Positions 1 through 64,000 of a DNA stretch of 64,000 bases are shown here, piece after piece; the first letter of the stretch is position 1; the number at the start of each line of letters is the position of its first letter. Source of the DNA: Xestospongia bergquistia (Eukaryota; Porifera; Demospongiae; Haplosclerida; Petrosiidae); the NCBI GenBank assembly GCA_963965975.1, contig OZ014416.1, forward strand, positions 7,130,001-7,194,000, in the 5' to 3' direction. The position numbers and the translations under genes are program-made. The notes under the pieces were generated by a model, which ran no database searches, had not been told where the DNA came from, and saw nothing but the letters and a program-made list of their open reading frames with translations.

Positions 1-1482
1 TTCCTTTGTATAGTTATGTTGGTAATTATTTTCAAGTTATTGAGTCTAGACCCTTTATTTTTCATGTTATTGGTGCTGCAATTTTTAAATTGTTTATTGT
101 TACATGAAAAATTAATCTCTATTATAACAATAACATAAAATGTGAAATAATCCGCAATTACATAACTACAATATTTTATAACACAAAATACAGCATCATT
201 CAGTAATTATCTATAACATATTTCTAACAGCAATGAGTATAGTGTCTTTATTGATGAGTAGATTGATCAGTTTGAAGAGTTGAACTAGTTTATCAAGTTT
301 ATCTTGTATATTCTACAAATGTAGCATAAAACAAGAATGTAAAATACTTCATTTAAAGCTCCATCTATTTTATAATTAAGTTTTCATTGAGGAAATATTG
401 AGGTTAGGTGTGATTATACTTAGTTATAAGGTATATTACATAGAAAGACTTACTTTGAATTATTGACCTTCAAAACTATTACTGATATTTGGAATAGTCA
501 CATTAAAGAAATATCATTATTGAAAATAGCTTACTTACTTGTTTACAACCTTATGAGGTTAAATAAGATAATAAAAGTAACAATCATTAGTTTCTCGTAC
601 TGCTTAATATCATAACTTGTTGAAATTATAAATTATAAGACCTTATGTGCTTTATTGGAGATCTTCTTAGTTATATATTGTTATTCCAAATTATTTCTGT
701 TACATTTCCCTTGTATTCATCGCTATTGAATTTTGAATTCAGTGGTCCTAATGAATTCCTAAAATAGAGTTACATCTGTTTAAAAGCAGGAAGAAGATGA
801 AGACAGGATATCTTTTCACTACATAGGGTACATGCTTTATAAAAAGTACTTCGGTCTTTAGTTGTTGCAGTTCAAGTATGCTTTGACTTTATTTGTTAAT
901 TTATATTAATAAAATTTGATGATTATTTTGTATACATTGTTGTAGAGAAACATTGCTGAAATAAACATTTTTGCTTATATACACTTTCATTAGTTGTGCT
1001 TATAGAATTTATAATTCCACATGTATGTTGAAACAAATCTAAAAACTACCTAATTAATTTTAAAAATATTAATAAAAACTAAAGTACGAGGAACTGCTGA
1101 ATAGAAAGAAAATAAAATAATTATCATCAAAAATATCTAACAAGTTATATTATCATGAGGAAGATCAGTGAATATCTGTTTTATCTCACACCTGTTCCCT
1201 CATAATTATGGAGACAATGCACACAAATATATTATAAGATTGATAACATGTTCAAAATATTTATAAATATGATAGACAAAATATAAATGTACAATAAATA
1301 AAATGATTATATAAAAAAGATACCTATTGCTAGAGCTATCTCTGTGAGCAAGTGACAACATTTTACAATATAGTTTTTGTTAGTTCTGTCATATAAAATA
1401 TAATGAAAAAATTTAGTGTTGTCATGTGACTAGCAAATGCATGTACAGTGGAACTTATCATAAAGGACACTGTCAATTTAGA
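1..1482. other. No gene recognised
   Basis: AT-rich DNA with no convincing exon on either strand and no repeat of note. Confidence 0.5.
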
Positions 1483-1598
1483 ATATCTAACAAGTATTAT
1501 TTATATTCTATCTAACTTGTACTATTAACTTGTACATTTATAATAGTACAAGTTAATAGTACAAGTTAGATAGAATATAAATAATACTGGTTAGATAT
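1483..1598. repeat. Long near-perfect hairpin
   Basis: Arms 1483-1535 and 1546-1598 are reverse complements with one mismatch in 53; the inner 42 bp are perfect. The loop is ten bases (ATTTATAATA). This is either a palindromic MITE or a transcribed hairpin. No coding frame. Confidence 0.85.
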
Positions 1599-2037
1599 AA
1601 CATGTATTATTTACCTGTCTAACATAGTGACAAATACAATTGATAACAATAACAGGTAGACCCAATGTAATCTTAATGGGAAAGGATGATTCTAATAATG
1701 TCACATGTCCACTGGTTTATTTACTGATTGAATAAGCCATTGCAGTATCCCAGAGAGAAATATCTTAAGATAAAAGGATCAAATAATAATGTATGTCAAT
1801 AATCTGATAGAGTAATGATAAATAGAAAAGATATAGTCAATAGATGTATTGATGGATAGAAATTAACAGTGAATGAACACACATTGTAGATGACTATGTT
1901 AGACATTAGATAGATGTATTAATAGATAATACCTACCTGTCAGTACTCCATGTCCAATTATTGTAGTAGTTTTAATAAACACATGAACAGTCTATACTAA
2001 TATACAGTAAGTAACACATAGTAATAGAAGACCTTAC

Positions 2038-2102
2038 TAAGAAAACTTCGAAGTTGTCATCTCCTCCATTAAATGCACTATCAGTGTCTTCATCTCCGCC
2101 TT
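2038..2102 (-). other. Weak minus-strand exon candidate
   Basis: Reads GGDEDTDSAFNGGDDNFEVF then L before a GTAAGG donor. Acidic. The acceptor AAAAAG is poor. It may belong with the remnant at 2451-2920. Confidence 0.22.
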
Positions 2103-2450
2103 CTTTTTATGTTAAACTAATGAAACCTCCAGTACCTTAAATTATAATATTCAACTAAATGTCTTATTAGTTATAAATTTAGTCTTTTTATGTCACTGGA
2201 AATGAATATTAAGTTATGTATCATTTATTATACATACCTGGTTGTTGTTGGTAAATGATATAAATTTTAGCCTTCCCTGATACCCTCTTCATTCACTAAT
2301 AACATTGGATATGGAGCTATAACAATATATATTATAACACATAAAATTATACAAATTAATTATCTGTAAGTTATTCAAATGCACACAACATATGTATACA
2401 TTTATAACTGTCTATAAAGACATACAATTTCCTTATAATAAAATACCCTG

Positions 2451-2920
2451 TCATCCTGTGTAGTGTGAATATATGTAAATTAATGTACTAATAAGCTCAC
2501 ATTGAGATTGTGATATTATATCAGGAGTTTGATTGGATGTTATGTCAGGAGTTGACCCAATCCTTACTTCAGAAGTCACCTCATCTTGAGTAGCTAATAT
2601 CTGATCTGACAGCTTCTCTGTCTGATTGTTACTTGGTTCTCCTCCTTCATCTTTCTCCCAGTGGTCTTTTCTCCATCTCAAGTATTTGATTATATTCTTT
2701 TACTTCTTCAACATCATATGATTTTAAAGAGTATTCTCTTCATATGGAAACTCTTCACTCTTGTGTACTTAAATTACTAAATAAAGGAATTAATGATTCA
2801 TCTGGAGGAGGTATTGAGAATGTGATAGAATTGAGGTGAACTCATAATACATTCAAGTAAGACTTATCCATCTGGTTCATTGGGGAAGTAGTTGTGGCAT
2901 CTAAATCTGCAGAAAAAGAT
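2451..2920 (-). pseudogene. Minus-strand polar coding remnant
   Basis: After a CTGCAG acceptor near 2911 the minus strand reads DLDATTTSPMNQMDKSYLNV, then moves between frames through SITFSIPPPDESLIPLFSNL and KSYDVEEVKEYNQILEMEKR to a 60-codon open run with NNQTEKLSDQILATQDEVTS. Several frame changes and stops. The Ser/Thr/Glu-rich composition resembles the linker of the large gene, so a decayed paralogue is possible but unproven. Confidence 0.3.
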
Positions 2921-4321
2921 ATATACTTTGATAAAATTGACTGTTGTTCAGTAATTGATACACATACTTTAATGTGTCATTATATTTAATATTATATAGT
3001 GGATGTTAGAAAGTCCATACTTTGCCATTTTATGTGACCTGGATAAGTTCAAAATATGGATATACTATGAGGCACGGCTGCTTTTATACTTGAGTGGGTG
3101 TGTCAGATCACTAGTATTGTAATCATTTTTATTACATGCAATTATAGTTTTTCTGAGTGTCTTCATTTCCATAGTCATTTCTTTTAGTTTTCTTCTTTTT
3201 TCTCTTTTTTGTCATATCCATTGGTAATGGTACTAATTACTGTGGTCACTGCTCTATCATCAACTGAAAATTCCTGAATCATTAACAGAATCTAGTCAAT
3301 GTAGATCAGAGATAGTTAGAGAAGACCCTGTAAATCCATAATTATTGTAAATGGCACGAGGACCAACTTTGTTGGTGAGAAAGTATCCATAGCAATTAAT
3401 TAGTAGGTGTGACCAACTGGTTTAAATTTATTTTTGATTTGACAGTCGTCCTTATTTTTGCTGCTTGTGCTGAGAAAGAAGGAAACTTCTTAGCTCTCTT
3501 CAGAGAATCAAATGAATAAATCGTAAAACTTGCTGATAAACTATAGGAAAAGGGTTTGAGAGTTGAACTAGATTAATAAAGGAGATTGAATTGATTTTAT
3601 TTTAATTTTGTTGAAATTCCTCAGGCCTACTATTTTTGAGAGTGTGATCATGGATACTACTGTCTAAGTATTACTTATTGGTCATTGTTTGAGTTGTGTA
3701 TTTAAAAGGTAAGTTGTGAATCACAATGTATAACTTAATGTTGTATAATTTGATGGAGTTATTGAAAACATTATATGTAGTAGATGATATGGAAGTGATG
3801 TGTAGTTATATAGTTTAGGAAATAATACATTAAAAATAGATTAAAAGATAAATGAGTTGGGAACACAAATTGCTGTGCTTGCACATGTAGTAATTAATGG
3901 ACATGAATAGATTATAAATGGACGTATATAAAATGGAAAGATATTAATTATGTTGTCACAAATATACAGACTGATCTATCACTACTCCTGTACATAATTA
4001 GACCCTCCGTGTGCCCCATACATAGGTAAACCCCTTGTATAGCCCATACTTAATTAGACCCCTTGATTTCTCCCACACATTGGTAAATCCCGCTTATACC
4101 ACATACTTAATTAGACCCTGTATATAACTATACATAAGTATACCCTTATATATCCCCACACATATGTACAAACTAGCATATTATGTCAAACTTTGTCTTT
4201 TTTTTCTTGGAACTCAAATTGTCTCAATCAATAGCTCTCAAAACTAATCATTTGTTTGTGAGGCCCTTCAACAACTTTATCAATGAGGTCATCACTATTT
4301 ATCTGTTCTTAAACTAATACA
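2921..4321. other. Mostly featureless, weak relics
   Basis: A minus-strand stretch near 3190-3285 reads VDDRAVTTVISTITNGYDKK after TTTTCAG, then stops. At 3995-4165 a degenerate direct repeat (units like CCATACTTAATTAGACCCC) occurs four times. Nothing else seen. Confidence 0.4.
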
Positions 4322-4430
4322 GTGCTTGTGTATTGGTGAAACTGGACTTTGTGAGGCTAACATAACACTATTAAGAAGAATCTTGAAAGAGAAACGATCC
4401 TCTCTAGAAGTACTACTAGCAGTGGAAGGT
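4322..4430 (+). CDS. Unidentified exon a
   Basis: After AATACAG the frame CLCIGETGLCEANITLLRRI then LKEKRSSLEVLLAVE runs to a GTAAGC donor, leaving phase 1. It joins in frame to the exon at 4505. Family not recognised; the 5' part of this gene was not found in the window. Confidence 0.42.
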
Positions 4431-4504
4431 AAGCAAATCAGTTTCTGCAAACTCTTGTATAATATTAGTATACTCTAGTATATTACAGTATATTTTCTTT
4501 ATAG

Positions 4505-4635
4505 ATGCTACTGCTCTTGCAACAATAAAAGGAGTGGACACTGTCAATAGATATAGAAAATTCAAGCCTAAAGCTTGTATAGACTGCAGAACTGTTTTCA
4601 CAGATGAGAACAGAACGAAAAAAAAAACTAGTTAA
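4505..4635 (+). CDS. Unidentified exon b with stop
   Basis: After TTTATAG, phase 1: DATALATIKGVDTVNRYRKF then KPKACIDCRTVFTDENRTKK and a Lys-rich end with TAA. Joined with exon a it gives about 79 residues without interruption. CxxC is present but no zinc-binding set is complete. Confidence 0.42.
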
Positions 4636-4865
4636 TTCCAAATATACATTTTGAAAGACCTTTTACAACTGATACTGAAGGTATAATTATAAAAACAAAT
4701 ATCATATATTTCTTTTTAGCTCATTTTCTTCAGAGGAATATTAAAAAATAAAGAACTTGATGGGAACTTGATTTGCATTTTTTACGTCACATATATTCAT
4801 AACTCATATTATATACTAACATATTAACATTTAAACATAGAATTACACTATTATAATTTATATAG

Positions 4866-5001
4866 TTGAACAACTGCCTACCAAGCTAATACATGAGTCA
4901 GTATATTTATATCTGAATGAGATGCCTGAGGTTGCCCCTGTAGTTGGAGATGATTTGAGCTCCACCCATAATCATCAGCTGATGTCCATTAAGATTACAT
5001 G
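4866..5001 (+). other. Unidentified exon c
   Basis: After ATATAG the frame EQLPTKLIHESVYLYLNEMP continues to VVGDDLSSTHNHQLMSIKIT before GTAAGT. The next acceptor (TTTCAG, 5097) would create a TGA at the junction, so it is either a broken gene or wrongly joined. Confidence 0.32.
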
Positions 5002-5094
5002 GTAAGTACTCTCTCCCAGCAATTGATGTATCAGATACATAATATGCATACATATTCAGTACAAAAATAATTATTAATAATTAATTTTCCTTTC

Positions 5095-5780
5095 AGATGG
5101 GTAAGAGAAAAGTCAGACTGTACTATAGAAAGCACAGGTCAATATATTAGATCTAACTGGTGATCATGATAACTTTATATGAACTAGTACTAGTGACTTG
5201 GATAATTATCCCATTAAAATTTAATATTTGATCAGTAATGCACTGCTGCACAATGAGTTTGCTTGAGCAACAAATCAATGGTTGAATGAAGCTACACCAT
5301 ATAGACCTAAAGTGCTCTGATGTTATGATGTTATAGTATCTTCCCATATTCTCTCCCTTCTTGTTGTCATATCCTTACAATTATCTTGTTAAAGAGCAGA
5401 TGACAGGTCATCTATTAGGCTGGTTGCAAAAGTTGATACAATCTCCCTGTTTTCAGGCCTTGAGCACCATTTAAACAGGAGGTCTACATTTGAGTAGGAA
5501 CTGGTATACGCATTTTAAAACCTTCCTCTGAAAGAGTTCCTTGTAATATATTATACTAGCAAAAAACTGTGTTACCATGACTGTGACCTAACATTATCAG
5601 TCAGGTAAATAATAATTACTTCAAATAAATATTTATTATAAAGTAACACTTAACTAAAGCAAAAACTCCAAAAATACTACATACTCGTTTTATAAAAATT
5701 TTGCAAGCCATGCAGTTTATGCTTTTCAGGTGGAGCTGGACAAGGAGGTGCCCCGTGCGTTGGAGTTGACAATCCTGATA
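5095..5780 (+). pseudogene. Coding relic homologous to 39225-39670 (inverted)
   Basis: DNA resembling the minus strand at 39225-39670 in the same order: GACTGTACTATAGAAAGCAC, then a part with CTGAAAGAGTTCCTTGTA, then GGACAAGGAG. One frame near 5700 reads CKPCSLCFSGGAGQGGAPCV and GVDNPDILLVDASPKVFE before TGA. Stops elsewhere. Not recognised. Confidence 0.38.
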
Positions 5781-6372
5781 TCTTGTTAGTTGATGCGTCA
5801 CCCAAAGTCTTCGAGTGACTTTATAGGTGCTCTCTTCCCAGCAATTGACTTAAGAGACGCCGTGAATCAGTGACTTGATTGGTAAGTAATATAAAGTACA
5901 AGTTAATTAGTAGTACTTTATGTGGATAATATGAGTCATTGGTCATATTAAAAGTTTGCAGTATTATAATGTTTACTTGTTGACTACATACACGAGATAT
6001 GTTACTTCCTATAAACATCATCATAGTGGAGACTATAGAGAGGAAGTACATCTCTTTACATAACTTAGTATTTTAGCGTATTTTTAGCTAATTCTGATAC
6101 CAAGACTGTCTTTTCAATAGTTACAATGATAGTAACTAGTATATTGATTAGTTCAGTTGAAATAGTATCAATCTCTTGTTCATGGTCCCTTTCAAATATT
6201 AGACAGCAAAATACAAAATATTACATTTTAATAGCTTTATACATAATTGAGGTAGACTGGTTTGGTTTTGTGGTAACTTAATATTAGACTTACGTCATAT
6301 TGATAAAAGCTATAGTAACCAAGGTCTTGATTGAAATGACACAATTCCTTTTTATATAGTGATATATATAAT

Positions 6373-6447
6373 ACATTATAGTATAACTGATATATGTACA
6401 TTATAGTATAACTGATATATGTACATTATAGTATAACTGATATATGT
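6373..6447. repeat. 25-bp tandem repeat, three units
   Basis: Three exact copies of ACATTATAGTATAACTGATA plus TATGT, 60 bp before the start exon of the large gene. Confidence 0.85.
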
Positions 6448-6506
6448 ACATTAATATCTAATGTTTTGTAAGAGGTCAAGTTGTTAGTACCAACCCTCTC
6501 CTGGCA

Positions 6507-6545
6507 ATGACAGCTGAACAATTAGAAAGAGAGCAGGGGAGAATT
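6507..6545 (+). CDS. Exon 1: start exon, [13 protein letters not shown]
   Basis: Thirteen codons from ATG to a GTAAGT donor, phase 0. An in-frame TAA lies 16 codons upstream (6459-6461), so this is the first usable Met if the exon is 5'-terminal. It is followed in frame by the first ankyrin exon. An upstream exon ending at the AG at 6486-6487 was not supported. Confidence 0.55.
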
Positions 6546-9500
6546 GTAAGTATATTAGTAAATAACCCAGTATACTACATGTATTAGTATATAATGAATA
6601 CATTACATATTATTATTAAGCAGAGTACGTAGAAATATCCCCAGAAAATATGCCCGTCACTTTCAATCTATTACAGTATATTACATTCATTTAGCAGCTG
6701 TTAAAGTTGACTAATTGTGTCTTTATATACTAGAAAAAATGGGAACTATCTAAACTAGCATATTGTACCTTTTTTCCTATACTAACATGTACACAGCTTC
6801 TTCATAGCTCAAATTGTAAATGATAACTTAAGTTTTGACAGAGTTTAAAATAAAACAGAATAAAATAAAACAGAATAAAACAGTGGTTACGTTTAAAGAA
6901 AAGTTACTGTTGTATGTCATTAGCTAGTTTTGTTGTTTGTGATAAAATAGATTTTCAAGTATCTAAAACTTAGTTTTAGTTAATAAAAGCTTAGTAGTAT
7001 GCACTTTTCTTAAGTAGACAATTTAGTGTACATTTGAGGATGGTGTCAATGTTATTGATACATGGAGAAAGGGAGGGCTATTATTTTACAACATGGTAGC
7101 CATTCCTACACAATGACTTCTGCTAAATATATAAAGGTCATTTTAGTGTCTTCATATATCAAGAAATATTAGTGTTATTAATATTCACTTATTGTTCTAG
7201 TTATAGTTGTAGATACATTATACAAATAAACTCAGTTGAACTGTTTATTATTAGTTAGTATAGTCTTGTATTTGTAGTATAGTCTAATTGTCTCTGTTAG
7301 TTTATATGAGAAATAGTGTTATTACTATAATAAGGAATTTGTTTTCATAATTCTATTCAAAAAAATGTATTCTGTGTTGATTACCCTATTACACTCAGCA
7401 TTAACATTTATCCCTGATGATACATCTATAGCTAGTATATATAACAACAAAATACAAGTTACCTTAATATAAATTACATTAGATGTGTATTTGACCTGTC
7501 CTATAGTTTTATTAGTCTCATATAATACATGTAGATGTGTATGATTTACTAGTTTTAAATGTAATAAGTGTTTTATTATTATATAGAATGAGGAACTTTG
7601 GGAGTCTGCTGAAGCTGGACATTTAGAGAAAGTCAAACAAGCCCTTCAGAAAAGAGCAAGCCTCAAATGTCGTTTTAATGTAAGATCCTATTGCTTTATT
7701 TTTAATTTACTGTTATTATTTGACTTAGGTAATTAATTCAAAATATGTAAATTTAATAAGTTTTAATTCATTTTAGCTGCACCTAAATATTAATTAAAAA
7801 CTTCTACATTATTTTACATAATTTATTAATTCTTATTCTATTTGTTAAAGTTACTGAATTAGTATCCACAATTAATAACATACATGATCTTTACATGTAG
7901 TATTTTTAATAATGTCTTATAATTTAAGTGAATGTAATCCATTATATTGTGTGATAGTAATGTCTTAATTAATGATACATGTCAATGTAAAGTAATAGCC
8001 TGTATTGTGTATGCATAATATATGTAATTGGATTTTATTTCATTTATTAAAGTGTACTTTGTTTATTATATAGATTCATAATGTTAAAGGTCGTTATAAA
8101 ACAGGAACAAAACCTCATACTATAGCTTACATCAATGGTCATAACACAACAGTAGAGCTCTTGGAAAAAGTTGGAGCTACTCCTGATTATGTAAGTGTAT
8201 ACATGTATGTAGTTGAGGTCAATATTTAATGGTATTAATAATTAATAAAATTCAATAGTCTGTATACAATCATTAACACCCACTCAAACTGGTAGTAAAA
8301 TGGCTTAACAAGTTGATGTTAGTATTTCATATTTGCTGATTAAACTGGATTGAATGTATTATTAAACAGTTACTAAATTGTGTTACCCATCTTAACCCAT
8401 TGATAGCACTGCAAATATTCTGTCATAAAGGAGATCTTTATCTATGTATTGTGAATTATATAGTGTTTAAGTTTTGAAATCACTTCAGATATAAGTGTCC
8501 TTTTATAGGTAGGATATAGTTAAACAACAGTGCACATGGTCATGTAATTTATACATAGTTAATAATAGAGCTTCCGAAAATTTTGGCAAAGTGGCATTTA
8601 TGTACATGTGTATTCTTAGTATATACTGTTATATTTATTATGATGTAAATTATTTGTATTTACTTTCTTAGGATGAGATTATGTTGGCAGCTGCTGTAAG
8701 AGGACTAGTAGATATAGTGAAAGAAGCTTTAAAGAAGAATGCTAATGTGAATGCTAAAGAGCAAGGTTTTGTAAGTTTTACCTTATTATAATAAATGACT
8801 CTTTTCTAGTAAAGGATAACTTATTAATTTCACAACTATAACTTCGTTGCCACTGCATAATATAAGAATCCACAGTGCAATGTATAGTTTTACTGTATGT
8901 AATGCTATTAAACAAAGTGCAAGCACAATAAATGTAAAAATAAACAGTGACTTAACATCTTATTATGTCTGTTAAGATATCAAATGCCTACAATACAGCT
9001 GATCCATTTACGGTTAATATATCAAAACTACAGGTCATCCTTACAGTCATAGATTGTTATCATTAGGAAGCTTTTTACTATCCAGATACTTTACTAAACA
9101 GTCTTGTTGTATTGCTATAATATACAAGGATTCTTATATCAACAAAATCACTGGTTCATCTGTGTACACATATTTTAAACTGTTATTAACTCTATAGTAT
9201 GATGTCAACATTGCTGTGATATCTTCACTATATACTGTAACTGATTACCAGACTTAGTTATATTCTCTTACTGTAGTATTTTAATAATTATAGTAGTCAT
9301 ATTGTCATTTACATTCTTTGTTGTCTTATTATTAGAATCAGAATACAGCTTTACATCATGCTTCAATTAATGGTCATACTGAGGTAGTCCAATTTCTACT
9401 ACAGTCAAATGCAGATCCTAATATTTATAACAATGTCAGTGTGTCTTGTGTATAATTTATATTTCATTTATTATCTCTACTACATGTACATATATTATGT

Positions 9501-12500
9501 AGTACTACCTGTATAGTAGGACAGGATATAGATCAGAGCCAATGTAATGTAATTAATTTTCAATAAAGTACGGATAGGACAAAGTAGCTCTCATTTGTTG
9601 TTTGATATATAACAATTACTAATATAACTGGAAAATATAATAAACCTAATATGTAAAATAATATATAAAATATTAATATGTTCTTACATGAAATAAAAAT
9701 GATCAGTTCTAAGATTGTTTGGACCATGTGTGTATGTATATTTCTGTATATGTCCACTTTAACAAGTTTAATCTATTGTTATTATTAAACAATTTATTTC
9801 ATTTTATAGTGGGGACATAGTCCACTTCATTTAGCACACTGGTATGATCATGATAACATTGTTAAAATCTTATGTTCTTTTGGAGCAAGAGATATGGACC
9901 AAGTTAGAAATGTAAGTGATAAATATAATAATATATTTACTGTATATGATGATATGGACATAGTGATCTTACATGTTATGATATATTATAAACATGACCT
10001 AATTATATGTGGGTACATGTCACAGTTATAATATATTATTTATTTTAACAGGATTACTTACTTTTGACTTCTGCTGAAAATGGTGATATAGAAAATGTAA
10101 CTCAAGCACTTACATCAGGTGCTAATGTCAATGTTCATCATCCTAATAAGGTTAATACACTAATTGAATAATAACAAATTATTATTGTTTGTTAGTGTTT
10201 ACTTTTTAAAGTAATATATTTTATAACAAAGGAAATTATTTACAGGCACTTAAGAGATTTAGACCCACCCACTGTTGTAGACATTGTTTTCATTGTTTCA
10301 TCTAGAAAACAGTTTAATATCTCTTTTCTTACTTCCATAATACTTCTCTATCATTTTACTTATTGACATTGTCATACAATGTTAATGAACAAGGCATTTT
10401 TTATCCCAGACCTTTAATTGATATGACTATTTTGACATTTTAGCAAACCTCCTACTAAACTTGTAGTATTAATACAACTTTTTGCAAAATTCAAGTTTAT
10501 CAAAAGACTATTATTTTATTTATAAACTAGTAGATTTGTATTTATTGATATAATCTTGTCTTTGGTAAATGATATTCGTGGTCAGTGAATGTCAACCAAT
10601 AAATGATATGAACTTTTCGATTATAAAATTCTATGGACCTAACATTTGAAGTCTATTTAGTTTATAGACTAACAATATAGCAGGTAATCCTTAAAAGATT
10701 CCTGGTATTCACAGAGGTATCACTAGATTTGTAAAACTGGTACAAACTTGATGTTATCTTGTTATTACTAAGAGGTGTTATTAGAAAATGTAAAAGTAAA
10801 CATATTTAAAACTACTAAAAGATGTGTATAAGAAGTCTAGAGCAGTATGAAAGTAAATAAGATGAATGACAAAGTTAGAACCTAAGTATATAGAAATTTA
10901 ATTATAAATGATAAAGTTTAGTTTATCTTGAACATACTAAAGATAGAAATCAAAGTCACATTTGTTATTAAATCTAACATATGACTGTGAGAAAAACCCT
11001 ACATATCAACATATTAGTTTAACATTAATTGTCTATTGTGTTTTCATGTCATGTGTAATGATATATTGTATAGAAGTTTTATGGAATTACATAACCAAAT
11101 TTATATCTTATTTAAAAGACTTTACATAATAATAACCAAACAAGTCCTGTATATCATGTAGTTAATAATAATGGTAGCCATGATCCAAAAATAAATTATT
11201 ACTCATGTCTTTCAGAGCAGTTGTTACAATTGTTATTATAATACTTGTATTAATGTAATATTGTCAGTTGTTTCTTATCAATAAACTTAAATAAATTATA
11301 AATTACTAAATATATCGTAGTTATTATTTTTATCACTAGCATACTTTACATACTAGAGAGTTATGTTTTGAACTGTGTTTGTATACAATGTCAATGTCTA
11401 CTTTTATACATTATTTCATAGATATATTTGAATATTGAAAGTGGTGAATGAAATTTAATTGCACAAACAAATGAATTTAATGTACTCTTTCCATCAACAC
11501 AATTATTCAACCTGAGCATGTCTACTTGAAGACCAAGTGTCAAGTAATTTAACCTGAAGAGAGAAAATGTTTCTTTAAATGTAGCCTCTTCAACTATTAA
11601 TTATAAGACTTCTCTATTATTCTACGATAACTACTTGAAACTTCCAGCTTTCAATAATAGAGAAAACAACTACAATACCAATACATCCAAAAGCATTTTA
11701 TTATTGGTATATATTATGTAATTAATGCTATTATAATCAACTATAAACTCTTGTGTTCTTCCTCTAGAATCAGCGAACATCTCTACATTTAGCATCAAAA
11801 AGGGGTAACTGTGATATCGTACAGCTACTGTTAAACTCTAATGCAGATCCCAATATTTGTGACAGGGTCAGTGTATATTGTTTGTAGAGATTACTACTTG
11901 TTAGTAGATTTAAATCAGCATTTAATAGATATAGAATGTTATGGGTGTAGCTGTTATAAATTTCTATATTGACTTGTTGTTCAACTTTTTATTATTAAAG
12001 GATTAAGAAATATAGTCAGTGTCAGGTATTAGTAGACATTGTTTTAATTGTTTCGTCTAGAAAACAGTTTAATATCTCTTTTCTTATTTCCATAATACTT
12101 CTCTATCATTTTACTTTATTGACATTGTCATACAATGTTAATGAACAAGGCATTTTTTATCTCAGACCTTTAATAAATATGACTATTTTGACATTTTGAC
12201 AATATAGCAGGTAATCCTTAAAAGAATCCTGGTATTCACAGAAGTACCACTAGATTTGTAAAACTGGTACAAACTTGATGTTAAATGAACAGACTAAAGA
12301 TAGAGATCAAAGTCACATTTGTTATTAAATCAAACATATGACTGTGAGGAAAACCCTACATATCAACATATTAGTTTAACATTAATATATCTATTGTGTT
12401 TTCATGTCACGTGTAATGATATATTGTATAGAAATCAAAACAAGGAAGTTTGTAGGAATTATATAACCAAATTTATATCTTATTTTTAAAGACATTACAT

Positions 12501-15500
12501 AATAATAACCAAACAAGTCCTGTATATCATGTAGTTAATAATATGGTAGCCATGATAAAAAATAAATTATTAATCATGTCTTTCAGAGCAGATGTTACAA
12601 TTGTTATACTAATACTTGTATTAATGTAATATTGTCAGTTGTCAATAAACTTAAAATAAATTATAAATTAATAAATATATCTGTTTCAGTAGTTGTAGTT
12701 ATTATTTTTATCACTAGCATACTTTACATACTAGACAGTTATGTTTTGGACTGTGTTTGTATACAGCCCCTTCAACTATTAATTATAAGACTTCTCTATT
12801 ATTCTACAATAACTACTTGAAACTTCCAGCTTTCAATAATAGAAAAAACAAATGAATTTAATGTACTCTTTCCATCAACACAATTATTCAACCTGAGCAT
12901 GTCTACTTAAAGACCAAGTGTTAAGTAATTTAACCTTAAGAGAGAAAATGTTTCTTTAAATGTAGCCTCTTCAACTATTTATTATAAGACTTCTCTATTA
13001 TTCTACGATAACTACTTGAAACTTCCAGCTTTCAATAATAGAAAAAACAAATGAATTTAATGTACTCTTTCCATCAACACAATTATTCAACCTGAGCATG
13101 TCTACTTAAAGACCAAGTGTTAAGTAATTTAACCTGAAGAGAGAAAATGTTTCTTTAAATGTAGCCTCTTCAACTATTAATTATAAGACTTCTCTATTAT
13201 TCTACGATAACTACTTGAAACTTCCAGCTTTCAATAATAGAGAAAACAACTGCAATACCAATACATCCAAAAGCATCTTAAGATAATTTTTATAATGTTT
13301 AATTTTAATATGTGATCTATTTTATTATTGGTATGTATTCTATAATTAATGCTATTATAATCAGCTATAAACTCTTGTGTTCTTCCTCTAGAATCAGCGA
13401 ACATCTCTACATTTAGCATCAAAAAGGGGTTACTGTGATATCGTACAGCTACTGTTAAACTCCAATGCAGATCCCAATATTTGTAATGAGGTCAGTGTAC
13501 ATTGTTTGTAGAGACTACTAGATGTTAGTAGATTTAAATCAGTATTTAATAGATATAGAATGTTATGGGTGTGGCTGTTAGAAATTTCTACATCGACTTG
13601 TTGTTCAAATTTTTATTAGTAAAGGATTAAGAAAGATAGTCAGTGTCAGGTATTAGTAGGTATGGCCTGTTATAATAGTAATAAATATCATCTTGATTTT
13701 CACAGAGGTCCCACTAGTATGATGTGCATTTGTGTCTAACTGTTCTTATGAATAGATATTATATCATTAGCATTATACTATACTTTTATAATGTTACTAG
13801 ACTTGCACCAAAAAACTTAAAGCTTAAACCTTTGAGTGTAGGAAGAACAGCCAGTAGTGAGACATTCTACTCTATTATTCTATGATAACTTGAAATTTTC
13901 AGCTTTCAATTATAGAGAAAACAAATGAATTTAATGTACTCTTTCCATCAACACAATTATTCAACCTGAGCATGTCTACTTGAAGAGCCAAGTGTTAAGT
14001 AATTTAACCTGAAGAGAGAAAATGCTTCTTTAAATGTAGCCTCTTCAACAATTTATTATAAGACTTCTCTATTATTCTACGATAACTACTTGAAACTTCC
14101 AGCTTTCAATAATAGAGAAAACGTCTGCAATAACAATACATCCAAAAACATCTTAAGATAATTTTTATAATGTTTAATTTTAATATGTGGTCCATTTTAT
14201 TATTGGTATATATTCTATAATTAATGCTATTATAATCAACTATAAACTCTTGTGTACTTCCTCTAGGATCAACAAACTTCTCTACATTTAGCATCAAAAA
14301 GGGGTTACTGTGATATCGTACAGCTACTGTTAAACTCCAATGCAGATCCCAATATTTGTAATGAGGTCAGTGTATATTGTTTGTAGAGATTACTACATGT
14401 TAGTAGATTTAAATCAGTATTTAATAGATATAGAATGTTATGGGTGTGGTTGTTATAAATTTCTACATCAACTTGTTGTTCAAATTTTTGTTAGGAAAGG
14501 ATTAAGAAAGATAGTCAGTGTCAGGTATTAGTAGGTGTGGCCTATTATAATAGTAGTAGATATCATCTTGATATTCACAGAGGTCCCACTAGTATGATGT
14601 GCATTTGTGTCAAACTGTTCTTATGAATAGAAATTGTATCATCAGCATTATACTATACATTTATAGTGTTACTAGACTTGCACCAAAAAATTTAAAGCTG
14701 AAACCCTTGAGTTTAGGAAGAACAGCCAGTAGTGAGCCATACTTCTCTATTATTCTATGATAACAACTTGAAACTTCCAGCTTTCAATAATAGAGAAAAC
14801 AAATGAATTTAATGTACTCTTTCCATCAACACAATTATTCAACCTGAGCATGTCTACTTAAAGACCAAGTGTTAAGTAATTTAACCTGAAGAGAGAAAAT
14901 GTTTCTTTAAATGTAGCCTCTTCAACTATTTATTATAAGACTTCTCTATTATTCTACGATAACTACTTGAAACTTCCAGCTTTCAATAATAGAGAAAACA
15001 ACTGCAATAACAATACATCCAAAAGCATCTTAAGATAATTTTTATGTTTAATTTTAATATGTGATCCATTTTATTATTGGAATATATTCTATAATTAATT
15101 CTATTATAATCAACAATAAACTCGTGTACTTCCTCTAGAATCAGCGAACATCTCTACATTTAGCATCAAAAAGGGGTTACTGTGATATCGTACAGCTACT
15201 GTTAAACTCTAATGCAGATCCCAATATTTGTGACAGGGTCAGTGTATATTGTTTGTAGAGATTACTACTTGTTAGTAGATTTAAATCAGTATTTAATAGA
15301 TATAGAATGTTATGGGTGTGGCTGTTATAAATTTCTATATTGACTTGTTGTTCAAATTTTTATTAGTAAAGGATTAAGAAAGAGAGTCAGTGTCAGATAT
15401 TAGTAGGTGTGGCCTGTTATAATAGTAGTAGATATCATATTGATATTCACAGAGGTCCAACTAGTATGATGTGCATTTGTGTCAAACTGTTCTTCTGAAT

Positions 15501-18500
15501 AGAAGTTGTATCATCAGCATTATACTATACTTTTATAACGTTACTAGACTTGCACCAAAAACCTTAAGGCTTAAACCCTTGAGTGTAGGATGAACAGCCA
15601 GTAGTGAGACATTCTTCTCTATTATTCTACGATAACTACTTGAAACTTCCAGCTTTCAATAATAGAGAAAACAACTGCAATACCAATACATCCAAAAGCA
15701 TCTTAAGACAATTTTTATAATGTTTAATTTTAATATGTGATCCATTTTATTATTGGTATATATTCTATAATTAATGCTATTATAATCAACAATAAACTCT
15801 TGTGTTCTTCCTCTAGAATCAGCGAACATCTCTACATTTAGCATCAAAAAGGGGTTACTGTGATATCGTACAGCTACTGTTAAACTCTAATGCAGATCCC
15901 AATATTTGTGATGAGGTCAGTGTATATTGTTTGTAGAGACTACTAGATGTTAGTAGATTTAAATCAGTATTTAATAGATATAGAATGTTATGGGTGTGGC
16001 TGTTAGAAATTTGTACATTGACTTGTTGTTCAAATTTTTGTTAGTAAAGGATTAAGAAAGATAGTCAGTGTCAGGTATTAGTTGGTGTGGCCTGTTATAG
16101 TAGTATTAGATATCATCTTGATATTCACAGAGGTCCCACTAGTATGATGTGCATTTGTGTCAAACTGTTCTTATGAATAGATATTATATCATTAGCATTA
16201 TACTATACTTTTATAATGTTACTAGACTTGTATCAAAAAACTTAAAGCTTAAACCCTTGAGTGTAGGAAGAACAGCCAGTAGTGAGCCATACTTCTCTAT
16301 TATTCTATGATAACAACTTGAAATTTCCAGCTTACAATAATAGAGAAAACTAATGAATTTAATTTACTCTTTCCATCAACATAATTATTCAACCTGAGCA
16401 GTTAAATATATAATTTGACTTCTATGATATAAACTTACTATATCTAGATACCTCAATAAACAATCCTGTTGTATTTCTGTAATAGACGACTAATTCTGAT
16501 ATTGACATATATTTTTATACTGTTACTAACTCTATTGTATGAAGTTCAACATTGTTGTGATATCTTCACTATATACTGTAACTGATTACTGGACTTAGTT
16601 ATATTCTCTTACTGTAGTATTTTAATAATTATAGTAGTCATATTGTCATTTACATTCTTTGTTGTCTTATTATTAGAATCAGAATACAGCTTTACATCAT
16701 GCTTCAATTAATGGTCATACTGAGACAGTCCAATTTCTACTACAGTCAAATGCAGATCTTAATATTTATAACAAGGTCAGTGTGTATTGTGTATAATTTA
16801 TATTTCATTTATTATCTCTACTACATGTACATATATGTAGTACTACCTGTCTAGTACAACAGGATATAGATCAAAGCCAATGTAATGCAATTAATTTTCA
16901 AAGTATGGATAGGACAAAGTAGCTCTCATTTGTTGTTTGATGTATAACAATTACTAATATAACTGGAAAAATATAATAAATCTAATATGTAAAATAATAT
17001 AGAAAACTTTAATATGTTCTTACTTGAAATAAACATGATTACTTCTAAGATTATTTTGGACCATGTATGTATATATATTACTATATATGTCCACTTTAAC
17101 AATTTTTATCTATTGTTATTATTATTAAACAATTTATTTCATTTTATAGTGGGGACATAGTCCACTTCATATAGCATACTGGTATGATCATGATAACATT
17201 GTTAAGCTCTTATGTTCTTTTGGAGCAAGAGATATGGACCAAGTTAGAAATGTAAGTGATAAATATAATAATATATTTACTGTATATAATGACATGGACA
17301 TAGTGATCTTACATGTTATGATATATTATAAACATGACCTAATTATATGTGGGTACATGTCACAGTTATAATAATTATATTATTTATTTTAACAGGATGA
17401 CTTACTTTTGACTTCAGCTGAAAATGGTGATATAGAAAATGTAACTCAAGCACTTACATCAGGTGCTAATGTCAATGTTCATCATCCTAATAAGGTTAAT
17501 ACACTAATTAAATAATAACAAATTATTATTGTTTGTTAGTGTTTACTTTTTAAAGTAATATATTTTATAACAAAGGAAATTATTTACAGGCACTTAAGAG
17601 ATTTAGTCCCACCCACTGTTGTAGACATTGTTTTCATTGTTTCATCTAGAAAACAGTTTAATATCTTTTCTTATTTCCATAATACTTCTCTATCATTTTA
17701 CTTTATTGACATTGTCATACAATGTTAATGAACAAGGAATTTTTTATCCCAGACCTTTAATTGATATGACTATTTTGACATTTTGACAAACTTCCTACTA
17801 ACCTTGTACTATTAATACAACTTTTTGCCAAATTCAAGTTTATCAAAAGACTATTATATATTTATAAACTAGTAGATTTGTATTTAGTGTCTTTGGTAAA
17901 TAATATTCATAGTCAGTGAATGTCAGCCAATAAATGATATGAACATTTCTATTATTAAATTCTATGGACCTAACATTTGAAGTCTATTTAGTTTATAGAC
18001 TAACAATATAGCAGGTAATCCTTAAAAGAATCCTGGTATTCACAGAAGTACCACTAGATTTGTAAAACTGGTACAAACTTGATGTTAAATGAACAGACTA
18101 AAAATAGAGATCAAAGTCACATTTGTTATTAAATCTAACATATGACTGTGTGAGGAAAACCCTACATATCAACATATTAGTTTAACATTAATTATCTATT
18201 GTGTTTTCATGTCATGTGAAATGATATATTGTGTAGAAATCAAAAAAGGAAGTTTGTAGGAATTACATAACAAAATTTATATCTTATTCTTAAAGACATT
18301 ACATAATAATAACCAAACAAGTCCTGTATATCATGTAGTTAATAATAATGGTAGCCATGATCCAAAAATAAATTATTACTCATGTCTTTCAGAGCAGATG
18401 TTACAATTGTTATACTAATACTTGTATTAATGTAATATTGTCAGTAATTTCTTATCAATAAACTTAAATAAATTATAAATTATGTTTTGGACTGTGTTTG

Positions 18501-21500
18501 TATACAATGTCAATGTCTATTTTTATACATTATTTTATAGATATATTTGAATATTGAAAGTGGTGAATGAAATTTAACTGCACAAACAAATGAATTTAAT
18601 TTACTCTTTCCATTAACACAATTATTCAACCTGAGCATGTTTACTTGAAGACCAAGTATTAATTAATTTAACCTAAAGACAGAAAATGTTTCTTTAAATT
18701 TAGTCTCTTCAACTATTAATTATAAGATTTCTCTATTATTCTGCGATAACTACTTGAAACTTCCAGCTTTCAATAATAGAGAAAACAACTGCAATACCAA
18801 TACATCCAAAAGCATCTTAAGATAATTTTTATAATGTTTAATTTTAATATGTGATCCATTTTATTATTGGTATATATTATATAATTAATGCTATTATAAT
18901 CAACAATAAACTCTTGTGTTCTTCCTCTAGAATCAGCGAACATCTCTACATTTAGCATCAAAAAGGGGTTACTGTAATATCGTACAGCTACTGTTAAACT
19001 CCAATGCAGATCCCAATATTTGTAATGAGGTCAGTGTACATTGTTTGTAGAGACTACTAGATGTTAGTAGATTTAAATCAGTATTTAATAGATATAGAAT
19101 GTTATGGGTGTGGCTGTTATAAATTTCTGTATCGACTTGTTGTTCAAATTTTTATTAGTAAAGGATTAAGAAAGATAGTCAGTGTCAGATATTAGTAGGT
19201 GTGGCCTGTTATAATAGTAGTAGATATCATATTGATATTCACAGAGGTCCAACTAGTATGATGTGCATTTGTGTCAAACTGTTCTTCTGAATAGAAGTTG
19301 TATCATCAGCATTATACTATACTTTTATAACGTTACTAGACTTGCACCAAAAATCTTAAGGCTTAAACCCTTGAGTGTAGGAAGAACAGCCAGTAGTGAG
19401 ACATTCTTCTCTATTATTCTATGATAACTACTTGAAACTTCCAGCTTTCAATAATAGAGAAAACAACTGCAATACCAATACATCCAAAAGCATCTTAAGA
19501 TAATTTTTATAATGTTTAATTTTAATATGTGATCCATTTTATTATTGGTATATATTATATAATTATTGCTATTATAATCAACAATAAATACATGTGTTCT
19601 TCCTCTAGAATCAGCGAACATCTCTACATTTAGCATCAAGAAGGGGTTACTCTCATATCATACAGCTACTGTTAAACTCCAATGCAGATCCCAATATTTG
19701 TGATAACTTGGTCAGTGTATATTGTTTGTAGAGACTACTACATGTTAGTAGATTTAAATCAGTATTTAATAGATATAGAATATTATGGGTGTGGCTGTTA
19801 TAAATTTCTATATTGACTTGTTGTTCAAATTTTTATTAATAAAGGATTAAGAAAAATAGTCAATGTCAGATATTAGTAGGTGTGGCCTGTTATAATAGTA
19901 ATAGATGTCATTTATATACTACTATTATAAATTAATGTAAATTAATTAATATATCTATGGTAGTTGTAGTTTGTTATTTTCATTACATGTACTTTATAGT
20001 AACAATAAGAAGGATAGAGCATACATTGTGGATGTTGAATAATATTATGTCATCCATTGATATATGTTACTCACTAGATGTTAAACCTCCCTATATCCTG
20101 AATATATTAACATGTAACAGAGATTGCTATTCTAATAAACTTGTGGTCACATTGATAAGACACAGTTACCCCTTAATTCTGATGGACAAAGAGTAATGTC
20201 ATGGAGCAATGTGCCTTATCTGGGACTGTCCTTAACAAATCTAAATTACCTATGGTTACTAATATAACTAGACCCCTCCCCATAACAATTAAACTAGATG
20301 ACATACTTGACATATATTGTAATTGCTTGCCAACAGCTTGAGATTATTGAAGAATAATCTCTTTGCCTATAAAAGGGCTAGCACTATATTGCATATCAGT
20401 GGGTGTGGCTTATAAAATTTAAATATACTAAGTTGACATAGAATACATTAGATACACCCACTATTTGTTCTGTTATTAAAGAAAATAATATAACAATAAT
20501 CAATGAAGACAGGAAACTGTTTGTTAGTTATTATACAAAATAATTTTATGATTACATTTATAAAGGTCATTTTATTTTATATTAGTAGTGACAAACATAT
20601 AACTTCAATAATATATTACAATGAAACATCCATAGAACATTTTCTCAGTGATTATGATACTTAGAACTTTTATAATTATAAGTTTATTTAAAAAAACAAT
20701 ATTTTCAAGAGAAGTCAGATGTACAAGATTTAATGCTTTGAATGGTATTTTTGTCATGAAATATTCAAACCCTAATGAGCTATACTGTATATGTCATAAC
20801 ATTGTAATATAGTAATCATATAATGATGAAAACACTAGGACATTGAAATAGTTTGTGTATAGATACTAACAATTGAAAACCAAAGTATGATACTCAAAGT
20901 CACAGTACATAATAAGAATCCACAGTTCAATATATAATTTGACTTCTATGATATAAACTTACTATATCTAGATACCTCAATAAACAATACTGTTGTATTT
21001 CTGTAATAGACGACTAATTCTGATATTGACAAAGTCACTACTTCATCTGTGTACACATATTTTTATACTGTTACTAACTCTATTGTATGAAGTTCAACAT
21101 TGTTGTGATATCTTCACTATATACTGTAACTGATTACTGGACTTAGTTATATTCTCTTACTGTAGTATTTTAATAATTATAGTAGTCATATTGTCATTTA
21201 TATTCTTTGTTGTCTTATTATTAGAATCAGAATACAGCTTTACATCATGCTTCAATTAATGGTCATACTGAGACAGTCCAATTTCTACTACAGTCAAATG
21301 CAGATCCTAATATTTATAACAAGGTCAGTGTGTATTGTGTATAATTTATATTTCATTTATTATCTCTACTACATGTACATATATGTAGTACTACCTGTCT
21401 AGTAGGACAGGATATAGATCAAAGTCAATGTAATGCAATTAATTTTCAAAGTATGGATAGGACAAAGTAGCTCTCATTTGTTGTTTGATATATAACAATT

Positions 21501-24500
21501 ACTAATATAACTGGAAAAATATAATAAATCTAATATGTAAAATAATATAGAAAACTTTAATATGTTCTTACTTGAAATAAACATGATTACTTCTAAGATT
21601 ATTTTGGACCATGTATGTATATATATTACTATATATGTCCACTTTAACAATTTTTATCTATCGTTATTATTATTAAACAATTTATTTCATTTTATAGTGG
21701 GGACATAGTCCACTTCATATAGCATACTGGTATGATCATGATAACATTGTTAAGCTCTTATGTTCTTTTGGAGCAAGAGATATGGACCAAGTTAGAAATG
21801 TAAGTGATAAATATAATAATATATTTACTGTATATGATGACATGGACATAGTGATCTTACATGTTATGATATATTATAAACATGACCTAATTATATGTGG
21901 GTACATGTCACAGTTATAATAATTATATTATTTATTTTAACAGGATGACTTACTTTTGACTTCAGCTGAAAATGGTGATATAGAAAATGTAACTCAAGCA
22001 CTTACATCAGGTGCTAATGTCAATGTTCATCATCCTAATAAGGTTAATACACTAATTAAATAATAACAAATTATTATTGTTTGTTAGTGTTTACTTTTTA
22101 AAGTAATATATTTTATAACAAAGGAAATTATTTACAGGCACTTAAGAGATTTAGTCCCACCCACTGTTGTAGACATTGTTTTCATTGTTTCATCTAGAAA
22201 ACAGTTTAATATCTTTTTTTATTTCCATAATACTTCTCTATCATTTTACTTTATTGACATTGTCATACAATGTTAATGAACAAGGAATTTTTTTATCCCA
22301 GACCTTTAATTAATATGACTATTTTGACATTTTGACAAACTTCCTACTAACCTTGTACTATTAATACAACTTTTTGCCAATTTCAAGTTTATCAAAAGAC
22401 TATTATATATTTATAAACTAGTAGATTTGTATTTAGTGATATAATGTTGTCTTTGGTAAATAATATTCATAGTCAGTGAATGTCAGCCAATAAATGATAT
22501 GAACATTTCTATTATTAAATTCTATAGACTAACAATATAGCAGGTAATCCTTAAAAGAATCCTGGTATTCACAGAAGTACCACTAGATTTGTAAAACTGG
22601 TACAAACTTGATGTTAAATGAACAGACTAAAAATAGAGATCAAAGTCACATTTGTTATTAAATCTAACATATGACTGTGTGAGGAAAACCCTACATATCA
22701 ACATATTAGTTTAACATTAATTATCTATTGTGTTTTCATGTCATGTGAAATGATATATTGTGTAGAAATCAAAAAAGGAAGTTTGTAGGAATTACATAAC
22801 CAAATTTATATCTTATTCTTAAAGACATTACATAATTATAACCAAACAAGTCCTGTATATCATGTAGTTAATAATAATGGTAGCCATGATCCAAAAATAA
22901 ATTATTACTCATGTCTTTCAGAGCAGATGTTACAATTGTTATACTAATACTTGTATTAATGTAATATTGTCAGTAATTTCTTATCAATAAACTTAAATAA
23001 ATTATAAATTATGTTTTGGACTGTATTTGTATACAATGTCAATGTCTATTTTTATACATTATTTTATAGATATATTTGAATATTGAAAGTGGTGAATGAA
23101 ATTTAACTGCACAAACAAATGAATTTAATTTACTCTTTCCATTAACACAATTATTCAAGCTGAGCATGTTTACTTGAATACCAAGTGTTAAGTAATTTAA
23201 CCTGAAGACAGAAAGTGTTTCTTTAAATGTAGCCTTTTCAACTATTAATTATAAGACTTCTCTATTATTAAGGATTAAGAAAGATAGTCAGTGTCAGGTA
23301 TTAGTAGGTGTGGCCTGTTATAATAGTAGTAGATGTCATCTTGATATTGAAGTTGGGAGTTTCTTTACCACGTTATTCATGTTTTTAAGAAAAAGATTAT
23401 TTGAGCTTTATGAACATGATAATATATTCTGAAAAAAAGTACAGAACGTTTCGGCCAAAGGCCTTCATCAGCTGTATGAAACTAGGCAAAAAAAGTCACG
23501 CTATTTATAGCAATGCATGATTGTTTACAGTTAGTAATTGGGCTAAGAGGTGAAAGGTTGTCCCAGAAGGCTAAAAAGAGACGCTAATTTGTTCCGTGTA
23601 GAAGGTGAGAAAACAACATCTTGGACCATAGAGCTCAAAACAGACGCGAACTAGTTAATTGTTGTGGGCGTGGCTAATGATTATTGATTTCGAACCTGTA
23701 TGTTGTAAAGCAGAGATGTCTAGGTAGGATTGATGATAAAGGCTGGATCTAGGTTGATGGTGTTGCTGGTGGTTTTGATGAATATTGCTTCTTTGGTCTT
23801 TCTCTTCCACCAGCTGATCTCTTGTTCAAGTATTCTGCACTCATCCCATTAAATCTTGTGTCCTGTTTTGATGAAGTGGAGAGCCAAAGCATTGGTGGTA
23901 TCACCATTTTTAACAGCCCTCTTATGTTCAGCTTTTCTTATTTTCATTGTTCTGCCAGTTTCTCCAATGTATACAGCACCACATTCGCAAGGGATCTCAT
24001 AGATGACTCCCACTTTATCCTCTGGTGGAGTAGGGATCTTGACATGTGGAAGGGATCTCCTAAGTGTATTTCTAGAGGTAAATGCAGTTTTGATGTTGAG
24101 GGAACGACAAGCTTGACTGATGCCTTCACTTAGGCCTTTGACATAAGGAAGGACAAGGGTTCTCTTCTTCTTTTCTGTTGTTAAGGATTCTTCAGATGAT
24201 ATTGGAGCAACTGTTGTACTCTTCTTAGGTTTAGATTGATTAAGGCCATAGTAAATCCTTCTAGATGGGAAACCGTTAGCTCTGAAGACGCCATGTAGTC
24301 TATTTATCTCACGGGGGAGTGTATCCTCTGAGCATACGTTGATAGCTCTCTCCTTGAGACAATTGATGATACCTGATTTGACAAGTGGATGGTGATTAGA
24401 TCTGTAATTCAGGTATCTATCAGTATGGGTGGGTTTCCTGTAGACTGTTGTAGTCAGCCTGTTGTTATTCTTTGAGATGAGTACATCTAAGAAGGCAATA

Positions 24501-27500
24501 GAGTTGTTAACTTCCATCTCCATTGTGAACTCAATCCTATCGTGTAGGCTATTGATGTGGGACAGAAAATCCTGTAAGGAAGAGCTGTTGTGAGGTCAGA
24601 TGACGAAGGTGTCATCAACGTATCTTCTCCATAGTTTTGGTTGTAGATGAAAGGTTGAGATAGCAGTCATTTCAAAATCTTCCATAAAAATATTGGCTAC
24701 TGTGGGTGATAGTGGTGAACCCATGGCTGTACCGTCCATCTGTTCATAGAGTTTATCATCTTGATATTCACAGAGGTCCCACTAGTATGATATGCATTTG
24801 TGTCAAACTGTTCTTATGAATAGATATTATATCATTAGCATTATACTATACTTTTTATAGTGTTACTAGACTTGTATCAAAAAACTTAAAGCCTAAACAC
24901 TTGAGTGTAGGAAGAACAGCCAGTAGTGAGGCATTCTACTCTATTATTCTATGATAACAACTTGAAATTTCCAGCTTACAATAATAGAGAAAACTAATGA
25001 ATCTAATGTACTCTTTCCATCAACACAATTATTCAACCTGAGCATGTCTACTTGAAGAGCAAGTGTTAAGTAATTTAACCTGAAGACAGAAAGTGTTTCT
25101 TTAAATGTAGCCTTTTCAACTATTAATTATAAGACTTCTCTATTATTCTACGATAACTACTTGAAACTTCCAGCTTTCAATAATAGAGAAAACAACTGCA
25201 ATACCAATACATCCAAAAGCATCTTAAGATAATTTTTATAATGTTTAATTTTAATATGTGATCCATTTTATTATTGGAATATATTCTATAATTAATGCTA
25301 TTATAATCAATAATAAACTCTTGTGTACTTCCTCTAGGATCAGCAAACATCTCTACATTTAGCATCAAAAAGGGGTTACTGTGATATTGTACAGCTACTG
25401 TTAAAGTCCAATGCAGATCCCAATATTTGTAATAAGGTCAGTGTATATTGTTTGTAGAGATTACTAGATGTTAGTAGATTTAAATCAGTATTTAATAGAT
25501 ATAGAATGTTATGGGTGTGGCTGTTATAAATTTCTGTATCGACTTGTTGTTCAAATTTTTGTTAGTAAAGGATTAAGAAAGATAGTCAGTGTCAGGTATT
25601 AGTAGGTGTGGCCTGTTATAATAGTAGTAGATATCATCTTGATATTCACAGAGGTCCCACTAGTATGATATGCATTTGTGTCAAACTGTTCTTATGAATA
25701 GATATCATATCATTACCATTATACATTACTTTTATAATGTTACTAGACTTGTATCAAAAAACTTAAAGCTTAAACCCTTGAGTGTAGGAAGAACAGCCAG
25801 TTGTGAGACATTCTACTCTATTATTCTATGATAACTACTTAAAATTTCCAGCTTTCAATAAATACAAAAAATGAATTTAATTTATTCTTTCCATCAACAC
25901 AATTATTCAACCTGAGCATGTCTACTTGAATACCAAGTGTTAAGTAATTTAACCTGAAGACAGAAAATGTTTCTTTAAATGTACCCTCTTCAACTATTAA
26001 TTATAAGACTTCTCTATTATTCTATAATAACTACTTGAAACTTCCAGCTTTCAATAATAGAGAAAACAACTGCAATACCAATACATCCAAAAGCATCTTA
26101 AGACAATTTTTATAATGTTTAATTTTAATATGTGATTCATTTTATTATTGGTATATATTTTATAATTAATTCTATTCTAATCAACAATAAATACTTGTGT
26201 ACTTCCTCTAGGATCGGCAAACATCTCTACATTTAGCATCAGAAGAGGGTCACAGTGATATCGTACTGCTATTGTTAAACTCTAATGCAGATCCCAATAT
26301 TTGTGATGAGGTCAGTGTATATTGTTTGTAGAGATTACTACATGTTACTAGTAGATTTAAATCAGTATTTAATAGATACAGAATGTTATGGGTGTGGCTG
26401 TTATAAATTTCTATATTGACTTGTTGTTCAAATTTTTGTTAGTAAAGGATTAAGAAAGATAGTCAGTGTCAGGTATTAGTAGGTGTGGCCTGTTATAATA
26501 GTAGTACCTATATTTCTATATACTACTATTATAAATTAATATTTTTTTATAAATTAATTAATATATCTGTGTTATTTTCATTACATGTACTTCATAGTAA
26601 CAATAGGAAGGATAGAGCATACATTATAGATGTTGAATAATATTATGTCATCCATTGATATATGTTACTCACTAGATGTTAAACCTCCCTATATCTTGCA
26701 CTGGCTTAGACATAGGGAGGTCAGGGAGGGCTTGAGCCCCCCTAATTTAAGACTGGGGGGCATAGCCCCCTTAATTTGAACGATTCAGCAATTTCAAAAA
26801 ACCATTATCAAAAAAAGAATAGTGTCAAAAAATTTATCACCTGACATTGTAAATGATGTACATGTATTTGTAGGTGATTGATCATGTATATGTGACCTGA
26901 TTTATAAAAAGGGACCACTTCTGTCACAACATTTGTGACCTGATTTGTGAAAAAAACAGTTAATTAAAACATAACAATAAACAGTTTTGCATGTATGTAG
27001 AATAGTTATGCTTATGTACCAACTGTATGTATACAAAACTGAGATGTTTGAGATGTTTTAACAGTAGTTTGTTCAAAAGTCAGGTCACAAATGTTTTGAC
27101 AGAAGTGGTCCCTTTTTGCAAATCAGGTCACATATGCATAATATTGAATAATTAATACCAGCTATACACAACTTCAATCGTTTGTTCTTAACAGTGACTC
27201 AAAGCCACTTAAACAATTATTTACTTTTGCATATACACAACAACGACACCGATAATCTCAATTTACTTTCAATAGCCAAGGAGTTTGTAAAGAGAAATGA
27301 TGAAAGGATGAAGCATTTTGGACAATTTTAAAACTGTTTACTGATTGTTATACTGTTATTGATTCAAGTTATTCGTACTTAATTTATTGTAATTTTTTTG
27401 GCATGACAGTAAAAATATCAGGTTACATTTGAGCCCTTCCAAATTTTTTATGGTGTCTAAGCCAGTGGCTTTTATAATGTTTAATTTTAATATGTAATCC

Positions 27501-30500
27501 ATGTTATTGTTGGTATATATTTTATAATTAATGCTATTATAATCAACAATAACTCTTGTGTACTTCCTCTAGGATCAGCAAACATCTCTACATTTAGCAT
27601 CAAAAGGGGGTTACTGTAATATCGTACATCTACTGTTAAACTCCTATGCAGATCCCAATATTTGTGGTAGCTGGGTCAGTGTATATTGTTTGTAGAGATT
27701 ACTACATGTTAGCAGTTTTAAATCAGTATTTAATAGATATAGAATGTTATGGATATGGCTGTTAGAAATTTTTACATCAACTTGTTGTTCAAATTTTTAT
27801 TAATAAAGGATTAAGAAAGATAGTCAGTGTCAGGTATTAGTAGGTGTGGCCTGTTATAATAGTAATAGATGTCATTTATATACTACTATTATAAATTAAT
27901 GTAAATTAATTAATATATCTATATGGTAGTTGTAGTTTGTTATTTTCATTACATGTACTTTATAGTAACAATAGGAAGGATAGAGCATACATTATGGATG
28001 TTGAATAATATTATGTCATCCATTGATATATGTTACTCACTAGATGTTAAACCTCCCTATATCCTGAATATATTAACATGTAATAGACATTGCTATTCTA
28101 ATAAACTTGTGGTCACATTGATAAGACACAGTTACCCCTTAATTCTGATGGACAAAGAGTAATGTCATGGAGCAATGTGCCTTATCTAAGGGTGTGATTA
28201 ACACATCTAAATTACCTATGGTTACTAATATAACTAGACCCCACCCCATAACAATTAAACTAGATGGCATACTTGACATATATTGCAATTGCTTGCCAAC
28301 AGCTTGTGATTATTGAAGAATAATCTTTTAGCCTATAAAAGGGCTAGCACTATATTGCATATCAGTGGGTGTGGCTTATAAAATTTAAATTTACTAAGTT
28401 GACATAGAATACATTAGATACACCCACTATCTGTTCTGTTATTAAAGAAAAATAATATAACAATAATCAATGAAGACAGGAAACTGTTTGTTAGTTATTA
28501 TACAAAATAATTTTATGATTACATTTAAAAAGGTCATTTTATTCTATATTAGTAGTGACAAACATATAACTTCAATAATATATTACAATGAAACATCCAT
28601 AGAACATTTTCTCAGTGATTATAATACTTAGAAATTTTATAATTATAAGTTTATTTAAAAAACAATATTTTCAAGAGAAGTCAGATGTACAAGATTTAAT
28701 GCTTTGAATGGTATTTTTGTCATGAAATATTCAAACCCTAATGAGCTATACTGTATATGTCATAACATTGTAATATAGTAATCATATAATGATAAAAACA
28801 CTAGGACATTGAAATAGTTTGTGTATAGATACTAACAATTGAAAACCAAATTATGATACTCAAAGTCACAGTACATAATAAGAATCCACAGTTCAATATA
28901 TAATTTGACTTCTATGATATGAACTTACTATATCTAGATACCTCAATAAACAATCTTGTTGTATTTCTGTAATAGACGACTAATTCTGATATTGACAAAG
29001 TCACTACTTCATCTGTGTACACATATTTTTATACTGTTACTAACTCTATTGTATGAAGTTCAACATTGTTGTGATATCTTCACTATATACTGTAACTGAT
29101 TACTGGACTTAGTTATATTCTCTTACTGTAGTATTTTAATAATTATAGTAGTCATATTGTCATTTATAATCTTTGTTGTCTTATTATTAGAATCAGAATA
29201 CAGCTTTACATCATGCTTCAATTAATGGTCATACTGAGACAGTCCAATTTCTACTACAGTCAAATGCAGATCCTAATATTTATAACAAGGTCAGTGTGTA
29301 TTGTGTATAATTTATATTTCATTTATTATCTCTACTATATGTACATATATGTCGTACTACCTGTCTATTAGGATAGGATATAGATTGAAGCCAATGTAAT
29401 GAGTATAATTAAGTAATTAATTTTCAATGAAATTTGTATGGATAGGACAAAGTAGCTCTCATTTGTTGTTTGATATATAACAATTACTAACATAACTGGA
29501 AAATGTAATAAACCTAAAATCTAAAATAATAATATATTATTATTAATGTGTTATTACATAAAATAAACATTATCAGTTCTAAGATTGTTTGGATCATGTG
29601 TGTATGTATATATATTTCTATATATGTCCACTTTAACAAGTTTAATCTATTGCTATTATTAAAGAATTTATTTCATTTTATAGTGGGGACATAGTCCACT
29701 TCATATAGCATACTGGTATAAAATTGATAGCATTGTTAAGATCTTATGTTCTTTTGGAGGAGATATGGACCAAGTTAGAAATGTAAGTGATAAATATAAT
29801 AATATATTTACTGTATATGATGACATGGACATAGTGATCTTAGATGTTATGATATATTCTAAACATGACCTAATTAAATGTTGGTACATGTCACAGTTAT
29901 AATATATAATTTATTTTAACAGGATGACTTACTTTTGACTTCAGCTAAAAATGGTGATATACATAATGTAAATATAGCACTTACATCAGGTGCTAATATC
30001 AATGTTCATCATGGTGGTTATATGAAAGTTAGTATACTTATTATAGTATATGTATTGTTAGTAGTACCTGTGGTCTGTTAGTACATACTTTAAAGTACTA
30101 CTATAAAGGTGAGCTGAAAATGGTAATATAGGAAATGTAACTCAAGCCATTACATCAGGTGCTAATGTCAATGTTCATCATGGTCATTATAATAACGTTA
30201 GTACACTAATTGAATAATAAATTATTATTGTTTGTTAGTGTTTACTTTTTAAAGTAATATATTTTATAAAAAGGAGATTATTTACAGGCACTTAAGAGAT
30301 GTAGCCCCACCCACTGTTGTAGACATTGTTTTCATTTTTTCATCTAGAAAACAGTTTAATATCTTTTTTCTTATTTCCATAATACTTCTCTATTATTTTA
30401 CTTTATTGACATTGTCATACAATGTTAATGAACAAGGCATTTTTTATCTCAGACCTTTAATTTATATGACTATTTTGACATTTTGACAAACGTCCTACTA

Positions 30501-33500
30501 ACCTTGTACTATTAATACAACTTTTTGCCAAATTTAAGTTTATCAAAAGACTGATATTTTATTTAAAATCTAATAGATTGTTATTTATTAATATAATCTT
30601 GTCTTTGGTAAATGATATTCATGGTCAGTGAATGTCAGCCAACAAATGACATGAACATTTCTATTATTAAATTCTATGGACCTAACATTTGAATTCTATT
30701 TAGTTTATAGACTAACAATATAGCAGGTAATCCTTAAAACAATCCTGGTATTTACAGAGGTATCATTAGATTTGTAAAACTGGTACAAACTTGATGTTAT
30801 CTTGTTATTACTAAGAGGTGTTATTAGAAAATGTAAAAGTAGACATATTTTAAACTACTAAAAGATGTATATAAGATGTATAGAGCAGTATGAAGGTAAA
30901 TAAGATGAAAGACAAAGTTAGAACCTAAGTATATAGAAATTTAATTATAAATGATAAAGTTTAGTTTATCTTGAACATACTAAAGATAGAGATCAAAGTC
31001 ACATTTGTTATTAAATCTATCATATGACTGTGTGAGGAAAACCCTACATATCAACATATTAGTTTAACATTAATTATCTATTGTGTATTCATGTCATGTG
31101 CAATGATATATTGTATGGAAATCAAAACAAGGAAGTTTGTAGGAATTACATAACCAAATTTATATCTTATTTAAAAGACTTTACATAATAATAAACAAAC
31201 AAGTCCTGTATATCATGTAGTTAGTAATAATGGTAGCCGTGATCCAAAAATAAATTATTACTCATGTTTTTCAGAGCAGATGTTACAATTGTTATACTAA
31301 TACTTGCATTAATGTAATATTGTCAGTTGTTTCTTATCAATAAACTTAAGTAAATTATAAATTAATAAATATATCTGCAGTAGCTGTAGTTGTTATTTTT
31401 TTCACTAGCATACTTTACATACTAGACAGTTATGTTTTGGACTGTGTTTGTATACAATGTCAATGTCTATTTTTATACATTATTTTATAGATATATTTGA
31501 ATATTGAAAGTGGTGAATGAAATTTAACTGCACATAACAAATGAATTTAATTTACTCTTTCCATCAACACAATTATTCAACCTGAGCATGTCTACTTGAA
31601 TATCAAGTGTTAAGTAATTTAACCTGAAGAGAGAAAATGTTTCTTTAAATGTAGCCTCTTCAACTATTAATTATAAGACTTCTCTATTATTCTACGATAA
31701 CTACTTGAAACTTCCAGCTTTCAATAATAGAGAAAACAACTGCAATACCAATACATCCAAAAGCATCTTAAGATAATTTTTATAATGTTTAATTTTAATA
31801 TGTGATTCATTTTATTATTGGTATATATTTTATAATTAATTCTATTCTAATCAACAATAAATACTTGTGTACTTCCTCTAGGATCGGCAAACATCTCTAC
31901 ATTTAGCATCAGAAGAGGGTCACAGTGATATCGTACTGCTATTGTTAAACTCTAAATGCAGATCCCAATATTTGTGATGAGGTCAGTGTATATTGTTTGT
32001 AGAGATTACTACATGTTACTAGTAGATTTAAATCAGTATTTAATAGATACAGAATGTTATGGGTGTGGCTGTTATAAATTTCTATATTGACTTGTTGTTC
32101 AAATTTTTGTTAGTAAAGGATTAAGAAAGATAGTCAGTGTCAGGTATTAGTAGGTGTGGCCTGTTATAATAGTAGTACCTATATTTCTATATACTACTAT
32201 TATAAATTAATATTTTTTTATAAATTAATTAATATATCTGTGTTATTTTCATTACATGTACTTCATAGTAACAATAGGAAGGATAGAGCATACATTATAG
32301 ATGTTGAATAATATTATGTCATCCAGTGATATATGTTACTCACTAGATGTTAAACCTCCCTATATCTTGCACTGGCTTAGACATAGGGAGGTCAGGGAGG
32401 GCTTGAGCCCCCCCTAATTTAAGACTGGGGGGCATAGCCCCCTTAATTTGAACGATTCAGCAATTTCAAAAAACCATTATCAAAAAAAGAATAGTGTCAA
32501 AAAATTTATCACCTGACATTGTAAATGATGTACATGTATTTGTAGGTGATTGATCATGTATATGTGACCTGATTTATAAAAAGGGACCACTTCTGTCACA
32601 ACATTTGTGACCTGATTTGTGAAAAAAACAGTTAATTAAAACATAACAATAAACAGTTTTGCATGTATGTAGAATAGTTATGCTTATGTACCAACTGTAT
32701 GTATACAAAACTGAGATGTTTGAGATGTTTTAACAGTAGTTTGTTCAAAAGTCAGGTCACAAATGTTTTGACAGAAGTGGTCCCTTTTTGCAAATCAGGT
32801 CACATATGCATAATATTGAATAATTAATACCAGCTATACACAACTTCAATCGTTTGTTCTTAACAGTGACTCAAAGCCACTTAAACAATTATTTACTTTT
32901 GCATATACACAACAACGACACCGATAATCTCAATTTACTTTCAATAGCCAAGGAGTTTGTAAAGAGAAATGATGAAAGGATGAAGCATTTTGGACAATTT
33001 TAAAACTGTTTACTGATTGTTATACTGTTATTGATTCAAGTTATTCGTACTTAATTTATTGTAATTTTTTTGGCATGACAGTAAAAATATCAGGTTACAT
33101 TTGAGCCCTTCCAAATTTTTTATGGTGTCTAAGCCAGTGGCTTTTATAATGTTTAATTTTAATATGTAATCCATGTTATTGTTGGTATATATTTTATAAT
33201 TAATGCTATTATAATCAACAATAACTCTTGTGTACTTCCTCTAGGATCAGCAAACATCTCTACATTTAGCATCAAAAGGGGGTTACTGTAATATCGTACA
33301 TCTACTGTTAAACTCCTATGCAGATCCCAATATTTGTGGTAGCTGGGTCAGTGTATATTGTTTGTAGAGATTACTACATGTTAGCAGTTTTAAATCAGTA
33401 TTTAATAGATATAGAATGTTATGGATATGGCTGTTAGAAATTTTTACATCAACTTGTTGTTCAAATTTTTATTAATAAAGGATTAAGAAAGATAGTCAGT

Positions 33501-36500
33501 GTCAGGTATTAGTAGGTGTGGCCTGTTATAATAGTAATAGATGTCATTTATATACTACTATTATAAATTAATGTAAATTAATTAATATATCTATATGGTA
33601 GTTGTAGTTTGTTATTTTCATTACATGTACTTTATAGTAACAATAGGAAGGATAGAGCATACATTATGGATGTTGAATAATATTATGTCATCCATTGATA
33701 TATGTTACTCACTAGATGTTAAACCTCCCTATATCCTGAATATATTAACATGTAATAGACATTGCTATTCTAATAAACTTGTGGTCACATTGATAAGACA
33801 CAGTTACCCCTTAATTCTGATGGACAAAGAGTAATGTCATGGAGCAATGTGCCTTATCTAAGGGTGTGATTAACACATCTAAATTACCTATGGTTACTAA
33901 TATAACTAGACCCCACCCCATAACAATTAAACTAGATGGCATACTTGACATATATTGCAATTGCTTGCCAACAGCTTGTGATTATTGAAGAATAATCTTT
34001 TTGCCTATAAAAGGGCTAGCACTATATTGCATATCAGTGGGTGTGGCTTATAAAATTTAAATTTACTAAGTTGACATAGAATACATTAGATACACCCACT
34101 ATCTGTTCTGTTATTAAAGAAAAATAATATAACAATAATCAATGAAGACAGGAAACTGTTTGTTAGTTATTATACAAAATAATTTTATGATTACATTTAA
34201 AAAGGTCATTTTATTCTATATTAGTAGTGACAAACATATAACTTCAATAATATATTACAATGAAACATCCATAGAACATTTTCTCAGTGATTATAATACT
34301 TAGAAATTTTATAATTATAAGTTTATTTAAAAAACAATATTTTCAAGAGAAGTCAGATGTACAAGATTTAATGCTTTGAATGGTATTTTTGTCATGAAAT
34401 ATTCAAACCCTAATGAGCTATACTGTATATGTCATAACATTGTAATATAGTAATCATATAATGATAAAAACACTAGGACATTGAAATAGTTTGTGTATAG
34501 ATACTAACAATTGAAAACCAAATTATGATACTCAAAGTCACAGTACATAATAAGAATCCACAGTTCAATATATAATTTGACTTCTATGATATGAACTTAC
34601 TATATCTAGATACCTCAATAAACAATCTTGTTGTATTTCTGTAATAGACGACTAATTCTGATATTGACAAAGTCACTACTTCATCTGTGTACACATATTT
34701 TTATACTGTTACTAACTCTATTGTATGAAGTTCAACATTGTTGTGATATCTTCACTATATACTGTAACTGATTACTGGACTTAGTTATATTCTCTTACTG
34801 TAGTATTTTAATAATTATAGTAGTCATATTGTCATTTATAATCTTTGTTGTCTTATTATTAGAATCAGAATACAGCTTTACATCATGCTTCAATTAATGG
34901 TCATACTGAGACAGTCCAATTTCTACTACAGTCAAATGCAGATCCTAATATTTATAACAAGGTCAGTGTGTATTGTGTATAATTTATATTTCATTTATTA
35001 TCTCTACTATATGTACATATATGTCGTACTACCTGTCTATTAGGATAGGATATAGATTGAAGCCAATGTAATGAGTATAATTAAGTAATAAATTTTCAAT
35101 GAAATTTGTATGGATAGGACAAAGTAGCTCTCATTTGTTGTTTGATATATAACAATTACTAACATAACTGGAAAATGTAATAAACCTAAAATCTAAAATA
35201 ATAATATATTATTATTAATGTGTTATTACATAAAATAAACATTATAAGTTCTAAGATTGTTTGGATGATGTGTGTATGTATATATATTTCTATATATGTC
35301 CACTTTAACAAGTTTAATCTATTGCTATTATTAAAGAATTTATTTCATTTTATAGTGGGGACATAGTCCACTTCATATAGCATACTGGTATAAAATTGAT
35401 AGCATTGTTAAGATCTTATGTTCTTTTGGAGGAGATATGGACCAAGTTAGAAATGTAAGTGATAAATATAATAATATATTTACTGTATATGATGACATGG
35501 ACATAGTGATCTTAGATGTTATGATATATTCTAAACATGACCTAATTAAATGTTGGTACATGTCACAGTTATAATATATAATTTATTTTAACAGGATGAC
35601 TTACTTTTGACTTCAGCTAAAAATGGTGATATACATAATGTAAATGTAGCACTTACATCAGGTGCTAATATCAATGTTCATCATGGTGGTTATATGAAAG
35701 TTAGTATACTTATTATAGTATATGTATTGTTAGTAGTACCTGTGGTCTGTTAGTACATACTTTAAAGTACTACTATAAAGGTGAGCTGAAAATGGTAATA
35801 TAGGAAATGTAACTCAAGCCATTACATCAGGTGCTAATGTCAATGTTCATCATGGTCATTATAATAACGTTAGTACACTAATTGAATAATAAATTATTAT
35901 TGTTTGTTAGTGTTTACTTTTTAAAGTAATATATTTTATAAAAAGGAGATTATTTACAGGCACTTAAGAGATGTAGCCCCACCCACTGTTGTAGACATTG
36001 TTTTCATTCTTTCATCTAGAAAACAGTTTAATATCTTTTTTCTTATTTCCATAATACTTCTCTATTATTTTACTTTATTGACATTGTCATACAATGTTAA
36101 TGAACAAGGCATTTTTTATCTCAGACCTTTAATTTATATGACTATTTTGACATTTTGACAAACGTCCTACTAACCTTGTACTATTAATACAACTTTTTGC
36201 CAAATTTAAGTTTATCAAAAGACTGATATTTTATTTAAAATCTAATAGATTGTTATTTATTAATATAATCTTGTCTTTGGTAAATGATATTCATGGTCAG
36301 TGAATGTCAGCCAACAAATGACATGAACATTTCTATTATTAAATTCTATGGACCTAACATTTGAATTCTATTTAGTTTATAGACTAACAATATAGCAGGT
36401 AATCCTTAAAACAATCCTGGTATTTACAGAGGTATCATTAGATTTGTAAAACTGGTACAAACTTGATGTTATCTTGTTATTACTAAGAGGTGTTATTAGA

Positions 36501-39500
36501 AAATGTAAAAGTAGACATATTTTAAACTACTAAAAGATGTATATAAGATGTATAGAGCAGTATGAAGGTAAATAAGATGAAAGACAAAGTTAGAACCTAA
36601 GTATATAGAAATTTAATTATAAATGATAAAGTTTAGTTTATCTTGAACATACTAAAGATAGAGATCAAAGTCACATTTGTTATTAAATCTATCATATGAC
36701 TGTGTGAGGAAAACCCTACATATCAACATATTAGTTTAACATTAATTATCTATTGTGTATTCATGTCATGTGCAATGATATATTGTATGGAAATCAAAAC
36801 AAGGAAGTTTGTAGGAATTACATAACCAAATTTATATCTTATTTAAAAGACTTTACATAATAATAAACAAACAAGTCCTGTATATCATGTAGTTAGTAAT
36901 AATGGTAGCCGTGATCCAAAAATAAATTATTACTCATGTTTTTCAGAGCAGATGTTACTATTGTTATACTAATACTTGCATTAATGTAATATTGTCAGTT
37001 GTTTCTTATCAATAAGCTTAAGTAAATTATAAATTAATAAATATATCTGCAGTAGCTGTAGTTGTTATTTTTTTCACTAGCATACTTTACATACTAGACA
37101 GTTATGTTTTGGACTGTGTTTGTATACAATGTCAATGTCTATTTTTATACATTATTTTATAGATATATTTGAATATTGAAAGTGGTGAATGAAATTTAAC
37201 TGCACATAACAAATGAATTTAATTTACTCTTTCCATCAACACAATTATTCAACCTGAGCATGTCTACTTGAATACCAAGTGTTAAGTAATTTAACCTGAA
37301 GACAGAAAATGTTTCTTTAAATGTAGTCTCTTCAACTATTAATTATAAGACATCTCTATTATTCTATGATAACTACTTTCAATAATAGAGAAAACAAATG
37401 AATTTAATGTACTCTTTCCATCAATACAATTATTCAACCTGAGCATGTCTACTTGAAGACCAAGTTTTAAGTAATTTAACCTGAAGAGAGAAAATGTTTT
37501 TTAAAATGTAGCCTCTTCAACTATTAATTATAAGACTTCTCTATTATTCTACGATAACTACTTGAAACTTCCAGCTTTCAATAATAGAGAAAACAACTGC
37601 AATACCAATACATCCAAAAGCATCTTAAGATAATTAAAATGTTTAATTTTAATTTGTGGTCCATTTTATTATTGGTATATATTCTATAATTAATGCTATT
37701 ATAATCAACACTAAACTCTTGTGTACTTCCTCTAGAATCAGCAAACATCTCTACATTTAGCATCAAAAGGGGGTTACTGTGATATCGTACAGCTACTGTT
37801 AAAGTCCAATGCAGATCCCAATATTTGTAATGAGGTCAGTGTATATTGTTTGTAGAGATTACTACATGTTAGTAGATTTAAATCAGTATTTAATAGATAT
37901 AGAATGTTATGGGTGTGGCTGTTAGAAATTTGTACATTGACTTGTTGTTCAAATTTTTGTTTGTAAAGGATTAACAAAGATAGTCAGTGTCAGGTATTAG
38001 TAGATGTGTCCTGTTATAATAGTAGTAGATATCATCTTGATATTCACAGAGGTCCCACTAGTATGATGTGCATTTGTGTCAAACTGTTCTTATGAATAGA
38101 AGTTATATCATCAACAATATACTATACTTTTATAATGTTTCTAGACTTGCACCAGAAAACTTAAAGCCTAAACCCTTGAGTGTATGAAGAACAGCCAGTA
38201 GTGAGCCATACTTCTCTATTATTGTATGATAACTACTTGAAATTTCCAGCTTTCAATAATAGAGAAAACAACTGCAATACCAATACATCCAAAAACATCT
38301 TAAGACAATTTTTTTAATGTTTAATTTTAATATGTGATCCATGTTATTGTTGGTATATATTTTATAATTAATGCTATTATAATCAACAATAACTCTTGTG
38401 TACTTCCTCTAGGATCAGCAAACATCTCTACATTTAGCATCAAAAGGGGGTTACTGTAATATCGTACATCTACTGTTAAACTCCTATGCAGATCCCAATA
38501 TTTGTGGTAGCTGGGTCAGTGTATATTGTTTGTAGAGATTACTACATGTTAGCAGTTTTAAATCAGTATTTAATAGATATAGAATGTTATGGATATGGCT
38601 GTTAGAAATTTTTACATCAACTTGTTGTTCAAATTTTTATTAATAAAGGATTAAGAAAGATAGTCAGTGTCAGGTATTAGTAGGTGTGGCCTGTTATAAT
38701 AGTAATAGATGTCATTTATATACTACTATTATAAATTAATGTAAATTAATTAATATATCTATATGGTAGTTGTAGTTTGTTATTTTCATTACATGTACTT
38801 CAATAGTGACAATAGGAAGGATAGAGCATACATTGTGGATGTTGAATAATATTATGTCATCCATTGATATATGTTACTCACTAGATGTTAAACCTCCCTA
38901 TATCCTGAATATATTAACATGTAATAGACATTGCTATTCTAATAAACTTGTGGTCACATTGATAAGACACAGTTACCCCTTAATTCTGATGGACAAAGAG
39001 TAATGTCATGAAGAAATGTGCCTTATCTGGGGGTGTGATTAACACATCTAAATTACCTATGGTTACTAATATAACTAGACCCCTCCCCATAACAATTAAA
39101 CTAGATGGCATAGTTGGCATATATTGTAATTGCTTGCCAACAGCTTGAGATTATTGAAGAATAATCTCTTTGCCTATAAAAAGGCTAGCACTATATTGCA
39201 TACCACTGGGTGTGGCTTATAAAATTTAAATATACCATAGATAGTATAGACTATGTAACTGGGATTGGAAACGCCCATGCACTTCCAGTACACTCCTTGT
39301 CCATCTCTGCCTGACGAGCTTAAACAGCATATGAAATATAGCTTGCAGTGCTCCTGTTTCTTCTGAAACAAGCATGTAGTATTTAGGAATTTTTACTTTA
39401 ATTAAGTGTTACACTATAATAAATACTTATTTGAAGTAATTATTATTTATATGACAATTAATTTTACTGATAATATTAGGTCACAGTTACAGTATAAGAC

Positions 39501-42500
39501 AAAAGTCTTTTTGCTAGTATAATACTACAAGGAGCTCTTTCAGATGTAGGTTTTAAAATTGGTATACCAGTTGCTACACAAGTGTTAGAGAGTACAGACC
39601 TCCTGTTTAAATTAATTGATCTGTGCTTTCTATAGTACAGTCTCTTACCACCTTAAAGGAAATTAATTATTAATAATTATTTAGTACTAAATATGTACAC
39701 GTATTTTGTATCTTACATAATTATGACAGGAGATTGCCAAAGCAAGTAATAACAACTTAATAATAATAGTAATAGCTTAAAAAATCTGGTGGGACATGAG
39801 CAATGTAAGAAATGATTAATAAAACCTTATGTTCAACTTGTACATGCACTTATGTCATAAATAAAGTACTTTGAGTAACAGAACTAAGAATTTCATTCAA
39901 ACTGTTGGACATCATTTCTGTTTTAATGCACAATGAATATAATTAATAAGCAGTTTATAGGCTTCCTACCACCTTAATAACGCTAAAACAACCACATGTA
40001 GACAATATCACAATGTAAAAATTACTAAAGTCATCAGCAAAAATAAACAGGTCAGGTCAGCATTGAATTATATAATATAGTAGACCATAGACACTAAGAT
40101 TGGTTACTAATCTAAAAGAGTCGATTATCTGTCATTACAAGCAAATTAACTGACTACTTGACCTTTAATATAGTCAGTGTTAATGTTAAGGTCCAAAACC
40201 CTTGAAGGCAAAAACAAGAAATATGGGCCCTATTAGACACAAAGATTGTATGAGTATTTCATCACTTGTTACATATCTTTGGTGATTTGAGTCCTTTTTG
40301 TTATTTAGTTGTAAAAATATTCATACTACTACAGAAAACTAACATAATATTTGCTTTGTCTCATCAAAATTAATGTTTTGTCTATACCAAAAAATGATGC
40401 TGTGTTTAACTGAGTTTTGACAAGAATACCTTCTTTGTTGTCCATTTCAATTGCTACTGTAAATTCAGAAATGTTTGTTAGTAAATTTTGTACACAATAG
40501 CATATACAAAATTTAACTTATAAATATCCTTTGTAGCTATTAGTAACAATATTTATGGACATTATGACATCATGAGTTTTACCAAGGCTAAATGGTGTGG
40601 TCTTTATATATGAGCGTGGTGTTTATAGCATGTGTATTTTACTACTTTATTTGTTTAATGTTGAATTGAGTCTTTTGATGTCCTAGCTTGTTTAGTGACT
40701 CAATATAAATGCCATAATATGATGTAATGGGATAAGGTATAGCTAATAAAGGGAGTTTGTTAGTGATATGTAATTAGCTACTGTTTATAGTATATATTAA
40801 GTATGCTGTATATGTGGTGTGGTCATAATCATTGTTCAAATTTGAGATGGTAATACAATAACTATAGTTAAACACATTATGCAGCAAGTAAGGATCATGT
40901 TGATGCTCTAGAGTTATTATTTGAAGTGGGACAAGTTGATATAAATGCTACAGACAGAGTAAGACATATTGTAGTTACTTATGAAATATTTCCTTTGAAG
41001 TATGGTCAAAATTGATATCAACTTTTCTCATGCCCAGACTGCCTATTACTTCAAAAATTATGAGAACATATTTTGACAAAAAATATTCAAATAATCCAAA
41101 ATTTTTCACTGTTGAGAAAGTACTAAACCCAAATTAATGACAAAAGATCTACTAAAGGAACAGTATAGCTGTTCACAGTACAATTGGTAAATGAGAAAAG
41201 AGATAATTTTTTCAAATTCCTCATTCGTGTCCTTTTAATATTATTGATATTACTTTGAGAATATGAAGTGTATTTGCTTTCATGATCTTAGATTTCTTTA
41301 TTGTTTTTTTTCCTGTAACATGTCAAACATAGTCCCACATTACTCATCTAAAATATTTATACATACCTTTACACTATCAACACTTCTTCGACTAATAGCA
41401 ACCAAAAAAGAGTCAGGCAACAAATTATTTGCACAGGGAATAATTTGTAAAGCCTTCCATTACAATCTTAGTGCTAGCATAGAGTCTCTGAAATGTCTTA
41501 CCTCATGTAATATGTCCCATAGGCCATGATTGATACCAGCAACCTGTAGTCCATTTATTGATGTTGCTACATATATTAGGTATATAGGCAGAGCTGTAAG
41601 TATGCTTCGACATATCATTGCAATAAATTGTTTTCATTTCACCAGAAAAGTGGAATTGCCTTCAAGAATGAGGTCAACCATTTGCGCATAGCAGTAGATC
41701 ATACATTAAATGATTAAAAGTGAATTCTTTATATATTTCACAAATAACAAACTACATCACTGCTATTTGGACATGTTACATACATGTGGCAAATCAAAAA
41801 TATTACATTTCTTATGGTCTTTTAAACATAACACTTAAATCAAAAAATAGGCGTATAGGAAGTAAGCACAGACTAATATCTGAACGTATTGGTTTCAAAT
41901 TCTAGGATTTTGTCCTTGTTTCTATGTATATAACTACACTGATATATCTATCACTATATTGCATATCACTGGGTGTGGCTTATAAAATTCATATATACTA
42001 AGTTGACATAGAATACATTAGATACACCCACTATCTGTTCTGTTATTAAAGAAAAATAATATAACAATAATCAATGAAGACAGGAAACTGTTTGTTAGTT
42101 ATTATACAAAATAATTTTATGATTACATTTAAAAAGGTCATTTTATTTTATATTAGTAGTGACAAACATATAACTTCCATAATATATTACAATGAAACAT
42201 CCATAGAACATTTTCTCAGTAATTATAATACTTAGAAACCCTATACCTTTTTAATGTAGTCCTAAAGTCAAGTTTGAATATTTATATCATGTTAATAGAA
42301 TTATTATAAGTGTGATAAGATTGTGAGATAAATGATCTAGTTTATTATTAATGACAATGTTTATAATAATTGAGAGTCATTTAATATCTTACTTTCTGTC
42401 TCTCTGTCATTGGTCAGTTTTGACATAACAATACAATAGTTATGATTATCTGTATTGATGACTGTTATATTGACTATATAGTTTATTGTATGATAGTTCC

Positions 42501-45500
42501 TGTGGTTTTTATAATTAAATAACTTTTCCTCTTTTGTTATCTAGCGTGGACAAACACCAGCACATTATGCAGCAAAGAACGGTGGTGTTGATGTTCTAAA
42601 GTTATTAATTACAGTGGGGCAAGCTGACATAAATGCTACAGATGAAGTAAGACATATTATAGTTACTTATGAATTATTCCTTTGAAGTATGACATTTAAT
42701 ATTATCTTCAATACTGATATCAACCTCTCTCATATCCGGACTGTCCAATATTTTGATAACATGTTTTTGGTAAAAGATGTTCCAAGAACAATAGTCCAAT
42801 ATCAATTTTTGATTTTTGCTTACAATATGTCAAACATAGCCTATTGTCATTACATCAAACAATTATAATATTTATTAATGGTCATGAATAATTAATACAC
42901 AAAATTTAGCATGTTCTATGTAACCTTTGTTGAGTACTTCCTGGTATAACTTATACTATGATGATGACATCACTATTGTCATACAGGTTAACAACGACAA
43001 TGTGAGTGTATGGTTTAGTTTTTTGGGCTTAGAAGGTTTTAGGGTTTAGGGTGCTTTTATTGTAACTTGTAACTTATACAATGATGATGATGTCATCATA
43101 TTCAAGTTCCACGAAGAACCACTTCCTTTATTAGCCCTCCCACATATATACACATGCACATAAAAACTTGTCTATACTTTTGTGATTTACCTGTCTGTTT
43201 GTGGCTTCAATAGTTTTATAGACTATTTTATAACAGACTCTGCATTTTTTTCTTATAATTAGGCAATAGCATTCTTAGGAACTTCATATATTCTAAATAG
43301 ATTACCAGCTTCCAGTGGAAGTACATTAATATGTGGACAAACCATTTTTATATAAAACCATAGTTCACATGATCTGTTGGACAAATAGTGAATTTGGTCA
43401 TATCTGGTGTGAAAGATTCCCTGACTGGTAAAGTTAACATTTTGAGAGAATTGGAGGAACTCTGTCCTTACCAAAAAATCATCTTTCTTTTATACATTCA
43501 CAACATGTGACATAGAAGGTTCTAGCAGATAACAATGTTTGTATATACAGAGATTATTACAATATTATGTTTACTGAAATAAATAAACAAATTTCTAGTC
43601 CATCACATCTGAAAAATATCCTACTGTGTAAAACCTGTAAAAATTAAGTAATGTGGACTGACATTTCCATAGTATTATTCCTTGTCTCCTTTATATGTAC
43701 TATTAGTATAAATGATAAATTATATTACATGAATTAATGATTCAATTCTACTTGACTATGTCCTATATCAGTGACTGTCACTGATAGATCTGTTTACATG
43801 AGATTAAATTTATATATACATAAACTAAATATAAAGTATAGAAATTCCTTTCATCACTAAACACCTGGCTATGAGGCTAATAATTAATATTGGTATTACC
43901 TATCACTATAAGTAAGATTTAAGGAGTAGTGGCTGTGCTTATTAGAAATTTCTATGTTGATTTGTCCTTTAAATTATATTTTAGTAAAGGATTAATAAGG
44001 ATAGTTATTGACAGCTATCAGTAGGTGTGGCCTGTTATAATAGTACATATTTCTTAGTTTACTAAGTTGTCAATTGATAGATATTACTGAACAACATGGG
44101 CATTGTAATAGTTGTTGTCATAGCAACTGTTACTATGATAAAATACTATTGATAATTTAAAGTATATCAATTATAAATAGATAAGTTATGTTTATTTGTA
44201 TGTTTAAGTGTAAAGACACAATTATTAATATTATTAATGGTTATCACTAACAATATTCACAATGTGGGATGTACCTCTTATTAACACTCATAAATCACTC
44301 TATGGGCAAGGGTTACATTGCTTTGTCAGTCTGTCTGTCATTGTGTTTGTCTGTTCCAAAACACAAGCAATATGGTAGAGTTTATCACTCTCAAAAAATT
44401 ACTACTGTGTGAATAATATGAAATTAACTACTTTTTCAATATGGGAATTTTCTGAAAATGCTTCATTCTCAAGTTGCAGCAATTTAACTTACCTTGTTCT
44501 GCTATGATCTTGGTGTCCATGCTTATTGATGAATAATTATAGTTATCACATGATCAATAACTTGCACATGTAAGTGACTTGGTCAAGGAGTTTTCTTGAG
44601 TGTCCTATCCACTTGCATATTTCGGTTTAGTGAAGTGTTGCAAAATCTAAGTCTATAAACATACAGTTTAGAAAAAGAACAAAGCCTCATTGAAGTGCTT
44701 GACTTTTAATGTAACACTCATTAGTACTCGTCATAGCCTGTAGTAGATGAGGGTGTCATATGTTTTGCACTATCAACATTTCTATGACCAGTAATAGCTA
44801 TGACATTCTGCTCTTCAATAGCTTAAAAAATCTGGTGGGACATGAGCAATGCAAGAAATGATTAATAAAACCTTATGTTCAACTTCTACATGCACTTGTG
44901 TCATAAATAAAGTACTTTGAGTAACAGAACTGAGAATTGCATTCAAACTGTTGGACATCATTTCTGTTTTAAACTAAAATATTACAATGAATGCACAATG
45001 AATTTAATGTGGTATTCAAAATTAATATCAACTTGTCTCATGCCCAGACTGCCTATTACTTCAAATATTTTGAGAACATATTTTGACAAAAAATATTCAA
45101 AAGCAATAATTCAAAATCTTTCACTGTTGAGAAAGTACTAAACCCAAATTAATAACAAAAGATCTACTAAAGGAACAGTATTGCTGTTCACAGTACAATT
45201 GGTAAATGAGAAAAGGGAAAAGAGTCATTTAATATCTTACTTTCTGTCTCTCTGTTATTGGTCAGTTTTGACACAACAATACAATAGTTATGATTATCTG
45301 TATTGATGACTGTTATATTGACTATATAGTTTATTGTATGATAGTTCCTGTGGTTTTTATAATTAAATAACTTTTCCTCTTTTGTTATCTAGCGTGGACA
45401 AACACCAGCACATTATGCAGCAAAGAACGGTGGTGTTGATGTTCTAAAGTTATTAATTACAGTGGGGCAAGCTGACATAAATGCTACAGATGAAGTAAGA

Positions 45501-48500
45501 CATATTATAGTTACTTATGAATTATTCCTTTGAAGTATGACATTTAATATTATCTTCAATACTGATATCAACCTCTCTCATATCCGGACTGTCCAATATT
45601 TTGATAACATGTTTTTGGTAAAAAATGTTCCAAGAACAATAGTCCAAAATCAATTTTTGATTTTTGCTTACAATATGTCAAACATAGCCTATTGTCATTA
45701 CATCAAACAATTATAATATTTATTAATGGTCAATTAATTAATGGTCATGAATAATTAAATATTTATTAATGGTCAATTAATTAATGGTCATGAAAAATTA
45801 ATACACAAACTTTAGAATGTTCTATGTGACCTTTGTTGAGTACTTCTTGGTATAGCTTGTACTATGATGATGACATCACTATGTGTCATACAGGTTAATA
45901 ATTACAGTGTGAATGTATGGTTTAGTATTTTAGGTTTAGAAGGTATTCAAAAGTGATATCAACTTGTCTCATGCCTATTACTTCAAATATTTTGAGAACA
46001 TGTTTTGACAAAAAATATTCAAATAATCCAAAATCTTTCACTGTTGAGAAAGTACTAAACCCAAATTAATGACAAAAGATCTACTAAAGGAACAGTATAG
46101 CTGTTCACAGTACAATTGGTAAATGAGAAAAGAGATAATTTTTTCAAATTCCTCATTCATGTCTTTTTAATATTATTGATATTACTTTGAGGATATGAAG
46201 TGTATTTGCTTTCATGATCTTAAATTTCTTTATTATTTTTTTTTCTGTAACATGTCAAACATAGTCCCACATTACTATCTAAAATATTTATATATACCTT
46301 TACACCATCAACACTTCTTTGACCAGTAACAGCTGAAAAAGAGTCAGGTAACAAATTATTTGCACAGGGAATAATTTGTAAAGCCTTCCATTACAATGTT
46401 AGTGCTAGCATGGAATCTCTGAACTATCTTACCTCGTGTATTATGTCCCATAGGCCTTGATTGATACCAGCAACCTGTAGTCCATCTATTGATGTTGCTA
46501 CATATATTAGGTATGTAGGCAGAGCTGTAAGTATGCTTTGACACATCACTGCAATAAATTAATAATTTTGACTGACTACTAATTAATAAATTTAACTGAC
46601 TACTTGACCTTTAATATAATAATTTGTTAATGTTAAGGTATAGAGTCTCTGAACTGTCTTACCTCATGTATTATGGGCCATAGGCTTTGATTTATACCAG
46701 CAACCTGTAGTCGATCTATTGATGTTGCTACATATATTAGGTATATAGGCAGAGCTGTAAGTATGCTTCGACACATCATGGCAATAAATTAATAAGGTTA
46801 TAACAACCACATGTAGACAAAATCACAATGTAAAAATTATTTAGTAACTAAAGTCATCAGCAAAAATAAACAGGTCAGGTCAGCATTGCATTATATAATA
46901 TAGCAGACCATAGACACTAAGCTTGGTTACTAATCTAAAAGAGTCGATTATGTGTCAATATACAAGCAAATTAACTGACTACTTGACCTTTAATATAGTC
47001 AGTGTTAATGTTAAGGTATAGAGTCTCTGAACTGTCTTACCTCATGTATTATGGGCCATAGGCTTTGATTTATACCAGCAACCTGTAGTCGATCTATTGA
47101 TGTTGCTACATATATTAGGTATATAGGCAGAGCTGTAAGTATGCTTCGACACATCATGGCAATAAATTAATAAGGTTATAACAACCACATGTAGACAAAA
47201 TCACAATGTAAAAATTATTTAGTAACTAAAGTCATCAGCAAAAATAAACAGGTCAGGTCAGCATTGCATTATATAATATAGCAGACCATAAACACTAAGC
47301 TTGGTTACTAATCTAAAAGAGTCGATTATCTGTCATTACAAGCAAATTAACTGACTACTTGACCTTTAATATAGTCAGTGTTAAGGTAAAAATATCTGAA
47401 TTTTTTTTCAGCTTTTTTTGATGCAATCATGTGAAGATGTCCTATATCAGTGACTGTCACTGATAGATCTGTTTACATGAGATTAAATTTATACATAAAC
47501 TAAATATAAAGTATGGAAATTCCTTTCATCACTAAACACCTGGCTATGTGGCTAATAATTAACATTGGTGTTACCTATCACTATAAGTAATATTTAAGTA
47601 GTAGTGGCTGTGCTTATTAGAAATTTCTATGTTGATTTGTCCTTTAAATTTTGTTTCAGTAAAGGATTAATAAGGATAGTTATTGACAGCTATCAGTAGG
47701 TGTGGCCTGTTATAATAGTACATATTTCTTAGTTTACTAAGTTGTCAATTGATAGATATTACTGAACAACATCGACATTGTAATAGTTGTTGTCATAGCA
47801 ACTGTTACTATGATAAAATAATATTGATAATTTAAAGTATATCAATTATAAATAGATAAGTTATGTTTATTTGTATGTTTAAGTGTAAAGACACAATTAT
47901 TAATATTATTAATGGTTATCACTAACAATATTCACAATGTGAGATGTACCTCTTATTAACACTCATAACTCACTCAATGGGCAAGTATTACGTTGCTTTG
48001 TCAGTCTGTCTGTCATTGTGTTTGTCTGTTCTAAATCACAAGCAATATGGTAGAGTTTATCACTCTCAAAAAATTACTACTGTGTAAATAATATGAAATT
48101 AACAACTTTTTCAATGTGGGAATTTTCTAAAAATGCTTCATTCTCAAGTTGTAGCAATTTAACTTACCTTGTTCTGCTATGATCTTGGTGTCCATGCTTA
48201 TTTGACAAATAATTATAGTTATCACATGATCAATAACTTGCACATGTAAGTGACTTGGTCAAGGAGTTTTCTCGAGTGACCTATCCACTTGCATAGTTTG
48301 GTTTAGTGAAGAGTATAAGCGTTGCAAAATCTAAGTCCAAACATAGACTTTTAATGTCACACTCATTAGTGCTCGTCATAGTCTGTAGTAGATGAGGGTG
48401 TCATACCTTTTGCACTATCAACATTTCTATGACCAGTAATAGCCATGACATTCTGCTCTTCAATAGCTTAAAAAATCTGGTGGGACCAGACATGGGGCAA

Positions 48501-51500
48501 GCATTTAATGAAGTGCTTGAAGCACAAGTTAAAGCATTCATAAAAGGGCTTAAGCACAAGTACAAGTATTTTGCTTCCAAAAAATAAATGCTTGAAGCAC
48601 AAATTCAAGCACTTAAAAATGCTTGAAGCACAAGCACAAGCACTTTTGACCAAACATTTCCTTTAAATAAACAATTTTATCTATATCAATTTTTAAAATA
48701 TTTATTGTTAGATCTTATAAACATTAGTTTATAGAATGTAGCATCTGTCAATCGGCATTTCTCTGGCCTAAACACAAGATGATAGCGGAAGATTATTAAT
48801 GGATGTGCTAAGTACACAAAGTACTTGCAGCATTTGGGTTTAAAAGTGCTTATAAAGTGCTTTAAAGCACTAATACTATAAAGTGCTTAAGCACAAGCAC
48901 AAGCATAAATGCTTACACATAATAAATGCTTGAAAGCACCTCCAAGCACTCCAAAAAATGTACTTAAAGTGCTTTCAAGCACAAGCACTCAAGTGCTTGC
49001 CCCATGTCTGGGTGGGACATGAGCAATGCAAGAAATGATTAATAAAACCTTATGTTCAACTTGTACATGCAGTTATGTCATAAATATAGTACTTTGAGTA
49101 ACAGAACTGAGAATTGCATTCAAACTGTTGCACATCATTTTTGTTTTAACCTAAAATATTACAATACACAATGAATATAATTAATAAGTAGTTTATAGGC
49201 TTCCTACCACCTTAATAACGTTATAACAACCACATGTAGACAATATCACAATGTAAAAATTATTTAGTAACTAAAGTCATCAGCAAAAATAAACAGGTCA
49301 GGTCAGCATTGTGTTATATAATATAGCAGACCATAGACACTAAGCTTGGTTACTAATCTAAAAGAGTGAATTATGTGTCATTACAAGCAAATTAACTGAC
49401 TACTTGAGCTTTAATATAGTCAGTGTTAATGTTAAGGTCCAAAACCCTTGAAGGCAAAAACAAGAAATATGGGTCCTATTAGACACAAAGATTGTATGAG
49501 TATTTCATCACTTGTTACATATCTTTGGTGATTTGAGTCCTTTTTGTTATTTAGTTGTAAAAATATTCATACTACTACAGAAAACTAACATAATATTTGC
49601 TTTGTCTCATCAAAATTAATGTTTTGTCTACAAAACAAAATGATGCTGTGTTTATCTGAGTTTTGACAAGAATATCTTCTTTGTTGTCCATTTCAATTGC
49701 TACTGTAAATTCAGAAATGTTTGTTATTAAATTTTGTACACAATAGCATATACAAAATTTAACTTATAAATATCCTTTGTAGTTATATAGTAACAATATT
49801 TATGGACATTATGACATCATGAGTTTTACCAAGGCTAAATGGTGTGGTCTTTATATCTGAACGTGGTGTTTATAGCATGCGTATTTTACTACTTTATTTG
49901 TTTAATGTTGAATTGAGTCTTTTGATGTCCTAGCTTGTTTAGTGACTCAATACAAATGCCATAATGTGTTGTAATGGAATGAGGTATAGCTAATAAAGGG
50001 AGTTTGTTAGTGATATGTAATTAGCTACTGTTTATAGTTTATATTAAGTGTGCTGTATATGTGGTGTGGTCATAATCATTGTTCAAATTTGAGATGGTAA
50101 TACAATAACTATAGTTAAACATGTTATGCAGCAAGTAAGGGTCATGTTGATCCTCTAGAGTTATTATTTGAAGTGGGACAAGTTGATATAAATGTTACAG
50201 ACAGAGTAAGACATACTGTAGTTACTTATGAAATAGTGCCTTTGAAGTATGACATTTTAATGTGGTATTCAAAATTGATATCAACTTGTCTCATCCCCAG
50301 ACTGCCTATTACTTCAAATATTTTGAGAACATATTTTGACAAAAAAATATTCAAAAGCAATAATTCAAAATCTTACACTGTTGAGAAAGTACTAAACCCA
50401 AATTAATGACAAAAGCTCTACTAAAGGAACAGTATAGCTCTTCACAATACAATTGGTAAATTAGAAAAGGGAAAAGAGTCATTTAATATCTTACTTTCTG
50501 TCTCTCTGTCATTGATCAGTTTTGACATAACAATAGAATAGTTATGATTATCTATATTGATGACTGTTATATTGACTATATAGTTTATTGAATGATAGTT
50601 CCTATGCTTTTATAATTAAATAACTTTTCCTCTTTTGTTTTCTAGTATGAACAAACACCAGCACATTATGCAGCAAAGAAGGGTCATGTTGACGTTCTAA
50701 AGTTATTAATTACAGTGGGACAAGCTGACATAAATGCTACAGATAAAGTAACTCATATTATAGTTACTTATGAATTTTTCCTTTGAAGTATGACATTTAA
50801 TATTGTTTTCAATATTGATGTCAACCTCTTCATATCCGGACTGTCCAATATTTTGATAACATGTTTTTGGTAAAAGATGTTCCAAGAATAATAGTCCAAA
50901 ATGAAATTTTGATTTTTGCCTACAATATGTCAAACATAGCCTATTGTCATTATATCAAACAATTACAATATTTATTAATGGTCAATTAATTAATAGTCAT
51001 GAATAATTAATACACAAATTTAGCATGTTCTATGTGACCTTTGTTGGTTGGTATAATTTGTACTATGATGATGACATCACTATGTGTCATACAGGTTAAT
51101 AATGACAGTGCGAATGTATGGTTTAGTTATTTGGGTTTAGAAGGTTTTAGGGTTCAGGGTGCTTCTTGGTACAACTTGTAACTTATACTATGATGATGAC
51201 ATCAATATGTGTCATCATATTCAAATAATACCAAGAACCACCCCCTTTATTAGCCCTCCCCTCTCACATATATACACATGTACATAAAAACTTCTCTTAT
51301 GATTTATCTGTCTGTTTGTGTCACATGATCTAATGAAAACATAGTGACATGAGGCAGCATAAATTAGTAAAAGACTGTCTGTACTTCTACATGAAAGATC
51401 ATCACTACATCCACCACATACCATAACAGCCATTTTGCATTTTCACTCTCTTAACACATGGTCAGGTCAATGTATATTCTACCTACATCCTCATTCCTAC

Positions 51501-54500
51501 TATATGAGTCCTATATGTACTTGTCTCCAGACCCTTTATCTCTTAGGGAAGGGTTGGCAATGTCAGACTAATATTGGTAATCTTTATTAACTAGTTAAAA
51601 AGGTAGTCTTTGATATGATCTCTAACATATGTACATACTTTTTGTATTTGAACTTGTCATGTCAGTCTTCCTTGTCATTGTATAATGTATAAACCTTTGT
51701 TTTGAAAGTTTAATCTTTTTTCTTAAAGCTATATATCAAAAGCATTCTTTAAAATTATTATAATCAAGTTAATCTGCTTATTTGTCATCATATTACACAT
51801 AAAATATATATATTATATTACTTATAACAATGCAGTTATTTATATTTTCACTTTTTTAATTTTAGAATGGTGATAATCTACTACATTTAGCCTGTGCAAG
51901 TGGCAACGAAGAAACGATACACTACCTTTTACATAATGTTCAGCTAAATCTAGATCATCTAGTAGCTCTAAACAATCGTCAACAAATGCCAATGGATCGT
52001 ATTCCACCAAATATATCAAACAGTAATAGATTTCGATTACTGAAGCTGTTTCAACCATTCAAGCAATGTCACAGAGACTACCTCACAGAATCATATGCTA
52101 AATTATTTCTCTGCGGAAAGACAAAAGCTGGTAAAAGCTCGTTGGCTGCTGTTATCTCTTATCGTGCTAATGATGGACCATATGGTTACTATGATCCAGA
52201 AGAATGCATTGAAGGTGTTGTATTACAAACCACTGGAATTGAGTACCACAGTGTTCGTAGTGAGGAAATAGGAAATGTTGTAATTTTTGATTTTGCTGGA
52301 CATGCAGAATATTACAGTAGCCATGCTGCAGTATTGGAAACTCTCTTGTTGAGGTCACCAGCTGTTTTTGCAATTTTAAGCAACCTTACCGACGATGAGA
52401 AGACGATTGAGAAGGACCTGCTTTTCTGGTTTAACTTTGTTGAAAATGTGAGCATGAAGTTAATTAGCTCAAGTCAAGTACTTGTCCTTGGAAGTCATGT
52501 TGATGAACTGTCCAGTGAAAAAGACTTCCAACCTTTTGTAAATAATGTAGCTAATTTGGCTGTTCGTTTTCAGAATTACAAAGGGTGTTTGCCACTAGAT
52601 TGTCATCGACCAGGAGGAAAAGGTGTTGACACATTTATGGAGAAATTAAAAGAGAGCTGTGAAGCTGTTGTGGACAAAAATGATAAGATGAGCTACCACT
52701 GCCACTGTCTAAATTCTTATCTTCAACAGTTGGAGGAGGTTGCTATTAGCCTAGATGAGCTATGTTCCAAACTAATGAAACTAAACGAGCCTTGTCTTTT
52801 GACTGATCGATCAACAGTGTTAGAATTTTTGACCACTCTTGGAAGCAAGGGTCTCATTTTGTTTCTGGCTAACACATGGGTGATTATTGACAAAAAGGCT
52901 CTCTTAACTGATGTAAATGGTGTCTTATTCAATAAAAACATTGATCGTGAACGTAAACCAGTTGCCAGTAATACTGGTATAATGCCTGTCTCTACTCTAG
53001 CTAACCTTTTCAAAAACCACAACACGGATATGCTGATTCGTTTCTTAACAAGTCTACAATTTTGTCATCAAATGGACTCTTATGCTGTTTCTTGTATCAC
53101 TAACAATGTATCATCTGATGACTTCCCTATTAGTAAAGATGAGAAATTTTTATTTTTTCCTGCACTTATTACAGAAGACAAGCCTACTTCAATCTTTGAA
53201 ACAACAGATGGATTTGGTTGGTGTCTATGGTGTCCTGAATCACATCAATTTCTCTCCATGCGTTTTCTCCATCGTCTTCTTCATCACTTAGCTTATACTT
53301 GTTGTCCTCCTCCTCCTGAGGAAACAGATGATATTACTTATGATGCAGCACTCCAAAAACTACACCGAGTCTGTACTATGTGGAAAAATGGTATTTATTG
53401 GAAAGAGGAGAATAATGTTGAAGTGATGGTTGAGGTTACTGAAACCAACCGATGTGTTACAGTTCTTGTGTCTCACAGCAGTTTAATAGAAAGTTATCAA
53501 CTCCGTGCATCACTCATCAAAGAAGTACTTAATCTTAAAACAGAATTATGTCCATGTACTTCAAAACAGTTTATTATTGCACCTGGTAATATTAATGATG
53601 TCATGGAAAATGAACAGAAAAATCGCATCCTCTATGCTCTGAGAAATGTTGCTAAAGGAGTACTAACGAGAGAAACGATTACTCCCTGTACTGACAAAAG
53701 TGTTGATATCCAATTAGTAGTTGGTGAAAAGGAACCATACCTCTGTATTGCCCCTCTTGTGACCAAAGCTCTCTTTACTGACACCAACAAAGATCTACCA
53801 CTACCAGATCACTATGTCCAACATATAGAAGAAGTATGTGGAGAGATCATGTCCCTCTATCCAGTATTAGATTTTACCCACCTCTCTGTAAGAGAACATC
53901 TCAACAAATTTAGTATTTTTGCTGGACGTAATCCTTTGGTAAGTTTACATTCACTTTCTCTTAACAATGTGTCTATGAAATTGTTTTATCTTCTCTACAT
54001 AGAGTATACCTTCTCCGCGAATAAAAGATGAAGTAATACAAAGATTATCAAAACATGTTCAGACAAGAACAACAAAAGGTTCTAATTATATCAGTATTTT
54101 CTTGTATTGACTTAGTTATTATTACAGATTTTATTAATCCTGTTACTAAACCTGATGAACAGATGTCATCATCTATTACATACAATGTTGGAGGTATGTC
54201 TATATATCAAGAAATATGTTATATGTCCAATAATTTAGTTTATTTATTATTTAATTTCCTTGTTTTTATATCTAATACCATTATATTTGCTTATCCTTTA
54301 CTCAAAGTAAGTATGTAATAATATCTTTAGTTGTTCAAATTATATAGATTGCTTGCATAATATTCCATTGTATATAATGATATCTTTAGTTGTATAGATT
54401 GCTTGCATCTTGCATGCATAATAATTCCATAGTCAGTAGTTATTCATGTCAGCCATTTTAGAGGTTACATTAGGAGACATTTGTCATGGCCTGACAAGTA

Positions 54501-56011
54501 TCTTTAATTGGAAATGACAGTAAAATGTTTGTTTGTAGTTAACTGAAAGAATCCAAAATGAATAAAGTTTCAATTATCAAGCTATTATATTATTACAGAT
54601 AGTAATACTGAACATGTTAGAGAAGAGTCCTCTAGAGATCATGATAATAATAGTACATATATACACTAGTATATATTATGTTCATTGTCATACTACAATT
54701 TTATAGGAGGTGTGACACAAACAGACAAGAACACATATGATGATCAAACTTATGGTAAGTTACTTTATTCATATCATACAATATATTACTTGATTATACA
54801 ATGACTCGTAACATATAATTGTCACTTTGTTCTACTCAATATTCTATAGAATGTGCTAGGGAATCAAGTGCTCCTGACTCAACTAAAGTCTCTATTACTG
54901 ACAACTTATCAATAGAACATCAGGTATGATTTATCTTATTAAATAGTAGATTAAAATAATTGTATCCATTAAGAAATTCACTTTGCTAAAGATATTAGGG
55001 AATATTCCTCTTACCAGTAACTATTAACATAATAGCTTCTTTCAGAAATCAGGGCCTATTCTAGCTAATGAAATTATTTGTATTTTGTCAACTGTATAAA
55101 TCAGTGCCGAGACACTCAATAGATTAATGTGAGAAAGAGTATTTGGTATATTCACAGGGAAGAGGGGAGATCTCAGTGATTTCTTCAACATAATATATTT
55201 TCACATTAAGTAACTGGGTGTGTCTGGGCTGTGACTAAGTCAACAGAGCAGTCATATCACTATATGTAGCCACACCCACGAAGTGATCTTTGAGTTCTTG
55301 AAGCATTCCTACACTTGACATAGATAGATTGATAGTATCACTATGTGGTCTCATATATCATCACTTATATCTTATATCCAATAGCAACATTCTACTAATG
55401 AACTATCAAGTGAACACAAACCAGATACTCTCCCTAGTAATACTACACAACAAGGTAATAAAAGACACCTAAATAATATACACTACATATAATGAATGTG
55501 ATGATTTCAATTGTGTTTATATAGAGTTATTTTATAGTCTATGTTGTTATAGTTGACATAAGTAGGTTATATATGTTGATAAATAGACTATTTAGAGTTG
55601 TATTTGATTAATGAGATTATGAGAAATTAAGATACATTAATTAGCTACTTCTCTTCTACATTGTTTACTAATTATTCTTTAATTCAGTTACACTTCCTCT
55701 TGTTTCATTTTGTAGGGATCATTGATCCATCAGAAATATTTCAAAAATATTTTGCTGATATTTGTGATACTATTGAAGTTAAACCACTTTCCTTTGTTAA
55801 TCAGCTCTATTCTGCTAAGTTGTTATCGTTAAATTTTAAGAAAGATGTAGAAAGTATGAGTGGTAAAGCTTATGACAAAGCAAATAAAGTAGTTAATGAA
55901 CTACAACGACAAGTTGAAGAGAGGGGAATTGAGTTTTTAAATGCTATTTGTTACTTCCTTCTAAAACACAACCAGGATTTAAGAAACATTGGCAAAAGAA
56001 TGAAAAGTTAG
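6507..56011 (+). CDS. ANK(n)-Roc-COR-CARD-like gene (whole span, about 44 exons)
   Basis: Large multi-exon gene assembled by hand from splice sites and reading frame. The order is a short ATG exon, about 36 ankyrin exons, a 2-kb exon with the Roc GTPase and COR-like region, six small linker exons and a terminal CARD-like exon. Ankyrin exons are phase 0/0, so any subset can join without loss of frame. If all intact exons were used the product would be roughly 2,100 residues. Ankyrin repeats bind protein partners, Roc is a GTP-binding switch, COR is its dimerisation partner in Roco proteins, and CARD-type folds recruit similar domains. No signal peptide or membrane segment is seen, so a cytosolic protein is likely. 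Introns of the array are themselves duplicated and carry the transposons listed below. The real transcript may use fewer exons, or the span may be more than one gene; transcript data are absent. Function is inferred from architecture only. Confidence 0.72.
7587..7679 (+). CDS. Exon 2: first ankyrin segment (31 codons)
   Basis: Starts after TATATAG and ends at GTAAGA, phase 0/0. It encodes [20 protein letters not shown] and a short basic tail. The [18 protein letters not shown] part is the helix pair of an N-terminal capping ankyrin repeat. It is single-copy in the window, unlike the later array. Confidence 0.75.
8074..8190 (+). CDS. Exon 3: ankyrin repeat (39 codons)
   Basis: Between TATATAG and GTAAGT, phase 0/0. 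The repeat signature is degenerate ([19 protein letters not shown], then GATPDY). It is six codons longer than the standard 33, the extra residues being a basic N-terminal stretch. Single-copy. Confidence 0.72.
8672..8770 (+). CDS. Exon 4: ankyrin repeat (33 codons)
   Basis: Between TTCTTAG and GTAAGT, phase 0/0. It reads [20 protein letters not shown] followed by NANVNAK, a clear ankyrin helix pair and loop. Related in layout to type C but single-copy. Confidence 0.78.
9336..9434 (+). CDS. Exon 5: ankyrin type A, copy 1
   Basis: Thirty-three codons, [20 protein letters not shown] then [13 protein letters not shown], phase 0/0. TALHHA and [11 protein letters not shown] are textbook ankyrin positions. 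The donor is GTCAGT. This copy has EVVQF where the others have ETVQF, and it ends NN rather than NK. Confidence 0.82.
9810..9911 (+). CDS. Exon 6: ankyrin type B, copy 1
   Basis: Thirty-four codons beginning [20 protein letters not shown] and ending RDMDQVRN, phase 0/0, with a strong GTAAGT donor. SPLHLA is the ankyrin TPLH turn. The tail lacks the usual ADxN loop and reads SFGARDMDQ. Confidence 0.82.
10052..10150 (+). CDS. Exon 7: ankyrin type C, copy 1
   Basis: Thirty-three codons, [20 protein letters not shown] then [13 protein letters not shown], phase 0/0. The intron before it is only 140 nt. The donor GTTAAT is weak. Later copies have DD instead of DY at the start. Confidence 0.8.
11768..11866 (+). 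CDS. Exon 8: ankyrin type D, copy 1
   Basis: Thirty-three codons, [20 protein letters not shown] then [13 protein letters not shown], phase 0/0. The acceptor is TCCTCTAG and the donor GTCAGT, as in nearly all D copies. RGNCD is specific to this copy; others read RGYCD. Confidence 0.82.
13392..13490 (+). CDS. Exon 9: ankyrin type D, copy 2
   Basis: Same frame and splice sites as the other D exons, with RGYCDIVQ and end ICNE. Together with the next three D exons it forms a run with spacing of about 0.7-0.9 kb. Confidence 0.8.
14267..14365 (+). CDS. Exon 10: ankyrin type D, copy 3
   Basis: Begins [10 protein letters not shown] instead of NQRT, showing that the surface-exposed first residues vary between copies. 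It ends ICNE with a GTCAGT donor. Confidence 0.8.
15139..15237 (+). CDS. Exon 11: ankyrin type D, copy 4
   Basis: [10 protein letters not shown] start, RGYCDIVQ middle and ICDR end. The end matches D copy 1, suggesting shuffling or gene conversion among D copies. Confidence 0.8.
15817..15915 (+). CDS. Exon 12: ankyrin type D, copy 5
   Basis: NQRT start and ICDE end, phase 0/0. Last of the first D run; an A-B-C triad follows. Confidence 0.8.
16677..16775 (+). CDS. Exon 13: ankyrin type A, copy 2
   Basis: Same as A copy 3 except for NADLNIYNK. The Pro to Leu change sits in the ADPN loop. Donor GTCAGT. Confidence 0.8.
17150..17251 (+). CDS. Exon 14: ankyrin type B, copy 2
   Basis: Thirty-four codons, [20 protein letters not shown] and the common tail. 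It differs from copy 1 at HLAH to HIAY and KIL to KLL. Donor GTAAGT. Confidence 0.8.
17396..17494 (+). CDS. Exon 15: ankyrin type C, copy 2
   Basis: [20 protein letters not shown] with the common tail HHPNK. Weak GTTAAT donor. The intron after it is 1.4 kb and matches the introns after C copies 1 and 3. Confidence 0.8.
18931..19029 (+). CDS. Exon 16: ankyrin type D, copy 6
   Basis: NQRT start, RGYCNIVQ (Asp to Asn) and ICNE end, phase 0/0. Confidence 0.8.
19609..19710 (+). CDS. Exon 17: ankyrin type D, copy 7 (34 codons)
   Basis: One codon longer than most D exons. The middle reads [11 protein letters not shown] and the end ICDNL, the most diverged reading of the early D copies. Donor GTCAGT. 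Confidence 0.78.
19917..20700 (+). repeat. Recurrent intron block with a 79-codon open frame
   Basis: A block starting near TGTAAATTAATTAATATATC recurs at about 27885, 33557 and 38725, with partial copies at 26520, 32190 and 41945. It holds an open frame ([16 protein letters not shown]...) in four copies, but the partial copies carry stops and no splice or codon signal supports translation. Treated as non-coding repeat DNA. Confidence 0.6.
21225..21323 (+). CDS. Exon 18: ankyrin type A, copy 3
   Basis: Lies exactly 4,548 nt after A copy 2; the following B and C exons keep the same offset, so the triad moved as one block. It reads NADPNIYNK. Confidence 0.8.
21698..21799 (+). CDS. Exon 19: ankyrin type B, copy 3
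   Basis: Same reading as B copy 2, with donor GTAAGT. The 5' intron differs from that of copy 2 by only a few bases. Confidence 0.8.
21944..22042 (+). CDS. Exon 20: ankyrin type C, copy 3
   Basis: Same reading as C copy 2. The D exon expected about 1.4 kb later is missing (see the deletion at 23271), so the next ankyrin exon is at 25338. Confidence 0.8.
23336..23348. repeat. Target-site duplication, left copy
   Basis: TCATCTTGATATT, repeated at 24756-24768. Uninterrupted versions of the same sequence occur in other D-type introns (for example near 16104), which confirms the insertion point. Confidence 0.8.
23349..24755 (-). mobile_element. Penelope-like retroelement, 5'-truncated
   Basis: A 1.4-kb insertion in an ankyrin-array intron, flanked by a 13-bp direct repeat TCATCTTGATATT at 23336-23348 and 24756-24768. 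The minus strand carries the end of a reverse transcriptase with [18 protein letters not shown] and the catalytic motif YVDDTFV, then a linker and a GIY-YIG endonuclease region. The 3' side (left end) has ACGTTTCGGCC and CTTCATCAGC, which match the common 3' motif of Penelope-type elements. The 5' end is cut inside the RT palm. RT joined to a C-terminal GIY-YIG is the hallmark of this class. Confidence 0.85.
23720..24754 (-). pseudogene. Penelope RT/GIY-YIG coding remnant
   Basis: Read from 24754 leftwards, the frame gives the RT palm with YVDDTFVI, is broken by TGA at 24596-24598, then runs open for over 220 codons. That stretch holds [31 protein letters not shown] and the nuclease motifs [20 protein letters not shown] and [10 protein letters not shown] second stop (TAA, 23849-23851) interrupts it, but frame and family-like residues ([20 protein letters not shown]) continue to a TAG at 23720-23722. 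Two point stops and 5' truncation make it inactive. Confidence 0.8.
24756..24768. repeat. Target-site duplication, right copy
   Basis: Second copy of the 13-mer, followed by CACAGAGGTCCCACTAG as in the empty sites. Confidence 0.8.
25338..25436 (+). CDS. Exon 21: ankyrin type D, copy 8
   Basis: [10 protein letters not shown] start, [10 protein letters not shown] (Asn to Lys) and ICNK end. It follows the Penelope insertion and keeps normal splice sites. Confidence 0.8.
26212..26310 (+). CDS. Exon 22: ankyrin type D, copy 9
   Basis: The most charged D variant: [20 protein letters not shown] and ICDE end. Intact here. Its copy in the tandem duplication (31882) carries a one-base insertion. Confidence 0.8.
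26699..27467. mobile_element. Non-autonomous DNA transposon relic, copy 1
   Basis: Bounded by inverted ends CACTGGCTTAGACA and TGTCTAAGCCAGTG, with a G/C-rich subterminal part (GGAGGGCTTGAGCCCCC) unlike the flanks. No transposase frame. No flanking direct repeat: the left flank belongs to the 79-codon block and the right flank to a D-exon intron, so the insertion site was rearranged. CA...TG ends suggest a hAT-like family, not proven. Confidence 0.68.
26889..27134. repeat. Nested inverted repeat inside transposon copy 1
   Basis: Arms of about 56 nt, left TATGTGACCTGATTTATAAA... and right its complement with few mismatches (shared core GGGACCACTTCTGTCA). This looks like a second small element inserted in, or forming, the core of the larger one. 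The same structure recurs 5.67 kb downstream. Confidence 0.6.
27573..27674 (+). CDS. Exon 23: ankyrin type D, copy 10 (34 codons)
   Basis: [20 protein letters not shown] then [14 protein letters not shown]. The end CGSW defines a D subfamily repeated at 33245 and 38413. Donor GTCAGT. Confidence 0.78.
29191..29289 (+). CDS. Exon 24: ankyrin type A, copy 4
   Basis: Reads the same as A copy 3. First exon of the fourth triad, inside copy 1 of the 5.67-kb duplication. Confidence 0.8.
29684..29782 (+). CDS. Exon 25: ankyrin type B, copy 4 (33 codons)
   Basis: [14 protein letters not shown] replaces [14 protein letters not shown], and GGDMDQ replaces GARDMDQ with one codon lost. Frame is kept. Donor GTAAGT. 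Confidence 0.78.
29923..30027 (+). CDS. Exon 26: ankyrin type C, copy 4 (35 codons)
   Basis: [20 protein letters not shown] then [15 protein letters not shown]. Two codons longer than C copies 1-3, with a new tail GGYMK. Donor GTTAGT. Confidence 0.78.
30113..30196 (+). pseudogene. Truncated type C ankyrin exon
   Basis: An open stretch [20 protein letters not shown] ending HHGHYNN before GTTAGT. The first seven codons of a C exon are gone and the codon just upstream is TGA, so no acceptor gives a full repeat. It looks like a partial duplicate of the exon just before it. Confidence 0.6.
31882..31981 (+). pseudogene. Frameshifted type D ankyrin exon (copy of 26212)
   Basis: The splice sites are normal but the exon is 100 nt instead of 99. 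There is an extra A in the run before GCAGATCCC (TCTAAATGC against TCTAATGC). The shifted frame reaches TGA before the donor. Inclusion would truncate the protein ahead of the Roc domain; skipping it keeps the frame because flanking exons are phase 0. Confidence 0.75.
32370..33139. mobile_element. Non-autonomous DNA transposon relic, copy 2
   Basis: Nearly identical to the 26699 element, with seven instead of six C in GAGCCCCCCC. It moved here as part of the 5.67-kb tandem duplication, not by its own transposition. Confidence 0.68.
33245..33346 (+). CDS. Exon 28: ankyrin type D, copy 12 (CGSW form)
   Basis: Same reading as the 27573 exon, at an offset of exactly 5,672 nt. Phase 0/0, donor GTCAGT. 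Confidence 0.78.
34863..34961 (+). CDS. Exon 29: ankyrin type A, copy 5
   Basis: Reads the same as A copy 4. Inside the second 5.67-kb unit. Confidence 0.78.
35356..35454 (+). CDS. Exon 30: ankyrin type B, copy 5
   Basis: Same shortened form as B copy 4 ([19 protein letters not shown]). Confidence 0.78.
35595..35699 (+). CDS. Exon 31: ankyrin type C, copy 5
   Basis: As C copy 4 but NVNVAL instead of NVNIAL, one of the few coding differences between the two 5.67-kb units. Confidence 0.78.
35785..35868 (+). pseudogene. Truncated type C ankyrin exon, second copy
   Basis: Duplicate of the broken piece at 30113, with the same missing start and the same TGA in front. The truncation therefore predates the 5.67-kb duplication. 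Confidence 0.58.
37736..37834 (+). CDS. Exon 32: ankyrin type D, copy 13
   Basis: A mosaic: NQQT start, [11 protein letters not shown] middle as in the CGSW group, then [11 protein letters not shown] as in D copy 8. Phase 0/0. Confidence 0.78.
38413..38514 (+). CDS. Exon 33: ankyrin type D, copy 14 (CGSW form)
   Basis: Same reading as 27573 and 33245. Last D exon; the next accepted ankyrin exon is 4 kb away and of another type. Confidence 0.78.
38720..39230 (+). repeat. Fourth copy of the 79-codon intron block
   Basis: Same block as at 19917, with a small change (TTCAATAGTGACAAT) that removes the first Met of the frame. It ends where the unrelated minus-strand coding relic begins. Confidence 0.55.
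39225..39670 (-). pseudogene. Minus-strand coding relic, homologous to 5095-5780
   Basis: Read on the minus strand it gives the run [20 protein letters not shown] (one frame) and, on its 5' side, [20 protein letters not shown]. The same DNA order is found on the + strand at 5095-5780. Stops interrupt the reading in all frames. Family not recognised; a transposon or old gene copy are both possible. Confidence 0.4.
40190..41240. repeat. Direct repeat shared with 49430-50480
   Basis: About 1 kb beginning GGTCCAAAACCCTTGAAGGC is repeated at 49436 with offset of about 9.24 kb. Each copy includes the dead E exon. The intervening E-exon units were therefore expanded inside a larger duplication. Confidence 0.65.
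40857..40958 (+). pseudogene. Dead type E ankyrin exon
   Basis: Aligns with type [21 protein letters not shown] then VDINATDR before GTAAGA. An in-frame TAA replaces the PA codons near the start and no usable acceptor is seen. Its sister is at 50104. Confidence 0.6.
41502..41616 (-). pseudogene. Copy of a minus-strand candidate exon, acceptor lost
   Basis: Reads [20 protein letters not shown]... up to a GTAAGA donor, as in the 46433 copy, but the AG acceptor is missing (TTGCAATG). Not recognised. Confidence 0.3.
42350..42900. repeat. Type E exon unit (three copies)
   Basis: The E exon with its flanks recurs at 45215-45745 and 50480-50990, the first two almost identical. Unit length and flanks show whole-unit duplication. 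Confidence 0.7.
42545..42646 (+). CDS. Exon 34: ankyrin type E, copy 1
   Basis: Thirty-four codons, [20 protein letters not shown] then [14 protein letters not shown], between TTATCTAG and GTAAGA, phase 0/0. TPAHYAA and DVLKLLI are canonical ankyrin positions. The strong donor differs from the D-type GTCAGT. Confidence 0.82.
44766..44814 (-). pseudogene. Tyrosine-recombinase-like relic, copy 1
   Basis: The minus strand reads [19 protein letters not shown]. The TGHRNV box is present but the catalytic Tyr position holds Met. Crypton or DIRS type elements are candidates. Fragment only. Confidence 0.38.
45393..45494 (+). CDS. Exon 35: ankyrin type E, copy 2
   Basis: Same as copy 1 in every residue, at an offset of 2,848 nt. 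At least 180 nt of upstream intron are also nearly identical, so the duplication is recent. Confidence 0.82.
46306..46345 (-). pseudogene. Tyrosine-recombinase-like relic, copy 2
   Basis: After TTTTTCAG the minus strand reads [14 protein letters not shown]. This fits the C-terminal box of tyrosine recombinases (TGHxxxxxxxxY): Tyr is at the right distance but His is replaced by Gln. Too short for family assignment. Confidence 0.35.
46433..46548 (-). other. Candidate minus-strand exon of unknown family
   Basis: Acceptor TTATTGCAG and donor GTAAGA on the minus strand enclose an open frame with [20 protein letters not shown] and [14 protein letters not shown]. It is followed on the same strand by the [14 protein letters not shown] relic at 46306. 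Three other copies (41502, 46673, 47051) keep the frame and donor but lost the acceptor. Probably a piece of a mobile element. Confidence 0.35.
46633..47388. repeat. 378-bp tandem duplication
   Basis: Units 46633-47010 and 47011-47388 differ at few positions. Each contains a degenerate copy of the minus-strand candidate exon. A more diverged third copy precedes at about 46400. Confidence 0.75.
48412..48462 (-). pseudogene. Tyrosine-recombinase-like relic, copy 3
   Basis: [19 protein letters not shown], nearly the same as the 44766 copy and again without the Tyr. It lies just left of the hAT-like MITE, whose insertion site is a few bases downstream of this relic. Confidence 0.38.
48487..49010. 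mobile_element. hAT-like MITE with 8-bp target duplication
   Basis: A 524-bp element with perfect inverted ends CAGACATGGGGCAAGC and GCTTGCCCCATGTCTG, flanked by GGTGGGAC at 48479-48486 and 49011-49018. The empty site (TCTGGTGGGACATGAG) exists near 44831 and 39788. Eight-base duplication and CA...TG ends fit the hAT superfamily. The interior is made of many short repeats around AAGTGCTTGAAGCACAAG. No coding potential. Confidence 0.85.
50104..50205 (+). pseudogene. Dead type E ankyrin exon, second copy
   Basis: Same defects as the 40857 copy (TAA near the start, no acceptor), with VDPLELL and INVTDR differences. It sits about 9.2 kb downstream inside a longer duplicated intron segment. Confidence 0.58.
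50646..50747 (+). CDS. Exon 36: ankyrin type E, copy 3
   Basis: [20 protein letters not shown] then [20 protein letters not shown] is closer to the ankyrin consensus than NGGVD of copies 1-2. The donor is GTAACT, weaker than in the other E exons. Confidence 0.8.
51866..53938 (+). CDS. Exon 37: last ankyrin segment, Roc GTPase and COR-like region
   Basis: A 691-codon exon between TTTTAG and GTAAGT, phase 0/0. Residues 1-35 are a final ankyrin segment ([20 protein letters not shown]). The Roc domain follows with P-loop GKTKAGKSS (about residues 84-92), switch-I-like TTGIEY (122-127), G3 motif DFAG (142-145) and a G4-position SHVD (210-213). The SHVD motif is of the Roco type rather than the NKxD of Ras. 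From about 255 to 470 is a COR-like stretch (helical, with [16 protein letters not shown]-type core residues at the SKGLILF segment). The last 200 residues continue as an unassigned helical region up to FAGRNPL. Motifs needed to bind GTP and Mg are all present, so the switch is probably active. In Roco proteins Roc and COR work as a dimerising GTPase pair. Base composition is less AT-rich than the array and there is no stop or frameshift. Confidence 0.88.
54003..54078 (+). CDS. Exon 38: linker start
   Basis: Twenty-five codons plus one base, [20 protein letters not shown] then TRTTK, entering phase 0 and leaving phase 1. It continues the helical end of the 2-kb exon. The donor GTTCTA is weak; without splicing the frame stops 12 codons later. 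Confidence 0.6.
54128..54193 (+). CDS. Exon 39: linker
   Basis: After ATTACAG, phase 1/1. It encodes [20 protein letters not shown] then VG before GTATGT. Polar, no known domain. Confidence 0.6.
54599..54652 (+). CDS. Candidate linker exon
   Basis: Fifty-four nt, phase 1/1, after [25 protein letters not shown]. The length and phase fit both neighbours exactly, but the donor GTACAT is poor, so it may be optional. Confidence 0.42.
54707..54754 (+). CDS. Exon 40: linker
   Basis: Forty-eight nt, phase 1/1, [15 protein letters not shown], between TTTATAG and GTAAGT. Polar and acidic. Confidence 0.58.
54850..54923 (+). CDS. Exon 41: linker
   Basis: Seventy-four nt, entering phase 1 and leaving phase 0, [20 protein letters not shown] then SIEHQ, donor GTATGA. 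Ser/Thr-rich and probably unstructured. Confidence 0.58.
55385..55454 (+). CDS. Exon 42: linker, branch point for the terminal exon
   Basis: Seventy nt, phase 0 in and phase 1 out: [20 protein letters not shown] then TQQ plus one base, donor GTAATA. Both the CARD-like exon (55716) and the death-domain exon (57044) accept phase 1, so this exon could join either. Confidence 0.58.
55716..56011 (+). CDS. Exon 43: CARD-like terminal exon with stop
   Basis: After TTTTGTAG, phase 1, it reads [20 protein letters not shown] then about 78 more residues to TAG. The pattern is six-helix death-fold: [28 protein letters not shown], a long charged helix with [17 protein letters not shown], then [12 protein letters not shown] and LRNIGKRMK. 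Spacing fits a CARD more than a classical death domain, judging by the family helix pattern, without a profile search. Such domains act by homotypic binding. A possible AATAAA lies at 56330-56335, about 320 nt after the stop. Confidence 0.68.
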
Positions 56012-57043
56012 AAAATTAATATTTGTATAACTGAGTCTTTAATGATGTTATAATTAAGTAATCTACTGTATATGACAAATTTGTTTACTTTTTATGTACT
56101 TCAGACTAACTCCACCTACTTAGTATCCTGTCTTCTACATGCTTCAAACCAAAAGTGTTATCAAAGCCAATAACTTTAGGACTGCTTACCACATGATAGC
56201 ATGTGTTAACTCACAAATAACTAATAGCATGATGCCTTAACTACCTGAATGAGAAAGAGTGTGCAAATCCCATTCTATAATAATAGAAAAATAGTATTAG
56301 ATGAATCATTCAATTTTTTTAATAGTTCAAATAAACAATCATATACATGTAAATATCCACATAAAATGTACATACTTGTATTAAGGTAACTAGTGTACTT
56401 ACAATGTATTTATTGATATACATAACATCACTTATGTTGACTAAACACTCACATTATTTCCCACCTACAAAATTAGATTGATGAATAAGATAAATCAATC
56501 ACTTACTTTTTACACTTCATAATAATATATGTGGCTTCAAATAATATCATTAATTAGATAATGGTAACTAGTTTTTCAGTTAACTCATTTCTTTTAAAGT
56601 AACTCATTGACTAAATTTAAAGATTGTTATCCCAATAATTCATTGCTTATCAATACTTGACTTTATAATGACTACTATTGAGACTATAATTTGTTTATAG
56701 TTTCTTTGGTCTTAGACTCTAATCTATTATTAATTGATATTGTACATTATATGAGCTGTGTAAATAGTCAAGTCTGATCATGTTGCTAACATTATTGTAA
56801 CTATATACATTATGTCTTACCTTCTTAATTTGGTATATTAATAGTTGCAGCAAAAATGATGAAAGAAAGTGAAACTAAAAATTGTATTTTGAATTATTGT
56901 CAACTTTGAACATTCTGACTTGTTACATCATCTATACATGTGTTAATATCAATAACTTGATTATACTTATTATATTGTTTAACAAAGAATAAATCATTTT
57001 ATAATATAAATACTAAATTGTATATTATTCCATTCCATATTAG
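56012..57043. other. Between CARD-like and death-domain exons
   Basis: AT-rich, no further exon supported on either strand. Confidence 0.45.
56330..56335 (+). terminator. Possible poly(A) signal AATAAA
   Basis: AATAAA 319 nt after the CARD-like exon stop. In AT-rich DNA this hexamer is common by chance. Confidence 0.25.
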
Positions 57044-57381
57044 GTAATATGGTTGAAGGAGGAGTACATGTATTCACTTTACCAGATGATCTCTTGGATC
57101 AACAACCTACAATTCAAGAAGTGACTAGATATGCTAGAACTGCAAAGCATAATCAGTTAGGTGTAACACTACAACTAGACAGTGTCCAACTAGCTGGATG
57201 TCATGATTATACTAGTATGTATCAGCTATGGATTATGGAGAAAGCTGAAAATGCAACAAGGAGGAATTTATTAGTTGCTTTAAGAGATATTGGACAGAAT
57301 AATGTGGCAAGAAAGTATGAAGAATATTTAGAAACAATAGTAAGTTACATTGTCCGTACATTAAAGTATACATGTACATAG
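57044..57381 (+). CDS. Death-domain exon (alternative 3' exon or neighbouring gene)
   Basis: After CCATATTAG in phase 1: NMVEGGVHVFTLPDDLLDQQ, then a death domain with LGVTLQLDSVQLAG, YQLWIMEKAENATRRNLLVA and LRDIGQNNVARKYEEYLETI. The W-hxxxxxxATRRNLLxAL and IGQNNVARKYEE signatures are classical for the last helices of the fold. A GTAAGT donor after 57339 would leave phase 0 for a further exon not found; reading through gives 14 more codons to TAG at 57379-57381. No promoter-proximal ATG exon was found upstream; an internal ATG at 57049 exists. The acceptor phase matches that of the CARD-like exon, so alternative splicing from exon 42 is possible. A separate gene is the other reading. Confidence 0.6.
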
Positions 57382-57938
57382 AGTGGACCCCTTGGCTAAG
57401 AATAGCCTCATATTATTACATGACATTGTTCTATATTAAACTTTGACACTAATAGTAATTTGGTTGTTTTTAGATGTAATATTAGTATACTGACTGTTAA
57501 TTTCTATATTGTATATATAACATAGGCTTTATAATATTATTGACTATGTAAACAACTTATGACCACAAACAAATTAATTTTCTAATTTGTTAGCCAGGAC
57601 AAAATGAGAGTGCTTATTCCATATAAGTGATGTTATATATGTCAACAAATACACTATAGTAAGTATACTAGTTACCTTAATACAAGTATATACGTGTATG
57701 TGGATACATACATGTAAATGATAGTTCATTTGAAACGATTAAAATGCTCCCGCACTGGTAATTTTAACTGATGGATTTACACATCTATTTTTATATCAGA
57801 GCTATCTATGCTACAGGCGTAAGTGTATTTTCTCTCTGTTGCTATTTCTATGATAATCTTGTACTAAAAGCCTTTGTACCATCTTAGACTGTTGTACTCA
57901 TAGCCTATTTGTTGTTATTATGAGTTATGTAAGGCAAG

Positions 57939-57944
57939 AATAAA
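57939..57944 (+). terminator. Possible poly(A) signal AATAAA
   Basis: AATAAA about 560 nt after the read-through stop of the death-domain exon. Weak evidence on its own. Confidence 0.2.
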
Positions 57945-58330
57945 GTGAATCTGAACAACATACTATAGTAAGCCCTCACTCTCAAGATAGTCTTCTTACT
58001 TAAGTTTTTTTGTCTAAAAATAGTAACATGACTAGATGGGAAGATTTTTATATTTTAACTATTTACATAAGAACTATACTCTAATTAACATTATTATATT
58101 AATAGTTAGGTATATTCTATAGTTATTGTATATAATTATTATCTGTTAATTCCACAGATATATACCTCAATATCTTAAAAGAGAGTCCTTGTAACTGCTC
58201 TAGACATATTATTTAAACCAAGAAATGAAGCTGATTACACTACTTTAATTAAATACTTATAACAATGCACATCACTATACACCTTAGAATAGTGTTTGTT
58301 CTTTAAAATTGTTTTTAGTAATAATAATTA

Positions 58331-58624
58331 AATAATGGGCGTTACACAAACGGAAATTGTGTTCTTTAATGGTATCACAAAGTTCTTTGATCAACATAAG
58401 AGAACTAACAACTTAGAACTATATATATATATATAATTGTTTGATTTGGTGACACAGTTAGAATTAAATAGTACAGATCTAGCTGAATGTACTGACTTGA
58501 CATTTGTATATCATTGATGACAAAACTAAAAATACTGCAACCAGAATAAATTTATTTGATACTTAAATCTGTATGACAGTATAATATAGTAAAGAAATAT
58601 GAATATTATGTGAATACATTACTG
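58331..58624 (+). pseudogene. Decayed copy of the death-domain exon
   Basis: The DNA follows the 57044 exon over its length: GTTACACAAACGG near the start, a run reading QLELNSTDLAECTDLTF, then stops (TGATGA) where helix 4 should be. It ends with a trace of KKYEYYVNT next to GTTAGT. Several stops and indels make it non-coding. Confidence 0.6.
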
Positions 58625-59426
58625 GTTAGTATTTAGGACTAGTTGATGCTCAGTTGAGCAAGAATAGTAAGGCAGAAGTCATGATCAGCAGCCCAAAATA
58701 ATTTTAAATGAGGGACACACATCCTCTCAATATTGAGTATACTACAGTCATTTAATTTATTGAAAATACCAACTATTGGTATTTATTTAAATCCAAGTAC
58801 AATCTAATGTCCCAAGTGTTATCTATCTTTCTATATTATTGTAATATTGAAAAATTGAATTTTTATATCAGATTAAGAGACATGCCTAATCAGCATGTTT
58901 AGGGGCAGTCCCAGACAAAAGTATAAGTAAAGTTATATACCAGTGTTCCTATGATAGTGTGTGTATAGTAACAGTAGTAGTCAGCTATACATGTACTTAC
59001 AATTGCACTTGTGATTGAGAATCATATTAATCATGTACCCACATAGGCTGCTCTACTATGTTAATGTACCTAACTGTCTGAGTGTAATGTCTTTCAGTTA
59101 TAATACAAGTCAATAACTGCATATGTACCTTATAGTCCTGTTTACTTCAATAAAATAATATTCATTCAAGTGGATGACTAGTAAATAATGGTCATTGTGT
59201 CTATATTCCACATTTGACTTATATCGTTGAGCTGATTTTAATACTGATCCCTATCCTCTAAATCCTAAAACACTAAGCATTACAATATTGTTCCACGCCC
59301 ACTATATCACTGGGCTATGCCAAAGGGTCATCTGTATCACTGGGCCATCCATGCCTGAGAATCCAATCATATCACTGGCCTTCCATAGAACCAAACTCAT
59401 TAGACAACATTGAGATCTGTATTGTA

Positions 59427-60840
59427 CTCTTTTTTTATTGACAAAATGAATGCCCAATAGCTACTGCTAGTTTAAAAGGCACAAACTGAATAGATCTAGA
59501 ACAATAATAAACAAAACAGTATTAAAGTACTGGATATAGTATGATTAATAAGACAGAGATAAAAATAAGTGATTGATGGTATCTGATAAGTTTTAGTGAG
59601 ATAAGTGATAACAAGTGGATGATAGTAAATAGGTATATTTACTTTAGATTTAAAAGCGATTTATTTTATCCATTTATGAGAGCATATTTTTAGAGCAAAC
59701 TGTTGTTTTCTTTCAAGAATTTTAGATTTGGCAGAAGATACAGGTGGGTTCCAGACAGAGGAGCAATAGGTAGAATGGGGAATGACAAGAGATGATACAA
59801 AGTAAGAATAGTTTGAGGAGAAGGATGCTTATAGAAGTTAAGATAGATGATCCCAATGGTTTGACGAGCTTTAGAGCAGACAGATTGGATGTGAGAAGAC
59901 CATGATAAAATAGAGGTAATAATAACACAAAGATATTTAAATGAATTGACACATTCAAGTTGAGAACCATTTAAGAAAAAGGAGAGAGGGAGGTTGAAAA
60001 AGAGGGAGACTTATGTGAGATGATCATGTATTTTTTGGGAGTTGATGGTGAGATGACAGATGCTAATCCACAATGTAATGAGATTTATGTTGGATTGAAC
60101 AGTGGACAGTGAAGTTGGAGAAGATATTTCTTGAGAGATAAGAATGTCATCAGCATAAAGGGTGAGGGTGGTTGAAGAGAGGAGGTATAGTTTAGCAATG
60201 TCATTTATATAGATGATCAATAAGAGAGGCAAAAGAATGGGACTTTGGGGCACATCAGAGGTGACTTGAGATTTAGAAGATAGAGAACCATTTAAAATGT
60301 TGAATATGGCCTTGTAGATCACTATGGAGCCAAGACAAAAGAAGAGGAGAAAGGTCGAGCGAAGATAAGGAGTCGAGTAGGAGCTTGTGAGGGACAGCCA
60401 AATGCTTTTGGGAGATTGAAGAAAACTGCATGATAGAGGAGCTGCTGTTAGGACCAGAAGCAATGTCATAGGAATATGAGAAATAAGACTGCAAATTTCA
60501 TTTGGTTTACATATAAAATCTGGAGAGTTGTCTTGTAGTGAAGTATAGGGATTATGAAGTCAGAGGAGATAAAGGGACAGTTGATTTGTTGAAGTAGGAG
60601 AAGAAGTATTGATTTAGAACATTTGCTTTAAAAGAGCGTGAAGTTACAGGAGAACCATTATGGATAAGGGAAGGAATGGACACAGGTTTGGACTGAATAT
60701 ATTTAACAGTAGACCAAAAAGACCGTGGTGAGGGAGAGTGAAGAAATTATGGAAGAATTTGAATTTTAGATGTCTGAGGTAGGCAAGAGTCGTTACGATA
60801 AGAATGGTATTTGGCCCAAAGAGAAGGAGAACCAGTTCTT
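59427..60840 (-). mobile_element. Decayed LINE (non-LTR retrotransposon) fragment
   Basis: The minus strand carries LINE reverse-transcriptase blocks in order: FWSTVKYIQSKPVSIPSLIH with ANVLNQYF (linker), LLLDSLSSLDLSPLLLSWLH (palm), VPQSPILLPLLLIIYINDI and the catalytic LYADDILIS, then NGSQLECVNSFKYLCVIITS and SWSSHIQSVCSKARQTIGII. A poly-T on the + strand at about 59428 may mark the 3' tail. The 5' end is missing. Right edge approximate. Confidence 0.75.
59722..60494 (-). pseudogene. LINE reverse transcriptase, frameshifted
   Basis: The frame with LLSWLHSDLQ (to about 60273) and the frame with NGSLSSKSQVTSDVPQ and LYADD (60011-60469) join only by a frameshift near 60300. A stop (at about 60011) then separates the part with NSFKYLCVI. 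The normal SGVPQGSVLGP is degraded to SDVPQSPILLP. Inactive. Confidence 0.7.
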
Positions 60841-61029
60841 ATGATAGAAGATGGAGTGTCTTATCTTGACTTGGTTAATAAAGGAGCGGTTGACTCAAAG
60901 AAGCGAAGAGTTGGTAGGAGGGTACACAAGTTTGCTAGGAACAGTGGTGATCATAATTCAGAGGAAAAGTTCTTTAAATATGCCCAGGAAGCGTTAGGAT
61001 CTGACAATGGGAGTAATTCTTTCTCGTAA
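60841..61029 (+). other. Short open frame next to the LINE, unknown
   Basis: Sixty-two codons, MIEDGVSYLDLVNKGAVDSK then KRRVGRRVHKFARNSGDHNS to TAA. Basic and acidic runs look protein-like, and the frame lies just outside the LINE edge. No splice sites or homologues recognised. Confidence 0.22.
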
Positions 61030-61562
61030 TATCTATTAACAATACACAACGACACACAACAAAGAACTATACTAATAAACATACTCGTTTTACTTTCTTT
61101 ACTGGACCAACAGCTATATTCCTCGCGAGACACATGTACTGCCACGCCCACTAAAAAAGAATGTATCTTTATGAGCCCCACCTCTCGAATACAAACTTAC
61201 CAATTTGATCTATTCTCTCTCAGTGAAGATGAGTGATATCTACATGAAATGAAAGTAAGTATAATTTATATAGTTGATCTGGTCATTAAACCATACATGA
61301 TACTGAGTTAAATGTTTACTGTAAAGCTACAATTCAGACTATATCTGACATAATAGAGATTAGTGTTCTTATTACATTCCACAAACTAGAATAGAATAGC
61401 CATGCGTGTACTAGACTAGTGGTAGACTCCTTATTGCTTGTGTAATAAAAGCCAAATAAGTAATCTGCTGTAGGCGGACATATGTAACTGGTAACTGTCC
61501 TGTCATATGTGTCATACTATGCAATATATAAAGTGAATATAAACACTTCTTCTTGCACTCAG

Positions 61563-61592
61563 TACCATCCTATGAAACAATCTCTAGAAACA
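61563..61592 (+). other. Tiny candidate exon 1 of a downstream gene
   Basis: After GCACTCAG, YHPMKQSLET before GTAAGA, phase 0/0. The ATG could start a protein continuing into 61668 and 61921. Confidence 0.25.
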
Positions 61593-61667
61593 GTAAGAAG
61601 CTAACTTAGTGATAGTGATAATATAACCTAATAAATTGAACTCTATCTCTACTGATTTTTCTTAAAG

Positions 61668-61715
61668 AATCTTCCTATTTGTCTTTGCCATCAAGATCAA
61701 TTTGAGAGTTACATA
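61668..61715 (+). other. Tiny candidate exon 2
   Basis: After CTTAAAG, NLPICLCHQDQFESYI before GTAAGT, phase 0/0. Cys/His residues present, no known motif complete. Confidence 0.28.
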
Positions 61716-61920
61716 GTAAGTTGTCATAGATTAATATAATGTACAAGAACACACAGAGAGTTAGTTAGAATATTAGTTAATATTGATTATGTTTATTTTA
61801 CTGTAAGAGTTAGAGCCTCTTAGATACCAAATATAACAAACCAAGTTATGTATTAAACATATTAGTGCTGCAATGTTAATATTGAGTCCTACTATCATGT
61901 TGTACATGTAGACTAGACAG

Positions 61921-61980
61921 ATGAGGATTTCTCTTCATTCAGTGACTAAACTTTACAGAAATTTATTGAAAACAAATAAA
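61921..61980 (+). other. Tiny candidate exon 3
   Basis: After CTAGACAG, MRISLHSVTKLYRNLLKTNK before GTAAGT, phase 0/0. A second copy at 63831-63890 keeps the frame as KKISLHSVTKPYRDIMKAKK, which argues weakly for coding. Confidence 0.3.
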
Positions 61981-63481
61981 GTAAGTGAAGACAAAAGAAC
62001 TAAGTTATTCCCTTTTTATTTTTTTATTTTTATCAGAAGATGATGGTGATGATAAGCTGATCTTTCTATGCTTGTTTCTCTTGTTTCTTATTTAATCAGC
62101 TGATTAGATAACCCTGGACTTAAAACAGGTAACATCATCATAATATAACAGGTAACATCATGATATCAAGTCCTACTATTCTGTTGTACATGTAAACTAC
62201 ACAGTGATTAAACCTGGTAGACAAATTATTTGAATATAAGAGTGGAATGTGGATGTTTAATGTTTGATGATATAAGGCTAGCTAAGGATGCACTTTAGAT
62301 AGTGCACTTTTAAGTCATAACCTTTTTATAGTTGTAAGAATTTTAGTGACAGATTTATCTGTGTAAATCATGAATCAGCAAAATCCCTTCTAGTTTAATT
62401 AACTTACATATAGGAGCAAGTATTCCATAAAAAGGTGGACTTCAACATTATAATGAAAACCTAAAACATATCTACTTTACACAGTTGTCATAATCTATCC
62501 CATTTGTGTAATTGTGTCACATTTTAAAAGCTGTTGATTAGGTAAACATAACAATGCACTTTATTATAATATAACAACTATGAAATGATTAATTAATAGA
62601 GAGGAGGATGTTGTCACATTCTTTATTACTAGTACTTGTTAAGTTTGTTATCTTCATTTGGAGTACTTACTTTCATTACATTACAAAGCAGTATTTTATA
62701 GGAAATAAGTGAAGTGATACTATAACTTCAGAATAATATATTTTTTTAAAAACAGAGTCAGAGCAACTATAGGATTAACAATGTTTCAAATTAGTACATG
62801 TAACATCAAAGTGTCAAAGACAAGGTTATTCCATTGTATCATTATGGAAGTCATAAAGATAGTGATTTGGCTGTTAGAAAAGTAACAACACTTAATTATA
62901 ATATTTAGTAACTTGTAACTATTGATAGTTGCTACTGTTAATGGAACACATGTACAACATCACATGAACATGACTTCTAAGAAACAATGCTATGTGTTTA
63001 AAAAGACTATAACTAATTTTACAACTTATAGACCATATTACATATAGTCAATATACTCATCTTATAAATCAATGACTTGTCCAGTGCATGTTCATGTTGT
63101 TTGCTCTTTAGGACCCAAGTGAAAACTTTTAATTTTAGTTATGAATTTATTGTTTTGTGTCAATTGGGTACTAGATTCCACAGAACACTCAATTGAGAGA
63201 ATTGAACTTTTTGCCATTAATTTAGATGAATTATTTCTAAATTAATAGCAATAAAATTAAAATCACTTTTTTGGTCCTAAAGTGTGTTCTAAATTCAACC
63301 AGGACCACACTCATAGCTGTAGAATACACTGAGACTTGTCAATGACCATTTATCAAACTTAACATCACATCATAATATATTGACAAATGCTATGATGATG
63401 AGTGTCTGTGTGTCATATGTCCAAGTAATCATACATAGATCTATAATTATAAATATTGACTTAACATCTAACTAGATGACA

Positions 63482-63518
63482 ACTATCTATTTATCTATCT
63501 ATCTATCTCTCTCTCTAA
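63482..63518. repeat. CTAT/CT microsatellite
   Basis: CTATCTAT repeats passing into CTCTCTCT. Simple sequence. Confidence 0.8.
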
Positions 63519-64000
63519 TTGATGACTATAACAGACTATGTATGACTAAGACCATGCACTGTTATAAATTTAGATATTTGTATTCTATGAATTATATTAC
63601 AGTTATATTGTTTGCCTTGTTAATTATCAAAATAATAGATAATAAATCTCTCTTTTCTTTTGTCTTTTTTGTTATATTGTCTTTTATCTCTAATAATAAC
63701 AAGTAAATAACAAAATTTTCTAATCCTCTTAGATACCAAAATAACATCAATCAAGTCACTTATTAAACATATCAGTGATACAATGTTAATATTGAGTCCT
63801 ACTATTCTGTTGTACATGTTGGCTACACAGAAGAAGATTTCTCTTCATTCGGTGACTAAACCTTACAGAGATATAATGAAAGCAAAAAAGTTAGTTTTAC
63901 AACTTATAGATTACATTTACATAGTAGCAAACAGAACCACCTTACTACTAATCAATGGTATATCCCAATGTTTATTATTACAGTGTGATCTTTATCACAC

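Follow-up and report, generated by a model that had tools for sequence, protein, structure and literature searches.

Results

A gene at positions 6507-56008 of the window (the whole 64,000-nucleotide stretch of sponge DNA analysed here) probably encodes a germline-diversified receptor, in which a long array of one-repeat ankyrin exons precedes a Roc-type GTPase exon with a COR-like region. All coordinates are window positions, and the gene and its ankyrin exons all lie on the + strand (Table 1). The compact upstream neighbour, a paralogue, aligns with exons 1-4, with one E and one C exon, and with both the Roc exon and the final one. Because this paralogue has both of the same ends, the comparison supports reading 6507-56008 as a single gene with a bloated middle, and thereby the claim of the earlier note that there is one gene with a single Roc-type module. 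When the five damaged exon copies are left out, 36 exons through the end of the Roc exon join into an open frame of 1844 aa. An Rfam scan of the window at gathering scores returned no matches.

A profile scan of the window, with profiles built from its own exons, gave 38 matches in 7587-50747, of which 33 are open in frame and flanked by an acceptor and a donor in phase; the other five are not. Exon 3 was added by homology as a further intact ankyrin exon. The earlier note had described about 35 phase-0 ankyrin exons here, in five families (A, B, C, D and E) of interchangeable, symmetric exons. All five families are present on the + strand at this place, and their interchangeable, symmetric character is supported, though some of the copies are damaged. 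The intact copies, with one repeat each, are symmetric in phase 0/0, as called by an exon finder which accepted in-phase AG/GT sites only and took the best-looking GT, so that phase 0 was imposed by the search. The phase-0 reading is nevertheless backed by GTNAG donors at the called site in 108/113 intact exons from the four regions examined, by the exon lengths (93-105 bp for the intact A-E exons of the window; 93-117 bp for all intact ankyrin exons there) and by the compact paralogue with the same layout.

Across the four regions, 113 of 118 profile matches were intact and all five damaged ones were in the window; by the same criteria, two other array loci gave 31/31 and 45/45. Inclusion of the 100-bp D exon at 31882-31981 would terminate the protein, and a full-inclusion transcript would therefore be truncated; either this exon is skipped, or the allele is dead, or the assembly is in error.

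Table 1. Features of the gene and its ankyrin exon array (window positions).
Feature	Position	Strand	Remarks
Exon 1	6507..6545	+	ATG, 13 codons, phase 0, donor GTAAGT; aligns with compact upstream paralogue
Exon 2, B-type ankyrin, N-cap-like by eye	7587..7679	+	In-phase AG and GTAAGA; paralogue homologue; one of the B-profile seeds
Exon 3, A-like ankyrin (by eye)	8074..8190	+	Paralogue homologue, in-phase sites; no match to A profile
Exon 4, B-type ankyrin	8672..8770	+	Profile, paralogue homologue; seed of B profile
End of first module	9336..9911	+	E 9336-9434, A 9810-9911; profile
Module 1	10052..17251	+	B 10052-10150; D 11768-11866, 13392-13490, 14267-14365, 15139-15237, 15817-15915; E 16677-16775; A 17150-17251; profile; joined, matches Pfam ankyrin families
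Module 2	17396..21799	+	B 17396-17494; D 18931-19029, 19609-19710; E 21225-21323; A 21698-21799; profile
Module 3	21944..29782	+	B 21944-22042; D 25338-25436, 26212-26310, 27573-27674; E 29191-29289; A 29684-29782; profile
Module 4	29923..35454	+	B 29923-30027; damaged B 30113-30187; frameshifted D 31882-31981; D 33245-33346; E 34863-34961; A 35356-35454; profile
Module 5	35595..38514	+	B 35595-35699; damaged B 35785-35859; D 37736-37834, 38413-38514; no E or A match afterwards; profile
C region	40875..50747	+	C 42545-42646, 45393-45494 (same protein), 50646-50747; damaged C 40875-40958, 50125-50205; profile
Damaged B copies	30113-30187 and 35785-35859	+	Start and acceptor absent
Damaged C copies	40875-40958 and 50125-50205	+	Start absent; acceptor of 50125 weak and mid-exon, counted as damaged
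Frameshifted D exon	31882-31981	+	100 bp instead of 99; acceptor and donor present, frame broken
Large exon: last ankyrin repeat, Roc GTPase-like domain, COR-like region	51866..53938	+	Donor GTAAGT after NPL; open frame continues to 54028
Last exon	55718..56008	+	97 codons, then stop

The exons of the array are arranged in modules of the repeated order B-D(n)-E-A. The window shows orders such as BDDDDDEA, two other loci have BDDDDDA, and the A-B introns measure 131-144 bp in 16/16 pairs. One joined module gave a Pfam Ank score of 205.7 bits over seven stretches and matched ordinary ankyrins and DARPins equally in the PDB, as expected of an ankyrin family member with tandem 33-residue repeats. 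A recent head-to-tail duplication of about 5.67 kb was found at 25864..37378 (+), where 25864-31706 and 31532-37378 are 99.57% identical. Long internal pairs (from a list of pairs of at least 90% identity and more than 700 bp) reach 99.6% identity and this, together with the independent Pfam score and the intact sister arrays, argues that the array is more than chance. Several modules stand before a single Roc-type exon, a layout in line with the many binding surfaces on one switch that had been proposed, the surfaces themselves being putative.

The large exon matched Pfam Roc at 18.1 bits (E 0.0032), which is below the cut-off of 27; 13 of 15 aligned family members matched at E <=0.01, the best at 0.00023. 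In the open paralogues, including the window, the GTPase motifs are retained (AGKS in 26/27, DxxGH in 27/27 and GSHxD in 27/27), and an NPL- or SPL-type donor follows the Roc exon in 28/30 loci, the window among them. For the whole exon, dN/dS was 0.28-0.49 against all 26 open paralogues; for its parts it was 0.28-0.42 against 19 of the 26, with seven left out of the mean. These values indicate that the Roc exon is conserved and under constraint. An AlphaFold2 model of its product, made without an alignment, was not usable (pLDDT 34).

A COR domain after Roc is weakly suggested by a profile-profile comparison with five COR-A-positive proteins of the same genome, which was collinear over G4 and COR-A (E 0.0012, probability 18.9%). 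Against seven open frames, the best blastp match had an E of 0.13 and the best paralogue HMM match an E of 0.0095 at 3.0 bits; no PDB match was found. Of the Roc-COR pair named in the earlier note, the Roc part is a candidate with GTPase motifs but a score under the Pfam cut-off, and the COR part is tentative.

The last exon has counterparts in two neighbouring paralogues, at 67% and 76% identity, and its product was helical in a weak predicted model (pLDDT 64). It had been called CARD-like, a name that was dropped after searches of Pfam, PDB sequences, PDB profiles and Foldseek (with the same model) gave no CARD match; given the low confidence of the model, the exon might still be a divergent CARD member. 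An open frame read as Death-like in the neighbour (L043:7295-7702) was also rejected, having no Pfam match.

The Roc exon belongs to a paralogue family with at least 62 full or partial matches in the genome, not all open, including that of the window (at least 61 further); the total is a minimum, since scoring covered 62 of 253 candidates. When each A-type exon is attributed to the closest Roc match downstream, the matches have from 0 to 7 of them, with none for 24 of the 62, and the three array genes examined carry 4, 5 and 7. Genome-wide Pfam searches gave no array-family locus among the Roc matches listed (150/452 candidates scored) and no array-family member among 146 COR-A matches (150/171 candidates scored).

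An analysis of surface residues among the D copies, as proposed in the earlier note, was carried out with 65 D exons from the three array genes, five preset contact positions (the paratope) and a simple counting method. Divergence of the flanking introns (62- and 64-bp flanks) was the yardstick; longer flanks were replaced, their distances seeming to mix non-homologous sequence. The ratio of paratope dN to intron divergence was 2.97 (bootstrap 2.09-4.03), 2.42 (1.46-5.70) and 1.29 (1.05-1.66) in the three loci, intervals that are too narrow because exon copies share history, and random sets of five positions reached the paratope value with p of 0.005, 0.0025 and 0.02. The remaining positions gave 0.74, 0.43 and 0.33, with bootstrap upper bounds of 1.05 and 1.10 in two of the loci, so that constraint on the rest of the D exon is clear in locus R52 only. 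In R52, however, 2/30 register shifts reached the paratope value, and the paratope ratio was 0.69, not above 1, when measured against exon dS at the same codons. Diversifying selection at the D-exon contact positions is thus supported by these statistics, with the R52 exon-dS ratio speaking against it. The likeness to recognition genes that had been claimed is borne out to the same extent: contact positions outpace introns and the Roc exon appears constrained, but the R52 ratio does not fit.

Discussion

In the preferred reading, the array arose by local duplication of one-repeat phase-0 exons and of entire B-D(n)-E-A modules, with unequal exchange probably adding to the multiplication, and the 5' end and the Roc exon stayed unchanged on either side of it. 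Each module resembles a capped ankyrin stack, and a single GTPase switch in the protein would then be served by several consecutive binding stacks; the reading of B and A as caps is by resemblance and not from a structure. Selection would favour change at contact residues and protect the switch. Binding of a ligand to the stacks could alter the state of Roc, and the C-terminal helical exon could relay the signal, possibly in immunity or self-recognition.

It is possible, though not what we would expect, that diversity comes from splicing, with the array acting as a library of cassette or mutually exclusive exons and each transcript using a different subset. All intact exons are symmetric (by the in-phase search), the frame would be preserved if the frameshifted D exon were skipped, and brown-algal ROCO genes use single-repeat exons alternatively, according to Teng et al. 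2024 (PMC11378527). However, the near-uniform, consensus-like splice sites with their GTNAG donors suit constitutive use. As the sites are uniform and consensus-like in most copies, constitutive inclusion fits at least as well as exon choice, and inclusion of most exons is taken as the default.

Constitutive use would also suit an ordinary large ankyrin gene, that is, a long solenoid grown by neutral tandem duplication whose surface varies from relaxed constraint. One-repeat exons were likewise found in 5/8 other ankyrin loci inspected in the same genome (L002-L005, L007), the neighbouring paralogue manages with about six repeats, and the ratio of 0.69 in R52 points the same way. This explanation seems doubtful to us, since in each of three loci the contact positions changed more than the introns, the lower bounds lying above 1, and also outdid random position sets. 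Ankyrin surface positions being variable in general, relaxed constraint may account for part of the variation. Decay, with the gene copy dead and its array made up of defunct duplicates, could explain why all five damaged exons are in the window and why one is frameshifted between present splice sites. It is improbable given the 33/38 intact matches, the open 1844-aa chain, the open Roc exon with its low dN/dS and two sister arrays free of damage. A germline-diversified receptor gene is the reading that we prefer. Counting against it are the truncation that full inclusion would bring in this allele, the exon-dS ratio and register shifts in R52, the lack of array-family loci in the genome-wide Roc and COR-A results, and the equal match of a joined module to ordinary ankyrins and DARPins.

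Ankyrin repeats immediately before a Roc domain are also found in DAPK1-type animal Roco proteins, which carry a kinase, ankyrin repeats, Roc-COR and a Death domain. These differ in being few genes, compared with a large sponge family, and no kinase was noticed in the sponge gene; we know of no exon array in them. In arthropod Dscam, a single gene whose interchangeable exons likewise lie in tandem arrays, alternative splicing is established; for the sponge array it would be a possibility. Brown-algal LRR-ROCO genes, reportedly the subject of an earlier study by Zambounis et al. in 2012, are the closest known case. According to Teng et al. 2024, who also name Dscam, the algal genes carry each repeat on its own exon, shuffle these exons, are under diversifying selection and are alternatively spliced (PMC11378527). 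They share with the sponge gene the repeats before a Roc-type GTPase, single-repeat symmetric exons, tandem exon duplication, an expanded family and candidacy as immune receptors, with diversifying selection on four contact positions there (PMC11378527). Their repeats, however, are LRRs of 72 bp in phase 2 against ankyrin repeats of 99 bp in phase 0, alternative splicing is documented in them and hypothetical in the sponge, and they are mostly dispersed, whereas many sponge loci are clustered on one contig (PMC11378527). Exon modules are a further difference, being a feature of the sponge array.

Fungal NLRs with repeats of high internal conservation (ankyrin, TPR or WD) resemble the array in their near-identical repeats, and show repeat-number polymorphism and positive diversifying selection; their switch is an NLR (STAND) rather than Roc, and the excerpted text describes no single-repeat exons (PMC4986451). 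In the sponge Amphimedon, TRADD-N proteins that also carry Death-like domains and, at the C terminus, ankyrin repeats have undergone large lineage-specific expansions. A role in immunity is proposed for them, in which the ankyrin repeats possibly serve recognition; these have TRADD-N rather than Roc, and no exon array is described in the part of the source available (PMC8195603). DARPins, as excerpted, share an N-cap, n internal repeats, a C-cap and variable residues at set surface positions, but are engineered (PMC8683736).

In the titles and abstract openings searched in the open-licence literature, no animal ankyrin-Roco exon array was described. Brown algae have 9-47 ROCO genes, said to exceed any organism reported (PMC11378527), compared with the 62 full or partial Roc-exon matches, not all open, of this single sponge family alone. 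If the design is the same it would be convergent, because the lineages are distant: two multicellular lineages would have arrived separately at a Roco switch with a library of single-repeat exons shaped by diversifying selection. The animal version has ankyrin stacks that seemingly come with caps, and it belongs to a large gene family that is clustered. That an animal Roco-type family became, independently of brown algae, a modular recognition system for immunity or self-recognition, combining capped stacks, germline module exchange with positive selection and RNA-level exon choice, is as a whole rather unlikely in our judgement. If the receptor reading is right, the locus would offer a test of recognition in a simple animal, with the 100-bp exon as a built-in splicing reporter.

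Gene structure

In the 146.46 Mb assembly (21 contigs), in which the window is C6:7130001-7194000, the compact paralogue next to the window gene (Table) was aligned with it by blastn at exon 1, exons 2-4, one E and one C exon, and the Roc and last exons, which reveals both gene ends and an array-less form of the gene. This supports the earlier note, which had joined the ankyrin exons, the Roc region and the end into a single gene.

Table. Features of the window gene and exon order at the array loci (capitals, intact exons; exon 3 left out of the window string)
Feature	Location	Strand	Exon order or remark
Exon 1 with ATG	6507-6545	+	
Three leader ankyrin exons	starts 7587, 8074, 8672	+	
Large exon (Roc exon)	51866-53938	+	last ankyrin repeat and Roc-like domain
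Last exon	55718-56008	+	downstream of Roc exon
Window array			BBEABDDDDDEABDDEABDDDEABbdDEABbDDcCCcC
Compact neighbour (L043)	C6:7110001-7130000		BBEC; directly upstream of window gene
R64	C6:6429501-6455500		BEABDDABDDDDDABDDDDDDDDABDDDDDD; part of gene
R52	C6:5269001-5308000		DABDDDABDDDDDABDDDABDDDDABDDDDDABDDDDDDABDDDD; part of gene

On the + strand of the window, the leader exons are followed by one E and one A exon and then by repeated modules, each consisting of a B exon, one to five intact D exons, an E and an A exon. The family profile search of the window gave no E or A match in the last module, and three intact C exons lie between the modules and the Roc exon. With profiles of the five families made from the window's own exons, 38 matches were found, of which 33 were intact and 5 damaged, and exon 3 (8074) was detected by homology only. 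When the damaged copies were left out, 36 exons joined through the end of the Roc exon gave 1844 stop-free amino acids.

Between a B and a D exon there is an open frame (23849-24595, - strand) with a GIY-YIG-like stretch, suggestive of a Penelope-like element, and no Pfam match. Another, 3' of the last exon (57010-57378, + strand), gave a Pfam Death-domain match of 22.5 bits against a cut-off of 22.6 and is possibly a separate gene. A reverse-transcriptase fragment lies at 60011-60556 (- strand; RVT_1 25.7 bits, under the cut-off of 29.6). In the compact paralogue, the open frame after the Roc exon (L043:7295-7702) appeared Death-like by eye, had no Pfam match and, from the alignment, is apparently absent from the window gene.

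Module number and age of the copies

All 16 A-B introns were 131-144 bp long, therefore A and B move as a pair; D-D introns ranged from 486 to 1925 bp. Judged by eye from sequence, B could be like an ankyrin N-cap and A like a C-cap. Across the genome there were 80 matches to A-type exons, 76 of which could be assigned to the nearest downstream Roc match (within 120 kb). Among 62 Roc matches, 24 had no A exon, 20 had one, nine two and five three, and the remaining four had 5, 5, 6 and 7. The window gene has five; the five of R64 include one 103 kb off, leaving four in its near array.

The window contains a head-to-tail duplication of a roughly 5.67 kb block, with 99.57% identity of the copies, and the remaining internal pairs share 90 to 98%, only pairs of at least 90% identity and longer than 700 bp being listed. 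The dS of D exons was 0.05-0.13 within a gene and 0.29 between genes, a pattern that local expansion or exchange would produce. The D consensus of the window is the most divergent, whereas the R64 and R52 consensuses agree at all but 1 of 31 positions.

Other one-repeat-per-exon ankyrin arrays (L002-L005 and L007; C6:8.39-8.64 Mb and C13:1.98 Mb), with a spacing of about 257 bp in L004, were counted apart from this Roco family. C14 differs from this one-repeat layout: its ankyrin repeats (e.g. 1969598-1973260) are contained in single open frames, which reach 3081 aa.

Tests of selection on the D exons

The analysis covered 65 D exons of three genes (13, 21 and 31 copies). Five contact positions were fixed beforehand after the DARPin design: exon positions 1, 3, 11, 12 and 31, corresponding to DARPin positions 3, 5, 13, 14 and 33. 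The sixth DARPin position, at the exon end, was omitted because exon ends differ in length. In DARPins, randomised surface positions form the paratope (PMC8683736).

The ratio of dN at the contact positions to flanking-intron divergence was 2.97, 2.42 and 1.29 in the three genes, with bootstrap intervals of 2.09-4.03, 1.46-5.70 and 1.05-1.66 that are drawn from copies which are not independent. At the other 26 positions the ratio was 0.74, 0.43 and 0.33 (upper bounds 1.05, 1.10 and 0.51), and D exon dS relative to the introns was 0.83, 0.97 and 0.77. The paratope values were reached by random five-position sets at p = 0.005, 0.0025 and 0.02, and by register shifts in 0, 0 and 2 of 30. Counting against selection, division by exon dS of the same codons gave 2.47 for R64 but 0.69 for R52, the window value being undefined because dS was zero; position 31 is invariant among the window D exons; and ankyrin surfaces vary in general.

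The Roc-like switch

The Roc exon product had at least 62 full or partial genome matches at E up to 1e-5, mostly on C6 (62 of 253 candidates scored). Of the best 30, the window's own among them, 27 had open frames of 690 aa or more, the three shorter ones being dropped, and a donor (GTAAGT or GTAAGC) followed NPL or SPL at the expected place in 28; in L010 and L035 the donor pattern was matched elsewhere. Across its four parts, the fourth taking in about 9 codons beyond the donor, the Roc exon had dN/dS of 0.28-0.42 against 19 of 26 open paralogues. Four near-alike Roco locus copies with equal A-to-Roc spacing lie on C13 near 3.41, 3.63, 3.82 and 4.03 Mb, with a partial reverse copy nearby, and may represent a recent large duplication or assembly redundancy.

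The window protein scored 18.1 bits with Pfam Roc, under the cut-off of 27; 13 of 15 aligned family members matched at E up to 0.01. Among the 27 open paralogues, including the window, DxxGH and GSHxD were present in all and AGKS in 26. In the part of the genome-wide candidates scored, no locus of this family was among the Pfam Roc matches listed, and none was among 146 COR-A matches; the genome would thus appear to contain many further Roco-type loci. Profile comparison of the family with five proteins from this genome that match COR-A was collinear through COR-A (E 0.0012, probability 18.9%); little was added by blastp, with a best E of 0.13, or by a paralogue HMM, whose best match had E 0.0095 at 3.0 bits. 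The switch is described here as Roc-like and probably carries a divergent COR. Two neighbouring paralogues have conserved the last exon, whose product is helical in a weak structure model; it showed no sign of the CARD proposed earlier.

Proposed working and known relatives

From the anatomy and statistics, the modules would most likely act as tandem binding stacks, which changes in contact residues and in module number could retune over generations. By analogy with its family, the Roc domain would most likely convert binding into signal. Exons may also be chosen at the RNA level, on which the 100-bp D exon at 31882 would bear.

In the LRR-ROCO genes of brown algae, each LRR is encoded by a single 72-bp phase-2 exon; these genes show exon shuffling and documented alternative splicing, and positive selection acts at four positions of the concave face (PMC11378527). 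In fungal NLRs, the ankyrin, TPR or WD repeats are nearly identical and positively selected (PMC4986451). The window gene resembles both in anatomy and selection; among the papers listed in the literature searches, none showed an animal ankyrin-Roco case.
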